From assembly GCA_021793595.1 (NCBI GenBank), contig JAJYSL010000007.1, positions 1-64,000 on the forward strand: DNA of 64,000 bases. The letters run 5' to 3'. The DNA comes from Acidobacteriota bacterium (GTDB lineage Bacteria; Acidobacteriota; Terriglobia; Terriglobales; Acidobacteriaceae). The notes beneath the pieces are model-generated. The model did not search any database, was not told the origin of the DNA, and worked only from the letters and a program-made list of their open reading frames with translations. This document shows positions 1 to 64,000 of the stretch, piece by piece; position 1 is the first letter of the stretch, and each line of letters opens with the position of its first letter. Made by a program: the position numbers and the translations under genes.

Positions 1-175
1 CGATCTGTTCAGATCTGCAGCGGATACGGGTGGCGCGGCATGCAAAGGGTTCATCATCGATAAAAGTGTATACTCCGCTGCATCGGGAGCAGGGTGATTT
101 GGCATCTACGCACAAGGAGTTTACGTTATCGATTTGTGATGACGCAGCTTCTACCATGAAACGAGGGTTGCAAGT

Positions 176-1063
176 ATGGCGCAAGAATCCAGCGCGGTAA
201 AAATCGGCAAAAAACTCATTGGCGACGGGCAGCCCTGCTACGTCATCGCAGAAATCGGCATTAACCATAATGGCAATCTTGATATCGCCAAGCGATTGAT
301 CAGCGTCGCCGTGGCAGCGGGATGCGATGCCGTGAAGTTTCAAAAACGCACCATCGATGTGGTGTATTCCGCGGAAGAACTGGCCCGCCCCCGCGAAAGC
401 CCGTTTGGGACGACGAATGGCGATTTGAAGGAAGCGCTCGAGTTCGACTCCGATGATTTCGAGGAAATTGATGCGTATTGCAAAGCTGTCAACATTCCCT
501 GGTTTGCCTCCTGCTGGGATGAAGACTCGGTGGACATAATCGCCGAATTTGATGTGCCCTGTTTCAAGATTGCTTCTGCCTCCTTGACCGACGATCACTT
601 GCTGCGGCATACGCGTTCCAAAGGCAAGCCGATCATTCTGTCGACCGGCATGAGTACCTATCAGGAAATTGATCATGCGATCGATGTGCTTGGGAAGCAG
701 GACCTGGTGGTCATGCACAGCTGCAGCACCTATCCCGCGTATTACGAAGAGCTGAACCTGCGCGCGATTCCAACCATGAAAGAACGCTATGGCCTGCCCA
801 TCGGCTACTCCGGCCATGAAACCGGAATTGCTTCCAGCGTTGCGGCAGCGGTTCTGGGTGCGTGTTCTGTGGAACGTCACGTGACGCTGGATCGCTCCAT
901 GTGGGGCAGCGATCAGGCGGCATCCCTGGAGCCGAACGGAATCACTCGGCTGATCCGCGATATTCGTCTGGTCGAGCAATCGATGGGTGACGGCGTGAAG
1001 CGTGTGTACGAACGCGAACTGCCGATTATCAAAAAGCTGCGTCGTGTCGGGGCGGGAGTGTAA
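176..1063 (+). CDS. NeuB-like N-acetylneuraminate/nonulosonate synthase (no SAF domain)
   Basis: A 295-residue enzyme of the sialic-acid synthase family. Members condense phosphoenolpyruvate with an N-acyl-hexosamine to make a nine-carbon acid used in surface glycans. Visible family motifs are AEIGINHNG near residue 25, AVKFQ near 52, a middle GKPIILSTGMS segment and GYSGHE near residue 210. Classical NeuB proteins run to about 340-350 residues and end in an antifreeze-like SAF domain. This one stops after the TIM barrel, so the SAF domain is absent. The stop overlaps the start of a KdsC-like phosphatase by one base (TAATG), implying translational coupling. The exact sugar (sialic, pseudaminic, legionaminic or other) cannot be read from the sequence. 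Confidence 0.85.
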   Translation: MAQESSAVKIGKKLIGDGQPCYVIAEIGINHNGNLDIAKRLISVAVAAGCDAVKFQKRTIDVVYSAEELARPRESPFGTTNGDLKEALEFDSDDFEEIDAYCKAVNIPWFASCWDEDSVDIIAEFDVPCFKIASASLTDDHLLRHTRSKGKPIILSTGMSTYQEIDHAIDVLGKQDLVVMHSCSTYPAYYEELNLRAIPTMKERYGLPIGYSGHETGIASSVAAAVLGACSVERHVTLDRSMWGSDQAASLEPNGITRLIRDIRLVEQSMGDGVKRVYERELPIIKKLRRVGAGV

Positions 1064-1536
1064 TGAAGGAGATTCGTGCCATCGCTCTCGATGTCGATGG
1101 CGTTTTGACGGACGGCGGCGTCTGGTGGGGTCCGAACGGCGAAGAATGGAAACGGTTTTGCTTCGCCGATATTATGGGCGTGTCCAACGCGCGGAAAGCG
1201 GGCCTCATCGTCACTTTAATTTCCGGCGAGGATTCCCCGCTGGTCGACCGGTTTGCCGCGAAGTTTGAAATCACCGATATTACCAAGGGTTGCCGAGACA
1301 AAGCGGCGGCACTGCGCGCCTTTGCGGAGCGGCAGCAGCTCCCGTTGGCCGCCATTTGTTTTATGGGGGACGATATCAACGACGTAGCCGCGCAAAAGAT
1401 CGCCGGCTTATCGGCTGCTCCTGCAAACGCACATCCCTCGGTTCTGGCGACTGCTTCGTTTATTGCAAAGAATCAAGGTGGCAATGGTGCGGTTCGCGAA
1501 TTGATTGACGCTGTCCTGGCTGCTCGTGCGAGCTGA
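1063..1536 (+). CDS. KdsC-like HAD phosphatase
   Basis: A 157-residue HAD-superfamily phosphatase without a cap domain, the size of KdsC (KDO-8-phosphate phosphatase) and acylneuraminate 9-phosphate phosphatases. The nucleophile motif DVDGVLTDG is at residues 10-18 (Asp10 and Asp12), the Ser motif is in LISGE near 52-56, and the metal-binding GDDIND is at 102-107. It overlaps the NeuB-like gene by one base, so it most likely dephosphorylates that enzyme's product. Which of the two phosphatase activities it has is not decidable from sequence, but the neighbour favours the nonulosonate branch over KDO. Confidence 0.85.
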   Translation: MKEIRAIALDVDGVLTDGGVWWGPNGEEWKRFCFADIMGVSNARKAGLIVTLISGEDSPLVDRFAAKFEITDITKGCRDKAAALRAFAERQQLPLAAICFMGDDINDVAAQKIAGLSAAPANAHPSVLATASFIAKNQGGNGAVRELIDAVLAARAS

Positions 1537-1574
1537 GAATTCATCCCTTAAAGTTTAGAAAAATACACACCAAA

Positions 1575-1635
1575 GCTTTCTGATAAAAAACATGCCAACA
1601 CTTTCCGATAGAAAAATATGAAAAAACTTTCCGAT
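1575..1635 (+). repeat. Three imperfect ~25-bp repeats over the TPP-gene start, with a 9-codon upstream ORF
   Basis: The core CTTTCYGAT recurs at 1576-1584, 1601-1609 and 1627-1635, spaced 25 and 26 bp. The last copy lies inside the TPP-enzyme gene just after its ATG. The second copy forms a 9-codon frame (ATG at 1592, TGA at 1619-1621) whose peptide begins MPTLSD, against MKKLSD for the real protein. Its stop overlaps the true ATG as ATGA. No clear Shine-Dalgarno sequence precedes the true start, so coupling to the short frame is possible. The repeats are read directly; the coupling is inference. Confidence 0.45.
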
Positions 1636-3447
1636 TTTCTAGTCCAGTTTGTCGCGGACCAAGGCGTCAAGCACGTGTTTCTGGTGACCGGCGGGGGTGC
1701 GATGCACCTGAACGAATCGCTGTCTCGCTGCAAGGCGATTGAGCCCGTTTGCAATTCTCATGAACAGGCCAGCGCGATCTGTGCCGAGGCGTACGCGAAG
1801 GCTACCAACTCGCTTGGCGTCGCGATGGTGACCACCGGTCCGGGTGGCACCAATGCAGTGACGGGCGTGGCCGGCGCGTGGCTCGACTCTACCCCCGTCC
1901 TGTTTATTTCCGGTCAGGTGAAGCGGCCGGATCGCATGTTCGACGCGGAAGGGAAGCCGCTGGGCATGCGCCAGCTCGGTGTGCAGGAAGTCGACATTGT
2001 TTCCATCGTGCGCCCCATTACGAAATATGCTGTCACGGTTCTGGATCCTTTCAGCATTCGCTACCACCTGGAGAAAGCGGTGCATCTTGCTCGCACCGGT
2101 CGGCCCGGCCCAGTGTGGATTGATGTGCCGCTGGATGTGCAGGCATTTCCGCTTGACGATATCAGCGCGTTGAAGGGCTTCAATCCGGCAGAGGACGCGT
2201 CTGGCGAAGCGAGTGCCACGGCGGACTTAGCTGAGCAAGTACGACAGACTATCGTGGAACTCAACAAATCCGAACGGCCGCTGCTGTTTGCCGGCAATGG
2301 GATTCGACTGGCCCAGGCGGAAAAGGAATTTCACGAGCTGCGGAAGCTGTTGAATATTCCGATTGCAGCCACTTGGTGTGCGGCTGACCTGGTCCCGAGC
2401 GATGAGCCTCTATATGTTGGCCGTCCCGGCTCAGTCGCGGCTCGCGGTGCAAACTTCGCGCTGCAGAATTGCGATTTCCTTTTGGCCATGGGAGTTCGTC
2501 TGGACTTTGCCATCACGGGTTATGCGCCGGACAAGCTGGCACGCGAGGCGCACAAAGTAGTAGTCGATATCGATGGCGCCGAACTGGGCAAGTTACATCC
2601 GCACATTGAACAGCCGGTGCAGGCCGATGCGCGTGCGTTCCTGACGGAGCTGTTGCGTCAGCGCGAGGCGATTCGTCCTCGCGACCGTTCCTCGTGGGAT
2701 GCCCGCTGCGCCGACTGGAAAACTCGCTATCCCGTGGTGACCGAGGAACATCGCAACCCGGATACCCAGGTCAGCATTTATCATCTGGCGGAAATTGTCG
2801 GTACAGAGACAGACGCGAAAGATCAACTGGTCTCCGGGAGTTCCGGCGCCGGCATCGAGATTTTCTTACTGGCTTGCCCAACGCGGACAGGGCAACGCAT
2901 TTATCACACCGCCGGGCTGGGCAGTATGGGCTTCGGGCTGCCGATGTCGATTGCAGTCTGCCTGGCAGCGGGGGGTCGGCAGACGATCTGCGTGGATGGC
3001 GACGGCGGATTCCAGTTCAACATTCAGGAGCTGGAAACGGTGGCGCGGTTGAATTTACCGATCAAGTTTTTTGTGCTGAATAACGACGGCTACGCTTCAA
3101 TCCGCGCCTCGCAGAAGAATTACTTTGGACAGGAAAGCATCGGTTGCGACGAGAGCACCGGTCTTACCGTGCCCAACCTTGCCAAGGTTGCCGCGGCCTA
3201 TGGAATCAAGTCCGCGCTGATTGCAGACCAGAAAAATCTGCGCCGCGATGTGCGTGCCGTTCTGGACACGCCGGGCCCGGTTTTGTGTGATGTTCACGTC
3301 ATTCCCGACGAAACCAGAGCGCCGCGGTTATCTTCCACGCAGAAGGCGGACGGTACTTTCGTTTCGCGTCCGCTGGAAGATTTGTGGCCTTTTCTTGACA
3401 GAGAGGAGTTTCTATCGAATATGATCGTGTCACCATTACGGGATTGA
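1618..3447 (+). CDS. Thiamine-pyrophosphate-dependent, acetolactate-synthase-like enzyme
   Basis: A 609-residue protein with the three-domain layout of ThDP enzymes. The N-terminal PYR domain has the conserved Glu in an NSHEQAS context near residue 48 and a TTGPGGTN loop near 80. A central domain follows. The C-terminal PP domain carries the ThDP/Mg motif GDGG through a downstream NND. It lies between sugar-acid genes and an FkbM methyltransferase, with no acetolactate-synthase small subunit or other ilv gene nearby. A role in making or branching a surface sugar (as the YerE-type ThDP enzymes do) is therefore more likely than branched-chain amino-acid synthesis. That context argument is inference; the cofactor class is secure. 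Confidence 0.8.
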   Translation: MKKLSDFLVQFVADQGVKHVFLVTGGGAMHLNESLSRCKAIEPVCNSHEQASAICAEAYAKATNSLGVAMVTTGPGGTNAVTGVAGAWLDSTPVLFISGQVKRPDRMFDAEGKPLGMRQLGVQEVDIVSIVRPITKYAVTVLDPFSIRYHLEKAVHLARTGRPGPVWIDVPLDVQAFPLDDISALKGFNPAEDASGEASATADLAEQVRQTIVELNKSERPLLFAGNGIRLAQAEKEFHELRKLLNIPIAATWCAADLVPSDEPLYVGRPGSVAARGANFALQNCDFLLAMGVRLDFAITGYAPDKLAREAHKVVVDIDGAELGKLHPHIEQPVQADARAFLTELLRQREAIRPRDRSSWDARCADWKTRYPVVTEEHRNPDTQVSIYHLAEIVGTETDAKDQLVSGSSGAGIEIFLLACPTRTGQRIYHTAGLGSMGFGLPMSIAVCLAAGGRQTICVDGDGGFQFNIQELETVARLNLPIKFFVLNNDGYASIRASQKNYFGQESIGCDESTGLTVPNLAKVAAAYGIKSALIADQKNLRRDVRAVLDTPGPVLCDVHVIPDETRAPRLSSTQKADGTFVSRPLEDLWPFLDREEFLSNMIVSPLRD

Positions 3448-3473
3448 CGAACTAAAAATTGAAGGGATGGACC

Positions 3474-4709
3474 ATGATCAAGTCCCATCTGTTCGTTGTT
3501 GAACCACTTGTACGCTATTCTGCCACCAGTCTGGACGATCTTCTGCACGAGATTTCGTCTGAGTCCGTCGCGCACGTCATGCAGCGGGAGAATACTGTTC
3601 TCGATCGCCTGTTGGCGGAATGTAACCGCCGATGCGTGATCTTCGGCGCCGGATCGATGGGTCGGCGCGCGTTGTCTGCCCTGCGCAGCATGGGTGTCCA
3701 GCCCCTCTCGTTTTCAGATAATGATCCGGTGCTGTGGGGAAAATCCGTCGACGGCATTCCCATCCTTTCTCCTGAAGATGCCGCAGAACTGTTCAGCAAA
3801 GATGCAATGTTCTTCATTGCGATTCGCAACGAGAATCACTGGTACCGGGAAACATTCGACCAATTGCTTCACCTGGGTTGCGCGCACATTTCCAGCAGCG
3901 AACCCATCGCGTGGCGATTTCCTGACAAATTTCCGCCCTTCCTCCTCTATGACCTTCCTCATAACCTGTATGCGCATGCGGAGGAAGTGGCACGCGCCGC
4001 CCGGCTGTGGGCGGACGACGAATCCATCGCGGAATACACCGCCCAGATTCAGCTCCGCGCGTTCGGGGATCCGTCCGGACTCTCCGCGCCGGAGCTTGAA
4101 GAGTCCTATATTTTGCCGGGTGTATTTCAGCTTGGTCCGGAAGATGTCTTTCTGGACTGCGGCGCTTATGACGGCGACACTATACGTAATCTGATCGACA
4201 ACAAGGTTCGATTCGGCAAGATAGAGGCGGTTGAAGCCGATAGCCGCTCCTTTGCGCGGCTGGCCGATTTTGTCACCGCGCTCGAACCTGAGTTTGCAAA
4301 TCGCATTCGCCTGCACCAATGCGCTGTCGGTGCCCATCGCGCCACGGTCCGTTTCGACGATACGGGCGGCGTGGATTCCAAAGTCTCCGATGAGGGAAGG
4401 ATCGTCGTCGACATGGTGCCGATCGATGTGATGTTCGCATCGAAACGGGTCAGCATGATCAAAATGGATATCGAGGGCGGTGAATACGATGCCTTGATCG
4501 GCGCGCAGCAGGTGATTCAGCGGGATCGACCGATCCTTGCGATTTGCGTCTATCACTCCCAGGAAGATATCTGGCGTCTGCCATTATTGATTCGCACGCT
4601 GTGCCCGGAACATTGCATGTATTTGAAGGCGTATCGCGGCGACGGCATCCAGACGGTGGTGTACGCTGTCCCGCCGGAGCGTGTTCTTGGCAGGCGGCAA
4701 TCTTTGTAA
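3474..4709 (+). CDS. FkbM-family methyltransferase with N-terminal Rossmann-like domain
   Basis: About 411 residues. The N-terminal third has a nucleotide-binding-like fold signature (VIFGAGSMGRRA, then SFSDNDP), similar to dinucleotide or sugar-sensing domains found in glycan-modifying proteins. The C-terminal half is an FkbM SAM-dependent methyltransferase, with motif I DCGAYDGDT, an acidic loop EAVEAD and an MIKMDIEGGE signature. ATG 3474 is chosen over the upstream in-frame TTG 3459 because AAGGGATGG lies just before it. Directly after the TPP-enzyme gene on the same strand, it probably O-methylates a sugar or lipid-linked glycan in the same cassette. The acceptor is unknown. Confidence 0.75.
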   Translation: MIKSHLFVVEPLVRYSATSLDDLLHEISSESVAHVMQRENTVLDRLLAECNRRCVIFGAGSMGRRALSALRSMGVQPLSFSDNDPVLWGKSVDGIPILSPEDAAELFSKDAMFFIAIRNENHWYRETFDQLLHLGCAHISSSEPIAWRFPDKFPPFLLYDLPHNLYAHAEEVARAARLWADDESIAEYTAQIQLRAFGDPSGLSAPELEESYILPGVFQLGPEDVFLDCGAYDGDTIRNLIDNKVRFGKIEAVEADSRSFARLADFVTALEPEFANRIRLHQCAVGAHRATVRFDDTGGVDSKVSDEGRIVVDMVPIDVMFASKRVSMIKMDIEGGEYDALIGAQQVIQRDRPILAICVYHSQEDIWRLPLLIRTLCPEHCMYLKAYRGDGIQTVVYAVPPERVLGRRQSL

Positions 4710-4730
4710 GCCGATATTGGAAAATCGAGC

Positions 4731-5417
4731 TTATCCCGCCAGCAGCGGAATCAAATCCAGCGGTGAGTCCACCAGGAGGTTCGGCGGCATAATTTCCAAG
4801 GTGTGCGGCGACAGGCCAAAACGGCAGCCAATCGAAAATGTCCCGGCATTCCTGGCTACCAGAACATCCACGTCGGAGTCACCGACCATCACCGCCCGAC
4901 GCGGCTCCACGTTGGCCTCGCGGAGAAGCGTCTGCAGGCCCAGGGCATCCGGCTTCTTGGTGGCAAAGCTGTCGCCGCCATAGATGCGAAACATGCCGTC
5001 CGCTAACCCCAGCGCTTCACAGATCGCCTTCGACGGCCCCGCCGGCTTGTTGGTCAACACCGCCATCAAAGGCCGTTGCGGGTGATTGCGCAATGCATCC
5101 AACAAAGGCAACATGCCTGGGTAGACATAGGTGTTGTCCAGCTTGTGCTCGCGATAGTAGTCCAGAAAATAGGCCACAGCGTTGTCCAGCAAGGCGGGGT
5201 CGGTTGGATCTCCCAGGGCTCGCCGAACCAGCATGGCCACCCCGTTGCCGATGTAGTTGGCGATGACGTCCTCCGGCAACTCCGGGCGACGAAGGTACCG
5301 CAGCATCGCGTTCACGGAGTGGGTCAGGTCGGCTCGCGAATCAATCAGCGTTCCATCCAGGTCAAAGACAATCAATCGAAAGTGTTCGGCAGGAAGGTTG
5401 CGGGGCTCAGGCACCAT
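4731..5417 (-). CDS. gph: Phosphoglycolate phosphatase-like HAD hydrolase
   Basis: A HAD hydrolase with an alpha-helical cap: nucleophile motif FDLDGTLIDS near the N-terminus, then a cap, then the Thr motif in VLTNKP, a Lys in KKPDA and the acidic MVGDSDVDV motif. This matches Gph/PGP-type enzymes that salvage 2-phosphoglycolate, a by-product of oxidative DNA damage or photorespiration-like chemistry. ATG 5417 gives 228 residues, the usual size. ATG 5441 and ATG 5474 are in frame upstream, and none of the three has a convincing Shine-Dalgarno. It converges on the FkbM gene. Substrate assignment within the family is uncertain. Confidence 0.75.
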   Translation of the reverse strand: MVPEPRNLPAEHFRLIVFDLDGTLIDSRADLTHSVNAMLRYLRRPELPEDVIANYIGNGVAMLVRRALGDPTDPALLDNAVAYFLDYYREHKLDNTYVYPGMLPLLDALRNHPQRPLMAVLTNKPAGPSKAICEALGLADGMFRIYGGDSFATKKPDALGLQTLLREANVEPRRAVMVGDSDVDVLVARNAGTFSIGCRFGLSPHTLEIMPPNLLVDSPLDLIPLLAG

Positions 5418-5487
5418 ATTTCTACTGTATGCGAAATTCATGGCAAAAATGAACCGAGGCGACAAGGGCTCCATCGTTGAGGTTGCG

Positions 5488-5519
5488 GGTAGACCCCAGA
5501 TTCACTTCGGGGGTCTACC
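5488..5519. terminator. 10-bp perfect stem hairpin between two minus-strand genes
   Basis: GGTAGACCCC at 5488-5497 pairs perfectly with GGGGTCTACC at 5510-5519 across a 12-nt loop. There is no T-tract on either side. It lies upstream of the gph gene and downstream of the next minus-strand gene's start-to-stop block on its other side, so it could end one transcript or shape the 5' leader of gph. Confidence 0.4.
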
Positions 5520-5535
5520 GTGGCGTTGACACGCC

Positions 5536-6450
5536 CTAACTGAACAGGATGTTTCCGGAGCCCGTGTACACCTGGACCGTTGGCCCGCCGCCATTGACAG
5601 GTCCCTTCAGTACGCCATTGGTGATGTGGCCGGAGAGTGGAGCGGGGAGATTCGAATCGATGGTGCCCGAACCTGTCTCCACGTCCAGCAGGAACTTGGC
5701 GGCAGGATCAATGTGAATTTGAATGTTTCCCGACCCGGTCTCGAGCTTCCAGTCAGCACTGGGTAGGCCGCCGATCGTCAGGTTGCCAGTTCCCGAGTTG
5801 ACCCGCATGCCGCCGTGAAGATTTGTGGTCGTGATGTTTCCTGAGCCTGTATGCAGGCGGGCTTCGGTCACGGTCGAGTCGCCAACTGTCAGGTTTCCCG
5901 ATCCAGTGGCGGCCATCAGGTCGCCATGGGCCCCGGTAATGTCGATGGTGCCGGCGCGAGTGGCCAATTTGGAATCTGGTCCGATGTTTGTGGCTGCGAT
6001 GTTGCCGCTGCCGGCAGCCGCATGAACGAAGCCGGCAATATTTTCCACCTTCACGCTGCCGGGGCCAGTTATGGCCTCGACGGTGGAGTTTTTAGGAACC
6101 GTAATCTCATAGTCGATGTCGATGTTGTGCGCCTTTGCGCCGCCGCAGGTATCGGGGTTGCCGACCTTGATGACGTTGCCCGTCTGTTGGATCGGCGGGT
6201 TCGCAGCAATGTCCTTCATGTCGCCGGAGGTGCCTGTAGTGTGCCAGCTGCTTTTATGAAGCGTCGCCGAAATTTTAACTTTGCTGCCATCGACCCCGGC
6301 GACGTGGATCGACCCAGAGGTGCTGCAGATGCTGAATGTGAGATTTCCATTGACGGTCAGGGAGCGACTAAATTCAGGCTCCGCGGCATAGCAAAGGGTT
6401 GCGAAGCAAAATAGGGCGAAAAAGGCCGTAGAAAGGCGTGGAGCGTTCAT
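5536..6450 (-). CDS. Exported DUF4097-like beta-repeat protein
   Basis: A 304-residue secreted protein. Residues 1-22 form a signal peptide ending CYAAEP. The second half contains a G-S/T-G-N/T-I/L motif repeated about seven times (GSGNI, GSGNL, GTGNL, GSGTI and so on) at roughly 20-residue intervals, as expected of a DUF4097-type right-handed beta-solenoid. GGAGG eight bases before the ATG supports the start. Such proteins are common in Acidobacteriota, often near anti-sigma or regulator genes, but none is adjacent here. No catalytic motif is visible; a structural or envelope role is likely but unproven. Confidence 0.7.
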   Translation of the reverse strand: MNAPRLSTAFFALFCFATLCYAAEPEFSRSLTVNGNLTFSICSTSGSIHVAGVDGSKVKISATLHKSSWHTTGTSGDMKDIAANPPIQQTGNVIKVGNPDTCGGAKAHNIDIDYEITVPKNSTVEAITGPGSVKVENIAGFVHAAAGSGNIAATNIGPDSKLATRAGTIDITGAHGDLMAATGSGNLTVGDSTVTEARLHTGSGNITTTNLHGGMRVNSGTGNLTIGGLPSADWKLETGSGNIQIHIDPAAKFLLDVETGSGTIDSNLPAPLSGHITNGVLKGPVNGGGPTVQVYTGSGNILFS

Positions 6451-6696
6451 GGGGGAGTCCTCCGACGGAACGTAAGGTTAATGAGAATGTACTACCGCAA
6501 CGGCAAAGTTACGAGAGGTTCCTGATGGAAGGTTCCCCGGAAACTAACTCCCCGAGGCGAGATGGTTACCAGGTTGGGAGCGCAGAAAATCCCTGCACTT
6601 TACGGCGGTATACCCGTCGTTTCGACTGCATTTTCACTGCTTTAACGCGTCGCGTCGGTACCTGACACTCCTGATTTGCATTAGACTCGGAGGCGA

Positions 6697-8214
6697 ATGC
6701 CTAGTTTGCCGCTATTTCGAGCCGCCGCAATCGTGGCGCTGATCCTGGCCAACGGATTCTTCGTTGCGGCGGAGTTTGCCATGGTATCGTTGCGGCGAAC
6801 TCGCGTGCAGCAATTGATTGAAGAGCGGCGCAATAGTGCTCGCATCGTTGCCGATTTGCAAGCGAACCTGGACGAGCTGCTCCCCGCGGTACAGCTTGGG
6901 GTGACGCTGGCGAGCCTGACCCTCGGCTGGCTGGGTGAACCCTTTGTGGCGCGCTTTCTGCTGCCGTGGCTCTCTCTGCTGCCACATGCCAGATTCTACG
7001 GCGGCCTCGTCTCAGCCATCCTGGCTTTCAGCCTGATTACCTATCTGGAGGTGATCTTTGGCGAACTGGTGCCCAAATCTCTGGCCCTGCGGCGGGGCGA
7101 GAAAATGGCGTTGGCCATTGCCGGCCCGATTCATGTCTTCATGCGCATAACGCGGCCGCTGGTGCGACTGATGAATGCCTCCGCGGAGGTGGTGCTGCGT
7201 CTGTTTCGTCTGTCTCGTGCGCCCGAGGGCAGCGTTCACTCGCCGGAGGAGTTGAAGCTGATTGCGACAGCGACCCGGCGCATGGGTCTGCTGCCGGAAA
7301 AGCAGGAGGTGATCATTCATCGCGTGCTCGATCTGGATACCATTACGGTGCGGGAGATCATGACGCCGCGCCAGAAAATTTTCTCCCTGCCCGCCAACCT
7401 TCCCATTGCCGAAGCCAACGCTCGCATTACGCAGGTTCAGCGCTCGCGCATTCCGGTGTACGATCCGGTGCGCGGTCCCGAGCACATCATCGGCGTCGTG
7501 TATGCGAAGGACATGGCACGCCTGATGCACTTCCGCGCCATGATGCAGGCAACGACTCCTGACAGCACTGTTCGCGGCGGCGAAGGCGAGATGCAGATTG
7601 GTCAGTTGATGCACGATGTCATCATCGTTCCGGAAACCAAGGTGGTTTCCGATCTGCTGACGGAATTTCAAACGCGCAGAAGACATCTGGCCATTGTGGT
7701 GGATGAGTTCGGTTCGATCACGGGATTGGTTACGGTCGAAGACGCCCTGGAGCAGATCGTTGGCGAAATGGAAGATGAGTTTGACGTTCGTGACAGCTCC
7801 ATGCAAAAACTGGCCTCCGGCACGTTGGTTCTGCACGGCAACGTCACGTTGCTGGATCTGGAAACGCAAATGGGCTGGGATTTGCCCCACGACGGCGGGG
7901 TAGAAACGCTGGCGGGATTCCTCCTGGTTCACATGCAGAAGATTCCCAAGGTAGGCGATTCGTTTGTGCATGACGGGCGAAAATTTACCGTAGCCTCCAT
8001 GGAAGACCGTCGCATTACTCGCGTCCGCGTGGAGCCGGTCGCCGCATCCAGCAAGGACCAGGACACATTGGCCCGCGGGAAAACGCAGCCTTCCCTTTTT
8101 GACGAGCGTAAAATTCCGGCAGAACTGCCGGCAGCCACGGAATCCAAAGTCGAAGCAGAAACTGGCGATACCACGAATCGTGGCGAGAACAATGACGGGA
8201 AGGGCTCCGCATGA
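6697..8214 (+). CDS. CNNM/CorC-HlyC family membrane protein with CBS domains
   Basis: A 505-residue membrane protein. The N-terminal DUF21 (CNNM) transmembrane region of about 190 residues is followed by a paired CBS domain (from REIMTPR to VTVEDALEQIVGE) and a C-terminal CorC_HlyC domain (DLPHDGGVETLAG onward). Members are associated with magnesium/cobalt efflux and older annotations call them hemolysins; true haemolysis is not implied. SD GGAGG lies just upstream. The stop overlaps the next gene, a DppB-like permease, as ATGA, so the two are co-translated, although no functional link is known. Confidence 0.85.
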   Translation: MPSLPLFRAAAIVALILANGFFVAAEFAMVSLRRTRVQQLIEERRNSARIVADLQANLDELLPAVQLGVTLASLTLGWLGEPFVARFLLPWLSLLPHARFYGGLVSAILAFSLITYLEVIFGELVPKSLALRRGEKMALAIAGPIHVFMRITRPLVRLMNASAEVVLRLFRLSRAPEGSVHSPEELKLIATATRRMGLLPEKQEVIIHRVLDLDTITVREIMTPRQKIFSLPANLPIAEANARITQVQRSRIPVYDPVRGPEHIIGVVYAKDMARLMHFRAMMQATTPDSTVRGGEGEMQIGQLMHDVIIVPETKVVSDLLTEFQTRRRHLAIVVDEFGSITGLVTVEDALEQIVGEMEDEFDVRDSSMQKLASGTLVLHGNVTLLDLETQMGWDLPHDGGVETLAGFLLVHMQKIPKVGDSFVHDGRKFTVASMEDRRITRVRVEPVAASSKDQDTLARGKTQPSLFDERKIPAELPAATESKVEAETGDTTNRGENNDGKGSA

Positions 8215-9137
8215 GGACGGCTTGGAGAACTGTTGTAAAGCGTCTGTTTCTTGTGTTGCCCGTACTGTGGATTGTGGTGTCGCTTATTTTCTTTCTGATC
8301 CATCTTGTTCCCGGCGATCCGGTGGAGCAAATGCTAGGGGAGGGAGCGACGGCGTCGGATATCGGCGCGTTGCGTCACGCATATGGTCTGGATGTTCCGC
8401 TCGGCACCCAATATGTCCGCTATTGGAACGGCGTCTTGCACGGCAACCTGGGGCGATCGCTTCGCTTTAATCGGCCGGTGACTGAGCTGATCTTGTCGCG
8501 ATATCCCTACACGCTGGAGCTTGCCATACCCGCAATTTTGCTGGCGATTTTGCTGTCGTTTCCCGCTGGTATCGCGTCGGCTCGGCATCGATCGAAATGG
8601 CAGGACCAAAGCCTCGGTGTGATTAGCTTGTTTGGCGTCTCATTTCCGAGCTTCACGCTCGGGCCAATTTTGATTCTGGTCTTCGGAATTTTATTGGGAT
8701 GGCTGCCGGTTTCCGGGACCGGATCGTGGCGCAACTTCATTTTGCCCACAGTCACCATGGGAACAGCTCTGGCTGCCATTCTTACGCGGATGGTTCGTAC
8801 GTCCATGCTGGAAGAGCTTGGCCAGGACTACATCCGTACCGCCCGCGCCAAAGGTCTTTCGGAACGTGCGGTCGTCTATCGTCATGCGCTGCCCAACGCG
8901 ATGATTCCCCTCTTGACTGTGATTGGCCTGCAGTTTGGAGTTCTGCTGGCCGGAGCCATTGTGACCGAAACCATCTTCTCCTGGCCAGGGATTGGCAGGC
9001 TCACCATGGCTGCAATCTCCAATCGCGATTATCCGCTGGTGCAGGGTTGTATTCTTGCAATAGGGCTCACTTATGTTCTGGTGAATCTGCTAACGGATGT
9101 TATGTACGTCTTCGCGAATCCACGCATTCGCCAGTAA
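8211..9137 (+). CDS. DppB/OppB-type ABC transporter permease
   Basis: A 308-residue inner-membrane permease with about six transmembrane helices. It starts with the family's IFFLIHLVPGDPVEQM segment and contains the EAA-type cytoplasmic loop (DYIRTARAKGLSERAV) that docks the ATPase, then ETIFSWPGIGRL. It is coupled by ATGA overlap to the CBS protein gene. No DppC-type partner, ATPase or binding protein is adjacent. A family-5 solute-binding lipoprotein occurs 8 kb away (17,491-19,056) in a peptidoglycan-recycling operon and is a candidate partner. Dipeptide, oligopeptide, muropeptide and nickel are all possible substrates. Confidence 0.85.
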   Translation: MRTAWRTVVKRLFLVLPVLWIVVSLIFFLIHLVPGDPVEQMLGEGATASDIGALRHAYGLDVPLGTQYVRYWNGVLHGNLGRSLRFNRPVTELILSRYPYTLELAIPAILLAILLSFPAGIASARHRSKWQDQSLGVISLFGVSFPSFTLGPILILVFGILLGWLPVSGTGSWRNFILPTVTMGTALAAILTRMVRTSMLEELGQDYIRTARAKGLSERAVVYRHALPNAMIPLLTVIGLQFGVLLAGAIVTETIFSWPGIGRLTMAAISNRDYPLVQGCILAIGLTYVLVNLLTDVMYVFANPRIRQ

Positions 9138-9326
9138 GGGACGTCCTCGACAGAAATGTGAATGCCATGAAGTTTTCTTCTCACAATTCTATCGATGCAA
9201 CCGTTAGCCGTTCGAACGATGTCATACTAGAGTGTTAGCACTTTCCCCGATCCAGCAATCAGCTCGCTTGGAAAACTTTTCCGATTGACCAACATAGCAA
9301 TTCCGCTTTGCAGGAGTGATGCATTG

Positions 9327-10415
9327 ATGTTGCCTAGTTTGAATGCCGTGCGACCAGGTCTTTCCCTGGCAGCAATCCACGGTCGTTCATTCTTCCACGC
9401 TCGAGTTCTGGCGATGAGTACGGGCTCTGGCGGAAGAGAAGGCTTGTTTGAAAAGCTATTCACTTCCTCCACAAATATTTTTTCGCCCCAGTCCGTACCT
9501 GCACACGATATATTCCGACTTTCCATCTTTGTGCTGATCGTCACCGGCGCGATTTTTGTCACGGTATGCGGACTGCTGCTGTTCGTGATTATCCGATATC
9601 GCCGCCGTCCCGGCGATGACGATACGGAGCCGCCCCAGATTTACGGAAGCAATCAGATCGAGCTGGCATGGACGGTCATTCCAATCTTGATTGTGGTTGT
9701 GCTGTTCCTTTCAACCGTACGAATTGTCTTCAGTATCCAGAATGCCCCTCATCCGAAAACATCTCTGGATGTAACCGTCACTGGGCACCAGTGGTGGTGG
9801 GAGTTCGCCTACCCAAAATACAACTTCGTTACCGCGAATGAATTGCATGTTCCGGTCAGTAGCGATCCAAAGCATCCGTTGCCAACTTTTATGAAGCTGG
9901 TGACGGCCGATGTGGACCACAGCTTCTGGGTTCCAAGGCTGGCCGGTAAAACGGATTTGATGGCCGGACAGGTCAATCAGATGTGGATTCAGCCGGAAGC
10001 CACCGGATTATTTCTCGGTCAATGCGCACAGTTCTGCGGCGCACAACACGCTAAGATGTTGATCCGTGTCTACGCGCAGACGCCAGAGGATTTTCAGAAG
10101 TGGGTTGCCAATCAGCAGAAAGTTGCCGTAAACGATCCCAGCGTCGCGGCGGGACGAGCCGTGTTTGAGCAGAATGCCTGCATCAACTGCCACACGATTC
10201 GCGGCACGGTGGCCACCGGTCGCTTCGGACCTGATCTGACACACCTGATGAGTCGCGACACCATTGCCTCCGGTACGCTGCCGAATACGCGCACCAACCT
10301 GGAGGGCTGGATCAAGGACCCCGACTATTACAAGCCAGGCTGTTTGATGCCGGCGATGAAATTAAGCGATACGGACATTGCATTGATCACGTCCTATCTG
10401 ATGACACTGAAGTAA
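9327..10415 (+). CDS. coxB: Cytochrome c oxidase subunit II with fused cytochrome c domain
   Basis: About 362 residues, the subunit II of a caa3-type terminal oxidase. An N-terminal region with two transmembrane helices leads into the periplasmic CuA cupredoxin domain, whose ligand motif C-AQF-C-GAQ-H-AK-M is complete. A fused class I cytochrome c follows, with the CINCH heme motif near the C-terminus and a likely distal Met in CLMPAMK. ATG 9327 is preferred because CAGGAG lies 10 bases upstream; a TTG at 9285 is in frame but has no ribosome site. It is the first gene of the aerobic respiratory cluster. The fused heme domain lets it accept electrons directly from a bc-type complex. Confidence 0.92.
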   Translation: MLPSLNAVRPGLSLAAIHGRSFFHARVLAMSTGSGGREGLFEKLFTSSTNIFSPQSVPAHDIFRLSIFVLIVTGAIFVTVCGLLLFVIIRYRRRPGDDDTEPPQIYGSNQIELAWTVIPILIVVVLFLSTVRIVFSIQNAPHPKTSLDVTVTGHQWWWEFAYPKYNFVTANELHVPVSSDPKHPLPTFMKLVTADVDHSFWVPRLAGKTDLMAGQVNQMWIQPEATGLFLGQCAQFCGAQHAKMLIRVYAQTPEDFQKWVANQQKVAVNDPSVAAGRAVFEQNACINCHTIRGTVATGRFGPDLTHLMSRDTIASGTLPNTRTNLEGWIKDPDYYKPGCLMPAMKLSDTDIALITSYLMTLK

Positions 10416-10440
10416 GCTGAGAAAGTGAGAGGCGCACGTC

Positions 10441-12162
10441 ATGGCTGAATCCATACCACTGTCGGGAGTGCTGGATCTAACTCCAAAGGAGAAGCATCCG
10501 CGACTGTGGTTAGATGTGATGCACGAGTGGATTGTGACCACCGATCACAAGAAGATCGGGCTCATGTATATCGCCGCCTCGCTACTGTTTCTCTTGGTTG
10601 GAGGCGTCGAGATTATCCTGGTTCGCATTCAGCTGGCCAGGCCGGAGTCGACCTTTCTTTCGCCGGACCAGTTCAATCAGCTGTTCACGCTGCATGGCAC
10701 TACCATGATCTTTTTTGTGGCCATGCCAATCTTGTTTGGGTTTGGCAACTATCTGGTGCCGCTGATGATCGGCGCCCGCGATATGGCGTTTCCCCGACTG
10801 AACGCCTTCAGCTTCTGGATATTTCTTTTTGGCGCACTGCTGCTCTACTACAGCCTGTTGGGAGGCAAGGGTCTGTATGGCGGCTCCGGAATTCCAGATC
10901 AAGGATGGTTTGCGTACGCGCCATTGACATCGGTTGCCTTTTCGAAAAGCCATGCCGCCGACTACTGGGCGTTGGGAATCTTGATTAGCGGCATCGGCAC
11001 CATCGGCACGGCGCTGAATATTGTCGCCACCACGCTTTGCATGCGCTGCAAGGGAATGAAGCTAAATCGCATGCCATTGTTTGTATGGTTGATGCTGGTC
11101 ACGTCCGTGATGGCGCTGGGAGGGATTCCTCCTTTGTCGGCCGCACAAATCATGCTCCTGATCGATCGCTTTCTCGGCGCACATTTCTTTGACACCCAGG
11201 CCGGTGGATCGGCTGTGCTGTGGGCGCACTTCTTCTGGATCTTCGGTCATCCGGAAGTCTACATTCTGGTGCTGCCTGCGTTTGGATTTGTGAACGAAAT
11301 TATCCCGGTGTTTTCGCGCAAGGCCATCTTCGGATATCCGGCGATGGTGGCGGCATCCGTCGGCATCGGCTTTATCAGCTTCACCGTTTGGGCGCACCAT
11401 ATGTTCACCGTTGGTATGAGCGCTGCAGCCAACACCGCTTTCGTGCTGTCAACCATGATCATTGCCGTCCCCACTGGAATTAAAATTTTTAATTGGCTGG
11501 CGACCATGTGGGGCGGAAAAATTCATTTTACTGTCCCCATGATGTTCTGCACCGCGTTTCTGTTTCAGTTCACGCTCTCCGGGTTGACGGGAATCATGTT
11601 GGCGGTGGCCCCGTTCAACTGGCAATTGCACAACTCCTATTTCGTGGTGGCGCATTTTCACTACGTGATTGTCGGCGGAATTCTTTTCGCTCTGTTTGCC
11701 GCCTTCTACTACTGGTTCCCAAAAATCACCGGCCGCATGATGAGTGAAAAGCTAGGGAAATGGCACTTCTGGCTTTTCGTTCTCGGCTTCCAGATGACCT
11801 TCGACTTTATGCACATTGTCGGTCTGCTGGGCATGCCGCGCGAGATTTATACCTACGAGCCCGGTCATCACTGGGCGGTATGGAACCTGATCATGACGAT
11901 GGGTGCGTTTATCCAGGCGGTCGCCTTACTCATCTTTGTCTATAACCTGGTCCGCTCTCATTTCTATGGTGAGCTTGCAGGCAATGATCCGTGGGACGCG
12001 TGGACCCTTGAATGGGCCACTACCTCACCTCCGCCCAGCTACAATTTCGCCGAAGATCCCATGGTGCGCAGCCGCCGGCCCTTATGGGACCTGAAACATC
12101 CGGAAGATCCAGATTGGGAGTATGAGTTCGAGAGCGAGAATCGATTGGCGGCGCAAAAATGA
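10441..12162 (+). CDS. ctaD: Cytochrome c oxidase subunit I
   Basis: A 573-residue heme-copper oxidase catalytic subunit with about twelve transmembrane helices. Visible landmarks are LHGTTMIFF carrying a heme a ligand, GHPEVYIL with the CuB His and the cross-linked Tyr, the WAHHMFTVGM His pair for CuB, and VAHFHYVIVGG with the heme a and a3 ligands. It reduces oxygen to water and pumps protons. The PEVYIL Tyr is typical of A-family oxidases. It follows coxB with a 25-base gap and overlaps ctaE as ATGA. Confidence 0.95.
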   Translation: MAESIPLSGVLDLTPKEKHPRLWLDVMHEWIVTTDHKKIGLMYIAASLLFLLVGGVEIILVRIQLARPESTFLSPDQFNQLFTLHGTTMIFFVAMPILFGFGNYLVPLMIGARDMAFPRLNAFSFWIFLFGALLLYYSLLGGKGLYGGSGIPDQGWFAYAPLTSVAFSKSHAADYWALGILISGIGTIGTALNIVATTLCMRCKGMKLNRMPLFVWLMLVTSVMALGGIPPLSAAQIMLLIDRFLGAHFFDTQAGGSAVLWAHFFWIFGHPEVYILVLPAFGFVNEIIPVFSRKAIFGYPAMVAASVGIGFISFTVWAHHMFTVGMSAAANTAFVLSTMIIAVPTGIKIFNWLATMWGGKIHFTVPMMFCTAFLFQFTLSGLTGIMLAVAPFNWQLHNSYFVVAHFHYVIVGGILFALFAAFYYWFPKITGRMMSEKLGKWHFWLFVLGFQMTFDFMHIVGLLGMPREIYTYEPGHHWAVWNLIMTMGAFIQAVALLIFVYNLVRSHFYGELAGNDPWDAWTLEWATTSPPPSYNFAEDPMVRSRRPLWDLKHPEDPDWEYEFESENRLAAQK

Positions 12163-12755
12163 CAACGATCCCGTTTACCTTCGACGTGAAAGACGATCCC
12201 TGGGAGTTGCCGTACCGGGGAAGCGTAGGCATGTGGTGCCTGATTACTGCCGAATCGGCGATGTTTCTAATCTTTGTTGTCGCCTACATTTACTACATGG
12301 GCAAGAGTCTCAGCGGACCCACGCCGAAGGAAATCCTCAAAGTCCCGATTTTTGGCACGATCTGTTTGCTCTCCAGCAGTCTCACCGTTCATCTATCGGT
12401 GGACGGCCTGAAAAAGAAAAGCCAGTTTTCATTTATCGGCTGGCTCGGCGGCACGATCTTACTTGGAATGATTTTCCTGTTGGGCACGGCCAAAGAATGG
12501 CTCGACCTGATTTATAAACGTCACTTCACCATTCACACCAACCTGTTTGGCACCACATTTTATTCTCTAGTAGGATTGCACGCGACCCACGTCCTGATTG
12601 GTCTTTTGATGTTGAGCGTGGTGTTGATCCTGGGACTGTTTGGAATGGTCGGAGAAGACCAAACCGACCATTTTCATACCTTATCGATGTACTGGCATTT
12701 TGTCGATGCAGTATGGGTTGTTGTACTCACCGTCGTATATATCGTTGGAAGATGA
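12159..12755 (+). CDS. ctaE: Cytochrome c oxidase subunit III
   Basis: A 198-residue integral membrane protein with five predicted helices, the short bacterial form of oxidase subunit III. The conserved helix around TTFYSLVGLHATHVLIG and the terminal SMYWHFVDAVWVVV segment are typical. Its ATG overlaps the ctaD stop, so the catalytic and accessory subunits are translationally coupled. It stabilises the oxygen-reducing subunit and proton uptake. Confidence 0.92.
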   Translation: MTTIPFTFDVKDDPWELPYRGSVGMWCLITAESAMFLIFVVAYIYYMGKSLSGPTPKEILKVPIFGTICLLSSSLTVHLSVDGLKKKSQFSFIGWLGGTILLGMIFLLGTAKEWLDLIYKRHFTIHTNLFGTTFYSLVGLHATHVLIGLLMLSVVLILGLFGMVGEDQTDHFHTLSMYWHFVDAVWVVVLTVVYIVGR

Positions 12756-12771
12756 TGAGAAGAAGAACGCC

Positions 12772-13632
12772 ATGAATACCGAACCGGAAAACGGTCGTTC
12801 ATCCGTCCACGCGATTCATATGCCCGCCCCCACGGCGTGGCCGTTTGTGCTCGCTCTGGGAGTGACACTTCTGTTTGCGGGCCTGGTGACAGCATTGCCA
12901 GTCAGCATTCTCGGGCTGGTGCTGATGCTGTTTGCCACGGTCGGTTGGTTTCGCAATGTTTTTCCGCACGAGCAGCATGAGTCAGTATCCGTGACTACCG
13001 AAATGGTGGAAATTAAGAGTTCACGCGAACAGGTGGCGCGCCTTCCCGCTGTTGGCTCACATCGTAAATTGCTGCCAGTGGAACGCTACACGTTGAGCGC
13101 AGGCGTCGAGGGCGGCCTGGCCGGCGGAGTTGCCATGATTGCTCCGGCGACGATCTTCGGGCTGATTCGCTTTCACAGCCTTTGGTATGCTCCCAACCTG
13201 CTGGCGGCCATGGCCATCCCAGGGTGGTCGGAGAGGAGCGTATCCTTTCTGAGCTCATTCCATCTTGAAGGTTTGCTGGTTGCCGTGGTCGTGCATGCGC
13301 TGGCATCCGTACTGGTTGGCCTTCTCTATGGCGCTGTTCTTCCCATGTTTCCCTGGGAGCCAATTGCCACTGCCGGATTTTTAGCGCCCATTTTCTGGAG
13401 CGGACTTTTATATGGAGGATTGGCAGCCGTCAACCCAACCATGAATCAACGGATTGATTGGCTCTGGTTCATTGCGTCCCAGATTGCCTTTGGCCTGGTC
13501 GCCGGATTTGTCGTGAATCTGCATGTTCGCGTGCGTACTCCGCAGTTCCAGGCAAGACCTTTTGCAGAGCGTGCCGGACTGATCTCGCAGGGCATGGAAG
13601 AGGAAGCGCACGACGAGGACCGCACCCAATGA
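12772..13632 (+). CDS. Subunit IV-like oxidase accessory protein with extra membrane domain
   Basis: About 286 residues. The first ~70 (two hydrophobic helices around WPFVLALGVTLLFAGL, then NVFPHEQHE) look like a bacterial cytochrome oxidase subunit IV. A second hydrophobic domain of roughly 150 residues follows, rich in Gly/Ala helices, and I do not recognise it. ATG 12,772 was chosen because it begins that subunit IV-like stretch; the upstream in-frame sequence lies inside ctaE. The stop overlaps the next gene as ATGA. The position in the operon supports a role in oxidase assembly or supercomplex formation, but the C-terminal domain's function is unknown. Confidence 0.6.
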   Translation: MNTEPENGRSSVHAIHMPAPTAWPFVLALGVTLLFAGLVTALPVSILGLVLMLFATVGWFRNVFPHEQHESVSVTTEMVEIKSSREQVARLPAVGSHRKLLPVERYTLSAGVEGGLAGGVAMIAPATIFGLIRFHSLWYAPNLLAAMAIPGWSERSVSFLSSFHLEGLLVAVVVHALASVLVGLLYGAVLPMFPWEPIATAGFLAPIFWSGLLYGGLAAVNPTMNQRIDWLWFIASQIAFGLVAGFVVNLHVRVRTPQFQARPFAERAGLISQGMEEEAHDEDRTQ

Positions 13633-14414
13633 AGGCAAAGATTCCAGCACTGGGAGCCACGATCATCGCTGCGATATTTTTCTTCGCCGCGCAGGGTTGC
13701 AGTCATCTGCCCGGCAAACCGGGCCTTCGTCCGGAAACGCTGCGTCCAGATCAGACAGTCGATTTCAACGTTTTGTATAAGAACAATTGCTCTGCCTGTC
13801 ACGGAGACCGCGGATTGAATGGCCCGGCATTGCCGCTCAACAATCCGGTCTATCTCGCCTGGGCAGGTAGAGAACACCTGGTCCCTGTCGTTTCCAGTGG
13901 GGAATCGATTCTGTCCATGCACGCCTTCGCCCGGTCGGGCGGCGGGATGCTGACAGACCAACAGGTGGCAATTATCGTCGACGGGATGATTGCACATTGG
14001 GGGAAGCCCAGCGTATTGAACGGAGCGAATCCGCCCGGCTACAGCCCGACAACGAAACCCGATATCGCTGCCGGCAAGACAGCATTCCAGTCCCACTGCG
14101 CGAGTTGCCACGGAGAAGACGGGACGGGTGCGACTGTGGACGGCGTCGCTGCGAAGCATAGTGTGACCGGTTCCATTGTCGACCCGACCTATCTTTCGTT
14201 GATCGGCAATCAGGGCTTGCGCGACCTGGTGGTGGCCGGCATACCCGGTGAGGGAATGCCGGACTGGCGTGGCGATGGATCTGGTGTGCCGATGACCGAC
14301 AAGGAAGTCACCGACGTGGTTGCGTGGTTGGGCTCGCATCGAGTTCAGTTCCCCGGCCAGCCATTTTCAAGCGCACCACCGACCGGTGCGGAAAATGCCA
14401 CGAAAGGGAAATAA
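13629..14414 (+). CDS. Diheme cytochrome c lipoprotein
   Basis: A 261-residue exported protein with a lipoprotein signal ending AAQGC, so it is probably anchored to a membrane on the periplasmic side. It has two class I heme-attachment motifs, CSACH and CASCH, separated by about 100 residues, each with a Met-containing C-terminal half. The start overlaps the previous stop as ATGA. Sitting between oxidase and bc-complex genes, it is a likely electron carrier linking the two complexes. Confidence 0.85.
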   Translation: MKAKIPALGATIIAAIFFFAAQGCSHLPGKPGLRPETLRPDQTVDFNVLYKNNCSACHGDRGLNGPALPLNNPVYLAWAGREHLVPVVSSGESILSMHAFARSGGGMLTDQQVAIIVDGMIAHWGKPSVLNGANPPGYSPTTKPDIAAGKTAFQSHCASCHGEDGTGATVDGVAAKHSVTGSIVDPTYLSLIGNQGLRDLVVAGIPGEGMPDWRGDGSGVPMTDKEVTDVVAWLGSHRVQFPGQPFSSAPPTGAENATKGK

Positions 14415-14444
14415 AACTCGCGAAGTGCCGCAACAGGAGTGATT

Positions 14445-15041
14445 GTGAAGAACCCATTGAAGGACTTGATCAAGAACCCTATCGTCGAGAATCCGATGAA
14501 TGAGCCGAGCGAGCACTCGCGCAGAAAGTTCCTTTTCAAGGTCGCTTTGTTGCTGAATGGCGCAGTCGGCGCCATTCTGGCGGTTCCGGTCCTCGGATAT
14601 CTCGTCGGGCCATTTTTCAGAAAGAACTCCAACTACAACAATTGGGTTCCTGTCGGAAATCTCGAGCAATTTCCGCCGGGAGAGACACGGCTGGGGAAAT
14701 ATCGCAATCCCATGGGAACGCCGGCAGATGGGCAGACACGCACACTTCCTTGTTGGGTAAGGCATATCGCGAACAATCAATTCCAAGTATTCGCCATCAA
14801 CTGCGCGCACATGGACTGCCCGGTCCACTGGTTTCCACAATCCAAACTTTTCATGTGTCCTTGTCATGGCGGCGTGTACTACCAGGATGGCGCAGTGGCT
14901 GCCGGTCCTCCTCCGCGTGGGCTGTTTCAGTACAAGTACAGAATCGTCGGCAATCAACTTCTGATCTGGGCGGGTGAATTGCCCACCCTGTCTACAGAAG
15001 CCAGCCTTGCCAGGCCGGGGTGCAACTCATGCCAGGGTTAA
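14445..15041 (+). CDS. qcrA: Rieske iron-sulfur protein of a bc-type complex
   Basis: About 198 residues. An N-terminal Arg-rich stretch before a hydrophobic helix (SRRKFLFKVALLLN, Tat-like or membrane anchor) is followed by a [2Fe-2S] Rieske domain with both ligand boxes, C-A-H and C-P-C-H, separated by about 18 residues. GTG 14,445 is preferred over GTG 14,439 because AGGAG lies five bases upstream of it. It transfers electrons from quinol at the Qo site of the following cytochrome b. The end overlaps the start of that gene. Confidence 0.9.
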   Translation: MKNPLKDLIKNPIVENPMNEPSEHSRRKFLFKVALLLNGAVGAILAVPVLGYLVGPFFRKNSNYNNWVPVGNLEQFPPGETRLGKYRNPMGTPADGQTRTLPCWVRHIANNQFQVFAINCAHMDCPVHWFPQSKLFMCPCHGGVYYQDGAVAAGPPPRGLFQYKYRIVGNQLLIWAGELPTLSTEASLARPGCNSCQG

Positions 15042-16510
15042 AACAGAAGGGCATCGCGCTCTATCACTGGCTCGACCGCCGGCTCGGGTTCGTCAAGCCC
15101 ATGACGGAAGCTGCGGAGCATCCCATTCCTTCCAGCAGCGCAAGCTGGTGGTATGTGTTTGGCAGCGCAGCCACTGTGATTCTGATGCTGCAGGTGGTCA
15201 CCGGCATTCTGCTGGCACTGGTTTATACGCCGACTGCGCGGGATGCCTGGAATAGCCTGAACTTCCTGAATCACGGCCTCACACTGGGATGGTTTTTGCG
15301 CGCGCTGCACGGATGGGGATCGGACTTCATGATCGCCATCGTCCTGATTCACATGACCCAGGTGTTCATGTTCGGTGCGTATAAATTCCCACGAGAACTC
15401 ACCTGGATCGTCGGCGTGTTCCTATTGCTGTTGACGCTGGGCATGGCCTTTACCGGCCAGGTGCTGCGTTTCGATCAGGATGCCTATTGGGGATTGGGGA
15501 TTGGCGCGTCCATCATGGGAAGAGTCCCATGGATTGGCGGCTGGCTGGTTCACTTCATGCTCGGCGGCCCGATTATCGGGGCCACAACCTTCTCGCGCTT
15601 CTTCGCGCTGCACGTTTTTATCATCCCCGGAATTCTGATCGTCCTGGTCGGCGTGCATGTATGGATGGTTCTTCGCCTCGGCATCAATGAGTGGCCGATG
15701 CCCGGACGCCTGGTCCGCCGAAGCACCTACCTGAAGGAATATGAAGCGGAGATCCACAAAGACGGTGTGCCTTTTGTGCCAGACGCCGCGTGGAAAGATG
15801 TCATGTTTTCCGCCGCCATCATTCTGGCGATCGTTGCATGCGCCATCTTCTTCGGCCCCATCGGTCCGAGTGGTCCGCCTGATCCCACAATCATCCAGAC
15901 CGTTCCCAAGCCGGATGTGGCGTTTCTTTGGATTTATGCGATCTTCGCGCTCGCTCCGCCTCACCTGGAAACGGCGCTTCTGCTCATTGCACCGATTGCC
16001 GTCATCTGCGTGATGTTGGGCCTGCCGCTGTACGCTGGTGAAGGCGAGAAGCACTGGTCGCGTCGTCCCGTGGCGGTGTTGATGGTGTGCGTGATCGCTG
16101 TTTCGCTTTCCATCCTCACCAGTCTCGGCGAACATCCGCCGTGGAGTCCGGTCATGGATGCGTGGAGCGCGGATCCAGTACAGCCGAAATATCTGAAGGA
16201 TCGCACTCCTCTGGAGCGGCGCGGCGCGGTGGTGTTTCAACAAATGCAGTGCCGCAATTGCCATTCGCTCGACGGTGTCGGAGGCAAGCGCGGACCGGAG
16301 CTGAATCGTGTCGCGACCCAGATGACCGAAAGCCAATTGATCCGTCAGGTACTGCAGGGCAGTGGAAATATGCCGGCCTACGGCAGTGCCTTGAGTCCCC
16401 AGGAAACCACCGCGCTGGTTCGCTTTCTTGAAACCCTGAACGGGAATCAAATGCCGGCGCGGGATCTGGCTCGTCCTCTGGCGGAAGGTGCTCCACTTGC
16501 GAAACCGTGA
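15020..16510 (+). CDS. Cytochrome b of bc complex fused to C-terminal cytochrome c
   Basis: A 496-residue fusion. The N-terminal part is a cytochrome b with heme-ligand His residues (RALHGWGSDFM, HVFIIPGILIVLVGVH) and the Qo-site-like segment after GQVLRFDQDAYWG. A subunit IV-like hydrophobic region follows. The last ~90 residues are a class I cytochrome c with the CRNCH motif and a distal Met in NMPAYG. This fusion replaces a separate cytochrome c1. GTG 15,020 or ATG 15,029 could start it; both overlap the Rieske gene. Electron flow inferred: quinol, Rieske and b, fused c, then the diheme lipoprotein or subunit II heme c. Confidence 0.9.
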   Translation: MQLMPGLKQKGIALYHWLDRRLGFVKPMTEAAEHPIPSSSASWWYVFGSAATVILMLQVVTGILLALVYTPTARDAWNSLNFLNHGLTLGWFLRALHGWGSDFMIAIVLIHMTQVFMFGAYKFPRELTWIVGVFLLLLTLGMAFTGQVLRFDQDAYWGLGIGASIMGRVPWIGGWLVHFMLGGPIIGATTFSRFFALHVFIIPGILIVLVGVHVWMVLRLGINEWPMPGRLVRRSTYLKEYEAEIHKDGVPFVPDAAWKDVMFSAAIILAIVACAIFFGPIGPSGPPDPTIIQTVPKPDVAFLWIYAIFALAPPHLETALLLIAPIAVICVMLGLPLYAGEGEKHWSRRPVAVLMVCVIAVSLSILTSLGEHPPWSPVMDAWSADPVQPKYLKDRTPLERRGAVVFQQMQCRNCHSLDGVGGKRGPELNRVATQMTESQLIRQVLQGSGNMPAYGSALSPQETTALVRFLETLNGNQMPARDLARPLAEGAPLAKP

Positions 16511-16619
16511 CAGGGAAGCAAGGAGTAGCACGAGGTTGGTGCGTGGTTTCTTCCTTCAAACTCAGCGGAACCGGTGGTCCAGGTTTCGCACTTAAAGGGC
16601 GCGGCCACGTGGAGATGTC

Positions 16620-17483
16620 ATGCCTACAGCAACTCAGGCCATTCTTGACGCTTGGTCGCCGCCGTTCTGGCTGACCGTCAGCATCATCCTTGTGTCTTTG
16701 GTCTACGTGCGTGGATGGCGCGCGATTCGCCGCACTCGACCGGGTTATTTCACTATTGAGCGCCTCCTGTGTTTTGTCGGCGGCATGGCGGTGCTGTGGC
16801 TCGCTATCGCCTCGCCGATCGACGGATTCGCCGACACGTTGCTGAGTGCGCACATGGTGCAGCATTTTCTGCTGATGTCTGCTGTGCCGCCGCTGGTATT
16901 GCTCGGTGCTCCGGTCGTGCCCTTTCTGCGTGGACTGCCGCGCGGCTTCGTCAAGATGGTCCTGGGTCCACTCATCGCGCTGCGCTGGCTGCGCCGTGTT
17001 GGCCATTTCCTTACTGATCCAGTCGTCGCCTGGCTCGCGTTCAATACCGTGTTTTTAGCCTGGCATCTTCCCAAAGCCTACGATTACGCTCTCCGCAATG
17101 AAAATGTGCATGACTTTGAGCACGTTTGTTTTCTCGCCACGGCGTTGCTCTTCTGGTGGGTCATTCTGCAGCCGTGGCCGAGCCGCGCGCGCCACAGCGG
17201 CTGGATGGTGCTGGTGTACCTTTTGTCTGCGGACATCGTAAACTCGGCCCTCTCGGCGTTTCTTGCCTTCTGTAATCGGCCGATTTATCAGTTCTACTTT
17301 TCGCAGCCCAATCCGTTCCACATTTCTCCGCTCTCGGATCAGATTGCCGGCGGCGTCATTATGTGGGTGCTCAACTCCACTGTGTTTCTTGTGCCCGCGA
17401 TGTTATTGACTGTGCGGCTCGCAGGCTTCTCCAGCCCGCCAAACAAGCGATCGCGCGTCGCTGCGGGCACTCTACCGGTCTGA
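16620..17483 (+). CDS. ctaG: CtaG-type (caa3) cytochrome oxidase assembly membrane protein
   Basis: A 287-residue integral membrane protein of the caa3_CtaG family, with about seven helices and conserved His residues in HMVQHFLLM, FLAWHLPKAYDYAL and FEHVCFLATALLFWW. It assists maturation of caa3-type oxidase, probably in copper-centre assembly, and is distinct from the Cox11-type protein also called CtaG. SD GGAG lies just upstream. It is the last gene of the oxidase/bc cluster and converges on the solute-binding protein gene with an 7-base gap. Confidence 0.85.
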   Translation: MPTATQAILDAWSPPFWLTVSIILVSLVYVRGWRAIRRTRPGYFTIERLLCFVGGMAVLWLAIASPIDGFADTLLSAHMVQHFLLMSAVPPLVLLGAPVVPFLRGLPRGFVKMVLGPLIALRWLRRVGHFLTDPVVAWLAFNTVFLAWHLPKAYDYALRNENVHDFEHVCFLATALLFWWVILQPWPSRARHSGWMVLVYLLSADIVNSALSAFLAFCNRPIYQFYFSQPNPFHISPLSDQIAGGVIMWVLNSTVFLVPAMLLTVRLAGFSSPPNKRSRVAAGTLPV

Positions 17484-17490
17484 TGCAGGA

Positions 17491-19056
17491 CTATCGCGCC
17501 GCGTGCGGAGTTGCTGTCTCGAGGAAATAGAAATTTCCAGACGGAGAAGCGTCCACGCCGCTGATTCTGCGGTTGTGGATCACGACGGAATCAAGGAACC
17601 AAAGCGGTAGAGTCGGCATTTCCTTCGCCAAAATTTGCTGTACCTGAACATACAGAATGCGGCGCTTCGCCTGGTCGGATTCGGAGGCTGCCGCCTGCAG
17701 AAGTCGATCGACATTTGCATTGGAATAATCACCACGGTTGGCTCCATGCGGCGGAACGCTCGCTGAAGCAAAGGCGTAATGGAAGATGTCGGGGTCTTCA
17801 TTGCCGCCAATCCAACGCAGACTGTAGACGCCAAAGGAGCCGTGCGAAATGTCGGAATAAAATGTGGCAAATTCGAAGCTGCGCACGTCGAGCGCGATTC
17901 CAACTGCTCGCAACTGCTGTTGCAATGTCATTGCCAGTTCTCGTGCGCCCCCGTCGTTGGATGTCTTCATCGTTAGATGGAAGCGAATCCCATCGGGTCC
18001 AGGCTTATATCCGGCACCGTCAAGAAGTTGTTTCGCTCGCTCTGGATTGTAGTCATAGTGCGCCCCATCCCCCGTGTAGGCCCAATGATTCGGGGGCAGC
18101 AGACTGTCAGCCGATCGAGCCATGCCGCGCAACAATGTGGCGATGATCAACGGCCGATTCACCGCATACGCGATAGCTTGCCGCACGCCAATATCGCGCA
18201 AGTGCGGGTCACGCAAATTGAATGTGAGATATTGCACGACCGTCCCCGGCGATTCTGCCACACTCAGGCGTTTGTCGTTTTCCATCGACCAGATCATGTC
18301 GGGAGATAGTGCGTTCGATGCGACATCCGCCGAGCCCTTGCGCAGCGCCAGCGCCCGCGTCATTTCATCGGGAATCACTTCGAATCGCAATCGCGCGATT
18401 TTCGGAACTGTCTGCCAACTCAGCGGATTGCGCTCGAGCACAACTTCCTTGTCGAGTTCCTGGCTGACGAAACGAAATGGCCCGGTGCCGATCGGGTGCT
18501 GTTGAAAATCACGCCCGCTTCCGTACGGAACAATGCCGAGAGCGCCATCGGAAAGGTTCCACAACAGTGCGGCATCGGGCTGCTTCATGTGAATGACCAT
18601 GGTTTGTGGATCGGTCGCATCGATCGATGCAATGTTGCGGTAGGCCTGATATTTTGAGGTCAAAATGCTGTGGTCGCGCATTGTGTCGAGTGTCCACTTC
18701 ACATCGCGCGCCGTGAACGGCTGGCCATTCTGAAATTTCACCCGTGCTCGCAAATGAAAAATATACGTTAGAGGATTGGGCGTCTCCCACGATATCGCAA
18801 GGTCAGGCTGCAGGTTGAAATGTGCATCTTTTTTTACGAGGGAATCGAAGATTAGTTCGTCGATGCGCTCCGATTGAGCGTCAACTCCAATGCGCGGATC
18901 GAGGTTGGTCGGGCTGCTTTCAATCGCGACCGTCACTGTATTCGGATCAACGGGTTTCTGTCTGCACCCTTGCAGGGTGGCTGCGCTGCCCAGTGAAATG
19001 GTCGCCAGGACGATCGATGCTGCGGTGCGAGTGAAGCCCGCACGCCGGTTATGCAT
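17491..19056 (-). CDS. Family-5 solute-binding lipoprotein (peptide/nickel/muropeptide type)
   Basis: About 521 residues. ATG 19,056 gives a clean lipoprotein signal peptide ending LQGC and overlaps anmK by eight bases, so it was chosen over longer frames. The mature protein is an SBP_bac_5 family periplasmic binding protein (SSPTNLDPRIG at the start of the mature domain, DVKWTLD and AYAVNRP later). It is the final gene of a mutS-nagZ-anmK operon, which suggests the ligand is a peptidoglycan fragment (compare MppA in Enterobacteria). No permease or ATPase is adjacent; the orphan DppB-like permease at 8.2 kb is a possible partner. Confidence 0.82.
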   Translation of the reverse strand: MHNRRAGFTRTAASIVLATISLGSAATLQGCRQKPVDPNTVTVAIESSPTNLDPRIGVDAQSERIDELIFDSLVKKDAHFNLQPDLAISWETPNPLTYIFHLRARVKFQNGQPFTARDVKWTLDTMRDHSILTSKYQAYRNIASIDATDPQTMVIHMKQPDAALLWNLSDGALGIVPYGSGRDFQQHPIGTGPFRFVSQELDKEVVLERNPLSWQTVPKIARLRFEVIPDEMTRALALRKGSADVASNALSPDMIWSMENDKRLSVAESPGTVVQYLTFNLRDPHLRDIGVRQAIAYAVNRPLIIATLLRGMARSADSLLPPNHWAYTGDGAHYDYNPERAKQLLDGAGYKPGPDGIRFHLTMKTSNDGGARELAMTLQQQLRAVGIALDVRSFEFATFYSDISHGSFGVYSLRWIGGNEDPDIFHYAFASASVPPHGANRGDYSNANVDRLLQAAASESDQAKRRILYVQVQQILAKEMPTLPLWFLDSVVIHNRRISGVDASPSGNFYFLETATPHAAR

Positions 19057-20251
19057 GCGTGATCTTTCCCAGGACGGCCGCGCGTGTTGCGCCAGTGGCT
19101 CGCGGTAAGTTGCCCGGCTGGCCATGCCAAGTCTGGTACGCCAGCAGCGCGAATGCCATCGCTTCCTTCGCTGCCGCGGGCATTCCAAACTCGTCGCTGG
19201 TCTTGGTGTTGATTTTTCCCAGCGACTCCAATTCCAGCCGGATCATTTCCATCAGCGTAAGGTTGCGTGCGCCTCCACCCGCGACAATATAGTCCGTCGC
19301 AATGCTGCCTAGCGCGGTCGCAACAAAATCCCTCCATGCTCGTCCGATGCTTCTCGCGGTGAGCGCCGTGGCGGTCGCAACTGCATCCTCGGGGCGCTTG
19401 CTTTGTTTGCGGCAATCCGCCAGAAAGCGTGCGACAAATTCGCGCCCAAACTGCTCTCTGCCGGCAGATTTTGGCGGAGATGCCTGAAAGAATCGTCCGC
19501 GCAAATAGTGTCCGACGACTGAGTCCAGCACGCGACCGACTTTCGCCGTCGTACCCTGCGCGTCATATTTCTTGCCGAAGCATTCTGCCATCAATGCATC
19601 GATTACCATATTTGCCGGGCCGGTGTCGAAAGCAAATATCTGCTGCTGTGAGGCGCCTGCCGGAATGACCGTCAGGTTGGCGATTCCTCCAAGATTTTGC
19701 AATACCCGATTGCGTGTGGGGTGGTGAAACGCTACGTAATCCAATAGCGGTACCAATGGCGCGCCCTGGCCACCAAGAACCAGGTCCGAAGGCCGAAAGT
19801 CCGACACCACAGGAACGCCAAGTTCGGCGGCAATGACAGAAGCTTCTCCCATCTGCCATGTGCAGGCTACCAGTGCGCCAAGAAATTGCCGGGCGACGCT
19901 TTGGTGATAGATAGTCTGGCCGTGGCAGCCCACAAGATCAAGCCGCGCCGGGTGCTTTTTTAGCGTCAACTTCACTGCATCGGCATACAGATGTCCCAGG
20001 CGCCAATGAAGCCGAGACATGTCTGCGACAGAAGCAGCGTCAGCATTCATCATTTGCAAAATGCATTTGCGAACCGCCGCCGGATAGGGAACCGCAACAT
20101 GCGACAGCAGCCGCATGCGCGGAAAATGATCGGGTGAGTTTCGCGACGACGTTATCCTGACGAGAGCGACGTCGATGCCGTCAGCAGATGTTCCGCTCAT
20201 AATTCCAGCGACGATCATCGAGCGGCTTTCTTTGCCGGAAGAGGTTTTCAT
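19049..20251 (-). CDS. anmK: Anhydro-N-acetylmuramic acid kinase
   Basis: A 400-residue sugar kinase that converts 1,6-anhydro-MurNAc plus ATP to MurNAc-6-phosphate, a step in cell-wall recycling. The nucleotide-binding signature GIMSGTSADGIDVALV is near the N-terminus, with VGCHGQTIYH and VAGGGARN downstream. It overlaps nagZ as ATGA upstream and the binding-protein gene by eight bases downstream. MurQ etherase and an anhydro-muropeptide permease are not visible nearby. Confidence 0.92.
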   Translation of the reverse strand: MKTSSGKESRSMIVAGIMSGTSADGIDVALVRITSSRNSPDHFPRMRLLSHVAVPYPAAVRKCILQMMNADAASVADMSRLHWRLGHLYADAVKLTLKKHPARLDLVGCHGQTIYHQSVARQFLGALVACTWQMGEASVIAAELGVPVVSDFRPSDLVLGGQGAPLVPLLDYVAFHHPTRNRVLQNLGGIANLTVIPAGASQQQIFAFDTGPANMVIDALMAECFGKKYDAQGTTAKVGRVLDSVVGHYLRGRFFQASPPKSAGREQFGREFVARFLADCRKQSKRPEDAVATATALTARSIGRAWRDFVATALGSIATDYIVAGGGARNLTLMEMIRLELESLGKINTKTSDEFGMPAAAKEAMAFALLAYQTWHGQPGNLPRATGATRAAVLGKITHA

Positions 20252-21348
20252 TCCGTCGCCTCGCGAGTCGCGTGTGCAACCCTGGCACGCAAATGTCGCT
20301 GCGCGTTTTGTAACTGCTTCAGGCCGGCGGCAGAAAGCGGTCGAGGAGGAACCGACTTCTTCAGTAACCGCAGTTTCGAGTTCGCAACTCGTCTGGCCGC
20401 TCTGTCGACCGCGCGTGCAAAAGCGGGCGAACGTTCCGCCTCACGCAGCAGGGCTTCATGCGTGGCCAGAACGCGGTCGGCGCGATGGCAGATTTCCAGC
20501 AGGTCTGTTCCAGCGGCGATGGCCTCGATCGCGGCGGATTCGGCGGACGCGTGGTTGAGGACCCCGCCCATCTCCATGTCGTCCGAGATGACAAGCCCGC
20601 GATAGCGCATTTTCTCTCGCAGCACTTCCTGTATCCAGAAATGTGAGAGCGACGCCGGTCGCGACGGCTTCTCTATTTTCGGATAGGCGGCGTGATTCAC
20701 CATCACCAGCGGCAGCTCGGCACGCAGCCTACGGTACGGCTCCAGATCCTGCTCCCAGATTTGCTGCCAGGTTCGGCGGATGCTCGGAGTCGTCTTGTGC
20801 GAATCCAATGATCCGCCGCCTAGACCGGGGAAATGCTTGCCGCATGCCAGGACTCCGTATTGCTGCAGCCCGGCGATGAATTCTTGAGCATAGGCAGTCA
20901 CTTTCGCTGGATCGGCAGAGACGACGCGGGTTCCCATGACTCCGCGGGAAATCGGCAATGCCAAATCCAACACCGGCGCCAGGTCCAGATTGAAGCCGAG
21001 CGCATGCAGCATTCGTCCAATCAGCGCGCCGCTCTCCCGGATAATCGGGGGATGATGCGTCGCTGCAACTTCCGCAGCGGAGGGCGTCGGCCCGACCAGG
21101 TCGCGCAGACGATCGACCGTGCCACCTTCGATATCCACGCATCGAAAATACGGTGCTGTAAGCGCGAACGCAGCTTGCTGCCACAGCGCATGTAACTGGG
21201 CCGCCGTCTCTAGATTGCGACGAAACAGAATGATTCCGCTCGGTTGCAGGCTGCGCAGCCATGCAGTTTCCAACGCCGATAGCGACGTCGACTCGACGCC
21301 GACAATCAGCAGCGACCCGACGCGATGACGCAATGTGGGCGTCTTCAT
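20248..21348 (-). CDS. nagZ: Glycoside hydrolase family 3 beta-N-acetylhexosaminidase
   Basis: A 366-residue NagZ-type enzyme that removes GlcNAc from GlcNAc-anhydroMurNAc peptides. The family motif KHFPGLGGGSLDSH contains the catalytic His/Asp loop, and the nucleophile Asp lies in ISDDMEMGG. The canonical KHFPGHGDT is altered to KHFPGLGGG, so part of the loop differs from well-studied enzymes. It overlaps mutS and anmK by 4 bp each. No signal peptide is present, consistent with cytoplasmic recycling. Confidence 0.88.
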   Translation of the reverse strand: MKTPTLRHRVGSLLIVGVESTSLSALETAWLRSLQPSGIILFRRNLETAAQLHALWQQAAFALTAPYFRCVDIEGGTVDRLRDLVGPTPSAAEVAATHHPPIIRESGALIGRMLHALGFNLDLAPVLDLALPISRGVMGTRVVSADPAKVTAYAQEFIAGLQQYGVLACGKHFPGLGGGSLDSHKTTPSIRRTWQQIWEQDLEPYRRLRAELPLVMVNHAAYPKIEKPSRPASLSHFWIQEVLREKMRYRGLVISDDMEMGGVLNHASAESAAIEAIAAGTDLLEICHRADRVLATHEALLREAERSPAFARAVDRAARRVANSKLRLLKKSVPPRPLSAAGLKQLQNAQRHLRARVAHATREATE

Positions 21349-23966
21349 GTGCGCGTTCCCATCGCCGGCGATCCGTCGCGAACTTCCTGTTGCAGTTCCT
21401 GCAACAGATTTAGCGCCTGCATTGGCGTCAATGAATTCAGGTCGAGCGATTGGATTTGATCGACAACTCGCTGGGACAATGGAGTGAACAGTGTCATCTG
21501 CACATCCGGTTCGCGACTGGACTCTATTTCCCGCTTCTCCGATCGTTCATGCTGGCGCAAAATCTCTCTCGCTCGCACCACCACTTCTTGCGGAATTCCT
21601 GCCAGCCGTGCCACTTCAATTCCGTAGCTTTTATTGGCTGCGCCCTCTTCAATCGCGTGGAGAAAGACGATTCCCTTAGGGTTTTCCTGCACCGTGACGC
21701 GCAGATTTTTCAGTCGAGGCAAAATTCCTGCGAGCATGGTCAACTCGTGGTAATGCGTTGCGAATAAAGTTCTTGAGGATAAAACGTCATGTATATGTTC
21801 AACTGTGGCCCAGGCAAGAGACATGCCGTCGAAGGTGGCCGTCCCACGTCCCATCTCGTCCAGCAGCAGCAGCGATCGCGGCGTGGCTGTGTGCAAGATC
21901 GTAGCCGTCTCGGTCATCTCCACCATAAAAGTAGAACGACCCTCGGCGACATTGTCACTGGCGCCGATGCGCGTATAAATGCGATCCACCAAGCCCAGTC
22001 GCATCCGCTGTGCCGGAACAAAACATCCCATCTGCGCCAGGATCACCAGCAGAGCGGCCTGGCGAAGATACGTGGATTTGCCACCCATGTTCGGGCCCGT
22101 CAGCAACAAAAGGCTCGGCCCTTCAGTGTCGAGATAGAGACTGTTGGGAACGAACCTGCCTTCCGACGACTGCTCCATGTGCCACTCAATCACGGGATGA
22201 CGCGCCGCCAACGCCTCGAAAACGCCTGAGTCGTCGACTTCAGGCCGCACATAACGTCGCGCCGCCGCAAGCTGAGCAAAACATGCCAGCAGGTCGATTT
22301 CGGCAACTGTCTCCGCAGCGGCACGAATGCGGGCGCTCGCCGCTAAAATCGTCTGGCGCAGTTCCAGAAAGATGCGCCGCTCAATTTCCAGGCAGCGCTC
22401 CTGCGCGCCCAGCACACTGCGTTCGTAATCCTTCAGCTCCTGCGTGGTAAAGCGCTCCGCGTTTACCAGCGTTTGCTTGCGTTCATAGTCCGCGGGAACA
22501 TTGTCGAGATTCGATTTTGTGATTTCAATGTAGTAGCCGAAAACGGAGTTGTACCGCACCTTCAGCGATCCAATGCCAGTCCGCTGGCGCTCGCGCTCCT
22601 CAATGGCCGCAATCGATTGTTTCCCGCTCAGGCTAAGCGATCGAAGTTGATCCAGTTCCGCATCCACTCCAGCAGCGATCACTCCACCATCTTCCAAACG
22701 CACCGGAGGCTGTTCTGCGAGTGTCGTTGAAATCGTATGCTTCAAGTCTTCAAGGCAATCCAGCGACGACTGCATTTGTTTCCACGCGAGAGACTGAAGC
22801 GGCGCAATCGCTGCGGCTACCAATGGCAATTTCGCCGCGGAACCGCCGAGAGCCAGCAAGTCGCGGGGTCCGGCACTGTCGAGCGAAATCCGGCTCAACA
22901 ATCTTTCTAGATCAAGAATGTCCGCGATGCTGTTGCGTACACGCTCGCGACTCTGCAAATCGCTGTGCAGTTCGGCGACACCGTTGAGACGTTCATGGAT
23001 GGCAGCCAGTTCGATCAGCGGCCGCAGGATCGTGGCGCGCAGCTTGCGCTTGCCCATGGGCGTCTGGCACAGGTCCAGCGTATGAAACAGCGTCGTATGC
23101 CGTCGAGCATCCGGCATCAGCGGCTCGACGAGTTCCAAATTTCGCACGGTCACGGCGTCAAGTTGAAGACATCCGCTGTGTTCGTAATAGCGGACGCGGT
23201 CGATATGTTCCAATTGGCCGAGTTGTGTGGCGCGCAGATAGTGCACAATGCTGCCCGCCGCAACCGCGGCTGTTGCGTGGCCCTCTAACCCGAACCCGGC
23301 CAGTTCACGCGTTCCCAGATGATTTTCCAGCAGCGGCACTGCATAATCCCGCGTCAGTACCCAGGGTTCAAGATGCGTCACCGTGCGGGACCGCAAGGCA
23401 TCTTCAAGTGATGCAGCAAGCCCGCCACTATTTTCGGCCAGCAAAATTTCAGCAGGATTGAACCGTGCCAGTTCGTCGCTGGCCTGGTTTACGGCATCCT
23501 TTGCATCGCGGCCGCGGAATTCTGTGGCGCGAAAATCGCCCGTCGAGTTATCCAGCAGCGCCAACCCAATCGCCGAACCGTCGAAACATAGAGCCGCTAG
23601 AAAATTGTTCTGTTCCGAGTGCAACGTGGGGTCAATTGCGGTGCCCGGCGTCAGCACCCGGGTCACCTCTCGGCGCACAATGGTTTTTGTCAGCTTGGGA
23701 TCTTCCAGTTGCTCGCAGATGGCGATGCGATAGCCCAGCCGCAACAAGCGTGTGATGTACTGGTCTGCGGCGTGATGGGGCACCCCGCACATGGGGATGG
23801 CCCGTTCCTTGTCGCGCGATGTGAGGGTGATCTGAAGTTCGCGCGCCGCAGTCTTGGCGTCCTCATAAAACAGCTCGTAAAAATCGCCCAATCGAAAGAA
23901 GAGTAGTGTATCTGGATGTTTCTGTTTGGCTGCGGCATACTGCCGCATCAATGGCGTAGAGGCCAT
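21345..23966 (-). CDS. mutS: DNA mismatch repair ATPase MutS
   Basis: About 873 residues. The N-terminal mismatch-recognition domain has GDFYELF (the Phe-x-Glu motif). The C-terminal ABC-type ATPase has Walker A GPNMGGKST, Walker B LLLDEMGRGT and an ATHYHELT switch. ATG 23,966 puts the conserved TPLMRQY just after the start; a TTG at 24,035 is in frame but makes an unusual extension. It is the first gene of a four-gene overlapping operon with nagZ, anmK and a binding protein. No mutL is in the window. Confidence 0.92.
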   Translation of the reverse strand: MASTPLMRQYAAAKQKHPDTLLFFRLGDFYELFYEDAKTAARELQITLTSRDKERAIPMCGVPHHAADQYITRLLRLGYRIAICEQLEDPKLTKTIVRREVTRVLTPGTAIDPTLHSEQNNFLAALCFDGSAIGLALLDNSTGDFRATEFRGRDAKDAVNQASDELARFNPAEILLAENSGGLAASLEDALRSRTVTHLEPWVLTRDYAVPLLENHLGTRELAGFGLEGHATAAVAAGSIVHYLRATQLGQLEHIDRVRYYEHSGCLQLDAVTVRNLELVEPLMPDARRHTTLFHTLDLCQTPMGKRKLRATILRPLIELAAIHERLNGVAELHSDLQSRERVRNSIADILDLERLLSRISLDSAGPRDLLALGGSAAKLPLVAAAIAPLQSLAWKQMQSSLDCLEDLKHTISTTLAEQPPVRLEDGGVIAAGVDAELDQLRSLSLSGKQSIAAIEERERQRTGIGSLKVRYNSVFGYYIEITKSNLDNVPADYERKQTLVNAERFTTQELKDYERSVLGAQERCLEIERRIFLELRQTILAASARIRAAAETVAEIDLLACFAQLAAARRYVRPEVDDSGVFEALAARHPVIEWHMEQSSEGRFVPNSLYLDTEGPSLLLLTGPNMGGKSTYLRQAALLVILAQMGCFVPAQRMRLGLVDRIYTRIGASDNVAEGRSTFMVEMTETATILHTATPRSLLLLDEMGRGTATFDGMSLAWATVEHIHDVLSSRTLFATHYHELTMLAGILPRLKNLRVTVQENPKGIVFLHAIEEGAANKSYGIEVARLAGIPQEVVVRAREILRQHERSEKREIESSREPDVQMTLFTPLSQRVVDQIQSLDLNSLTPMQALNLLQELQQEVRDGSPAMGTRT

Positions 23967-24193
23967 TTCCAGGGTTGGATTCGGGCTGGCGCTGGATACG
24001 GACAGACGGCTTCTCCGGGAGCTTGGGCGCAACAAAAATGACGGGCGGCCTTTCCTTTAAAGATAGGCCATCGGGAACGATGTGTACCAATCTACAGCAT
24101 TGGAAATCGTGTACCTTTTCAGGGCAACAAGGCAGACGCCTCCAATCGATTCCGTGTCGTCCCCTCGAAAAGGCGAATGTGTTCTGGGTCACA

Positions 24194-24209
24194 TGTGTCC
24201 TGCATCACA
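24194..24209. promoter_or_regulatory. Candidate Crp/Fnr box upstream of the hemX-like/hemACD operon
   Basis: TGTGT-CCTGCA-TCACA, one mismatch from TGTGA-N6-TCACA. TATACT at 24,234-24,239 is a likely -10 element; the box centre lies about 44 bp before the implied start site, near the class II activator position. No good -35 is present, as expected for an activated promoter. The 310-base gap between mutS and the hemX-like gene holds nothing else recognisable. Confidence 0.5.
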
Positions 24210-24276
24210 GTAAAGTGCCTTTTGTCTGAGCTATATACTTACTTGTACGTTCTCTTTGGGAGCGGTTCTTCGAGCG

Positions 24277-25098
24277 ATGGCAATGTATCTCATCTGGCTG
24301 CGGGTCGCACTGGTTCTGTACGGCGTCTCCAGCCTTACGGTCATTCCAGATGTGCTGACCGGCCATGATCGCTGGCGTAAATTTGTGCATCCGGTCTGCG
24401 TTTCCGCCTTTTATTTTCATCTGGTTGCGCTGGTGGAGATGATGCGTCTGGCCCATCACTGGGTACCGGCCAGTCTGCATGAAGTTGAAACCTCATTTGC
24501 CCTTGTACTGACGATCACGTTTTTGGCGATTTATTGGCGCTACCGGGCTATTTCCTTCGGATTATTTGTGTTGCCCGTCATTTTTCTGCTTTTGCTTCTG
24601 CCGGCAGCGCAGCCGGACCACGCCCCTGTGTCCAGCCAGTGGATGCATAACGGGTGGATTCTGCTGCACATCGCGCTTCTGCTGGTGGCGTATACGTTAT
24701 TGTTGTTCAGTCTGCTCTCCAGCCTGCTCTACCTGATCCAGGAACGGCGTTTGAAGAACAAGCAAATCGGCGGCATTTTCAGCCACCTGCCGCCGCTCGA
24801 TACCATCGATCACATCGCGTTTGTGACCCTCGTCATCGGCTTGCCCTGCATGACGCTGGGTCTTCTGGCCGGCGCTTTGATAGCCCAGGAAAGCGTGGGA
24901 GCCGCCTATTTTCTCGACCCGAAGGTGCTGCTCTCGATTGGCATGTGGGTGCTCTACGTGTGCATGCTTTACGTCCGTCGCCACACCGGCTTGCGCGGCA
25001 AGAGGGCCGTCTATTTATCGTCTCTGGTCTTTCTGATGGCGCTCACGGTCTGGGTCGCAAACCAGTTCAGCACTGTCCATAGGTTCCCAGCGCCATGA
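24277..25098 (+). CDS. HemX/CcsA-like membrane protein
   Basis: About 273 residues with eight predicted transmembrane helices, in the CcsA/HemX superfamily. True CcsA heme-handling proteins carry a tryptophan-rich WWD motif; the corresponding stretch here (AAYFLDPKVLLSIGMW) lacks those tryptophans. It is therefore closer to HemX, which sits beside hemA in many bacteria and affects glutamyl-tRNA reductase levels. ATG 24,277 is preferred to a TTG 21 bases upstream. Its stop overlaps hemA as ATGA. The role in heme supply is inferred from position and family. Confidence 0.7.
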   Translation: MAMYLIWLRVALVLYGVSSLTVIPDVLTGHDRWRKFVHPVCVSAFYFHLVALVEMMRLAHHWVPASLHEVETSFALVLTITFLAIYWRYRAISFGLFVLPVIFLLLLLPAAQPDHAPVSSQWMHNGWILLHIALLLVAYTLLLFSLLSSLLYLIQERRLKNKQIGGIFSHLPPLDTIDHIAFVTLVIGLPCMTLGLLAGALIAQESVGAAYFLDPKVLLSIGMWVLYVCMLYVRRHTGLRGKRAVYLSSLVFLMALTVWVANQFSTVHRFPAP

Positions 25099-26552
25099 AC
25101 TTCGTCCTCATCGGCGTCAATCACAAATCTGCGCCACTGCAGGTGCGGGAGAGGCTTGCCATTCCATCCGCACGCCTGCAGGAAGCTACGCTCTCATTGC
25201 TGAGCGTGCCCTGTGTGCGCGAGGGCATGATTCTTTCCACTTGCAACCGGGTCGAATTCCTCACCTACCAGGAACCGGCGCAGGCCGATCTGCTGGAGTT
25301 TATCCAGAACTATTTTGCCATCGGTAAAGAAGCACTCCACCCCTACATGTATGAATATCGCGCGTCGGAAGTCGTTCGCCACGTGTTCCGTGTAGCCTCC
25401 AGTCTGGACTCGCTGGTTGTTGGCGAGCCGCAAATCCTGGGGCAGGTAAAAGAGTCCTACTCCTTGGCGAGATCGATCGGCAGCATCAACACCAACTTGG
25501 ATCCGCTGATGCAGCGCGCCTTTACTGTCGCCCGCAAAGTGCGCAACCAGACCAGCATCGGCATTTCTTCGGTTTCGATTGCGTCGGTGGCCGTGGATCT
25601 AGCCCGCAAAATCTTCGGTTCATTGCAGGGCAGAACCGTTCTAATGATGGGCGCAGGCAAGATGGGAGAACTGTCGGTCCGCAGCATGATGCAGCACGGG
25701 GCCAGCACGATTTATATCTGCAATCGCACCTATGAACGCGCTGTTGAGCTGGCCGGTAAATTTCCCGGCGTACGTTCTGAGAGCGGCACTGCGGCAGGTC
25801 AAACCGCAATCGTTCAGCCCATCTCGTACGACTTGCTACACCAGTATGCTGCCACAGCGGACATCATCGTCAGCTCCACCGGGGCCGAGGATCCTGTTTT
25901 TAAGCGCGCGCATGCGGAGCAATACATGCAGCGACGCAAGCAGCGGCCCATGTTTTTTATCGACATTGCTGTGCCCCGCGATGTGGATCCGGAGATCAAC
26001 AGCGTGGAAGGTGTTTTCGTCTACAACATCGATGACCTGCAGGCCGTCGCTGTCTCGAACATGTCCAGCCGCACCAAGGAAGCGAGGGACGCCGAGTTGA
26101 TTATTCGTACCGAAGTGGAGCGGTATACGCAGCGAATGCAGTCGCTCAACGGAGTGCCTTCGATCGTGGCCTTGCAGCAGACTCTGGAAGATGTCCGGCA
26201 GAATGAGATGCGCCGCATGGCGCCTCGTTTGGCGCAGTTGTCCAGCGAGCAACTGCAAGCTGTCGAGCAGATGACTCGCGCTCTGGTTCACAAGTTGCAA
26301 CATGCGCCAATACAGGCCATCAAGCGCGCCGCGCAAGAAGGCGACCGCGAAACCTTGGCCGTAATTCAAAGTGTTTTCGATCTGGAGCATCGCGAAAAGT
26401 CCACCGAAGCGACCGGGACTGCCGCGTCGATCGCTTCACAAAACGATTCCCAAGAGACCGTATTCATCCCCACTCCTGACGCGACAGCAGTCACGAGCGC
26501 GGATGCTACCCCCGCGAAACCGGCCGAAGTCAAGCAGGAGAGCTTACTTTGA
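25095..26552 (+). CDS. hemA: Glutamyl-tRNA reductase
   Basis: A 485-residue enzyme that reduces glutamyl-tRNA to glutamate-1-semialdehyde, the first committed step of tetrapyrrole synthesis by the C5 route. Visible are GVNHKSAPL at the N-terminus, the catalytic Cys in LSTCNRVEF, and the NADPH-binding GAGKMGELS. A Ser/Thr/Ala-rich tail of about 50 residues extends past the dimerisation domain. It is coupled by overlap to the hemX-like gene and to hemC, matching a heme operon. Confidence 0.94.
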   Translation: MNFVLIGVNHKSAPLQVRERLAIPSARLQEATLSLLSVPCVREGMILSTCNRVEFLTYQEPAQADLLEFIQNYFAIGKEALHPYMYEYRASEVVRHVFRVASSLDSLVVGEPQILGQVKESYSLARSIGSINTNLDPLMQRAFTVARKVRNQTSIGISSVSIASVAVDLARKIFGSLQGRTVLMMGAGKMGELSVRSMMQHGASTIYICNRTYERAVELAGKFPGVRSESGTAAGQTAIVQPISYDLLHQYAATADIIVSSTGAEDPVFKRAHAEQYMQRRKQRPMFFIDIAVPRDVDPEINSVEGVFVYNIDDLQAVAVSNMSSRTKEARDAELIIRTEVERYTQRMQSLNGVPSIVALQQTLEDVRQNEMRRMAPRLAQLSSEQLQAVEQMTRALVHKLQHAPIQAIKRAAQEGDRETLAVIQSVFDLEHREKSTEATGTAASIASQNDSQETVFIPTPDATAVTSADATPAKPAEVKQESLL

Positions 26553-27490
26553 TTCGCATTGGGAGTCGTGGCTCCGCCCTTGCGCGCTGGCAGGCCGATC
26601 ACATCGCTGCGGAGTTGCGTGATCGCGGTCACCAGGTCTCCATAGAGATTCTGGTCACGACGGGCGATCGCGTACAGCACGCGCCGTTCATGCAGGTTGG
26701 CACCAAGGGAATGTTTACCAAAGAGATAGAAGAGGCGCTGGCCGACGAGCGCATCGATCTCGCCGTTCACAGCTTGAAAGACCTGCCGACGGAGTTGTCG
26801 GAAGAATTCATCATCGCGGCCATTCCAAAGCGTGCCGATGCACGTGACGCGTTCGTGTCTGTTCGCCATAACGATTTTGCCTCGTTGCCCGTTGGTGCGG
26901 TTGTTGGCACAAGCAGTTTGAGGCGCCAGGCACAATTGCGCGCATTGCGCTCCGATCTCGACATTCGCGAACTGCGCGGCAACGTCGACACTCGGCTGCG
27001 CAAACTGCACCAGGGACAATACGACGCCATCATTCTGGCTGCCGCGGGTTTGGATCGGTTGAGTCTCGCTGCCGATGTGAAGGAGCTATTTTCACCGCAA
27101 CAAATGTGTCCCGCAGCGGGGCAGGGAGCACTCGCCATTGAGTGCCGGACAAACGATCGCGCGACACTTGCTGCTGTTTCCGCTCTGGATAATGCCGGAA
27201 CACATTTTGCAGTGCTTGTCGAGCGTGCTGTGCTGGCCACCTTAGGCGGCGGCTGTCATCTTCCGGTGGGCGTGCATTGCGAGCCCGCAAACAATGGCTG
27301 GACCGTGATGGGCGTGGTGGCTCGTCCAGACGGATCGCAAATGTTGCGCGAACAGATGGAATTGCATCAAGAAAACCAGTCGGCTGAAGACGCGGGGTGG
27401 GCCATGGCAAATCGATTGTTAGCGCGCGGCGCAGCGGAATTTCTCGCGGCTGCTGAATCCGCACCTCCGGCGGGAAATGCAGTCAGATGA
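26549..27490 (+). CDS. hemC: Porphobilinogen deaminase (hydroxymethylbilane synthase)
   Basis: A 313-residue enzyme joining four porphobilinogens. The dipyrromethane cofactor Cys lies in LGGGCHLPVG near residue 240, and the Arg-rich substrate loops (GSRGSALARWQ, GTSSLRRQAQL) are present. The start is TTG at 26,549, overlapping the hemA stop; AGGAG eight bases upstream supports this non-ATG start. It overlaps hemD by 4 bp. Confidence 0.94.
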   Translation: MIRIGSRGSALARWQADHIAAELRDRGHQVSIEILVTTGDRVQHAPFMQVGTKGMFTKEIEEALADERIDLAVHSLKDLPTELSEEFIIAAIPKRADARDAFVSVRHNDFASLPVGAVVGTSSLRRQAQLRALRSDLDIRELRGNVDTRLRKLHQGQYDAIILAAAGLDRLSLAADVKELFSPQQMCPAAGQGALAIECRTNDRATLAAVSALDNAGTHFAVLVERAVLATLGGGCHLPVGVHCEPANNGWTVMGVVARPDGSQMLREQMELHQENQSAEDAGWAMANRLLARGAAEFLAAAESAPPAGNAVR

Positions 27491-28287
27491 AACCGCTCGC
27501 CGGACGGAAAATTCTCATCACCCGCGCCAGGCATCAGGCGCAATCGCTGGCAAAAGCGCTAGAAGAGAAAGGCGCCACCGTCGTCGCGATCCCCGCCATT
27601 GAAATTGTTCCGCCCGATTCCTACGACGCGCTGGATGCGGCTCTGTGGAACGCCAAAAGCTATCAGTGGATGGTCGTGACCAGCGCCAACGGCGCGGAAG
27701 TTTTGGCCGAACGAATTGCCGCTTTGAGGCTGCCGCTCGCCGTGCTCGATGCTTTAAAAATTGCGGCGATCGGTCCAGCCACCGCGCGCGCTCTTGGGAG
27801 ACTAGGTTTACACGTTGATGAAGTGCCGAAGCAAGCCATTGCAGAGTCGCTGGTGGAATCGCTGCGAGACCAGGTCAGCGGCAAGAATGTTTTGTTGGTC
27901 CGCGCCAAGGTGGCGCGCGACGTGCTTCCGGAGGAACTTCGAAACGCGGGCGCCCACGTGGATGTGGTGGATGCCTACCAGACCGTGGTTCCTGCGACTT
28001 CCGCGGATGATTTGCGGCTTCTTTTTGCCGCTCCCAGTCGGATCTCCGATATTGTCACGTTCACCAGCTCCTCCACGGTGACAAATTTTTTTCGCCTTCT
28101 GCGCGAAGCGAATGTACCCGCCTGGCCGCCTAGTATGGCAGCGGCCTCCATAGGTCCCGTCACGAGTCAAACCTTAAGAAATCACGGCATCGAGCCTGCC
28201 GTTGAGGCAATGGAATACACCATCCCCGGTGTAGTCGAAGCTCTCTGCCGCTGGTCGAAGTCGCTCGCGTCACCCACAAATCGCTAG
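27487..28287 (+). CDS. hemD: Uroporphyrinogen-III synthase
   Basis: A 266-residue two-domain cyclase with the weakly conserved family pattern: ILITRARHQAQ start, DWMVVTSANGAE-like segment, FTSSSTVTNF and GPVTSQTLR near the end. It closes hydroxymethylbilane to uroporphyrinogen III. It overlaps hemC (ATGA) and meets nth on the opposite strand with a 4-base overlap at the 3' ends. hemB, hemE, hemL and the late steps other than hemQ are not in the window. Confidence 0.88.
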   Translation: MKPLAGRKILITRARHQAQSLAKALEEKGATVVAIPAIEIVPPDSYDALDAALWNAKSYQWMVVTSANGAEVLAERIAALRLPLAVLDALKIAAIGPATARALGRLGLHVDEVPKQAIAESLVESLRDQVSGKNVLLVRAKVARDVLPEELRNAGAHVDVVDAYQTVVPATSADDLRLLFAAPSRISDIVTFTSSSTVTNFFRLLREANVPAWPPSMAAASIGPVTSQTLRNHGIEPAVEAMEYTIPGVVEALCRWSKSLASPTNR

Positions 28288-29015
28288 TGCGTGCTCCAGG
28301 TCTTGTCTTTGGAGTTGCAGAGGTCTTCCAGAAAGCAGTCGGCGCAGCGAGGTTTGCGCGCGATGCAAATCTCCCGCCCAAAGTGAATCAACCGATGGGA
28401 AAAGTCGATCCAGGCTGGCCGCGGAATCAGCTGCATCAAGTCCTGCTCGATCTTTTCCGGCGTTGTCGATTTCGTCAATTCCAGCCGCTGCGAGATGCGC
28501 ATCACGTGGGTATCGACCACCACTCCCAACGGGATTTTGTACCACGATCCGGAAACAACATTCGCCGTCTTGCGTGCCACGCCGGGGATCGTCAACAACT
28601 CGTCCATCGTCTGCGGAATTTTGCCGCCGAATTCTGTGACAACCTTCTGGGCTGCGCCGATGACGCTCTTTGCCTTATTGCGGAAAAACCCCGTGGTGCG
28701 GATCATCTCTTCTACCTCAGCCTGCGAGGCTTTCGCCATTGCCTGCGGAGTAGGGAAGCGCTGGAACAGAGCCGGCGTCACTATGTTCACGCGAACATCC
28801 GTGCATTGCGCGGAGAGAATCGTCGCTACCAGCAGTTCCCACGCGTTGCGGTGGTGCAGCGCACAAACAGCATTGGGATAATGTTCTGCGAGTCGTTGCA
28901 GGATGGTTTCCACACGCTGCGGATTTGTTGGATCGCCCGTGGATTTCTTCGGCGCTGCCTTCGCGCGCGCGGTCTTCTTCGTAGCTTTCTTTTTCTGCAG
29001 ATGTGCGGCGGCCAC
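28284..29015 (-). CDS. nth: Endonuclease III
   Basis: A 243-residue base-excision-repair glycosylase/AP lyase for oxidised pyrimidines. The helix-hairpin-helix segment LTIPGVARKTANVV carries the catalytic Lys, VDTHV the catalytic Asp, and the C-terminus has the four-Cys [4Fe-4S] loop spaced C-x6-C-x2-C-x5-C. The Lys-rich N-terminal extension of about 30 residues is longer than in E. coli Nth. The start is GTG, four bases after the hemQ stop, so it is co-transcribed with hemQ. Confidence 0.92.
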   Translation of the reverse strand: MAAAHLQKKKATKKTARAKAAPKKSTGDPTNPQRVETILQRLAEHYPNAVCALHHRNAWELLVATILSAQCTDVRVNIVTPALFQRFPTPQAMAKASQAEVEEMIRTTGFFRNKAKSVIGAAQKVVTEFGGKIPQTMDELLTIPGVARKTANVVSGSWYKIPLGVVVDTHVMRISQRLELTKSTTPEKIEQDLMQLIPRPAWIDFSHRLIHFGREICIARKPRCADCFLEDLCNSKDKTWSTH

Positions 29016-29019
29016 TGCT

Positions 29020-29805
29020 TTATCCAGCCCGATCCAGCATCTCCTGCGCGGTCATGCGAACGCAGGTGAAGATGGGATAATCCTTCAACGTATAAGCGCT
29101 GATTTCCGTGCCCCGCAGTTGCTCGACCAGGTCAAGAAAATCTTCTGGATAATTGGTCTCGAAGGCCACCACAAATTCCTGATCGTCGAGGCCGAAGGAA
29201 TACGTCGTGTTCAGCTTCACGCGTGGGTACAGGTGCCCGACACGAATGTGTTCCGTCATCAGGCGTTGGCGCTCATCCTTGGGCAGCAGATACCAGGCAC
29301 GCGTCTTCCAGAAGGGATAGACGAAGATATATTTCTGGCGTCCTGGCCGCAAAACGCCGCGCGAATCCGCCTGTCCTTCATGCTCGTGGCCGATCAGGTA
29401 TTGCGAACGTTTGGTCATCGCCAGATAGCTGATTGCGATTTCAAGATAGCCGCCCATCGGCGTCGCCATCAGTTCAGCGGTCATCAAATTCAGGTCGTCG
29501 ACGGTCGTACAAATACGCCACAACATCATGTCGCATTCACTGCGCGTTCCCACTGTGGAATACGTCAGCGTCAACATGCGATCTGCCTGATTCCAGCGCT
29601 CCAGCACGGCAGCCACGGCGCTCTTGTGCGCGACGCGCTCCTCGGCGGGCAGGCGACGCCATTCCGGCATCACCTTAAAAAATTGGAAGGAGACAATCTG
29701 CCGCTTCAGTTCTTTCTCTTTGGGGGCTTCTTTCGCGGGAGCGGTCTGGGCAACAGCGGCATGTGCCGTCTCGGTCGCGATTTCAGTGGTAACAGCGTCG
29801 GTCAT
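29020..29805 (-). CDS. hemQ: HemQ-type coproheme decarboxylase (chlorite-dismutase fold)
   Basis: About 261 residues. The C-terminal half shows the HemQ pattern: RQKYIFVYPFWKTRAWY with the conserved Tyr region, then MTEHIRVGHLYP holding the axial His, then GLDDQEFVVAFE. HemQ makes heme b from coproheme in the coproporphyrin-dependent route. ATG 29,805 is chosen because AGGAGG lies five bases upstream; two upstream in-frame ATGs lack any ribosome site and would place the candidate Crp/Fnr box inside the gene. A chlorite dismutase role is unlikely given the residues and lack of an export signal. Confidence 0.85.
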   Translation of the reverse strand: MTDAVTTEIATETAHAAVAQTAPAKEAPKEKELKRQIVSFQFFKVMPEWRRLPAEERVAHKSAVAAVLERWNQADRMLTLTYSTVGTRSECDMMLWRICTTVDDLNLMTAELMATPMGGYLEIAISYLAMTKRSQYLIGHEHEGQADSRGVLRPGRQKYIFVYPFWKTRAWYLLPKDERQRLMTEHIRVGHLYPRVKLNTTYSFGLDDQEFVVAFETNYPEDFLDLVEQLRGTEISAYTLKDYPIFTCVRMTAQEMLDRAG

Positions 29806-29853
29806 CGATTCCTCCTGGTTACTATCCATCATGCTAGCAAAATCGCCTCCGAT

Positions 29854-29869
29854 TGTGTTCGCCGTCACA
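29854..29869. promoter_or_regulatory. Candidate Crp/Fnr box between hemQ and dedA
   Basis: TGTGT-TCGCCG-TCACA, the same one-mismatch variant as the hemX/hemA box. For hemQ (minus strand), CATGAT at 29,833-29,828 could be a -10 at class II spacing, giving a short leader that includes the AGGAGG. For dedA, TATACT at 29,897-29,902 is a good -10 but is about 6 bp too far for class II placement. Confidence 0.45.
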
Positions 29870-29928
29870 TTCTCTAAAGATTCAGGCATCGACCGCTATA
29901 CTGCTGACAGACCGCATCCAAACGCACG

Positions 29929-30567
29929 ATGACAGAAAAAATTCTCACCTTCCTTGTTCCATGGATCACCGCCATCATTTCCCACATCGGCTATCCGGGG
30001 GTTGCCCTGTTGATGGCCATTGAGTCGGCCTGTATTCCGCTGCCGTCGGAAATTATCATGCCGTTCGCAGGCTACCTGGTCTACGCGGGCCGCTTCAGCT
30101 TATTTTGGGTGGCGACGGCGGGCGCGATCGGCTGCAATCTAGGCTCGGCGGTTGCGTACTGGATTGGAGCCTACGGTGGCCGCCCGTTGGTGGAGAAATA
30201 TGGCTCTTACATCCTGCTGGACCGGCGTGATCTCGACCGCACCACGAGATTTTTCTTGCGCTTCGGTCCTATCACTGTGCTGCTGGCGCGCCTGCTGCCG
30301 GTGGTGCGCACCTTCATCGCGCTGCCTGCCGGAATTGCCCGCATGCCGCAGTTGAAGTTCCACATCTATACCTTCGTCGGTTCGTGGCCCTGGTGTTTTG
30401 CTCTTGCCTATGCAGGAATGAAACTTGGCAATGCGTGGAACACCGACCCGCGATTGAAGCATATTCTGCACGAGTCGGACGCGGCTGTCTTACTGTTGTT
30501 GGTTGCCGGCGCAGCCTGGTTCATCTGGTCGCATTGGAAACGTCGAGCGGCACAGAACGCAGTCTAA
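29929..30567 (+). CDS. DedA-family membrane protein
   Basis: A 212-residue integral membrane protein of the DedA/SNARE-associated family, with IESACIPLPSEIIMPFAGYL, an F/G-rich re-entrant region and the conserved GxxxG/Arg segment RLLPVVRTFIALPAGIARM. DedA proteins act as lipid-carrier flippases (undecaprenyl phosphate or phosphatidylethanolamine) and affect membrane potential; which substrate applies here is not determinable. It is divergent from hemQ, 123 bases apart. Confidence 0.85.
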   Translation: MTEKILTFLVPWITAIISHIGYPGVALLMAIESACIPLPSEIIMPFAGYLVYAGRFSLFWVATAGAIGCNLGSAVAYWIGAYGGRPLVEKYGSYILLDRRDLDRTTRFFLRFGPITVLLARLLPVVRTFIALPAGIARMPQLKFHIYTFVGSWPWCFALAYAGMKLGNAWNTDPRLKHILHESDAAVLLLLVAGAAWFIWSHWKRRAAQNAV

Positions 30568-30569
30568 TG

Positions 30570-30797
30570 TTAGATATTCACACTGATCGCGCAGCCGAAG
30601 AAGGGCTCTTTCCGCATTGGTTTGCGATTCGCTTCGGTCCCCGTGCCGATGGAATTGGCCAACTGTAAATCGTCGACATTTTCAAATCTTCGACTGCCGC
30701 GGATGCGGTCAATGACTCGGTTGCGTGTCACCACTGCAAGCCATCCGCGATGATCGGCGAAGGTTTCCGGTTGCTGCCGGCGAGTATCAGCGCGGAA
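30570..30797 (-). pseudogene. Remnant of an ECF-type sigma factor (region 2)
   Basis: A short open stretch of about 75 codons on the minus strand, closed upstream by TAA at 30,800-30,798. It contains RGWLAVVTRNRVIDRIR followed by an FENVDDL-like stretch, which resembles the region 2.3-2.4 helix of ECF sigma factors (typical W-L-x2-V-A-R-N-R-A-I-D). The region 4 DNA-binding domain and the N-terminus are missing. It fills most of the 329-base gap between dedA and the small membrane protein gene. The match is short, so this is a tentative call. Confidence 0.35.
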
Positions 30798-30896
30798 TTA
30801 ATGCGGCCAGAAGTCACCTGTTCTGCTAGATTTATCCCTACATTGCAGGCCTACGTCGCAGCCGTCTGCAAAAGTTCGTTCGAACGGGGAATCGAT

Positions 30897-31157
30897 ATGT
30901 TCATAATCTGGTGGATCATTGTTGGGATCATCGCGGGCTGGATCACAGGCAAGATCATGAGCGGCGAGGGATATGGCGTATTTATGGACATGGTGATTGG
31001 CATTATTGGCGCCATCATCGGCGGCTTTATCATGCGATCGCTCGGTCATGCCGGCAGTGGTGGCTTCGTCTACACCATCGTTGTTGCGGTCGGCGGAGCC
31101 GTGCTGTTGACCCTTTTGCTGCGGCTCGTCACGCGCGGTCGAGTGAAACAGATATAG
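30897..31157 (+). CDS. GlsB/YeaQ/YmgE-family stress-response membrane protein
   Basis: An 86-residue protein almost entirely of three hydrophobic helices, with the family features GIIAGWITGKIM, a Gly-rich central GIIGAIIGGFIM and a basic C-terminus. Members (transglycosylase-associated protein family) are induced by stress in several bacteria; their molecular role is unknown. ATG 30,897 is preferred over longer frames because GGGGA lies six bases upstream and it starts the conserved region. Confidence 0.75.
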   Translation: MFIIWWIIVGIIAGWITGKIMSGEGYGVFMDMVIGIIGAIIGGFIMRSLGHAGSGGFVYTIVVAVGGAVLLTLLLRLVTRGRVKQI

Positions 31158-31418
31158 CGTCGCCAATTACAGCGTTTCGTTCCACTATCGGGCCTGGAAG
31201 CGCCAACGATCTTCGTATGGGCTTCCGGGTCTTTTCTCTTTGTTGTGTAACTTAGCGGCGTCTGGCGCAACGACGACGATACCCTTCAAAGCACTTTTCG
31301 AAATGCGGAGGAGAAATCTGTCCGCTGTTGATAGTGCATCTAATGGGACTGGTTTTGCTGATCCGCTATAGGCCTCGAGTTTAGAGTGGACCATCTTTAG
31401 AAAGGAATGTACGACTGG

Positions 31419-33602
31419 ATGAACGAAACAGCGACAATCACGATTTGCGAGGGTCTGCCGTATCCACGCGGCGCTTTCTGGGACGGCAAGGGAACGAACT
31501 TCGCCATCTTCTCTGCCCACGCGACCAAGGTAGAAGTATGCATTTTTGACGACAAAGGCGAACAGGAACGCCAGCGCATCGAGTTGCCGGAGTGCACCAA
31601 TCAGATTTGGCATGGCTTTTTGCCGGAGGTGGGTCCGGGGACCGTCTATGGGTATCGCGTATACGGGCCATATCAGCCGGAAAAAGGCCATCGATTCAAT
31701 CCAAACAAATTATTGCTCGACCCTTATGCAGTGGCTTATATCGGAGAACTGAAATGGGACCCGGCTGTCTTTGGGTACAAGTTGGAGTCAACGGACGATC
31801 TGACATTTGACGAGCGCGACAGTGCCCCATTTATGCCGAAGTGCGTCGTGGTCGATCCGGATTTCGATTGGGGCGGAACTCCCGGACGGGCGAGAAGAGG
31901 AAGTCAAAGGCAACTGGCCGTCTCCTTCAACGAGACCATCCTTTATGAGTTGCATGTTCGCGGCTATACCAAAAAGCACCCCGCGGTGCCGGAATATCTC
32001 CGCGGAACCTATTGCGGACTGGCACAGCGAGCGGTGCTGGAGCACATCAAGTCCCTGGGCGTGACGTCCATCGAGTTGCTGCCGATTCACGCCTTCATCA
32101 ACGATAGTCATCTGTTGGATCAGGGGCTGACCAATTACTGGGGATACAACAGCATCGGCTATTTTGCTCCGGACCCGCGCTATGCGTACCACCCCGCGCA
32201 GACACTGAGAGAACTGAAGGAAATGGTCGCGCACGTCCATCAGGCAGGGATGGAAGTGATTCTAGACGTGGTCTACAATCACACGGCGGAAGGCAACGAG
32301 CGCGGGCCAACGCTCTCGTTCAAAGGCATCGATAACGCCAGCTATTATCGGCTGATTCCAGACAATCCGCGCTATTACATCAACGACACTGGCGCGGGAA
32401 ACACCGTGAATCTGAGTCATCCACGTGTCATTCAGATGGTCACCGATAGCCTGCGTTACTGGGTCGAAGAGGTACAAGTGGATGGATTTCGCTTCGATCT
32501 TGGAACCATCCTGGCGCGGGAACCCAACGGCTTCGATAATCAAAGCGGCTTTCTCAAGGCGTGCAGTCAGGATCCGGTGCTGAATACGGTCAAGTTGATT
32601 GCGGAGCCATGGGACTGCGGTCCAGGCGGCTACCAGGTTGGAGAATTTCCACCGGGCTGGGCGGAGTGGAATGATAAGTTTCGCGATGACGTCCGCGGTT
32701 TTTGGAAGGGGGATCGACCGGCCGCGGCGTTAACGCAACGTTTGTGCGCCTCTGGCGACATCTTCAATCAACAGGGTCGCAGACCATGGGCAAGTATCAA
32801 TTTCATTACCGCTCATGACGGTTTTACGCTGAATGACCTGGTTTCCTATAACGAAAAACACAATGAAGCTAACGGCGAGGCAAATCACGATGGAAATTCC
32901 AATACCATCTCTTGGAATTGCGGCGTGGAAGGTCCCACCGACGACCCGGAGGTCAACCGGCTGAGACGTCGCCAAATGCGAAATATGTTGGCAACGCTGT
33001 TGCTCTCGCAGGGAACACCCATGATGGTCGCCGGCGATGAATTCGCGCGGACGCAGCAGGGCAACAACAATGCCTATTGCCAGGACAATGACATCAGCTG
33101 GGTGGACTGGACGCTGTTGAAAAAAAACGAGGCGCAGGTTCAATTTGTCCGGAAGCTGACATCATTGCGCCATCGCTATCCAATCCTTCGGCGGGATTTA
33201 TTCCTGACGGGGAAATATAACGAGGAGCTGGGTGTAAAAGACGTCACATGGATCAACGCCAACGGGCATGAAATGGAAGATTCCAACTGGGGCGACACTG
33301 GGATGCGCTGTTTCGGGATGCTGATGGACGGCCGCGCCCAGACCAGTGGAATTCATCAGCGCGGCCATGAAGTAACGCTGCTGATGGTTATCAACGGCCA
33401 TTTCGACCTGGTCAAGTTCACCCTGCCGGAGTGTCCCGGCGGCGATACGTGGAAGCTTGTAATCGATACCAATCTGGAGGGCGCCGAGACGGAATCCATC
33501 GAGAAGGAAACATTCAAGACGGGCGAGTCCTACGATGTGACCGCCCGATCGCTGTTGCTGTTCGAATTGCAGCCAGAGCCGACGATCGCGCCTGCGAACT
33601 AG
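31419..33602 (+). CDS. glgX: Glycogen debranching enzyme
   Basis: About 727 residues. An N-terminal CBM48-like domain (PRGAFWDGKGTNFAIFSAHA) precedes a GH13 barrel with the catalytic triad visible in GFRFDLG (nucleophile Asp), IAEPWD (acid/base Glu) and TAHDGFT (third Asp), plus DVVYNHTAEG. It cleaves alpha-1,6 branches left by glycogen phosphorylase. Two close ATGs exist; the second (31,419) is preferred because AAAGGA sits 12 bases before it but touches the first. No other glg gene is nearby. Confidence 0.9.
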   Translation: MNETATITICEGLPYPRGAFWDGKGTNFAIFSAHATKVEVCIFDDKGEQERQRIELPECTNQIWHGFLPEVGPGTVYGYRVYGPYQPEKGHRFNPNKLLLDPYAVAYIGELKWDPAVFGYKLESTDDLTFDERDSAPFMPKCVVVDPDFDWGGTPGRARRGSQRQLAVSFNETILYELHVRGYTKKHPAVPEYLRGTYCGLAQRAVLEHIKSLGVTSIELLPIHAFINDSHLLDQGLTNYWGYNSIGYFAPDPRYAYHPAQTLRELKEMVAHVHQAGMEVILDVVYNHTAEGNERGPTLSFKGIDNASYYRLIPDNPRYYINDTGAGNTVNLSHPRVIQMVTDSLRYWVEEVQVDGFRFDLGTILAREPNGFDNQSGFLKACSQDPVLNTVKLIAEPWDCGPGGYQVGEFPPGWAEWNDKFRDDVRGFWKGDRPAAALTQRLCASGDIFNQQGRRPWASINFITAHDGFTLNDLVSYNEKHNEANGEANHDGNSNTISWNCGVEGPTDDPEVNRLRRRQMRNMLATLLLSQGTPMMVAGDEFARTQQGNNNAYCQDNDISWVDWTLLKKNEAQVQFVRKLTSLRHRYPILRRDLFLTGKYNEELGVKDVTWINANGHEMEDSNWGDTGMRCFGMLMDGRAQTSGIHQRGHEVTLLMVINGHFDLVKFTLPECPGGDTWKLVIDTNLEGAETESIEKETFKTGESYDVTARSLLLFELQPEPTIAPAN

Positions 33603-33627
33603 AAAAATGTCTATGTAGAAAAAGTTA

Positions 33628-33660
33628 GGGGAAGAGTTATGTCTCGCATCGCTCTTCCCC
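33628..33660. terminator. Hairpin downstream of glgX
   Basis: GGGGAAGAG at 33,628-33,636 pairs perfectly with CTCTTCCCC at 33,652-33,660 around a 15-base loop. It lies between the convergent glgX and monoheme cytochrome genes. No T-tract follows, so strength as a terminator is uncertain. Confidence 0.5.
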
Positions 33661-33697
33661 ATAGGCTATTGCCGATAGATCGGTTATTGCTTGCAAC

Positions 33698-33727
33698 CGA
33701 GGGCTCAGTTGCCATCGCAAGCCCTCG
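33698..33727. terminator. Second hairpin in the glgX/cytochrome convergent gap
   Basis: CGAGGGCT at 33,698-33,705 pairs with AGCCCTCG at 33,720-33,727, loop 14 bases. It is 40 bases past the stop of the minus-strand monoheme cytochrome gene, so it probably ends the decaheme-porin-cytochrome transcript. Confidence 0.45.
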
Positions 33728-33767
33728 TGAACTTGCCCTTGCACTACGCGGCAAATTGTCCCCGCTA

Positions 33768-34091
33768 CTACTTCTTCTGCAAGGTTTGAATGTAGGCGAC
33801 GACAGATGTGATCTGCGCCCCAGTCAATTTGTTGGAATATGCAGGCATTTTGCCCTTGCCGTTCTTGGTCGCCTCGACCAGCTCCGCCGTCGTCCTTTTC
33901 ATGACCTCCGGCGAACGGAAGGAAGGCGTCTTTGTTGCTTTGCCGGCAGGGGTGTTGCCGCTGCCATCCGCAGCATGACACATAGCGCATTTCGCCTTGT
34001 AGGTGTCGGCTCCAGGGCCTTGTGCGAACAGTGTCATCGCAGAACATGCCACCACGCTAAGGATTGCGATTGTCATTCGATGTTTCATCAT
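33768..34091 (-). CDS. Small monoheme cytochrome c (conduit operon)
   Basis: A 107-residue exported class I cytochrome c: signal peptide ending LFAQGPG, heme site CAMCH near residue 35, distal Met in KMPAYSNKL. It is the last gene of the decaheme-porin operon, 46 bases after the porin gene. A close paralogue (107 residues, the same CAMCHAADGS core and the same C-terminal IQTLQKK-type end) opens the 55.9-60 kb operon, suggesting the two form or share a periplasmic shuttle pool. GGAG precedes the double ATG. Confidence 0.9.
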   Translation of the reverse strand: MMKHRMTIAILSVVACSAMTLFAQGPGADTYKAKCAMCHAADGSGNTPAGKATKTPSFRSPEVMKRTTAELVEATKNGKGKMPAYSNKLTGAQITSVVAYIQTLQKK

Positions 34092-34137
34092 TCAATCTCC
34101 TCTCCAACTACACTGTGGGCAACATTCGTGAAGCAGG

Positions 34138-36702
34138 TCAGAACTCATAATGCAGACCCATGGTCACGTTATTCGCATGAAAGTTCCGAGGTGAGGTTTC
34201 GCCAGCAGGCGATATAGTGAGACCAGTCTGAAGTCCCGCCAGTGTGGGGGAGTTGCAGGGAACCGGGGTCACCGGAGACGTTGGCGTGGGATTGGAAGTG
34301 CTGCATAGAGCTGCACCGGAAGGTCCGCCCTCGCCATAGCCGTAGTAGTTGTATTCTGCCCTCACAATCCATGCCTTACGAACCGTCCATGCAAGATTTA
34401 CGAAGGGAGACTGGTATGTCGAAACCAGCGAGCCGTTCACATCTCGGGCATCGTTGAAGAATCGGCTACCGCTCACGGAGCTGACCGTATATCCAATGTT
34501 GGATTGAACCCGGTTGGTCGGGGACAGATGGAGAGCCACCGATCCATACTGCGTGGGAGCATCCATGAAATCCTTGACCGGCCCGAACATGTAGTACTGG
34601 GCTCCACGAACGGTCCCGTCCGGGCAGGCCGTACCGCTTGGCGTTGCCGCCCCGGGCTGGGTAGGACTGGAGCCGGCTAGGTAGCAGATATTTGTAGACG
34701 TATACACATCGCCGTAGGAGTAGTTGAAGTCGAATCCGTAGTGTGCATTCGGCGACATCACTGCACCCACGCTCACGACCCGGCTGTGATCGACATGATC
34801 CAGCGGTCCGTCCGGAGAGGGCGTGCCGGTGTTGTGGGTGTTGTTATGCCGCTCCACGTCGTTAAAGGCGCCCGAAATCGTCGCCCAGGACTTTGGCCTA
34901 ATAATCGTATGCACTCTATACCGCTGCATTTGCCGCGGAGTCATCGGAGTGAATGCATTGTCGTTATAGAACAGTCCCAAGCTGCCATTGAGATCCCAAT
35001 GTTCCGTGTGACGCAGGGCGACGTTAAAGATTCCCCCGTTCTCGTGAATGGTGACCGTTCCGTTGTTGGTCGCGCCCGGGGCCAGCGGAGCGCTATGAGG
35101 AATGCCTTCCGCGATGATGTGGGTTTGGTAGCGATAGGTCACCGAGAAGGTCGCGCGGGACCAGCCATCCCACGTTGCCATCAGATTGTTGGTCACGAAC
35201 TTCTGTCCAAAAAAACCTGGCTGAGGCGTGCCGTTGGGGTTGCCCTCAACCGTGACTGGATTTCCAGGAGTCAGCGGACCCAGGTAGTTGAGGGTCTCGT
35301 TCGGATTTGGGGGTGTAACCAGCGTGGACCCTTTGGAGATATTCGCGACACCGGGTTGCTGAACATTGGAGAAGACGATCTGATCGGCAACACTGATCGT
35401 TTTCGTCGCATTCCAATTAATGCCGTAATCGACGGCGATGACCTTCCGCTTGGCGTTCGCGTTGCCGGTATACGTGATGGAACGAACCGCCCCGGACAGG
35501 CCCTGGAAGTTCTCATAGTATTTGGGAAGGTTCATGTTGGCTTCGGTGTATCGAACATCGCCGTTCATCGCGACATTCGGGATGCTGGAGCTTTGGAACC
35601 GGAAAATCTCCGTCGGATACAGAATGCGTGTTGGCTGGCTGCGCAGGTAGCTGATGGCAACAGCGCACGCCGGATTGATAATCGGCAGTCCGCCCGGGGT
35701 TTGCGCCGGCGACAGAATTGTGTAGGGTGCGACGCCCATGCTTCCTGTGTTGCAGCTACCGAGGCCGTATGGCGAAAGGCTGTCCCAGCCGCCCGGAGAC
35801 ACCGGTGTTCCGTTCGCCTCCTGTACGATGAAGTCGCTCGGGGCCAGAGTAAAGTAGGAGCCGTTCTTATAATGATCGACCTCTTCTTCAAAGGTTAGCG
35901 TGGTCCTCGGCACGGGTTTCCAGTCGATCCCTCCGATGAAATCGTCGGTGCTGTTGCGCTGGTACTGCTCGAGCAGTTGGGTATTGGTGCCGATCGAGGC
36001 TGCAAAGAAGGGGCTTGATGCGCCTGGGCTCAGGCTCGGGCCCTGGAATACATTTTGCGAGTATGCGAAGCGGTACGTGACCTTGGAGATGGGAAAGATT
36101 GTGAGACTCGTGTCCGTCATTCTGCGCACCGTGTTGTAGAGGAACGGCGACTGCTTCACCTGCGGCCACGCAAGCGAGCCCGTGGGCGCATTGGTTGGGC
36201 CGATCGGAATCGACTGTCCCGATGGAATATTGGGGTTGCCCAGCAGATCGTAGTCGAAGTACTGCCGGTCGCGACGGAACCGTCCTGAGAACTGATAGAT
36301 TTTGCCTTTGGAGAAGTCCATCGTGGCTAGATCGTATGGGTTTCCGCCCCAGCCGCTGCTGAAAGCCGTTAGGGAGTCGACAAGGGTATGCTTTGTCGTC
36401 GGCAACGCCTGCATCTGAAAAGAACTGCCAAGCACGCGCGGGCCTGACTGGACATTCACCAGTGTGTCATACATGGCCCCACTGCCGGTAAGGCTGGTCA
36501 TGTTGCCACCCAGATTGATGGACCCGTGAAGTATGTATCCATTTGGGGCAACTGCCGGTGTATCCGGCATTGCAACCTGGCCCACAGAGGTCCCTGTAGC
36601 GATCAGCAAGATTGCGATTCCAACGCTCTCGGCGATATGCAGGGGCATTGCGGAAGAGAGCTTTGGATAGTACCGCTTGAACAGCCCTTCTGTTTTCTTC
36701 AT
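34138..36702 (-). CDS. MtrB/PioB-like outer-membrane beta-barrel porin
   Basis: About 854 residues, with an N-terminal signal (AILLIATGTSVGQVAM) and then alternating-hydrophobicity strands rich in Tyr/Thr/Asn, ending in the outer-membrane sorting pattern VTMGLHYEF with a C-terminal Phe. MtrB is about 700 residues and PioB about 810, so the size fits. It follows a DmsE/MtrA-type decaheme gene, the defining arrangement of porin-cytochrome complexes, where the barrel sheaths the decaheme to carry electrons across the outer membrane. The N-terminal CxxC typical of Shewanella MtrB was not seen. ATG 36,702 has a GTGAGGATTGAA ribosome site. Function is inferred from architecture and neighbours. Confidence 0.7.
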   Translation of the reverse strand: MKKTEGLFKRYYPKLSSAMPLHIAESVGIAILLIATGTSVGQVAMPDTPAVAPNGYILHGSINLGGNMTSLTGSGAMYDTLVNVQSGPRVLGSSFQMQALPTTKHTLVDSLTAFSSGWGGNPYDLATMDFSKGKIYQFSGRFRRDRQYFDYDLLGNPNIPSGQSIPIGPTNAPTGSLAWPQVKQSPFLYNTVRRMTDTSLTIFPISKVTYRFAYSQNVFQGPSLSPGASSPFFAASIGTNTQLLEQYQRNSTDDFIGGIDWKPVPRTTLTFEEEVDHYKNGSYFTLAPSDFIVQEANGTPVSPGGWDSLSPYGLGSCNTGSMGVAPYTILSPAQTPGGLPIINPACAVAISYLRSQPTRILYPTEIFRFQSSSIPNVAMNGDVRYTEANMNLPKYYENFQGLSGAVRSITYTGNANAKRKVIAVDYGINWNATKTISVADQIVFSNVQQPGVANISKGSTLVTPPNPNETLNYLGPLTPGNPVTVEGNPNGTPQPGFFGQKFVTNNLMATWDGWSRATFSVTYRYQTHIIAEGIPHSAPLAPGATNNGTVTIHENGGIFNVALRHTEHWDLNGSLGLFYNDNAFTPMTPRQMQRYRVHTIIRPKSWATISGAFNDVERHNNTHNTGTPSPDGPLDHVDHSRVVSVGAVMSPNAHYGFDFNYSYGDVYTSTNICYLAGSSPTQPGAATPSGTACPDGTVRGAQYYMFGPVKDFMDAPTQYGSVALHLSPTNRVQSNIGYTVSSVSGSRFFNDARDVNGSLVSTYQSPFVNLAWTVRKAWIVRAEYNYYGYGEGGPSGAALCSTSNPTPTSPVTPVPCNSPTLAGLQTGLTISPAGETSPRNFHANNVTMGLHYEF

Positions 36703-36761
36703 TTCAATCCTCACTTTGTAAAGAACGTCAATGCGTCCAAAAAACCGCGAAGTTTGCCTCA

Positions 36762-37688
36762 TTACCGAATGAAAGCAGCGTTGATGTTGGAGCCATGAAT
36801 CATGGTGTGGCAACTGGTGCAGGGCGTAAGTTCTTGCGATCCGTTGCCCATTCCGTGAATGTTATCGGCACTAACATTGCTATGGCACTGGTTGCACAGC
36901 GTATTGATGCTCGGCATGTTCAACAGCCGCGCGTTTTGCGAACCGTGCGGGGTGTGGCATGCCATGCAGCCTTCTCCTTTGACCACAGCGTGCTCATATA
37001 CGAACGGCCCACGCACATCCATATGGCATTTCGTGCAGATCATGTTCTGATCGGCCGTGATTCTCAAATTGCTGCTTTGGAAAGTTCCGTGGACATCGTG
37101 ACAATCCGTGCATTTGATTCCACCCTCGTTCACCGGGTGGTGGAATGGCATGTCAAATGCCCCCTTCACATCGGTGTGGCAGCTCATGCAGAGCGTTGGC
37201 TGCGGCAGTTTCAGCAGGGCTTGTTCGCTTTGCGGCGCGTGAACGCTATGGCAGCTGATGCAACTCAGTCCGGCCTTTGCATGGGGCGAGCGCTCAAAAT
37301 TCGGGTGTATTCCCGCGTGACAACCCAGGCAGGTGGTGTCCGTCTCTTTTGCGGAGGCCTTACTGGGCAGAAAGATCTTAGTAATGTCTCCGCCGCCCTC
37401 CACGTGCGCCTGACCCGGTCCGTGGCAGCTCTCGCAGGTAATCCCCTTGCCGTTATGCATCATGGCAAGCTTCGAATGCGGATTGTTGGCAAAGTTCTTG
37501 CCGATCTCTGCGTGACAAGTGATACAGGTATCGGAGCCCACATAGCCAGGCGCTCCTGCCGTGGCCGATGGGGGAGTTTGGGGTGCGCTGGCTTGTTGGC
37601 CCGGTTTACTCGCGGCGTTCGCCCGCCCGGTATTCCAAAGTCCGGGAAGTGCGATTACCAACGCGACACATAGGAACAAACGTCTCAT
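36762..37688 (-). CDS. DmsE/MtrA-type decaheme cytochrome c
   Basis: About 308 residues with a signal peptide (LFLCVALVIALPGLW) and exactly ten CxxCH heme motifs: CITCH, CESCH, CLGCH, CISCH, CMSCH, CTDCH, CTKCH, CMACH, CNQCH, CTSCH. The C-terminal CHTMIHGSN ending is typical of the DmsE family. In MtrA/PioA/DmsE systems this protein is the electron wire inside the outer-membrane barrel. It is the first gene of a three-gene minus-strand operon with the porin and a monoheme cytochrome. ATG 37,688 follows GGAGG. Direction of electron flow (export to an acceptor or uptake from Fe(II)) cannot be told from sequence. Confidence 0.9.
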   Translation of the reverse strand: MRRLFLCVALVIALPGLWNTGRANAASKPGQQASAPQTPPSATAGAPGYVGSDTCITCHAEIGKNFANNPHSKLAMMHNGKGITCESCHGPGQAHVEGGGDITKIFLPSKASAKETDTTCLGCHAGIHPNFERSPHAKAGLSCISCHSVHAPQSEQALLKLPQPTLCMSCHTDVKGAFDMPFHHPVNEGGIKCTDCHDVHGTFQSSNLRITADQNMICTKCHMDVRGPFVYEHAVVKGEGCMACHTPHGSQNARLLNMPSINTLCNQCHSNVSADNIHGMGNGSQELTPCTSCHTMIHGSNINAAFIR

Positions 37689-37842
37689 AGAGCCTCCACG
37701 TTCATGGTTCAAAGAATCTTTACTGAATATGACAATCGATGCCGAATCCATAAAACACTGCTTCTGCCAGTTCTTCTACTTTGCGCAAACCCATAAAATT
37801 GTTTCTACGTCAATCGAAGTTAGAATGAGTCGCTTGTCTTGG

Positions 37843-37860
37843 CGGTGATGGAAATCACCG
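37843..37860. promoter_or_regulatory. Candidate Crp/Fnr box upstream of the decaheme-porin operon
   Basis: CGGTGAT-GGAA-ATCACCG is a perfect inverted repeat (7-bp arms) containing GTGA-N6-TCAC. The centre is 163 bp before the decaheme ATG. TAACTT on the minus strand at 37,822-37,817 keeps the key -10 positions at exact class II spacing, though it is a weak hexamer. The surrounding 488 bases (37,689-38,176) hold no convincing gene. Confidence 0.55.
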
Positions 37861-38176
37861 ATGATGCATCGCATGCGAAACGTGCGGTCGGACAGGCGAA
37901 AGTTCGCATCGCGCAAGCCCCAGCAGATATTCGGTTCTCGGAGCTATGGACTTCGATTTTCGGAGGTCGAGAAAAGGGAGGCGATCGGCGCACATTTACG
38001 CGCGACGGCGAGTTGTCTTGGGGTACATTTCCGTCGGCGTGCAGGGAGCGGACGCTTGCTTTGAAACTATTCGAAGACCAGCACCGACTCCGGAATTGTC
38101 AGTCAACAGTGAAAATACAGCTGAACCCAATTCATAAGTGCGTCGCCCGCTTCAGCCGCAATGGCAGGGACGCAGC

Positions 38177-38878
38177 TTAGATGGAGATACCCTTCATCTG
38201 CTCCTGCTGCAAAATTTCTACCGACGCGCCGTGGATGCGAATCCATCCATGCTGACGAAAACTGGCCAAGGTGCGCGTGACAGTCTCGCGCGTGGTGCCA
38301 ACCATCTCTGCAATCTCCTGGTGTGTCAGCGCCAGATTGAAACGCTTCTTCCCATCGATGTCAGTCACAGTTGTGCCCCAATCCAGCAAGAGCTTGGCAA
38401 TGTTACCGGCGACGGTACCGGAAAGGGCGACGCGACGGGCATTCACCAGCATTTCGTGATTTATATTGGCGAGCATCTGAATCACCTGCCAGCTTGCATT
38501 GCGATGACGGAAGAGAAACTTCAGGAAATCGCGATGGTCGATTTCCTTCACAGTGCACGATCCATAGGCTTCTGCTGTAACTTCGTATTGGGTCTCCCGT
38601 ACCGCAGAAACCAGTCCCAGAATTGCACCCGGGATGGCGATCTTCAGCAGCAGGCTTTTTCCATCCTGCGAAGCGGTGGAGATTTTCACACGACCATCAC
38701 ATAGAATTCTGACGAAGCGCGGCGGATCACCTTGTCGCATCAGCATTGCTCCATCGCGATATTCGACGCGCACGCTGATGGCATCCAAGTCAGAGATAGC
38801 CTCGGGCGGTAGATTGTGAAATGCCCCCTGTTCCGCGCGACAATATGAATGCACGCGGCAAGCTGACGAGGATGACAT
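38177..38878 (-). CDS. Crp/Fnr-family transcriptional regulator
   Basis: About 233 residues: an N-terminal segment, a cyclic-nucleotide-binding-like beta-roll (RQGDPPRFVRILCDGRVKIS ... AIPGAILGLVS), a long dimerisation helix and a winged HTH with LTHQEIAEMVGTTRETVTRTL. The recognition helix has the R-E-x3-R arrangement that in E. coli CRP (Arg180, Glu181, Arg185) reads TGTGA. The N-terminus has C7-x2-H10-x2-C13-x7-H21 where iron-sulfur members show a Cys cluster, so an altered metal, heme or redox sensor is possible. GGAGG sits six bases before ATG 38,878. It lies directly upstream of the decaheme operon in the same orientation, with eight candidate target boxes in the window. Confidence 0.88.
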   Translation of the reverse strand: MSSSSACRVHSYCRAEQGAFHNLPPEAISDLDAISVRVEYRDGAMLMRQGDPPRFVRILCDGRVKISTASQDGKSLLLKIAIPGAILGLVSAVRETQYEVTAEAYGSCTVKEIDHRDFLKFLFRHRNASWQVIQMLANINHEMLVNARRVALSGTVAGNIAKLLLDWGTTVTDIDGKKRFNLALTHQEIAEMVGTTRETVTRTLASFRQHGWIRIHGASVEILQQEQMKGISI

Positions 38879-38948
38879 GAAGCACCTCCGATTCCGTGTC
38901 GAAACTGCGCAAGCGACGCGTCGAGCGAACTGCACGACCCACGTCTGG

Positions 38949-38964
38949 TGCCATTTTAATGGCA
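38949..38964. promoter_or_regulatory. 7-bp inverted repeat in the divergent crp/adh intergenic region
   Basis: TGCCATT-TT-AATGGCA is a perfect palindrome except for its 2-bp centre, about 70 bp upstream of the regulator start and 100 bp upstream of the dehydrogenase start. It does not match the TGTGA-type box, so a different regulator or autoregulation by another mode is possible. Confidence 0.35.
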
Positions 38965-39066
38965 GTGCACATGACATTTATGCGAATATTTTCGGCGTTC
39001 CAGATAAGTTGGAAGTCGCGCAGGCGCCTCACGAAGCTTGCCGTATCTCCTAAAAGAGGATGACAA

Positions 39067-40059
39067 ATGAAAGCCGCAGTCTTCCATTCCGACGATTCAT
39101 CTGCTACTGACGCCTTGCGTGTCGAGGAGGTGCCGAAGCCGCAGGCAAAAGCGGGGCAAGTGCTGCTGCGGGTGCGTGCATGCGGGGTGTGTCGTACGGA
39201 TCTGCACATCCTCGATCGAGAGCTTTCGCCGCGGCGCGACAAGCTGATTCCGGGGCATCAAATTGTTGGCGAAATTGTCGACGGCGCGACCCCGGAGTTG
39301 CCTGCGGGAACTCGCGTGGGCGTGTCCTGGATGGGCGGCGTGGATGGAACGTGCTGGTACTGTCGCAACCGATTTGAAAATTTGTGCGACGAGCCGACAT
39401 TCACGGGATATAGCGTGAATGGGGGCTATGCGGAGTATGCGGTGGCTCGCGCGGATTTTGTTTATAAGCTGCCGGAGGCGCTGGATGATATGCACGTTGC
39501 ACCCTTGCTGTGCGCGGGTATTATCGGCTTTCGAAGTTTGAGAGTGGCGGGCGTGGAGCGTGGAGAACGCGTCGGATTATTCGGATTTGGAGCTTCGGCG
39601 CATCTTGCGATTGCAGTTCTGCGCGCGTGGAATTGCGATGTATATGTGTCGACGCGCGGCGCATCTCACCGGCAACTTGCTGATTCTTTAGGGGCTTGCT
39701 GGGTGGGCTCGGAAGATGAAATGCCGCCGGTCAAGTTGGATCGCGCGGTGACATTTGCGCCGAGCGGGAAAGTTGTTGTGGCGGCACTTTCAAGTTTGCG
39801 CAAGGGCGGAGTGGTGGCGATCAATGCAATTCATCTGGATAAAATTCCTGAGTTCGACTATGACAAGTTGCTGTGGGGCGAGCGGCAGATTCGCAGCGTG
39901 GCCAATATGACGCGGGGCGATGCGCGCGAGTTTTTGCAGATTTGCGGGCAAATTGGCATAAAAACGAAGGCTACGGCATTTTCTCTGGATGACATCAACG
40001 ACGCGATGGATGCTTTGCGGCACGATGCCATCGATGGCGCGGCGGTGATTGTTCCATAG
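39067..40059 (+). CDS. Zinc-dependent alcohol dehydrogenase
   Basis: A 330-residue MDR-family dehydrogenase. Catalytic zinc region CGVCRTDLH and GHQIVGE; NAD(P)-binding GLFGFGASAH. The structural-zinc loop reads DGTCWYCRNRFENLC: three Cys remain and the first canonical Cys is replaced by Asp. GAGG precedes the ATG by about seven bases. It is divergent from the Crp/Fnr gene (188-base gap). Substrate is not determinable; ethanol or aldehyde interconversion is the commonest role, which would fit a fermentative module. Confidence 0.8.
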   Translation: MKAAVFHSDDSSATDALRVEEVPKPQAKAGQVLLRVRACGVCRTDLHILDRELSPRRDKLIPGHQIVGEIVDGATPELPAGTRVGVSWMGGVDGTCWYCRNRFENLCDEPTFTGYSVNGGYAEYAVARADFVYKLPEALDDMHVAPLLCAGIIGFRSLRVAGVERGERVGLFGFGASAHLAIAVLRAWNCDVYVSTRGASHRQLADSLGACWVGSEDEMPPVKLDRAVTFAPSGKVVVAALSSLRKGGVVAINAIHLDKIPEFDYDKLLWGERQIRSVANMTRGDAREFLQICGQIGIKTKATAFSLDDINDAMDALRHDAIDGAAVIVP

Positions 40060-40158
40060 ATTTGGAAGATGCGGAGCGGCACGAAAAAGTTTTTTCGCGC
40101 TGCGTTGGAGAGAGTTTTTCGGCGGAATGTTTGCTCTAGAAGAGACTCAATACATTTA

Positions 40159-40172
40159 GTTGCCCGAGCAAC
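40159..40172. promoter_or_regulatory. Inverted repeat GTTGC-N4-GCAAC (operator 1)
   Basis: GTTGC-CCGA-GCAAC. Its centre is 31 bp (about three helical turns) from that of the next, longer copy of the same half-site pair, so a dimeric regulator could bind both on one face of the helix. The shape resembles MarR-type operators; no MarR gene is in the window. Confidence 0.45.
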
Positions 40173-40182
40173 CAGTTTGGCC

Positions 40183-40210
40183 AATTATAGTTGCTCAGGC
40201 AACTATAATT
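40183..40210. promoter_or_regulatory. Perfect 12-bp inverted repeat AATTATAGTTGC-TCAG-GCAACTATAATT (operator 2)
   Basis: A 28-base near-perfect palindrome containing the same GTTGC-N4-GCAAC core as the site at 40,159. It lies between adh and gpmA. It could be an operator or, as RNA, a stem-loop. A hairpin without a T-tract and a second copy with conserved half-sites favour protein binding. Confidence 0.5.
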
Positions 40211-40255
40211 TCAAGAGGTCAGGGGAGACGAAATGTGGATAACTTGGACGGAGAA

Positions 40256-40269
40256 GTGACCTAAGTCAC
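40256..40269. promoter_or_regulatory. Candidate Crp/Fnr box upstream of gpmA
   Basis: GTGA-CCTAAG-TCAC, an exact match to the eight core bases of TGTGA-N6-TCACA and a 5-bp-arm palindrome. It lies 170 bp before the gpmA start. The expected -10 region is weak (TTCGAT at 40,292-40,297). This 380-base gap between adh and gpmA also holds the two GTTGC-N4-GCAAC repeats. Confidence 0.5.
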
Positions 40270-40439
40270 CTGCGCGATGGCGTACCCGTGGTTCGATTAG
40301 GATAAGAGCAGCGAACCGAAGAGAGATTTCTGGTTGGGAACGAGCACGGCTCCAGTTCGAAGTGCGGACAGCGGAGACCGCGATACGGCAAAACCACCCC
40401 CCCCTCGCCAAGGGCGAGCAAAACAAAAGGAAAAGGATG

Positions 40440-41189
40440 ATGAGCAAACTTGTACTGCTGCGGCATGGAGAGAGCGTTTGGAATAAAGAGAACCTGTTTA
40501 CCGGATGGACGGACGTGGATCTGTCGGAACAGGGAAGGCAGGAGGCTCGGGACGCGGGCCGTCTGCTGGCGAATGAAGGCTTCGCGTTCGATATCACGTA
40601 CACCTCCGTATTGCAGCGGGCGATTCGTACGCTGTGGATGGTGCTGGATGAGATGGACCGCATGTGGGTGCCGGTGGTGAATGACTGGCGCTTGAACGAG
40701 CGCCACTATGGAGCGCTGCAGGGATTGAACAAGGCGGAGACGGCGGAGAAATACGGCGAGGCGCAGATGAAGTTGTGGCGGCGGAGCTACGATGTTCCTC
40801 CTCCACCGCTGGAGGAGAAAGATCCGCGCTATCCGGGCTTCGATCCGCGATACAAGAATTTGAGCAAGAACCAACTGCCGCTGACGGAATGCCTGAAGGA
40901 CACGGTGGCGCGGGTGCTGCCGTGCTGGCATGAGGTGATTGCGCCGCGCGTGCAGGCAGGGAACCAGGTGTTGATTACGGCGCATGGCAACAGTTTGCGG
41001 GCGCTGGTGAAGTATCTGGACGGAATCTCTGACAAGGATATTGCGGGGTTGAATATTCCCACTGGAATTCCGCTGGTGTATGAACTGGATGAGCGGTTGA
41101 AGCCGATCAAGCATTACTATCTCGGCGATCCGGCGAAGGTGGAGCAGATGATTTCCGCCGTTGCCAGCCAGGGCGCGGTCACGAAATAA
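40440..41189 (+). CDS. gpmA: 2,3-bisphosphoglycerate-dependent phosphoglycerate mutase
   Basis: A 249-residue glycolytic mutase. The catalytic His is in [12 protein letters not shown], the family signature [13 protein letters not shown] follows, and the second His is in [10 protein letters not shown]. The size matches E. coli GpmA. The ribosome site AAGGAAAAGG fits ATG 40,440 better than the adjacent ATG 40,437. It has its own upstream region with a candidate Crp/Fnr box. Confidence 0.95.
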
Positions 41190-41280
41190 ACAGAGTGAGA
41201 ATTCCCACCCTGGGCGGTCGCCGCAAGTTGTCGCGGCGATCCGGCTAGGATGGGACAGTCAGCGATCTTTTTCGGCCAGT

Positions 41281-41604
41281 TCAGGCGAGCATCTTCAATC
41301 CATATTTCTGCACGACAGCCAGCAGCTTGAGTGCCATGCCGCTGGGCTTCTTGGCCCCCGTCTCCCATTTCTCCACCGTGGATTCGCTGGTATTCAGGTA
41401 GCGGGCGAAGACCGGTTGGCTGACGCGGAGACTCTCGCGGAGTGCCTTGATCTGATGCGGCTTGATCGAGGGCGGGGCGGTGAGACAGGACTCGTCAAAG
41501 CTGCGCATGGTGGTCTTGTCGATGGTTCCGGCGCGAACCATTCCGGCGACGGTGCTGTGAATCGCCTCAAACGCGTCCGATTTGTATTTACGATTCTTCT
41601 TCAT
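41281..41604 (-). CDS. HTH antitoxin of a HigBA/NadS-like pair
   Basis: A 107-residue protein with a Cro/C1-type HTH (KALRESLRVSQPVFARYLNTSESTVEKWE). The N-terminal part MVRAGTIDKTTMRSFDESCL matches the NadS-type antitoxin family. ATG 41,604 is used because longer frames extend into the toxin gene with no homology. It overlaps the upstream toxin gene by 17 bases, in the toxin-first order typical of HigBA. Confidence 0.8.
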   Translation of the reverse strand: MKKNRKYKSDAFEAIHSTVAGMVRAGTIDKTTMRSFDESCLTAPPSIKPHQIKALRESLRVSQPVFARYLNTSESTVEKWETGAKKPSGMALKLLAVVQKYGLKMLA

Positions 41605-41971
41605 GGCAAATCTCCACCAGTTCTTTGCATTGCATTTCTTTGGCGATGTCGGCGGCCGTTTTCCGCGCATACAGAACCGCCAACTGCCGGAAAGCGGCCA
41701 GCTCGTCGTCGTCGATGTTGGCTCGATCCTGCTTGGCAAACAGGTAGGCATAGATCCAATATCGGCCACGCTTGGCGACAATGATGGAGCGATACAAATT
41801 CCTGCTCAAGCGTTTTTTGAATACTCCGCCGCCCAGATCGTCGGCTTGGCCGAGCATCACTTGCCGGATTGCTGCGCACAGTTCGCTGTCCGAGATGTGC
41901 GTCTTTCTGGCGGCTTTGGCAAACCATGCGGTTTTGAAAACCCGCTCTGGTTTCGCGTCCCGATTCGCCAT
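41588..41971 (-). CDS. RelE/HigB-like toxin
   Basis: A 127-residue basic protein related to the HigB/RelE-type endoribonucleases that pair with NadS-like antitoxins (GGGVFKKRLSRNLYRSIIVAKRGRYWIYAYLFAKQDR). Toxin comes first, antitoxin second. The N-terminal half has the DSELCAAIRQVMLGQADDLGGGVFKKR pattern of this group. It may be transcribed from a leaderless promoter (see 41,978-42,006). Confidence 0.78.
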   Translation of the reverse strand: MANRDAKPERVFKTAWFAKAARKTHISDSELCAAIRQVMLGQADDLGGGVFKKRLSRNLYRSIIVAKRGRYWIYAYLFAKQDRANIDDDELAAFRQLAVLYARKTAADIAKEMQCKELVEICHEEES

Positions 41972-41977
41972 ACAATT

Positions 41978-42006
41978 ACTGTAGCACTTGGTGCAACTGC
42001 GTTCAA
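41978..42006 (-). promoter_or_regulatory. Promoter of the toxin-antitoxin pair, implied leaderless
   Basis: On the minus strand TTGAAC (42,006-42,001), 17 bp, TACAGT (41,983-41,978). The +1 implied by -10 spacing is 41,971, exactly the A of the toxin ATG, and there is no Shine-Dalgarno. GCAC-CAA-GTGC between the hexamers is a possible operator for antitoxin autorepression. Confidence 0.5.
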
Positions 42007-42092
42007 GATTGAAATTCCTTGAGGATTGACAGTCGCCTAGCTGCCGGTCTACGAATCGGAACCTGTTGCGCGCGTCTGCGATGTCTGCATCG

Positions 42093-42129
42093 TTCTATCC
42101 CACCCTAGCTTCGCTAGGATGGGGCACCC
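42093..42129. repeat. Dispersed palindromic repeat, copy 1
   Basis: A hairpin-forming element with CCCACCCTAGC pairing with GCTAGGATGGG around TTC. It is nearly identical to 53,503-53,540 and shares ATGGGGCACCC with shorter copies at 43,781 and 43,976. Related intergenic repeats ending GGGGCACC are common in Acidobacteriota; their function is unknown. Confidence 0.7.
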
Positions 42130-42207
42130 GGCCATGCCATACTATCGGTATCTCCGAGGATTGCATTTGCAGTCCCCTGATGATCTGGTGCCTGGAGCCT
42201 CAACAAA

Positions 42208-43698
42208 TTGCGCAGAAAACACTGGGCCGTTCGTATTTGGCGGGCGAGATCGATTCTCAAACGATTTGCGTGGAGGCTGACCGGATTCTGGCTTTGGGCG
42301 CGGTTGCCTATCCGCCTGTTCGGTGGAGAGCGATTCCTCAGAACATTCGATGCCCGGCTGTTCTCGCGGTTTCTGGATATCCTCAAGGATCTCGGATTTG
42401 CTCCCGGACACGTTCCATTAGTTCCTTTTTTGCTTAAGTTGCTCTGGGTTCTCTTTATCACGGGTTTCTCGTGGCTTCAGGTCATCGGTCTGGCTTTTTA
42501 CGTGGTCTTTTGGCCTCTGGTACTTTTCGTCTTCTATCGGTATGGAGGTGCCTTACAAGCCACATACGACCAAGAACTGGAGAAAGCCCAGCGCTTTGGG
42601 ACTTTGCCGGGTCGGTCGATCGGGACCTACTTTTTGGTCTCTTGTCTCATCATTTGGTTCGTCCTTTATGGCGATTCTTCGTTACGAGCGCCCTTGATCG
42701 CTGCAATCGCTCTTGTCGGAATGTTATTTGCGGCTCGCGTTTATCAGGCCCTCGCATATACAGCACCGGATGTCCCCTCTCGTAGGGGGCCGATTGACAG
42801 GTATATCGAGTCAGTACTCGCTCAATTCAGGAAGGGACTAACGAGTCTCGCAGAGAAGAAGACGCTGGACGTCACCACTATTTCTTCTGTGCGCACATGG
42901 CACATCTCATACCGAGTGTTGAGATTCCTCTCACGCTGGCTATATGGAAGACCTGCTCGAAACCGTGCGGCCCTTTTTGTTCTGATCAAGTACATGTCCA
43001 ACCTTTGCGTACTTGGCGGCCTAGCTATTCTCTTTTGGGCTCTAGTAATTCGCTACTTCTCCCTGCCAGGTGTTATTGGCATGGTTCCTGCACTCCTGGC
43101 AAGCTCAGCGCGGGTGATTCCCGGGATACCCGAACCGAGCTTGCTGAAGTTTCCCGATTGGATCAAGGCGTCGACATCTATCACGGCTTGGATGATCTTC
43201 GTACTTTATGCAGGTCCAGTTGCTTCGTTGTTCCCTGTCCTTCAGGATCGTTTTGTCAAACAGACATCCAATCTGTATGGGCGGCTGCGCATCGCTAGGA
43301 AGATCCTCTACGGACCTGTTTATCCTCTCCACAAGCTTGTCCAAGTCATGCGCGATCATCCGGAGGCAGCGCCATATGTGAATTGCATCTTCTTCTTCAG
43401 AATGCAGCCCGATCTCAGCCGCCTCTTTCGAGATGAGCCTGATGCCGCTCGTATGCTGAGAGAGAGGCCGGATCTAATCGAGATCCTTGCCGGTGCAGGG
43501 ATCAAGATTCCTAACTTGGACGAGTTTGTTCCCACTAAAACTGTTGACGATGGAATTGATCCGCAGAAAGCAATTTCAGCTCTTTCAGAAGGTTCCCGGG
43601 ACCTCACTAGTGAATCTGGCAATGAGAGCAGTCCAGCAGAAGAGCTGCCGAATCTTGCGGACGAACCTTCTGCAGTTATTGACTCGCCCCCGACGTAA
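42208..43698 (+). CDS. Orphan multi-pass membrane protein
   Basis: A 496-residue protein with six or seven predicted transmembrane helices in residues ~70-350 (for example LVPFLLKLLWVLFITGFSWL and LGGLAILFWALVIRYFSLPG) and a charged, Ser/Glu/Asp-rich C-terminal tail of about 70 residues. The only start is TTG 42,208 with GGAG about ten bases upstream; an in-frame stop lies 25 bases before it, so the N-terminus may be truncated. By eye its codon use is less GC-rich than its neighbours, and repeats flank it, suggesting acquisition. I do not recognise the family. Confidence 0.65.
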   Translation: MRRKHWAVRIWRARSILKRFAWRLTGFWLWARLPIRLFGGERFLRTFDARLFSRFLDILKDLGFAPGHVPLVPFLLKLLWVLFITGFSWLQVIGLAFYVVFWPLVLFVFYRYGGALQATYDQELEKAQRFGTLPGRSIGTYFLVSCLIIWFVLYGDSSLRAPLIAAIALVGMLFAARVYQALAYTAPDVPSRRGPIDRYIESVLAQFRKGLTSLAEKKTLDVTTISSVRTWHISYRVLRFLSRWLYGRPARNRAALFVLIKYMSNLCVLGGLAILFWALVIRYFSLPGVIGMVPALLASSARVIPGIPEPSLLKFPDWIKASTSITAWMIFVLYAGPVASLFPVLQDRFVKQTSNLYGRLRIARKILYGPVYPLHKLVQVMRDHPEAAPYVNCIFFFRMQPDLSRLFRDEPDAARMLRERPDLIEILAGAGIKIPNLDEFVPTKTVDDGIDPQKAISALSEGSRDLTSESGNESSPAEELPNLADEPSAVIDSPPT

Positions 43699-43780
43699 GT
43701 GAACGAGAACATGTGTCGTCACATACGTTGCGAGTCCGGACTTGGCCGGATCACTTCCAGCAGGCTCCGCCGCGGCGGAC

Positions 43781-43993
43781 GAGACATGGGGCACCCAGGA
43801 TTTTATTTGGGCGGAACAGCAGGTCCCTCCACTACGCGCGCAATAGGCGCGCTTCGGTCGGGATGACAATTCTTTTTCCAGGATGACAAATCTTCTACGG
43901 AGATGACAATGCTTTTGCGGTCGGACGCGAGTCGCGACGAGGGTTCGCACGCATTGCATCCCGCATCTCGGAGGCGAGACATGGGGCACCCAG
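43781..43993. repeat. Two 18-bp direct repeats GAGACATGGGGCACCCAG
   Basis: Exact copies at 43,781-43,798 and 43,976-43,993, 195 bp apart, in the 329-base gap between the orphan membrane protein and mtgA. Both are partial copies of the dispersed palindrome family. Confidence 0.7.
43861..43920. repeat. Three 20-bp tandem units starting GATGACAA
   Basis: GATGACAA recurs at 43,862, 43,882 and 43,902, a strict 20-base period, with degenerate remainders. It lies in the same repeat-rich gap as the two 18-bp direct repeats; no gene is visible there. Confidence 0.55.
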
Positions 43994-44027
43994 ATTCTTA
44001 TCTCCGCTATACGTCGCGGGCTATGAT

Positions 44028-44741
44028 TTGGATGTGGCTACGAAGACATCTACTCCCTTGAAGGCGCGGGTTGGGAAGGCGCGGTGGCGGACTTGGTTGC
44101 GATGGGTTGGGCTGGGGATCGCGGGGCTGTGGCTGCTGGCGGCGATGATGCTGGTGGCGGCGAAATGGATCAATCCGCCGACGACGATGGTGCGGGTGGA
44201 GCGGCGGGTGCAGGCCTGGGTGCATGGCAAGCCGTATCGGGAGCGGTATGAGTTTGTTCCGCTGCGGGAGATTTCGCCAAACCTGCAACATGCGGTGGTG
44301 TCGGCGGAGGATGCGCGGTTTTATCTTCATCATGGATTCGACTGGCACCAGGTGCAGATCGATGCGGCCGGGGATTTACAAGGCGGGCGGGTGCGCGGGG
44401 CTTCGACGATTACGCAGCAGCTGGTGAAGAATTTGTTTTTCGGGACGGGGCGGTCGATTGTGCGCAAGGGGGCGGAGGCGTCGCTGGTTCCGGTAGCGGA
44501 GCTGGTGCTGGGAAAACGGCGAATTCTGGAGCTGTATTTAAACGAGGTGGAATGGGGGCCGGGCGTGTATGGGGCGGAGGCGGCGTGCCGGTATCACTAT
44601 GGGGAGCGCGCGCGGAATCTTGGGCGGGACCAGGCGGCGCGGCTGGCGGCGATTTTGCCAGCTCCGCGAAAGTGGCGGCCGCAGCGGATGGGTCGCTATA
44701 GCGAGATTATTTTGCAGCGCATGGGGCAGGCGGGTTGGTAG
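44028..44741 (+). CDS. mtgA: Monofunctional peptidoglycan glycosyltransferase
   Basis: A 237-residue GT51 enzyme with one N-terminal membrane helix. It polymerises lipid II into glycan strands. Motifs: AVVSAEDARFYLHHGFDW with the catalytic Glu, GASTITQQLVKNLFF, and KRRILELYLNEVEWGPGVYGAEAA. TTG 44,028 or GTG 44,034 are the only candidate starts; no strong ribosome site exists. It has no transpeptidase domain. It precedes a methyltransferase gene by 51 bases. Confidence 0.9.
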   Translation: MDVATKTSTPLKARVGKARWRTWLRWVGLGIAGLWLLAAMMLVAAKWINPPTTMVRVERRVQAWVHGKPYRERYEFVPLREISPNLQHAVVSAEDARFYLHHGFDWHQVQIDAAGDLQGGRVRGASTITQQLVKNLFFGTGRSIVRKGAEASLVPVAELVLGKRRILELYLNEVEWGPGVYGAEAACRYHYGERARNLGRDQAARLAAILPAPRKWRPQRMGRYSEIILQRMGQAGW

Positions 44742-44792
44742 GGGGCGCGTCACGAAGGCGGTGGCGATGGTGATGGTGTGGTGAGGAGACCT

Positions 44793-45416
44793 ATGATGCC
44801 AACGCTGCAGGAACAATTTGGACAGATCGATATTTATCTTTTCGACCAGCTGCTGAAGGGTCGCATTGCGCCGGGGATGCGGATTCTGGATGCCGGGTGT
44901 GGTGCGGGACGAAATCTTGTGTACCTGCTGCGCGAGGGTTATGAGGTTTTTGCCGTTGACGCCGACGTCGATAAGGTGGAGCGGGTGCGACGGATGGCGC
45001 AGGGTCTGGCGCCATCGCTTGCGGCGTCGAACTTTCGCGTAGAGCCGTTGGAGCAGATGTCGTTCGGCGATGGCTGCGCGGATGTAGTGCTGAGCAGCGC
45101 GGTGCTGCACTTTGCGCGCGACGATGCTCACTTTGAGGCCATGCTGCGCGGATGCTGGCGGGTGCTGAAACCGGGCGGGCTGTTCTTCTGCCGGCTGGCT
45201 TCGTCGATTGGCATGGAGAACCGGATGCGACACATCGAGGGACGGCGATTCCATCTGCCGGATGGTACCGAGCGGTATGTGGTGGACGAGGCGCTGCTGG
45301 GTTCGCTGACCGAACGGATGGGCGAGATGGCTGACCCGCTGAAAACCACCGTGGTTCAAGACCAGCGCGCCATGACCACGTGGGTAGTTCGCAAGAGCGC
45401 GCAGTCCAGCCTTTAA
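44793..45416 (+). CDS. Class I SAM-dependent methyltransferase
   Basis: About 207 residues with motif I ILDAGCGAGRN, an acidic motif II FAVDAD and motif IV-like VVLSSAVLHFARDD. ATG 44,793 follows GGAG by five bases. A small-molecule or quinone-type acceptor is typical of this fold, but nothing identifies it here. It is probably co-transcribed with mtgA. Confidence 0.8.
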   Translation: MMPTLQEQFGQIDIYLFDQLLKGRIAPGMRILDAGCGAGRNLVYLLREGYEVFAVDADVDKVERVRRMAQGLAPSLAASNFRVEPLEQMSFGDGCADVVLSSAVLHFARDDAHFEAMLRGCWRVLKPGGLFFCRLASSIGMENRMRHIEGRRFHLPDGTERYVVDEALLGSLTERMGEMADPLKTTVVQDQRAMTTWVVRKSAQSSL

Positions 45417-45439
45417 GAACAGGGGTGCAATATTTTTTC

Positions 45440-45468
45440 TTGACAGGACGATCGATTCTTCCTACATT
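45440..45468 (+). promoter_or_regulatory. Sigma-70-like promoter of the TonB-dependent receptor gene
   Basis: TTGACA (45,440-45,445), a 17-bp spacer, then TACATT (45,463-45,468). The implied start lies about 47 bases before the ATG at 45,522. This is the cleanest unassisted promoter in the window. Confidence 0.7.
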
Positions 45469-45521
45469 TTGAGCCAGTATTCAAACGTTTCAATTTTTGA
45501 GTTTTTCTCAAGGTGAAGGTC

Positions 45522-48500
45522 ATGAAAACAAGGTTGAATTCGGTCGTGGTCACCCGTCTTGTCCAGTGCATTCTTCTCGTGTTCCTTTTCTCCAGTATCG
45601 CGGGCTATGGCCAAGCCGGTAGAGGCGCAATCAATGGCTCGATTACGGATCAGACCGGCGCAATCATCCCAGGTGCGAAGGTCACCCTGCTGAACAAGGC
45701 GAGCGGAGTTGCCATTCACGCCACCAGCAACTCCTCCGGCAACTATGCCTTCATCTCGTTGAACCCGGGCGTATACAGCGTCACCGCCGCTGAAAAAGGT
45801 TTTGTCACCACAGTCCACGATGATGTGACCGTAACCGTGGACCAGACCACGACGGTCAACATGACGCTGCATATCGGGAGTGTCAGCAACGTGGTTACGG
45901 TGAGAGGCTCGGCGGGCCTGATCGAGTCCAGCAATTCCACCGTGGGTCAGTTGATCTCGGCGGCGACCATCGACCGCGTCCCTCTGCTGACGCGCGATGT
46001 CAACGATCTGGTGCAGTTGAGTCCTGGTGTCACCCCAGCCAACGGCGCGACCAACTCCTCCAGTTCCCAGGCGATTGCCAGTATCACCAGCGGACGCCCC
46101 GGAATCAACGTGTCCTCATACACGATCAATGGCGCGATTATAGGTTCCGTTTACTACATGGTGGATGGCAGTCCGATTGGAGTCGCGGAAAATAACGCAG
46201 CCGCCATACTTCCGGCCATGGTGATTCCCGAGGATGCAGTGCAAGAGTTCCGCGTCGAAACACAGAACACGCCGGCGTCCTATCAGAGTGGAGGAGCAGG
46301 TGTCATCAGCCTGGTCACCAATTCTGGTGGAGATCGCTTCCACGGCGATGTTTTCGGAGTTTTCCGTCCCAACATCCTGGCCTCGAACGAATACTTCAAT
46401 AAGCAGAGTCAGCTTTCCAGCGGAACGGCAAACACGCCGCCGTCGTTCCATCGTTACCAGGAGGGCGGATCCATAGGCGGCCCGATTCTGCATCGCAAGC
46501 TGTTCTTCTTCGCGGATTATGAGGCCACCCAGCAGGCACTTTTTGATGGATCAAATACCTTCACGGTTCCAACGTCGGCCGAGCGCACGGGAGACTTCTC
46601 CGCCGACAGTTTCACAATCTACAACCCCATGGTTCCGGATAACCCGGACGGGACACGCCAACCCTTCGCAAACAACATCATCCCCAACCCCAATCCCATC
46701 GCACTGAAGTTTCTGGCAGAGATGCCCAAATGCAACATGCCCAATCCTTCCACTTGCGATTCGGCGACAGACGGCGCGGTGAATAACTTCTATATGCCAG
46801 GAGTCGATCCCTCGTCGGCGCAAAAGTTCGACATCCGCTTGGACCTCGATCAGAGCGAAAAGCAGCACATTTATGGACGGTTTTCCTTCGCCCGTCTCAG
46901 CAGTTCGCTGGTCAACGCCTTCAACAACGCGTGGGACCCGTTCTACGCCCAGAACATTACCAATGCCCGTAATATTCTGCTGGCTGACGACTACACGTTT
47001 AACTCGAATACTGTACTGCAACTGCGCTATTCCTTCACGCGCCATTATGAAAATCAGGGAGGCGATCCCCGACAGAGCCAATTTGACAACCTCACGACTC
47101 TCGGGTTCCCGGCCTCGCTGGCCGCAGAGGAGAATTACAAGACGCTGCCATACGTGATCTTCAATGATGTAGGCGGTGGCGTGGGCGGCACCGCGAACTA
47201 CAACACCTTTATCTACGCCAGCGAAAACAGCGACATCAGCGCCAGCTTGACCCGGGTACAGGGCAAGCATGAGATCAGCACCGGTTTCGAGTACATGAAG
47301 CGTTTTCTTAATGTGGGTCAACCCCCTGCGCCTTCCGGGGCCTACTACTTTGACAACAGTGCCACTGACCAGACCGTCGCCAGCGGCGCCGGTGGGAGCG
47401 ACTTTGCCTCCTTTTTGGTAGGCATGGGTACACCGCCGGGAAGCGAGAGCGTGAACTTCACGAAAGATCTGTTCGTCGCAGAGTCGAGCCCCTATTACGC
47501 GGCCTTTGTCCAGGACATCTATCGTCCCACGCAAAACCTGACCATCACCGCCGGACTGCGATGGGATGTTTTTGGCGGACGCAATGAGCGCCACAACCGC
47601 CTGGAGTACTTCAATCCCACCATTTCAGGAACAGCAGACAGCGTTCCGTTCACCGGTGCTGAGATTTATGTCAATGGCCACAACCGTTCGCCCTTTGCCA
47701 CCAATCTGGCTGATTTTGGCCCGCGTCTTGGGTTTGCCTGGCAGCCGGTTACGCGCATGGTTGTGCGCGGCGGCGCTGGCATCTATTTCGGTCCTAGCCC
47801 GGAGATGGCGGCGAGCGCACTGCAGGACAGCGATGGATTCTCTTCTACCACCAACTGGGATGCTACCTGCTACAACAATGACGGAAATACGGTGTACAAC
47901 GGCACTTCAGGTTGCGCAGGAGCTGCACCTGGCAGCCCTGCTCCCAGCGACACGGGAATTTATTCTCTCAGCAATCCCTTTCCCAATGGAGTTGTTCCGA
48001 CTTTCAGCGCACCACCATCCGGCCTGGCCACGAACCTGGGCACGACACTGAATACCGTACTGCGCAGCCAGCGCACGCCCACAACCTACAACTTCAACTT
48101 CAACATCGAGTACCAGTTCCCGCGCGAGGTCGTTCTTGACCTGGGATATGTCGGCAGCCGCGGCCTGTTCCTGCCCTTTTCGTCGTTCGACGAAAACACT
48201 CTCAGCCTGGAAACCATTGGGAAATACGGAGCAGCGCTCTGCGTCGATCCTTCGAACCCGGCATGTCAGAATGTCCCCAACATCTGGGCGCCGACGCAGC
48301 CGGCAACCAACGCGAATTACGGCTCGGCAACGGTTCCCCTATGGGTATCGTTGCAGGAGTTCCCGCAGTTCGGTAACGGCAGCTACGGCTCGGGCAACGG
48401 CGTGCTACTGAATGGTTATCCGGGTGGCGACTCGGAATATAGCTCCCTGCAGGCCAAGGTGCAAAAGAGGCTTTCCTCTCATATCACCGCCCTGAGCAGC

Positions 48501-49187
48501 TTTACCTGGGCCAAGCTGATTACGGATGACGGCAATCCTCCGCTGGGTTTCGTCGGTTTTCACGGAGGCGCAGCGCAAGACAATAAGGACCTGAGGTACG
48601 AACACTCGGTCAGTCCGCAGGATGTCAAGTATCAATTCACCGGCATGGTTTCCTACGATCTTCCCGTGGGTCCGGGAAGGGCCATTCAACCGGACCGCGT
48701 GGTGAATGTCTTCCTCGGTGGCTGGACTGCAAACGGCATCCTTTACCTGAGTACGGGTGTTCCTATCGCCTCTCCTGTTGTGGGAGCACCTGTATCGTAC
48801 TTCAATCAGCGCCCCAATCTTTCCTGCGATCCAAGCAAGGGCGCTCCGCATACAGCAACCACCTGGTTCAACTACGCCTGCTTTACCTTGCCAGCGAGTT
48901 CGTTTGTACCTGGCACAGCTCCGGCCTATCTCGATCACGTACGCACCATGGGCGCGCGGGATCTGGATATCTCTTTATACAAGTACATCCCGATGGGCGC
49001 AGCCCGAACTTTGCGCCTGGATATTTCGTCCTACAACCTTACCAATCAGGCGCAGCTAGGGATGCCACAAGTTCCATCTATCACAGACGTACAGACGCAG
49101 CCCGCTGTGGCGGCAACTTTTGGTACCATCACAAGCACCGTAAACACCCCGCGTCAGTTCCAGTTCGGTGCGAGGTTTACTTTCTAG
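45522..49187 (+). CDS. Oar-like TonB-dependent receptor with carboxypeptidase-regulatory domain
   Basis: About 1,221 residues. A signal peptide (QCILLVFLFSSIAGYGQ) is followed by a CarboxypepD_reg-like Ig-fold (GAINGSITDQTGAIIPGAKV), a plug segment (ESSNSTVGQLISAATIDRVP) and a large 22-stranded-type barrel ending FGARFTF with a C-terminal Phe. Such long Oar-type receptors occur in many copies in Acidobacteriota and probably take up glycans or peptides. GTG 45,513 is an alternative start, but ATG 45,522 with AAGG upstream is preferred. No TonB or transporter gene is adjacent. Confidence 0.85.
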   Translation: MKTRLNSVVVTRLVQCILLVFLFSSIAGYGQAGRGAINGSITDQTGAIIPGAKVTLLNKASGVAIHATSNSSGNYAFISLNPGVYSVTAAEKGFVTTVHDDVTVTVDQTTTVNMTLHIGSVSNVVTVRGSAGLIESSNSTVGQLISAATIDRVPLLTRDVNDLVQLSPGVTPANGATNSSSSQAIASITSGRPGINVSSYTINGAIIGSVYYMVDGSPIGVAENNAAAILPAMVIPEDAVQEFRVETQNTPASYQSGGAGVISLVTNSGGDRFHGDVFGVFRPNILASNEYFNKQSQLSSGTANTPPSFHRYQEGGSIGGPILHRKLFFFADYEATQQALFDGSNTFTVPTSAERTGDFSADSFTIYNPMVPDNPDGTRQPFANNIIPNPNPIALKFLAEMPKCNMPNPSTCDSATDGAVNNFYMPGVDPSSAQKFDIRLDLDQSEKQHIYGRFSFARLSSSLVNAFNNAWDPFYAQNITNARNILLADDYTFNSNTVLQLRYSFTRHYENQGGDPRQSQFDNLTTLGFPASLAAEENYKTLPYVIFNDVGGGVGGTANYNTFIYASENSDISASLTRVQGKHEISTGFEYMKRFLNVGQPPAPSGAYYFDNSATDQTVASGAGGSDFASFLVGMGTPPGSESVNFTKDLFVAESSPYYAAFVQDIYRPTQNLTITAGLRWDVFGGRNERHNRLEYFNPTISGTADSVPFTGAEIYVNGHNRSPFATNLADFGPRLGFAWQPVTRMVVRGGAGIYFGPSPEMAASALQDSDGFSSTTNWDATCYNNDGNTVYNGTSGCAGAAPGSPAPSDTGIYSLSNPFPNGVVPTFSAPPSGLATNLGTTLNTVLRSQRTPTTYNFNFNIEYQFPREVVLDLGYVGSRGLFLPFSSFDENTLSLETIGKYGAALCVDPSNPACQNVPNIWAPTQPATNANYGSATVPLWVSLQEFPQFGNGSYGSGNGVLLNGYPGGDSEYSSLQAKVQKRLSSHITALSSFTWAKLITDDGNPPLGFVGFHGGAAQDNKDLRYEHSVSPQDVKYQFTGMVSYDLPVGPGRAIQPDRVVNVFLGGWTANGILYLSTGVPIASPVVGAPVSYFNQRPNLSCDPSKGAPHTATTWFNYACFTLPASSFVPGTAPAYLDHVRTMGARDLDISLYKYIPMGAARTLRLDISSYNLTNQAQLGMPQVPSITDVQTQPAVAATFGTITSTVNTPRQFQFGARFTF

Positions 49188-49220
49188 AAGCTGTTTGAAA
49201 ATGTGATGTCGCGACTTTGG

Positions 49221-49267
49221 ACAACGAGCGCGAGACCGGCTTTGATTGCGGGTGTCGCGCTCGTTGT
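49221..49267. terminator. 13-bp perfect stem downstream of the TonB receptor
   Basis: ACAACGAGCGCGA at 49,221-49,233 pairs with TCGCGCTCGTTGT at 49,255-49,267, loop 21 bases. It lies 33 bases after the receptor stop. The T-tract is poor; it may be a strong hairpin terminator or a repeat element. Confidence 0.45.
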
Positions 49268-49328
49268 ATTGAGCGATTTCAGCAGACTGATAGAAAGGGC
49301 TCCGAGTCAGATGATATTGGGCTGCGGC

Positions 49329-49568
49329 CTATCTCCCGGCCAAAGCCCGCAGAAACTGACGTCGATCCATCCGATACTTAAAGGCCTTGCGTCCATCGAT
49401 GAAAACAACGGGCACCTCATTGGTGTACTCCCGCTGCAGTTGGGGCTCGGCATCGATGTCCACCTCACGCCACTGGAAGTCGGCATGGCCCTGGATTTCT
49501 GCCAGCGTCTCCTTCACTATGTCGCAAAGGTGACATCCCTTGCGCGAATACACTACGACGTCGTGCAT
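49329..49568 (-). CDS. Glutaredoxin-like thiol-disulfide protein
   Basis: A 79-residue thioredoxin-fold protein with the active-site pair C-H-L-C at residues 12-15 and cis-Pro in TNEVPVVFIDG. Family members reduce small disulfides or transfer electrons. The partner is unknown. It converges on the receptor gene. Confidence 0.85.
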   Translation of the reverse strand: MHDVVVYSRKGCHLCDIVKETLAEIQGHADFQWREVDIDAEPQLQREYTNEVPVVFIDGRKAFKYRMDRRQFLRALAGR

Positions 49569-49628
49569 TTGGCGATTGTAATTGTTTCACCTGAATTACC
49601 CGGACATTGGTCCTGACAAGGACCGACG

Positions 49629-50227
49629 TTAGTGGTTGTCTGGATAGCCGACAAATTTGTTGACCCAGCGGATGAAATATTTCATGTTGGGCGCGTCGGT
49701 GTGACCGCCGTCATCCTGCCGCCAGGCCAGTTTGCCGCCGAGCAAGCCGTCGTTGACAGGAGGCATGGGGGCGGTGTGGTAGTCGAAGTGATCCGTGCTC
49801 AGGCCTGGTGCGCCGAGAAGGGTCCAGACGGGGCTGGCGGCGACGGACCAGGTGACTGCGGGGACATGGTTGGGGACAACGCCGTAGATATACTCGTCGA
49901 AATCGTGAACGATTTGCGGGCGGCGTTGCTGCCACCACATTTTTGCGGTGGTGACTTTTTGTCCATAGTTGAGCGTGAGCGCATCGGGGAGATTGGGCCA
50001 GGGATTGGCCTTCGACTCGTCGTAGTTTGCGTGGTCGGGAGCTTTGGGATTTCCGCTGGGACCGGGCCGCAGGGCCTGGATGCCGAGATGGTTCATCATG
50101 TTTTGATGATCCTGCTCGGTGGTGAAGGTGACGGGGCCGGAGACGAAGAATTTTGCGCGAGTGCTGCGATGGGCAATAGGACCGTGGCGGCGAGAGAGAG
50201 GGTTGCGAGCGTAGACGGCAGGCGCAT
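49629..50227 (-). pseudogene. Decayed exported esterase-like hydrolase
   Basis: Two in-phase pieces are broken apart. The first, from ATG 50,227, gives a good signal peptide (LATLSLAATVLLPIAALAQ) but hits TGA after about 40 codons. In another frame the sequence AKFFVSGPVTFTTEQDHQN runs into MMNHLGIQALRPGPSGNP and then ANYDESKANPWPNLPD, ending at 49,629. I recognise this as an exported alpha/beta-hydrolase type whose intact members are several hundred residues long. Here the middle is missing: the N-terminal part is joined to a C-terminal GGHTDAPNMKYFIRW stretch. A frameshift plus an internal deletion therefore explain it. Confidence 0.6.
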
Positions 50228-50443
50228 GGGATACCTCTGAAAGTGCGCGTCCAAATCGATTTAGTTCGGCGATTCATCCTATCGCAAATGCGGAAGTTTT
50301 GTCGTGTGGATTGAGAAGCAGGCCCTTCGACTGCGATCGCGTCATCAAGGGGACCGGCCTTTGCGGGGCATAACAAACTTTGTTTGTTGAGGAGCCCCAT
50401 TGACTTTGCTCGTGGAAATCGGGCGTTGTGCTATTCTCCGCTT

Positions 50444-51046
50444 GTGTTGGCTACGGATTCGGCTCGCAAACCGAAGGTTTCCCGGCATAGCGCGGTGGTG
50501 CGGGTGACGCACTGGCTGACGGTGATCGCGTTTTTTGCGCTGCTGATTACGGGCGGAGAGATTGTGATTTCGCACCCGAGGTTTTATTAGGGCGAGGTGG
50601 GCAACTCGACGATGCGGCCGCTGTTTTCACTGCATATTCCGGCCTCGCGGGGAACGGTGCCGACGGGATATAGCTATGTGATGCCGGATCAGAATGGGTG
50701 GAGCCGCGCTCTCCATTTCCAAGCGGCGTGGCTTCTGTTGTTTACCGGACTGATCTATGGGATTGCGGGATTCCGGAGCGGACATTTTCGCAAGGAACTG
50801 GTGCCGGGACCAGAGCAGAGAACCTGGAGCGCGTTTCGCGGCGTGATGGCGAAGACGTTTCGCCGGGGGCCGCCGGATGCAGCAGATGCGCGATCGTATA
50901 ACGTGGTGCAGCGAGCGACGTACCTGATTGTGATCTTCGTGTTGTTTCCGCTGCTGATCTGGACGGGGCTGGCGATGTCTCCGGCGTTTAACGGGGCGTT
51001 TCCGTGGACGGTGATTGCTTTGGGCGGCAGGCAGTCGGCGCGGACG
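50444..51046 (+). pseudogene. Broken b-type cytochrome membrane gene (nonsense mutation and 3' loss)
   Basis: A di-heme cytochrome b561-like/thiosulfate-reductase-type membrane protein. The frame from GTG 50,444 runs through TVIAFFALLITGGEIVISH and meets TAG at 50,588-50,590, after which the same frame continues with DQNGWSRALHFQAAW and VIFVLFPLLIWTGLAMSPA. The TAG stands where family members usually have a conserved Trp before Gly-Glu, so one TGG-to-TAG change would restore it. Similarity stops at about 51,046 (after GGRQSART), so the 3' end is also lost. The family assignment is fair; the decay is clear. Confidence 0.6.
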
Positions 51047-51219
51047 CGGAGCATAAACACGCCGCAGACGATTGCCAGAGATTTAGGGAATTCAATCCAG
51101 AGGCTGTTGTGTTGTAGCGCGACAATTTCGCGAAAATGGTAGGTGAAGCCCACAATGCCGACTGCGATGTACATGCAGGCAAGAATCGTGATGGAGATGG
51201 GGCGCGGATTCGCGGTCAT
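51046..51219 (-). pseudogene. 5' fragment of a small membrane protein gene
   Basis: On the minus strand from ATG 51,219, about 58 residues (ISITILACMYIAVGIVGFTY, then WIEFPKSLAIVCGVFMLR) look like the start of a short integral membrane protein found in Acidobacteriota. The similarity ends at about 51,046, exactly where the convergent cytochrome gene also ends. The two 3' ends appear to have been joined by one deletion. Confidence 0.45.
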
Positions 51220-51332
51220 GGGGAGCTGCTGTGCAGTGTGGCTGACTATACCAAATGCATGCAGTGGATGGAATGGAGAGAGGGACATTGAATCGGCCTT
51301 GCTTGCGCGATTAAGCTCGACATAGAGCAGCC

Positions 51333-52661
51333 ATGCCGGGGTGGAAATTACAGCTGAGATTTCGAGGCGTATGGATGGCGACGGCGCTGATGACGTGGAG
51401 TCTGGCGGTGCCGTTCGGGATGTGTGCGGCGAATTCTGCGGCGGTTCAGACGAAGCATGCGAAGCCGAAGCTGGCGGCGGAACGTTCATCTTCAGCTTTC
51501 AAGGCACCGCTTAATAATCTGACAAAAAATGGCTTAGATGGATGCCACGTCTACAAGGTCAAGACGCTGCCGGGAAGTCGCGAGTACGCCAGTGAATTTC
51601 TGGAGACGATGGCGATCGATCCCAGTGCAAAAAGTTCCAACCTTGTATGGGGATTGACGGCGGACCTGGACAGCCATGTTCCGGCGGCGGAGCGGGCAAT
51701 TTATCTTTCGAAGTCGACCAATGGCGGGGTGACGTGGACGCCGATTGCGCGAATCAGCTCAAAATATTTCAACGCGAAGATTGGCGAGGGATTGCGCAAT
51801 GGGCTGGCGGTTGCTCCGGGCGGCAAGGATTTTGTGGTGACGACGCAACTGGGAGCGTTCCAGATCATTCCACATGGGACAATGGCGAGCGCGGTGGTGA
51901 GGCCGATCGCGGGACCGATGGTTCCGGAGACGCGGCCGAAGGTACCGATTCCGAAGCACGCGGGGCAGCCGGTGCGGGCGGGCGTGGTGCTGATTACTGC
52001 CGATGGCAAGCGGATGTTGATTGGGTATGGCTACTTCGACCTGACTCCGCAGATTTTTATTTACCGGCGAGACAAGCAGGGCGAATGGGTGGAGGAGGGA
52101 AGGTTTCCTCGGCTGCCGAATGATCTGGATATTTTTTCGATGGCCTACGATGACCCGCACGCGGCGCATCCGCGGTCACTCTATTTAGGAACGGGCGATC
52201 AGGCGTACCGATTGAATCTGGCGACCATGCATTGGACGCGCGTGTCGGGGGTGGGGCCCGACTCCGCGATCCACGGGATGAGCACGGTGGGTGGGCTGCA
52301 TATTGCCGCGTGCTGGGGCGTGTATAACCCGGTGACGCCGGATGAAGTGGCCCGGGTGACACATGCCAGATTTTTGTTGCATCGGTGGAAGGATGAGGTG
52401 GGGCCGAACATTCGCGCGTATGGGATTGAAGTGGATCCGCTGCGGCCGAACCGGGAAGTGCTGAGCGCGATCACCGGCGTGTACGTCAGCAAGGATGATG
52501 GGCAGGATTGGAGGCGTCTGAACGATCTACCTGAGGGGGAATTTCATACGGCGCATTTCAATGAGGATGGGACTGTGATTCTGTCGGGGTTTGCGGGGAC
52601 GTATATTGCGAATCCATTTTCGGAGACGTGTGCGCCGCAGTTGCAGCGAAGAGGGCATTAG
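51333..52661 (+). CDS. Exported beta-propeller-like hypothetical protein
   Basis: A 442-residue protein with a signal sequence (TALMTWSLAVPFGMCAANSA). Repeated S-T/K-D/N-G-G-x-T-W-type blades (YLSKSTNGGVTWTPI, YVSKDDGQDWRRL) suggest a sialidase/Ycf48-type beta-propeller. No catalytic residues can be assigned. A short diverged copy of its last codons and downstream sequence exists at 53,420-53,506, marking a lost duplicate. Confidence 0.65.
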   Translation: MPGWKLQLRFRGVWMATALMTWSLAVPFGMCAANSAAVQTKHAKPKLAAERSSSAFKAPLNNLTKNGLDGCHVYKVKTLPGSREYASEFLETMAIDPSAKSSNLVWGLTADLDSHVPAAERAIYLSKSTNGGVTWTPIARISSKYFNAKIGEGLRNGLAVAPGGKDFVVTTQLGAFQIIPHGTMASAVVRPIAGPMVPETRPKVPIPKHAGQPVRAGVVLITADGKRMLIGYGYFDLTPQIFIYRRDKQGEWVEEGRFPRLPNDLDIFSMAYDDPHAAHPRSLYLGTGDQAYRLNLATMHWTRVSGVGPDSAIHGMSTVGGLHIAACWGVYNPVTPDEVARVTHARFLLHRWKDEVGPNIRAYGIEVDPLRPNREVLSAITGVYVSKDDGQDWRRLNDLPEGEFHTAHFNEDGTVILSGFAGTYIANPFSETCAPQLQRRGH

Positions 52662-52785
52662 GGCAGATCATTGTTACGGTGACGCGTTTTCTTTGAGTCT
52701 TCGGACTGCCTGTCCACCCATCAATGGAGGTTCAAGTCGGTCAGATCAGAATTTTTATCCTTCACTAGGGCGCCGCTTGCGACGG

Positions 52786-53352
52786 CTATTGACGCGGGTT
52801 CGGTAACTCTCGCCGATTGCGGAGCGCTCCGATGCCACCGGCGATAATTACCAGAATTCCTGCTGGAATCCCAAGCCAAAGACCGAACGGGCGAGCGTCC
52901 ACACTTCCGCTCCATCCCGCATGCTTCCCGGTGAGCACTTCTATGCGGATAGCTTCGTGATTGAGATCGCGTGTCGGATCGTCCAGGTAAACCACTCGGT
53001 AGATGTCCGAACGGAAACCGGATGAATCCTCGCGCCAGCACAATGGAGGCTTTATCCTCGTGGCAATCTCGATGGAATTTTGCCCGTCACTGTCCAGCTG
53101 GAATGTGTATGTATAGTTTGCTCTGCCGCGTACATGCTCAGTACAGTCTTGGACCCTCCCTATTACCGTCTGGCGGGGTGCCGAAGAGGGCCTTGTGGAA
53201 TGTGCGCCCGAGATGCCCGCCACTGCGAATCCGAGCAACCCGACAAACCACCACGCTAGACCGACAAGTGTGTATTTCTGAGCGACCCTACGGAGAAGGA
53301 AGCCAATAAACACGAGCAAGGCAATTTCGACAAGAACGACCCAAATCCACAT
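52786..53352 (-). CDS. Small hypothetical membrane protein (DUF3592-like)
   Basis: About 188 residues: two N-terminal helices (WIWVVLVEIALLVFIGFLL, LVGLAWWFVGLLGFAVAGI), an extracytoplasmic domain with a VIGRVQDCTEHV ... YTYTFQLDSDG pattern, and a C-terminal helix. This layout resembles DUF3592-type proteins. GGAGG lies ten bases before ATG 53,352. It sits between the propeller gene and a remnant copy of that gene's end. Function unknown. Confidence 0.55.
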   Translation of the reverse strand: MWIWVVLVEIALLVFIGFLLRRVAQKYTLVGLAWWFVGLLGFAVAGISGAHSTRPSSAPRQTVIGRVQDCTEHVRGRANYTYTFQLDSDGQNSIEIATRIKPPLCWREDSSGFRSDIYRVVYLDDPTRDLNHEAIRIEVLTGKHAGWSGSVDARPFGLWLGIPAGILVIIAGGIGALRNRRELPNPRQ

Positions 53353-53419
53353 CGGCTGGTTTCCTCCATTCAACTCAGCCGATCTTATCGCACACCAATC
53401 TATACACGGGCATGTGCTT

Positions 53420-53472
53420 CGAATCCATTTTCAGAGTCAGGTTCCCCGCAGTTGCAGCTTCGCGGACGATAG
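53420..53472 (+). pseudogene. Remnant of a second copy of the propeller gene
   Basis: The frame NPFSESGSPQLQLRGR-stop parallels NPFSETCAPQLQRRGH-stop at the end of the propeller gene. Downstream DNA stays similar for about 30 more bases (TTACGGTGACGCG is shared). The rest of this copy is gone. The small membrane protein gene lies between the intact end and this remnant. Confidence 0.5.
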
Positions 53473-53502
53473 AACAGATTCACTTACGGTGACGCGGGCT
53501 TC

Positions 53503-53540
53503 TTTCTATCCCACCCTAGCTGCGCTAGGATGGGGCACCC
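53503..53540. repeat. Dispersed palindromic repeat, copy 2
   Basis: CCCACCCTAGC-TGC-GCTAGGATGGGGCACCC, differing from the copy at 42,093 by one loop base. It lies just beyond the propeller-gene remnant and 29 bases past the CocE-type hydrolase stop. Confidence 0.7.
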
Positions 53541-53568
53541 TGGCATTACGCTATCTGTGAAAAGGCGA

Positions 53569-55593
53569 TTAGGGCGTGATGGGGAGGACTATGTGGGAGG
53601 GCAACTTTGGGGTGCAATAGATGCGCTGGGTTGATGGGACGAAGTCGGCGGCGGTGGCTTGATAGATGCTGGGGACATATTTTTGCGGGTTGCGATCGAT
53701 GACCGGGAACCAGGTCGACTGCACCTGCACCATGATGCGATGTCCCTTGAGGAATACGTGGTCGTGATCGCGCAGGGGAATGTCGCACTCCTGGGGACGG
53801 TTGGCTTTGAGGGGCTGGGGATGCTCGTAGCTACGGAGAAAGCGGCCGCGGCGGACTTCCATCGCGATCGGCAGCTCATATCCATTGAGTGAGTCTGCGT
53901 AGCCGGTGGGCTTGTTGGGCGGGATATTGTCGGCGCCGATTTGACCACTCTCCGGATAGACATCGATCAGCTTGACGACGAAGTCTGAATCCGTGCCGGA
54001 GGTGGAGGCGTAGAGCGCGGCGGAGATGGGGCCGGTGACGACGACATCGTGATCGAGGGGCGCGCTCTGAAAGGTGAGGACGTCGGGGCGTTGCTCGACA
54101 AAACGCTGATCGGCGACTTCCCATGTTACCCACTCGGGTTGAGGATAGGTGGGCGAAATGGGGCGCGTGCGGTAGGGCACGGGATTCGCAGGATCGGAAA
54201 CATATTGGCGATATTGCGGACCGCCGGGAGTATCGGGTGTGAAGGACAACGTTCCGTCGGCGTGGAGATATAGATTTGTCGGCCTCGAGGCTGGCGGCGG
54301 CCACGCTGCATAACTGTGCCAGGTGTTGGAGCCGGTCTGGAATGTTGTGACTTCCCAATTGGGTTTGGCGCCTTCGTTGTGGAGATAGTAGCGGAAGAAG
54401 GCGGCCTGAATATTCTGGCGAAATTCCAGCGCAGTCTTGTGGCCGCCGAAGGGCACGATGCCGATGCGGTCACCTTCTGGCGATTGCCACTCGCCGTGGT
54501 ACCACGGGCCGGCGACCATGAAGTTGGTGTGGTCGGGATCGTGCTGCTCCGCATGGCGAAAGATCTGCCACGGACCCCAGGGATCTTCCTGATCCCAGAA
54601 ACCGGCGACGTTGAGATTGGGAACGGTGGAGCTGTGCAGTTGGTTGACCCAGGCTTCCTTCTGCCAGAACTGGTCATAGTTCGGGTGAGCCATGATGTCG
54701 TTCCAGTAGGGAATCGAGCCGTGGAGGTATTTCGTGTTCGCATTCGTTAGTTGGCCGAGGTTGAGATACCACTGATAGGTGTCGTAGGTGTCGAAGTCGA
54801 AATGCGTGTTGGTGTTTTTGTCGGACTGCTCCATGACGGAATACTCGAAGGCGTAACTTTCGCGCAGAGCGCCGTAGCGGTGCATGTCGTCGTTCATCCA
54901 CTGGTCGACGGGCGCAGCCTGTTCGCTGACAGCCTTGAGCGCAGGATTGGGATGGAGCAGGGTGAGGCCCGTGGTTAAACCGTTATAGGAGACGCCGTAG
55001 ATGCCGACTCGGCCGTTGTTGTTGGGGACATTCTTTACCAGCCAGTCGATGGTGTCGTAGGCATCGTTAGTCTCGTTGGTTTGCCTGGGATCGTTGGCGT
55101 CGTAGCGCGAGGTGAGGAGAAAGACGCCTTCGGATTTGAAGCGTCCGCGCAGATTTTGGATGACGAAGATGTATCCGTCGGCGGCGAGTTCTTTCCAGGT
55201 TGTTGGAACCCAGTTTGCGCCATTTTTTGCGGCAGCCTTGTCGAAGTCTTTTTGCGTGGGCACGCCGTAAGGAGTACGCGTCAACAGGATGGGAAGCGGC
55301 TTGGTTTGATCTCTGCGGGAGATGACGACGGTCTGCAGGCGAATGCCGTCTCGCATCGGGACCATAAATTCCTGCACACGCCAGATACTTTGGATCTTCG
55401 CGGGCGTGGCGGTGGCAGGCGCATTGGAAAAGGACGGAACCTGGGCGGATAACGCGCGTGCGCCAAGGAGAGAGATGAGCAGGAGTACGAATGCGGGCAG
55501 CATGGTTGCGCGAAAAGATCGCGCGTGCGATGTGGGATGGAATTTGCAGGCTGGGCGAGGTTCAGATGCGGTGAGAATTGGGTTGAAAGCCAT
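53569..55593 (-). CDS. CocE/NonD-family hydrolase
   Basis: A 674-residue S15/CocE-type serine hydrolase. After an N-terminal segment with a possible export signal (MLPAFVLLLISLLGARALSAQ from an internal Met), the nucleophile elbow is G-V-S-Y-N-G, and the C-terminal jelly-roll (from about residue 480) matches the X-Pro dipeptidyl-peptidase/CocE layout. Substrates range from esters and amides to Xaa-Pro peptides and are unknown here. The GAGG before ATG 55,593 favours the longer start; an internal ATG 55,503 would begin directly at the signal. Confidence 0.8.
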   Translation of the reverse strand: MAFNPILTASEPRPACKFHPTSHARSFRATMLPAFVLLLISLLGARALSAQVPSFSNAPATATPAKIQSIWRVQEFMVPMRDGIRLQTVVISRRDQTKPLPILLTRTPYGVPTQKDFDKAAAKNGANWVPTTWKELAADGYIFVIQNLRGRFKSEGVFLLTSRYDANDPRQTNETNDAYDTIDWLVKNVPNNNGRVGIYGVSYNGLTTGLTLLHPNPALKAVSEQAAPVDQWMNDDMHRYGALRESYAFEYSVMEQSDKNTNTHFDFDTYDTYQWYLNLGQLTNANTKYLHGSIPYWNDIMAHPNYDQFWQKEAWVNQLHSSTVPNLNVAGFWDQEDPWGPWQIFRHAEQHDPDHTNFMVAGPWYHGEWQSPEGDRIGIVPFGGHKTALEFRQNIQAAFFRYYLHNEGAKPNWEVTTFQTGSNTWHSYAAWPPPASRPTNLYLHADGTLSFTPDTPGGPQYRQYVSDPANPVPYRTRPISPTYPQPEWVTWEVADQRFVEQRPDVLTFQSAPLDHDVVVTGPISAALYASTSGTDSDFVVKLIDVYPESGQIGADNIPPNKPTGYADSLNGYELPIAMEVRRGRFLRSYEHPQPLKANRPQECDIPLRDHDHVFLKGHRIMVQVQSTWFPVIDRNPQKYVPSIYQATAADFVPSTQRIYCTPKLPSHIVLPITP

Positions 55594-55809
55594 GCGCGTG
55601 GGACCTCTTCGACCGATTGTATGGAGTGAAGGCGAGCGACGGCTAGTCTATCAACGAGGATAGTCGTCGGAAAAATCTGGAGGGCATGTTTTTCTGAAGA
55701 GAGCGTTCAGTAGAGGCATAGGTCAGCGGTTCGCGCCGGCCTTTTTGCTTGAGAGTGGCGAAGATCCGGAAGCGATGTTTGGGGCGTGGTTACTGGCGAC
55801 TACTTCAGG

Positions 55810-55825
55810 TGTGATAACTGTCACA
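55810..55825. promoter_or_regulatory. Perfect Crp-type box upstream of the 55.9-60 kb electron-transfer operon
   Basis: TGTGA-TAACTG-TCACA, an exact match to the CRP consensus. TATATT at 55,846-55,851 is a good -10; the implied start is 55,858 and the box centre is at about -40.5, the class II position. The first gene starts at 55,935. The 341-base gap between the CocE-type gene and this operon otherwise contains no recognisable gene. Confidence 0.65.
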
Positions 55826-55934
55826 GGCAATGATCCATTGAGTTTTATATTCTTCACAGGTTGAGAGTTGAGAGCCATAAGGTGTGGAAAGCCCTTGAAA
55901 AGGGACTGAATCTAGTTGGTTAAAGGATCAACGT

Positions 55935-56258
55935 ATGAATCGACACATAACAGTACTAGCCACCCTGGCGTTCGTCGGCCTGGCTACGTGCACCGTGCTT
56001 GCCCAAAGCAGCGGAGCGGATATTTACAAAAGCAAATGCGCAATGTGTCATGCGGCGGACGGCAGCGCCAGCTCGGGTGCGGGCAAGGCGATGCACGTAC
56101 CTTCGCTCCTGACGCCGGAGGCGAAGAAGGCATCCACAGCGAGTTATGAGGCGATCGTGAAGTCAGGCAAGGGAAAAATGCCGGCCTATGGCACGAAACT
56201 GTCGGGTCCAGAGATCAAATCTGTGGTCGCCTACATTCGCACCTTGCAGAAGAAATAG
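55935..56258 (+). CDS. Small monoheme cytochrome c (quinol-oxidising operon)
   Basis: A 107-residue exported class I cytochrome c paralogous to the one at 33,768-34,091: the same CAMCHAADGS heme site and the same distal Met in KMPAYG. Signal peptide ends VLAQSSG. It opens the operon, 104 bases before the 11-heme protein gene, with a hairpin between them. It is a likely periplasmic shuttle between the quinol oxidase and the outer-membrane conduit; that link is inferred from paralogy. Confidence 0.9.
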   Translation: MNRHITVLATLAFVGLATCTVLAQSSGADIYKSKCAMCHAADGSASSGAGKAMHVPSLLTPEAKKASTASYEAIVKSGKGKMPAYGTKLSGPEIKSVVAYIRTLQKK

Positions 56259-56269
56259 CGGGAGTTAGG

Positions 56270-56292
56270 GAGGGGGAAGAATATCCCCCCTC
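56270..56292 (+). terminator. GC-rich hairpin between the monoheme and 11-heme genes
   Basis: GAGGGGG at 56,270-56,276 pairs with CCCCCTC at 56,286-56,292, loop nine bases. Partial termination here would give more of the first cytochrome than of the downstream membrane components. Confidence 0.4.
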
Positions 56293-56362
56293 ATATTGAA
56301 CATTGGTGCACTGGTTGTTTTTTGTATTCCGCGCACAGAACGCGGCAGGGGTCAGAGACCCA

Positions 56363-57712
56363 ATGAAAACCATTTCCTCCGTAGAGATGTCCTTCCACAG
56401 CACTCCGGCCGAGCGTGACCCTGATGTTATCTGCAGAGGCGACGCTGGCCGGATGCTTGTTTTCGAACAACTTTCCGTAGACGCCGCGAGGCAGCAAAAC
56501 GAATTGGCTGCGCGGAGACTGGCTGGTCGCGGAAGAATGTTGCTGGCTTGCCTGGTGGCTTTGCTGCTGTTGAGCTTGCCGCGAGTGATGCTGGCGAAGG
56601 ATGCGGACTGCCTCTCCTGCCACGCTGACAAGACCATGCAGGACGCGTCGGGAAAAAATGTAGGCGTGGACGCTTCGCTGTTTCATTCCAGTATTCACGG
56701 CAGCCTGGCTTGCAGCGATTGCCATACTTCCATCCACGAGTATCCGCATCCGGATCATCCGGCGGCGGTGCAATGCGCGACTTGCCATGCCGATCAGGCG
56801 AGCGGACTTGCGGGCAGCGTGCATGCGAAGGCCAGCGCGCAGCCATGCTTGAGTTGCCATGGCAGCCCACACGCGATTTTCCCCAAAGGCGATGCACGGT
56901 CGGCGGTGTATCCGTTGAACATTCCACGGACGTGCGGGACCTGCCATGGCGATCACTTGCTGGCAAAAAAATATGGCCTGCAGAATGTGTATTCGGCGTA
57001 CATGGATTCGATCCATGGGTATGCGGTGAGCAAAGAGGGGCTGCTGGTGGCGGCGAACTGCATGAGCTGCCACGGATCGCACCACATTCTGGGTCACAAC
57101 GACCCGAAAAGTCCGACCAACAGAGCCAATATCCCTACGACCTGCGGATCGTGCCATGGCGGAGTGAAGGCGCAATACATGCGCGGCATGCACGGCGAGC
57201 AAGTGGCAAGCGGCAACATGAAGGCGCCAGTATGCACCGACTGCCACACGGCGCACGCAATTCTGGAGCCGACGCTGGCGAGTTTTCGTATGCAGTCGAC
57301 GCCGATTTGCGGCTCGTGTCATCAGGGCAGGTTCGCCACCTACGGAGACACGTTCCACTCGCAACTGGGTCTGCTGGGCGGATATGTGCAGACGGCGCGT
57401 TGCTGGGACTGCCACGGAGCGCACGAAGTATTGCCGGCCTCGGATCCGCGCTCGCCGGTGGCCAAGGCAAACCTGATCAAAACCTGCGGCAAGTGCCATG
57501 CGGACGCCAATGCGAGTTTTGTGGAGTATCAGCCGCATGCGAATCCACGGAATCGAAAGCTGAATCCGGCGCTGTATTACATCCGCTTGTTTATGAACCT
57601 GCTGCTGTGGGGCGTGCTGGGCTTCTTCTCCCTTCACACCCTGCTGTGGTTCCTGCGCTCGAAGTACGAACAGCGCAAGGCCGCGTCGGCAGGAGAGGAG
57701 AAACATGACTGA
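56363..57712 (+). CDS. 11-heme membrane-anchored cytochrome c
   Basis: About 449 residues with eleven CxxCH motifs in order: CLSCH, CSDCH, CATCH, CLSCH, CGTCH, CMSCH, CGSCH, CTDCH, CGSCH, CWDCH, CGKCH. An export helix (LLACLVALLLLSL) precedes them and a C-terminal helix (LFMNLLLWGVLGFFSLHTLLWF) anchors it. Several downstream CxxCH are followed by Gly-x-His, as in cytochrome c3-type multiheme proteins. The start is uncertain (56,303, 56,363, 56,450 and 56,537 are in frame). It is coupled to the cytochrome b gene by overlap. Together they resemble a CbcL-type pair, in which a multiheme protein takes electrons from a b-type quinol oxidase. Confidence 0.85.
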   Translation: MKTISSVEMSFHSTPAERDPDVICRGDAGRMLVFEQLSVDAARQQNELAARRLAGRGRMLLACLVALLLLSLPRVMLAKDADCLSCHADKTMQDASGKNVGVDASLFHSSIHGSLACSDCHTSIHEYPHPDHPAAVQCATCHADQASGLAGSVHAKASAQPCLSCHGSPHAIFPKGDARSAVYPLNIPRTCGTCHGDHLLAKKYGLQNVYSAYMDSIHGYAVSKEGLLVAANCMSCHGSHHILGHNDPKSPTNRANIPTTCGSCHGGVKAQYMRGMHGEQVASGNMKAPVCTDCHTAHAILEPTLASFRMQSTPICGSCHQGRFATYGDTFHSQLGLLGGYVQTARCWDCHGAHEVLPASDPRSPVAKANLIKTCGKCHADANASFVEYQPHANPRNRKLNPALYYIRLFMNLLLWGVLGFFSLHTLLWFLRSKYEQRKAASAGEEKHD

Positions 57713-58574
57713 GCCTACTGCGATTAAGACGGCCCCGGCGGCGGAGACACAGAAGAACGAGACATACTATTTGCGATTTACCCTGCCGCAGCGATATTTG
57801 CATGCGGTGCTGTTCACGTCGTTTCTGGGACTGGCGGCGACTGGGCTGCCGATGCGCTTCAGCGAGAATGCTCCGGCAAGATTTGTTGCGCGCGCGGTGG
57901 GTGGCTTCGGGGCAATTCTTTTCCTGCATAAATTTTGCGCGATCGTGCTGACGCTGGCGTTCCTCTACCATGTGAAGGACATCATTGCGCGGGCGGTGGT
58001 GCAAAAGGAAAAAGGGCTGTTCTGGGGGCCGACGTCGATGGTGGCGAACTGGAAGGACGTGAAGGACCTGGTGGGACACCTGCGGTGGTTTGTCGGGCTG
58101 GGACCGAAGCCGCGATTCGATCGGTACGCCTACTGGGAGAAGTTCGACTACTGGGCGGTTTTCTGGGGCATGGTGGTGATTGGGTTTTCCGGGTATGCCA
58201 TGTGGTTTGCTCCTTTTTTCGCAAAGTTCCTGCCGGGATGGGCGTTGAACGCGGTGTTGGTAGTTCATGGGGAAGAAGCTCTGCTCGCCATTCTCTTCAT
58301 TTTTTCGATTCACTTTGTGAATACACATCTGCGGCCGGGTAGTTTCCCGATGGACATGGTGATCTTTACGGGGAAAGAAACGGAAGAGGAATTTCGGAAG
58401 AAGCGGCCGCTGGAATTTGAGCGTCTCGCTCGACAGGGAAAGCTGGAAGCCAAGGCTGCCGATAAGCCAGTGTACTGGTGGGTCAATTTTGCGCGGGTAG
58501 TAGGATTCACCGCAATTCTGATAGGGCTGCTGCTTCTTGTCTTGACATTGATTGCCTATTTCGGCACGGTATAA
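57705..58574 (+). CDS. b-type quinol dehydrogenase membrane subunit
   Basis: A 289-residue cytochrome b of the HydC/FdnI-like (Ni-hydrogenase/formate dehydrogenase gamma) family with four main helices and ligand-type His residues in RYLHAVLF, FLHKFCA, VVHGEEALL and SIHFVNTHL. It would pass electrons from membrane quinol to the 11-heme protein. It overlaps that gene by eight bases and is followed by the ImcH-like gene 16 bases on. The CbcL of Geobacter fuses such a b subunit to a multiheme part; here the parts are separate proteins. Confidence 0.75.
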   Translation: MTEPTAIKTAPAAETQKNETYYLRFTLPQRYLHAVLFTSFLGLAATGLPMRFSENAPARFVARAVGGFGAILFLHKFCAIVLTLAFLYHVKDIIARAVVQKEKGLFWGPTSMVANWKDVKDLVGHLRWFVGLGPKPRFDRYAYWEKFDYWAVFWGMVVIGFSGYAMWFAPFFAKFLPGWALNAVLVVHGEEALLAILFIFSIHFVNTHLRPGSFPMDMVIFTGKETEEEFRKKRPLEFERLARQGKLEAKAADKPVYWWVNFARVVGFTAILIGLLLLVLTLIAYFGTV

Positions 58575-58590
58575 CCGCTCACGCGAGGGA

Positions 58591-60018
58591 ATGATGTTTG
58601 GAACATTAGAGAAGAAGCTGCGACCGGTCCTGTTTTACGGGAACAATCCGCTCAGTTTGATCGGGGGTGCGCTGACCAGCGCTGCTGCCTTTGTGATGAT
58701 CGGTTTCTGGGTGGTGACGACCTTTGGTCACGGCGGTTCTCATAATCCCTATCTCGGGTTGATTTTTGATTTATTTCTGCCGGGTTTGTTTGTCCTGGGC
58801 CTGATTTTGATTCCCATTGGGATCGCGTTACGGCGTAAGCAGATGGTGGCGTCGGGGCACGTGCCCTCTGTCTATCCGGAAATCGATCTCCAGAACCCCG
58901 TGTTCCGACGCGGCATTGAGGTGGTGATTGCGGCGACGTTCATTAACTTTGTGATTGTGGGCACGGCCAGCTATCGCGGCGTCTCCTACATGGATTCGCC
59001 AAACTTTTGCGGCCAGACGTGTCACGTAATGGCGCCGCAGTGGACGGCATACCAAGTCTCTCCGCACTCGCACGTGGCCTGCGTGGAGTGCCATATCGGG
59101 TCCGGATTCGACGCGGCTGTCCAGGCCAAGATGAACGGCACCAAGCAATTGGTGGAAGTTGCCTTGCATACCTATCCGACACCGATTCGGGCATCCCTTT
59201 CGGTGTTGCGTCCGGCGCGCGCGACCTGCGAGCAGTGCCACATGCCGACCAGGTTTGTCGGCGACCGGCTGCTGGTCAAGACTTCCTTCGGCGACGACGA
59301 AAAGAATTCCATCACCCGCACGGTACTGGTGCTCCATCTTGGCGGGGTCGATTCTCTCTCGCACTTGAGCGGAATTCACGGCCATCACCTGAACGACTTC
59401 GAGTACGTTGCCACGGACGATACCGATCAAAACATCATTGCCGTGAAGTCGCGCAACGCGGATGGGACCATCACCGAATATGTGAGTTCCGACTGGAAGG
59501 GGCCGGTGAAAGGAGTGACGCGCGTGATGGATTGCATGGACTGCCATAACCAGGCGACCCACATCTTCCAGACGCCGCAGGCGGCCGTCAATGAAGCGAT
59601 GCTGGATAACAGCGTGAACCCGGCGCTGCCGTTTGTCCACAAAGAAGGATTGCAGCTGGTCCAGGCGAATTATTCCTCACAGGAGGATGCCGCGGCGAAA
59701 ATCACGAGCGGACTGGAGAAGTACTACAGTACGCAATACCCGGCGATCTGGAGCAGCCAGCGGGCACAGATCGAAGCCTCGGCGCGGACACTGGTTGCGA
59801 TCTACAAGCGGAATGTCTTCCCTTCGATGAAGGTGAAATGGGGCACGTATCCGAACAACATAGGACACAACGATTTTCCCGGCTGTTTCCGCTGCCACGA
59901 TGGGAACCATGTATCCAAAGATGGGAAAACGCTGACCAACGACTGCAGTGTGTGTCACAACCTGCTGGCGGTGGATGACAAGAATCCCAAGGTGCTGACC
60001 GATCTGGGCATGCAGTAG
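58591..60018 (+). CDS. ImcH/NapC-like hexaheme inner-membrane cytochrome
   Basis: About 475 residues. Three N-terminal helices (LSLIGGALTSAAAFVMIGFW, GLIFDLFLPGLFVLGLILIP, EVVIAATFINFVIVGTASY) lead into a NapC/NirT-type periplasmic domain with six heme sites. The first is CX3CH (C-GQT-CH followed by a Met), then CVECH, CEQCH, CMDCH, CFRCH and CSVCH. ImcH in Geobacter, a NapC-type quinol oxidase with a similar membrane part, gates electrons to higher-potential acceptors. The GAGGG ribosome site fits ATG 58,591 or 58,594. It ends the operon. Confidence 0.85.
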   Translation: MMFGTLEKKLRPVLFYGNNPLSLIGGALTSAAAFVMIGFWVVTTFGHGGSHNPYLGLIFDLFLPGLFVLGLILIPIGIALRRKQMVASGHVPSVYPEIDLQNPVFRRGIEVVIAATFINFVIVGTASYRGVSYMDSPNFCGQTCHVMAPQWTAYQVSPHSHVACVECHIGSGFDAAVQAKMNGTKQLVEVALHTYPTPIRASLSVLRPARATCEQCHMPTRFVGDRLLVKTSFGDDEKNSITRTVLVLHLGGVDSLSHLSGIHGHHLNDFEYVATDDTDQNIIAVKSRNADGTITEYVSSDWKGPVKGVTRVMDCMDCHNQATHIFQTPQAAVNEAMLDNSVNPALPFVHKEGLQLVQANYSSQEDAAAKITSGLEKYYSTQYPAIWSSQRAQIEASARTLVAIYKRNVFPSMKVKWGTYPNNIGHNDFPGCFRCHDGNHVSKDGKTLTNDCSVCHNLLAVDDKNPKVLTDLGMQ

Positions 60019-60167
60019 ACGTTCGTACCGAAGAAACTCAGCGAGCAGTTCGGCGAGAAGATTTTCACAGCCGATGTGTCGGGTGGAACGCGCTTTGCGG
60101 GCGCAATTCTCAGGGGCAAGCGGAGTTGCGTCTTATCGTTTTGGGGCGGGGAATTGTCGCGTCAAAT

Positions 60168-61121
60168 CTAGGCCGGAGTCTGCTCCTGCTGGTCGCGGGT
60201 AGAGTGGTGGCGGGGAACACTTTGCCACGGAGATTCGGCTTTCAGCACCAGGACAGGGCATTGGGCCTCGCAGAGGACGCGATACGCGTTTCCGGGGATG
60301 AACCGGGGGTTGAAGGCCGAATGGGCGGAGGCGCCGAGAATAATCATGTCGGCGGCGTGGTGTTTGGCGTAGGCAAGGATCGATTCCGCAGGCTGGCCGT
60401 AGGCGACTTCGCAGGAAGCGCGGGCCTTGCGGAGGGGCTTGACTGCCAGCAAATCTTCCATCATTTTGTAGGCGTATCCCCGCGCTGAAACGGTGGTGGG
60501 ATGCTCGGGGACAACGTTTTGCAGTACATGGAGCACGGTGATGTCGGCGCTACGCTTTTCAGCAACGCTGAGGGCGAACTCTGCGATCCGGCGGCAGCTC
60601 TGATCGAGAGAAGTGGCAAACACAATGCGCGGATGTCCCTCGACGGACGCGTCGGTGGCGACAGCCTTGGGGCCTACGGCAAGGACCGGAATCTCGATTT
60701 GATGGAAGATGGACTCCGCGATGGACCCGAGGATGTGGTGATGGAATTTGGCTTTCCCGTGGGATCCGGCGATCAGCCGGTCGGCTTTCCATTCGGCGGC
60801 GGCAGCGAGAATTTCCTTCACGGTATGGCCGGTGGCCAACTGAAAGGAGCACTTAATACCTTCGTTGCGGGCGTCGGCGACGACGTTGCCGAGCGTGGTT
60901 TCGGCCGATTTCTGCATGGCGGCAGCATCGAAATAGACCATCAACACGGGGTCGATCGGCGCTGCGCCAGGATCGGGCAGAACGTGAACAATGCGCAGTT
61001 CAGCCTTGTAGTCCAGCGCCTGCTGCTTGGCGATCGGAAGAGTGAATCCTAGGTCGGTAAGGTCCGTGGCCAAAAGGATGCGCCTTGGATGTGTCCATTC
61101 CCGGAACTGTTTGCTAGACAT
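60168..61121 (-). CDS. Tandem universal stress protein 1
   Basis: A 317-residue protein with two Usp domains. The first keeps the ATP-binding GSHGKAKFHHHILGS pattern; the second ends with a GASAHSAFNPRFIPGNA variant, so only the first may bind ATP well. CAGGAG precedes the ATG. In several bacteria Usp genes are controlled by FNR/Anr-type regulators during oxygen limitation; a candidate box lies 72 bp upstream. Confidence 0.85.
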   Translation of the reverse strand: MSSKQFREWTHPRRILLATDLTDLGFTLPIAKQQALDYKAELRIVHVLPDPGAAPIDPVLMVYFDAAAMQKSAETTLGNVVADARNEGIKCSFQLATGHTVKEILAAAAEWKADRLIAGSHGKAKFHHHILGSIAESIFHQIEIPVLAVGPKAVATDASVEGHPRIVFATSLDQSCRRIAEFALSVAEKRSADITVLHVLQNVVPEHPTTVSARGYAYKMMEDLLAVKPLRKARASCEVAYGQPAESILAYAKHHAADMIILGASAHSAFNPRFIPGNAYRVLCEAQCPVLVLKAESPWQSVPRHHSTRDQQEQTPA

Positions 61122-61193
61122 AGGAAGCTCCTGAGTATCAATTCATTGTGGACGCAAGGCGCATCGCTGGCTGTGCCAACCGGCACGCATCGT

Positions 61194-61209
61194 TGTGATT
61201 AGCGTCACC
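61194..61209. promoter_or_regulatory. Candidate Crp/Fnr box upstream of stress protein 1
   Basis: TGTGA-TTAGCG-TCACC, one terminal base from consensus, with an exact GTGA-N6-TCAC core. It is 73 bp before the start codon on the minus strand. No clear -10 was found at class II spacing, so the architecture may differ. Confidence 0.5.
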
Positions 61210-61371
61210 GCTAAGGCCCTTGAAGAGGCGCAGGCGGCTGAAAGACTGGCGTACGTCAAGCAATTCACGGTGCCGGTTGAATCCTGCTGCATTGATCCTG
61301 CGAAGCCCCAATCCGTGAGTTGGACTCCAATGTTTCTTCGACGCGTCTGGATGCCGCCGAGTGAGAGTGAG

Positions 61372-62274
61372 TTAGAGCAAAACTGTCTGATGACTATGCA
61401 GATGTGCTGCCTGAATATGGCGTGGCGCATGCACATCGCGGAGAATCATGGCCGGACAGCGTGCCATACGCAACACACGGGCCATCAAGCCGGGACGCAT
61501 GTGGGAGAGCAACTCGCCTCCGCGGTGCACGCTCATGACCAGGAGATCCGCTTGCGAGTCCTCGGCCATGCGGAGAATCTCCGCTGCCGGTTCGCCTTCG
61601 CGAATCAGGCATTGCGGCATGATGGCCAACCAGGCTTCGCGGCTCATCATTGCTTCCAGGGCGTCGAACTGGCCTTCAGAGGGACTGGCAATTCCTTCTT
61701 CGCGCACGGTGAAGATGGTGAGGCGGGCGTGGTGACCGCTGGCGATTTCGCCGGCCAGTCGGGCTGCGTCAGTGACGCCTTCTGCGGTGTCGCAGGCCAG
61801 CATGAGATGCTTCCACGGAATAGTTTTCTGTGCCATGGCGGCAGCCACCGGGCCGACGACGATTACCGGGTGGTCCGATTTGCGAATGACTGCCTCTGCC
61901 GTGGAGCCGAGGAGTAAGCGCTCCAGGCCGGTCTTCTCTTCCGTGCCGACAACGATGCAGGCAGCGTGGAGGGCATCGGCGAGGCGGGTGATTTCATGCG
62001 CGGGAGCGCCAAAGACGAGCGTGCCTTCGACCTGGATGCCGGTGTCATGCAATTTTTGTTGGGCGGCATGCACGTATTCTTCAAGCTCCAGTTCCTGGAT
62101 TCGCAACAAATCCGGCGAATCGTCAGTAACGATGGGCATAACGTAGACGAGATGCAATGGCCGTGATTCCTGCTGGGCCAACTTCACCGCGTATTCTACA
62201 ATCGACTTTGACATCTGGGAAAAATCGATCCCAACGAGAATCGGGCCTTGGGTCAGTTCCGGGTCAGTTCGCAT
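61372..62274 (-). CDS. Tandem universal stress protein 2
   Basis: A 300-residue double Usp-domain protein. The first domain has the ATP-binding VGTEEKTGLERLLLGSTAE pattern; the second (MSVHRGGELLSHMRPGLMAR) is diverged. The poly-G ribosome site AAAGGGGGG precedes the ATG. Its promoter carries the best-spaced Crp/Fnr-like box in the window (centre exactly -41.5 from the predicted start). Confidence 0.85.
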   Translation of the reverse strand: MRTDPELTQGPILVGIDFSQMSKSIVEYAVKLAQQESRPLHLVYVMPIVTDDSPDLLRIQELELEEYVHAAQQKLHDTGIQVEGTLVFGAPAHEITRLADALHAACIVVGTEEKTGLERLLLGSTAEAVIRKSDHPVIVVGPVAAAMAQKTIPWKHLMLACDTAEGVTDAARLAGEIASGHHARLTIFTVREEGIASPSEGQFDALEAMMSREAWLAIMPQCLIREGEPAAEILRMAEDSQADLLVMSVHRGGELLSHMRPGLMARVLRMARCPAMILRDVHAPRHIQAAHLHSHQTVLL

Positions 62275-62297
62275 AAATTTGGCCCCCCTTTAGCGAG

Positions 62298-62340
62298 ATG
62301 ATAGGAGTAGGCAAACAAAAAACGTGTGACGGAGCGCACA
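62298..62340 (-). promoter_or_regulatory. Class II Crp/Fnr-type promoter of stress protein 2
   Basis: Box TGTGA-CGGAGC-GCACA at 62,325-62,340 (one mismatch) and, on the minus strand, TATCAT at 62,303-62,298 (5 of 6 matches to TATAAT). The implied +1 is 62,291 (an A) and the box centre is at -41.5. The 17-base leader holds the ribosome site. Confidence 0.6.
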
Positions 62341-62426
62341 CTATCGCGTGACGCCTGGCACCTGCCGATGCAGCCCCGGGGAGGCGCGACCGCTGACCGG
62401 GGCGAATTGGCGAATTTGGCGACAAC

Positions 62427-62470
62427 GGTGATGGTCGTCACAGGGGGACGCGCAGTCGGCGCTTTATGCT
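62427..62470 (+). promoter_or_regulatory. Class II Crp/Fnr-type promoter of the phosphotransacetylase-family gene
   Basis: Box GGTGA-TGGTCG-TCACA at 62,427-62,442 (exact GTGA-N6-TCAC core) and TATGCT at 62,465-62,470 as -10; box centre about -42.5. The gene starts at 62,577. The 302-base divergent gap thus carries one box for each gene. Confidence 0.55.
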
Positions 62471-62576
62471 GAGGGGTTGCGGGCGATCGCTGACGCACCG
62501 CGCCGGCGGGGTAAAGACTGCACGGACGGCCGCCGCCAGTTGAATTTCACTATTGCAACGCAGAAAGAAGGAATAC

Positions 62577-63539
62577 GTGTCGACCCAAATCAGTCCTGCA
62601 GTGAGCCGCTTTGATGTTCTGCTGGAGCGGGCGCGGCAACTGCCGCCCATTCCGGTTGCCGTCTGTTATCCATTGACAAAAGTTGCCCTGGCTGGGGCGC
62701 TCGAGTCCGCAGTTTGTGGCGTGATCCAGCCGATCCTGGTGGGACCGAAGGAAAAAATTCAACGCCTGGCACAGACGGAGGGCTTTGACATTTCATCGTG
62801 CGAGATGATCGACGCCGCAGATGAGACTCAGTCAGCGAAGGTGTCGGTGGAACTGTGCCGGAGCAATGTCGCCGATGCGTTGATGAAGGGAAGCCTGCAC
62901 ACCGATGCGTTTATGCGCCCGGTGCTGGCCAAGGAAACCGGCTTGCGCACGCTGCGCCGAATCAGCCATTCGTTTGTGATGGAGACGCCGGCTTACGACC
63001 GCATTTTGTTGATCACGGATGCGGCGATCAATATTCTGCCTACGCTGGATGACAAAGTGGACATTGTGCAGAATGCGATCGACCTGGCCCATGTCCTGGG
63101 CGTGCCGATGCCGAAGGTGGCGATTTTGTCGGCGGTGGAAACGGTTCAATCCAGCATTATTTCCACGATTCATGCGGCGGCGTTGTGCAAGATGGCGGAT
63201 CGGGGACAGATTACTGGAGGCATTCTGGACGGGCCATTGGCGTTCGATACCGCAGTGAGTCCGGAAGCGATGAAGATCAAGCATCTGGTTTCCGCCGTGG
63301 CGGGACAGGCCGATATTGTCGTGGTCCCGGACCTGGAGTCGGGCAATATGCTGGCGAAGCAGTTGGAGTATCTGGGTGGCGCGAGTCTGGCGGGGATTGT
63401 GACGGGCGCTTCCGTGCCGATTATTCTGACCAGCCGCGCAGACTCGGCGAAGACCCGGATGACTTCCGCGGCGGTGGCGTTGCTGATGCATGCGAGTGCG
63501 ATATCGAAAGATGCGCCGCGCGACGAGTTGGACTGTTGA
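62577..63539 (+). CDS. Phosphate acetyl/butyryltransferase family enzyme
   Basis: About 320 residues of the Pta/Ptb family, which interconverts acyl-CoA and acyl-phosphate, the entry to substrate-level ATP formation with an acyl kinase. Visible patterns: PIPVAVCYPLTKVALAGALE at the start, VGPKEKIQRLA, then MPKVAILSAVETV and ILDGPLAFDTAVS. GTG 62,577 is chosen because AAGGA lies four to five bases upstream. No ackA/buk kinase is adjacent, so whether it makes acetyl- or butyryl-phosphate is open. A terminator hairpin follows the gene. Confidence 0.85.
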   Translation: MSTQISPAVSRFDVLLERARQLPPIPVAVCYPLTKVALAGALESAVCGVIQPILVGPKEKIQRLAQTEGFDISSCEMIDAADETQSAKVSVELCRSNVADALMKGSLHTDAFMRPVLAKETGLRTLRRISHSFVMETPAYDRILLITDAAINILPTLDDKVDIVQNAIDLAHVLGVPMPKVAILSAVETVQSSIISTIHAAALCKMADRGQITGGILDGPLAFDTAVSPEAMKIKHLVSAVAGQADIVVVPDLESGNMLAKQLEYLGGASLAGIVTGASVPIILTSRADSAKTRMTSAAVALLMHASAISKDAPRDELDC

Positions 63540-63569
63540 CGGTCCATCCATAAGGATGGAGAGAACAAG

Positions 63570-63600
63570 CCGGAACCCGATCGCGGGGTTCCGGTTTTTT
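63570..63600 (+). terminator. Rho-independent terminator after the phosphotransacetylase-family gene
   Basis: CCGGAACCC at 63,570-63,578 pairs with GGGTTCCGG at 63,586-63,594, followed by TTTTTT. A second small hairpin (TCCATCC-ATAA-GGATGGA, 63,543-63,560) lies just before it. Confidence 0.85.
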
Positions 63601-63693
63601 CTTGAGCGGCACATGCGATGTTTGCTTGGAGAGACATTTCCGCTCCATCCTTACCCTTTCAGCAGCAGACCATTTATCGTTAATGAAGTGACT

Positions 63694-64000
63694 ATGAGTC
63701 AGATCAAGGCAGTACGGGGCACGCGCGATTTGCTGCCGCCGGAAACAGAGCTATGGAATCGAGTGGAAGCAACGGCGCGGCGCGTGTTCGAGCGCTATGC
63801 GTTCGGGGAAATTCGCACGCCGATTTTTGAAGATACGCAGCTGTTTGCGCGGGGCGTGGGCGAAGAGACCGACATTGTTTCCAAGGAAATGTATACGTGG
63901 GAAGATCGTCCGCGGGCGCAGTCAGAAAAAGTGCAGATGCTGACGCTGCGACCGGAGAATACGGCGGGGGTGGTGCGTGCCTACATCGAACACAAGCTGG
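63694..64000 (+). CDS. hisS: Histidyl-tRNA synthetase (5' part, cut by window end)
   Basis: The first ~102 codons of a class II aminoacyl-tRNA synthetase: AVRGTRDLLPPE near the start, EIRTPIFEDTQLFARGVGE, and MYTW and LTLRPENTAGVVRAY with motif 2-like features. This matches HisS. The rest lies beyond the window. The 154-base gap before it holds the terminator of the previous gene. Confidence 0.9.
   Translation, partial: MSQIKAVRGTRDLLPPETELWNRVEATARRVFERYAFGEIRTPIFEDTQLFARGVGEETDIVSKEMYTWEDRPRAQSEKVQMLTLRPENTAGVVRAYIEHKL

What the first reader, a model, noticed from the sequence alone, without database searches (positions are those of the whole stretch)
24194..62442. Eight TGTGA-N6-TCACA-like sites suggest one Crp/Fnr regulon joining heme synthesis, electron export, stress and acyl-phosphate metabolism
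I read these sites directly: 24,194; 29,854; 37,843; 40,256; 55,810; 61,194; 62,325; 62,427. Five have an exact GTGA-N6-TCAC core, and all eight are intergenic upstream of genes. At equal base frequencies one exact core is expected about once per 65 kb, so five in intergenic DNA is far above chance. A Crp/Fnr gene at 38,177-38,878 has an R-E-x3-R recognition helix like CRP, which reads TGTGA. The aerobic oxidase cluster has no such site.
Basis: partly seen in the sequence, partly recalled or inferred. Interest (0 to 1): 0.87.

Follow-up and report, generated by a model that had tools for sequence, protein, structure and literature searches.

The report
Conserved redox regulon in Acidobacteriaceae
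The repeated TGTGA-N6-TCACA sites are real, conserved gene switches in front of heme, electron-export, stress and acyl-phosphate genes of an acidobacterium, and are probably read by a family of cysteine-bearing Crp/Fnr sensors rather than only by the regulator gene next door.

Summary
Seven of nine TGTGA-N6-TCACA matches with at most one mismatch are intergenic (intergenic DNA is 16% of the window); 1000 shuffles of the intergenic DNA gave at most 3. Only the 6-bp spacing is enriched. Orthologous promoters keep the half-sites while the centre drifts: ccsA-hemACD, mtrA, the cytochrome operon, usp1 and ptb. The 29854 site is kept in 1 of 11 loci; gpmA is equivocal. A -10-like hexamer lies 21-24 bp downstream of 38 of 86 sites, the class II activator layout.

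The Crp gene at 38177-38878 is not supported as sole regulator: orthologues occur in 3 of 200 family genomes, and close genomes whose drafts lack it keep the sites. A better candidate is a widespread Crp/Fnr subfamily that joins an FNR-like C-X2-C-X8-C...C signature to a CRP-like R-E-x3-R helix, often has the same site before its own gene, and lies beside mtrA, multihaem or ptb genes in nine genomes. The window's Crp clade lacks these cysteines. Rex is contradicted. Sensing, binding and expression are inferred. New variant of a known kind.

The parts
   Evidence: pair kept in G202, G064, G001 and, with 2 mismatches in the upstream member, G002
24194..24209. site TGTGTCCTGCATCACA, 68 bp before ccsA (24277); TATATA at 24232-24237, 23 bp after the TCAC
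   Evidence: 8 of 9 closest relatives keep a match with at most 2 mismatches (5 of them at most 1); none in G157
24277..28287 (+). ccsA (cytochrome c assembly), hemA, hemC, hemD, probably one operon
   Evidence: Pfam
29854..29869 (.). site TGTGTTCGCCGTCACA between cld/hemQ (start about 29805, -) and dedA (29929, +); weakest case
   Evidence: kept in 1 of 11 cld loci
34138..36702 (-). large protein beside the decaheme, MtrB-like by position only; no HMM hit
36762..37751 (-). MtrA-like decaheme cytochrome (DmsE family, 10 CXXCH); true start probably near 37688
   Evidence: the four closest relatives align from residue 12-22 on
37844..37859 (.). site GGTGATGGAAATCACC upstream of mtrA, with TCTAAC on the minus strand at 37824-37819, 20 bp after the core
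   Evidence: half-sites kept in 4 of 4 genus-level mtrA loci
38177..38878 (-). Crp/Fnr regulator, 233 aa, helix TTRETVTR, FNR-type cysteine set absent, cAMP contacts RS absent
40255..40270 (.). site AGTGACCTAAGTCACC upstream of gpmA (40437); conserved in G002, degenerate in G001, not found in G173
55810..55825 (.). perfect site TGTGATAACTGTCACA, 110 bp before a cytochrome c gene; TATATT at 55846-55851, 21 bp after the TCAC
   Evidence: kept with the -10-like element in the 4 closest loci
55935..60018 (+). electron-transfer genes, probably an operon: monohaem cytochrome c, multihaem protein (11 CXXCH), cytochrome b561, NapC/NirT-type protein (5 CXXCH)
61194..61209 (.). site TGTGATTAGCGTCACC, 73 bp before usp1 (60168-61121, -)
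   Evidence: equivalent at -1319 to -1384 from ptb in 6 of 6 genus-level loci
62325..62340 (.). site TGTGACGGAGCGCACA between usp2 (61372-62274, -) and ptb
   Evidence: 6 of 6 genus-level loci hold a match with at most 1 mismatch in this region, in some of them shifted downstream
62427..62442 (.). site GGTGATGGTCGTCACA upstream of ptb; TATGCT at 62465-62470, 23 bp after the TCAC
   Evidence: exact GTGA-N6-TCAC core in 6 of 6 genus-level loci
62577..63539 (+). phosphate acetyl/butyryl transferase (ptb/pta)

Best explanation
The sites are operators (consensus TGTGAY-N4-RTCACA) of a Crp/Fnr-type regulon of Acidobacteriaceae. A dimer binds each palindrome about 41 bp upstream of the transcription start and activates from the class II position. 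It couples c-type cytochrome maturation and heme supply (ccsA-hemACD) to an outer-membrane decaheme conduit (mtrA), a multihaem/NapC electron-transfer operon, universal stress proteins and phosphotransacylase, as expected for a switch to low-oxygen or extracellular-electron respiration. The most likely reader is a widespread Crp/Fnr subfamily ('CrpX', my name), often with the same site before its own gene, that has four conserved cysteines (C-X2-C-X8-C and one 39 residues later) like the Fe-S ligands of FNR but a CRP-type R-E-x3-R recognition helix. The Crp gene in the window is a cysteine-poor relative that probably shares the operators as a local second input. Shown: sites, conservation, spacing, promoter geometry, cysteine and helix patterns, gene linkage. 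Inferred: binding, activation, Fe-S cluster, oxygen or redox signal, and that this genome carries CrpX.
For: Intergenic, spacing-specific enrichment. Conservation at orthologous promoters, with GTGA and TCAC invariant at the cytc6, mtrA and 62427-type sites while 11-20% of all columns are invariant in the aligned upstream regions. TAnnnT at gaps 21-24 in 38 of 86 non-identical sites, against a mean of 1.36 and a maximum of 6 per other gap. Genome-wide, perfect sites 296 vs 13 for the backward-pattern control in 33 genomes with CrpX, 73 vs 13 in 28 without. CrpX at E<=1e-50 in 33 of 61 relatives; cysteine pattern in 30 of 30 fetched members, perfect site within 250 bp upstream of the own gene in 12 of 30. 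Site with at most one mismatch upstream of ccsA in 16 of 31 genomes with CrpX vs 2 of 25 without. CrpX-type gene within about 0.6-1.6 kb of mtrA, multihaem or ptb genes in nine genomes. Bases beside the half-sites, not used in selecting sites, are Y....R in 125 of 159 distinct sites, as in E. coli CRP sites (recalled).
Against: The presence/absence association is confounded by phylogeny: within the family-level set the density difference is not significant (30 vs 7 genomes, p=0.11), and for perfect ccsA sites alone the Fisher p is 0.06. G007, G022 and G224 have 18, 7 and 12 perfect sites but no CrpX hit at the threshold, and the draft G173 lacks CrpX yet keeps sites. G139 and G201 have CrpX but only 0 and 2 perfect sites genome-wide. 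6 of the 10 top-scoring CrpX genes (L168-L173) lack a site upstream of their own gene. 8 of 10 close genomes hold 2-5 Crp/Fnr paralogues. On the tree most of the distant 'CrpX' proteins fall in clades apart from the genus-level one, so they are not strict orthologues. No genome is held for the window. No binding or expression data.
Confidence: 0.65

Rival explanations
1. The window's own Crp (38177-38878) is the regulator of all sites.
For: Next to mtrA; R-E-x3-R invariant in the 23 aligned rows; synteny gpmA-adh-crp-mtrA kept in G002, with a site before mtrA.
Against: Orthologues in 3 of 200 family genomes. Sites persist in genomes whose drafts lack it (G202, G064, G157, G173). No site at its own promoter.
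Confidence: 0.15
2. Several Crp/Fnr paralogues with the same helix share one operator set, and different signals converge on it with no dominant regulator (overlaps with the best explanation, which gives CrpX the main part).
For: 8 of 10 close genomes have 2-5 paralogues, and the helices read are R-E-x-[VI]-[TS]-R. Genomes without a CrpX hit can have many sites (G007, G224, G022). G017 has a second Crp/Fnr-type frame after its first, before mtrA, though it seems to end before the HTH.
Against: Of the paralogues seen, the cysteine-bearing type is the one found widely and repeatedly linked to regulon genes.
Confidence: 0.3
3. The palindromes are operators of the NADH-sensing repressor Rex, whose site TTGTGAA-W4-TTCACAA also contains TGTGA-N6-TCACA.
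For: Same half-sites and spacing (S. aureus Rex site as given in an abstract start of the listing, PMC2883068).
Against: Inner A....T in 1 of 159 sites and a TTGTGAA half in 1 of 159; the Rex DNA-binding domain PF06971 reaches its cut-off in 0 of 10 genomes (two weak sub-cut-off hits), while 6 of 14 control genomes reach it.
Confidence: 0.02
4. Chance palindromes in GC-rich promoter DNA.
For: At two mismatches the whole-window count is near expectation; the 29854 site is not conserved.
Against: Shuffles, spacing control, conservation in relatives, and -10 phasing.
Confidence: 0.02

Closest known systems
Escherichia coli CRP regulon
   Same: Operator TGTGA-N6-TCACA, R-E-x3-R recognition helix, class II position near -41.5 (recalled).
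   Different: The cAMP-contact pair R-S of the effector domain is absent in both the window Crp and CrpX (positions recalled); targets are heme and electron-transfer genes.
FNR (E. coli FNR; FnrL/FnrN)
   Same: Three N-terminal cysteines plus one in the effector domain in the CrpX subfamily, low-oxygen type targets (FNR features recalled).
   Different: FNR reads TTGAT-N4-ATCAA through V-E-x2-S-R (recalled); no such motif peaks in the window's intergenic DNA. Cysteine spacing is C-X2-C-X8-C. No cluster shown.
Bacillus Fnr
   Same: A [4Fe-4S] Fnr (PMC3520743, passages); an orthologue, T. tengcongensis Crp2, is predicted to use a CRP-like site (PMC1274295, passages). So Fe-S sensing with a CRP-type operator has a precedent.
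   Different: Cluster cysteines are in a C-terminal extension there; here they are N-terminal.
HcpR of Desulfovibrio
   Same: Predicted operator wTGTGAnnnnnnTCACAw (PMC1274295, passages).
   Different: HcpR controls hcp/frdX and lacks the FNR-type cysteine motif (same passages).
Rex
   Same: Half-sites and spacing overlap.
   Different: Inner bases and gene presence contradict it.

Membership tests
CRP/FNR superfamily (window Crp and CrpX) | cNMP-binding beta-roll plus Crp-type HTH | tested here: met
   Pfam PF00027, PF13545, PF00325 over cut-off for the window Crp. CrpX matches CRP/FNR models of NCBIfam, all below their cut-offs; its model (pLDDT 85.8) matches CRP folds, TM about 0.8.
CRP (cAMP receptor protein) | R-E-x3-R recognition helix and TGTGA-N6-TCACA sites | tested here: met
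   that the protein binds the sites is not tested
CRP (cAMP receptor protein) | cAMP-binding residues (R82, S83 of E. coli CRP) | tested here: not met
   alignment; E. coli sequence and positions from memory
FNR (oxygen-sensing Fe-S regulator) | four conserved cysteines able to hold a [4Fe-4S] cluster | tested here: met
   CrpX: 30 of 30 fetched members have C-X2-C-X8-C plus C 39 residues later. Sequence pattern only; no cluster tested.
FNR (oxygen-sensing Fe-S regulator) | the same cysteines in the window's own Crp | tested here: not met
   A1 columns: C10 0 of 23, C22 0 of 23, C13 7 of 23, C60 17 of 23; 1 of the 57 closest listed proteins (the window's own included) has the motif
FNR (oxygen-sensing Fe-S regulator) | TTGAT-N4-ATCAA operators and V-E-x2-S-R helix | tested here: not met
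   no spacing peak in window intergenic DNA; helix R-E-x-[VI]-[TS]-R
FNR (oxygen-sensing Fe-S regulator) | oxygen-labile cluster and O2-dependent DNA binding | not testable with these tools
   needs protein
HcpR | no FNR cysteines; regulates hcp | tested here: inconclusive
   CrpX has the cysteines, the window Crp does not; no hcp among the window proteins that were scanned, which were not all
Rex | TTGTGAA-W4-TTCACAA operator and a rex gene | tested here: not met

The most novel reading that the evidence does not exclude
Acidobacteriaceae run their switch to extracellular or low-oxygen respiration with an FNR-type cysteine-cluster sensor that reads CRP-type operators, and some lineages, including the window's, have added a twin without the cysteine set beside mtrA that reads the same operators, so that one set of promoters answers both an oxygen signal and a second, oxygen-independent signal.
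Probability: 0.35. Interest if true: 0.65.

Novelty: new variant of a known kind. Interest (0 to 1): 0.5.

Why it matters
Acidobacteria are common in soils and acid mine waters (general knowledge), yet I saw no described oxygen or electron-acceptor regulon for them in three full-text searches of the open-licence library: Acidobacteria with Crp, FNR, regulon and binding site (six papers, judged from titles and abstract starts, none on this); Acidobacterium capsulatum with oxygen, FNR and transcription (none); Terriglobia with Crp, Fnr and anaerobic (none). Two searches on decaheme or electron-transfer terms listed no paper whose title concerns such a regulator in Acidobacteria. Subscription papers were not searched. 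The finding gives a testable consensus, a promoter geometry, a target list and a candidate sensor, and it links heme supply to the decaheme conduit under one switch.

Tried and rejected
Rejected: chance; Rex; FNR-type or NtcA-type motifs in the same intergenic DNA (no peak at their spacing); cAMP-type effector pocket. Inconclusive: association of CrpX presence with sites (at ccsA Fisher 5e-4 with up to one mismatch but 0.06 for perfect sites; Mann-Whitney 2e-6 overall but 0.11 within the family-level set), confounded by kinship and draft genomes. The upstream fragments for G026 and G001 were only 69 and 158 bp. The usp1 promoter alignment picked the usp2 promoter in relatives and is not used; usp1 conservation rests on positions relative to ptb. 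The first structure model of CrpX was poor (pLDDT 49.5); a second with 73 sequences was good (85.8), but of the 50 PDB matches listed the first are actinobacterial CRPs and an FNR stands at rank 50, so it does not tell CRP from FNR. In one search the script printed a wrong 'RE' for four of 30 helices (L177, L179, L183, L191); these were not read. Gene starts of L177, L179 and L183 there are unsure, so distances to own-gene sites are rough. Pfam gave nothing for 5 of 10 proteins near perfect sites. The first genome-contig scan with the single protein found no relative; the second with alignment A1 found 18 loci. A plasmid search found only short local matches in three records.
Full report
Observation. 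A scan of the window finds nine TGTGA-N6-TCACA matches with at most one mismatch: 24178, 24194, 29854, 55810, 61194, 62325 and 62427 between genes, 33233 and 41556 inside genes. Gene boundaries come from my own ORF scoring, with a few starts set by hand. In 9,991 bases of intergenic DNA the seven sites compare with a mean of 0.24 and a maximum of 3 in 1000 dinucleotide shuffles, and every other spacing from 0 to 16 gives at most one; in coding DNA the 6-bp spacing is not special (2 matches; other spacings 0-3). With up to two mismatches over the whole window there is no significant excess (30 seen, 24.4 expected).

Setting. The window is acidobacterial: the named close relatives of its Crp protein are Acidobacteriaceae or Acidobacteriota MAGs, and a contig of an Acidobacteria MAG (L002) has the same order gpmA-adh-crp-mtrA-large protein-(cytochrome c region)-glycogen debranching gene. 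No whole genome is held for the window. Target genes: ccsA-hemA-hemC-hemD; cld/hemQ and dedA; an MtrA-like decaheme with ten CXXCH; gpmA; a cytochrome c / multihaem / b561 / NapC-type gene set; two usp genes; and ptb.

Conservation. Orthologues were sought in 61 relatives for ccsA and in 41 for cld, mtrA, ptb and the multihaem gene. Upstream of ccsA, 8 of the closest nine (79-98% identity) keep matches with at most two mismatches, and all nine keep a TATATACTTA-type element; farther out, with ccsA proteins only 38-44% identical, 7 perfect sites appear 91-137 bp upstream. Over all 56 genomes with ccsA, 18 have a site with at most one mismatch within 300 bp; the shuffle rate would give about 0.4. 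Counting sites with at most one mismatch or an exact GTGA-N6-TCAC core: mtrA (500 bp) 4 of 4 genus-level loci, 12 of 25 loci in all; ptb (1.6 kb, covering usp1 and usp2 promoters) 11 of 13 loci, and 6 of 6 genus-level loci hold all three sites; multihaem gene (1.1 kb) 4 of the 4 closest loci, 11 of 26 rows in all (two of these rows are one place in G173); cld 1 of 11. gpmA: kept in G002, degenerate in G001, not found in G173. Alignments show GTGA and TCAC invariant at the cytc6, mtrA and 62427-type sites, central bases changing, and surrounding DNA mostly diverged; the 62325-type site is less regular and shifts between genomes.

Promoter geometry. Over 86 non-identical sites from five promoter families, TAnnnT occurs 21-24 bp after the TCAC in 38, against a mean of 1.36 per gap elsewhere (maximum 6). 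If that hexamer is the -10 element, the site centre lies near -41, the class II activator position. The sites include orthologues and are not independent. Bases flanking the centre, which were not used in selecting sites, are Y....R in 125 of 159 distinct sites, as in E. coli CRP sites (recalled) and unlike Rex.

Which regulator. The window Crp's orthologues were found in 3 of 200 family genomes. Ten close genomes searched with the same profile show that G202, G064, G157 and G173 lack it in their drafts but keep sites; G064 and G173 show gpmA(-adh)-mtrA with no crp between them. The paralogues read all have R-E-x-[VI]-[TS]-R, so the helix does not assign the regulon. One paralogue, here CrpX, is in 9 of these 10 genomes, and its family (E<=1e-50) is in 33 of 61 relatives. 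All 30 fetched members have C-X2-C-X8-C plus a cysteine 39 residues later; 12 of 30 have a perfect site upstream of their own gene, but 6 of the 10 top-scoring ones have none. CrpX-type genes lie beside ptb (G139, G201, G187), mtrA (G017, G005, G010) or a multihaem gene 41-43% identical to the window's (G006, G012, G015) (gene maps of G017, G010 and G005). The window Crp clade sits next to cysteine-bearing proteins on the tree (96/88 support), and its basal members (L026 of G187, P0056) still have the cysteines, which suggests loss of the set in the window's clade. The tree also shows that most CrpX hits in distant genomes form clades apart from the genus-level one, so 'CrpX' is a subfamily, not one orthologue.

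Genome-wide. Perfect sites number 296 in 33 CrpX-bearing genomes (2.3 per Mb) against 13 for the backward pattern, and 73 against 13 in 28 genomes without (0.73 per Mb). Within the family-level set the difference is not significant (p=0.11). Some genomes without a CrpX hit have many sites (G007 18, G224 12, G022 7) and some with CrpX have few (G139 0, G201 2), so other paralogues probably read the motif too.

Known precedents. Desulfovibrio HcpR is predicted to use wTGTGAnnnnnnTCACAw but lacks FNR cysteines, R180 and E181 of the helix go with G3 and A6 of the site, and an orthologue of B. subtilis Fnr is predicted to use a CRP-like site (PMC1274295, passages). Bacillus Fnr holds its [4Fe-4S] cluster with C-terminal cysteines (PMC3520743, passages). 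The combination seen here, N-terminal FNR-like cysteines with a CRP-type helix and operators, tied to a decaheme conduit and heme supply, is therefore a new variant of a known kind.

Limits. Nothing here shows binding, activation, an Fe-S cluster or an oxygen response. The second CrpX model is a good CRP fold but cannot show metal binding.

Noticed in passing
window 40160-40215; L002 1841-2113: gpmA upstream DNA has inverted repeats of the form AGTTGCTnAGGCAACTA (two copies in L002), possibly a second operator unrelated to Crp.
   Followed up: no
window 41281-41857: HTH and RelE-type genes, a likely toxin-antitoxin pair (Pfam).
   Followed up: partly
window 41858-44096: About 2.2 kb without a convincing gene; a 496-codon open frame (42208-43698) has no Pfam hit.
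   Followed up: partly
L225 (G017:C39:100000-118000): Two Crp/Fnr-type frames in tandem, then mtrA, an mtrB-like gene and multihaem, b561 and NapC-type genes, with seven sites of at most one mismatch in one stretch; the second regulator frame seems to end before its HTH.
   Followed up: partly
L230 (G002:C55), site at 4036: A perfect site lies before a gene set that includes a cytochrome b with cytochrome c domains, a further possible target.
   Followed up: partly
window 29020-29805: Cld-family protein, best NCBIfam match HemQ (below cut-off), two genes after hemD on the other strand.
   Followed up: partly
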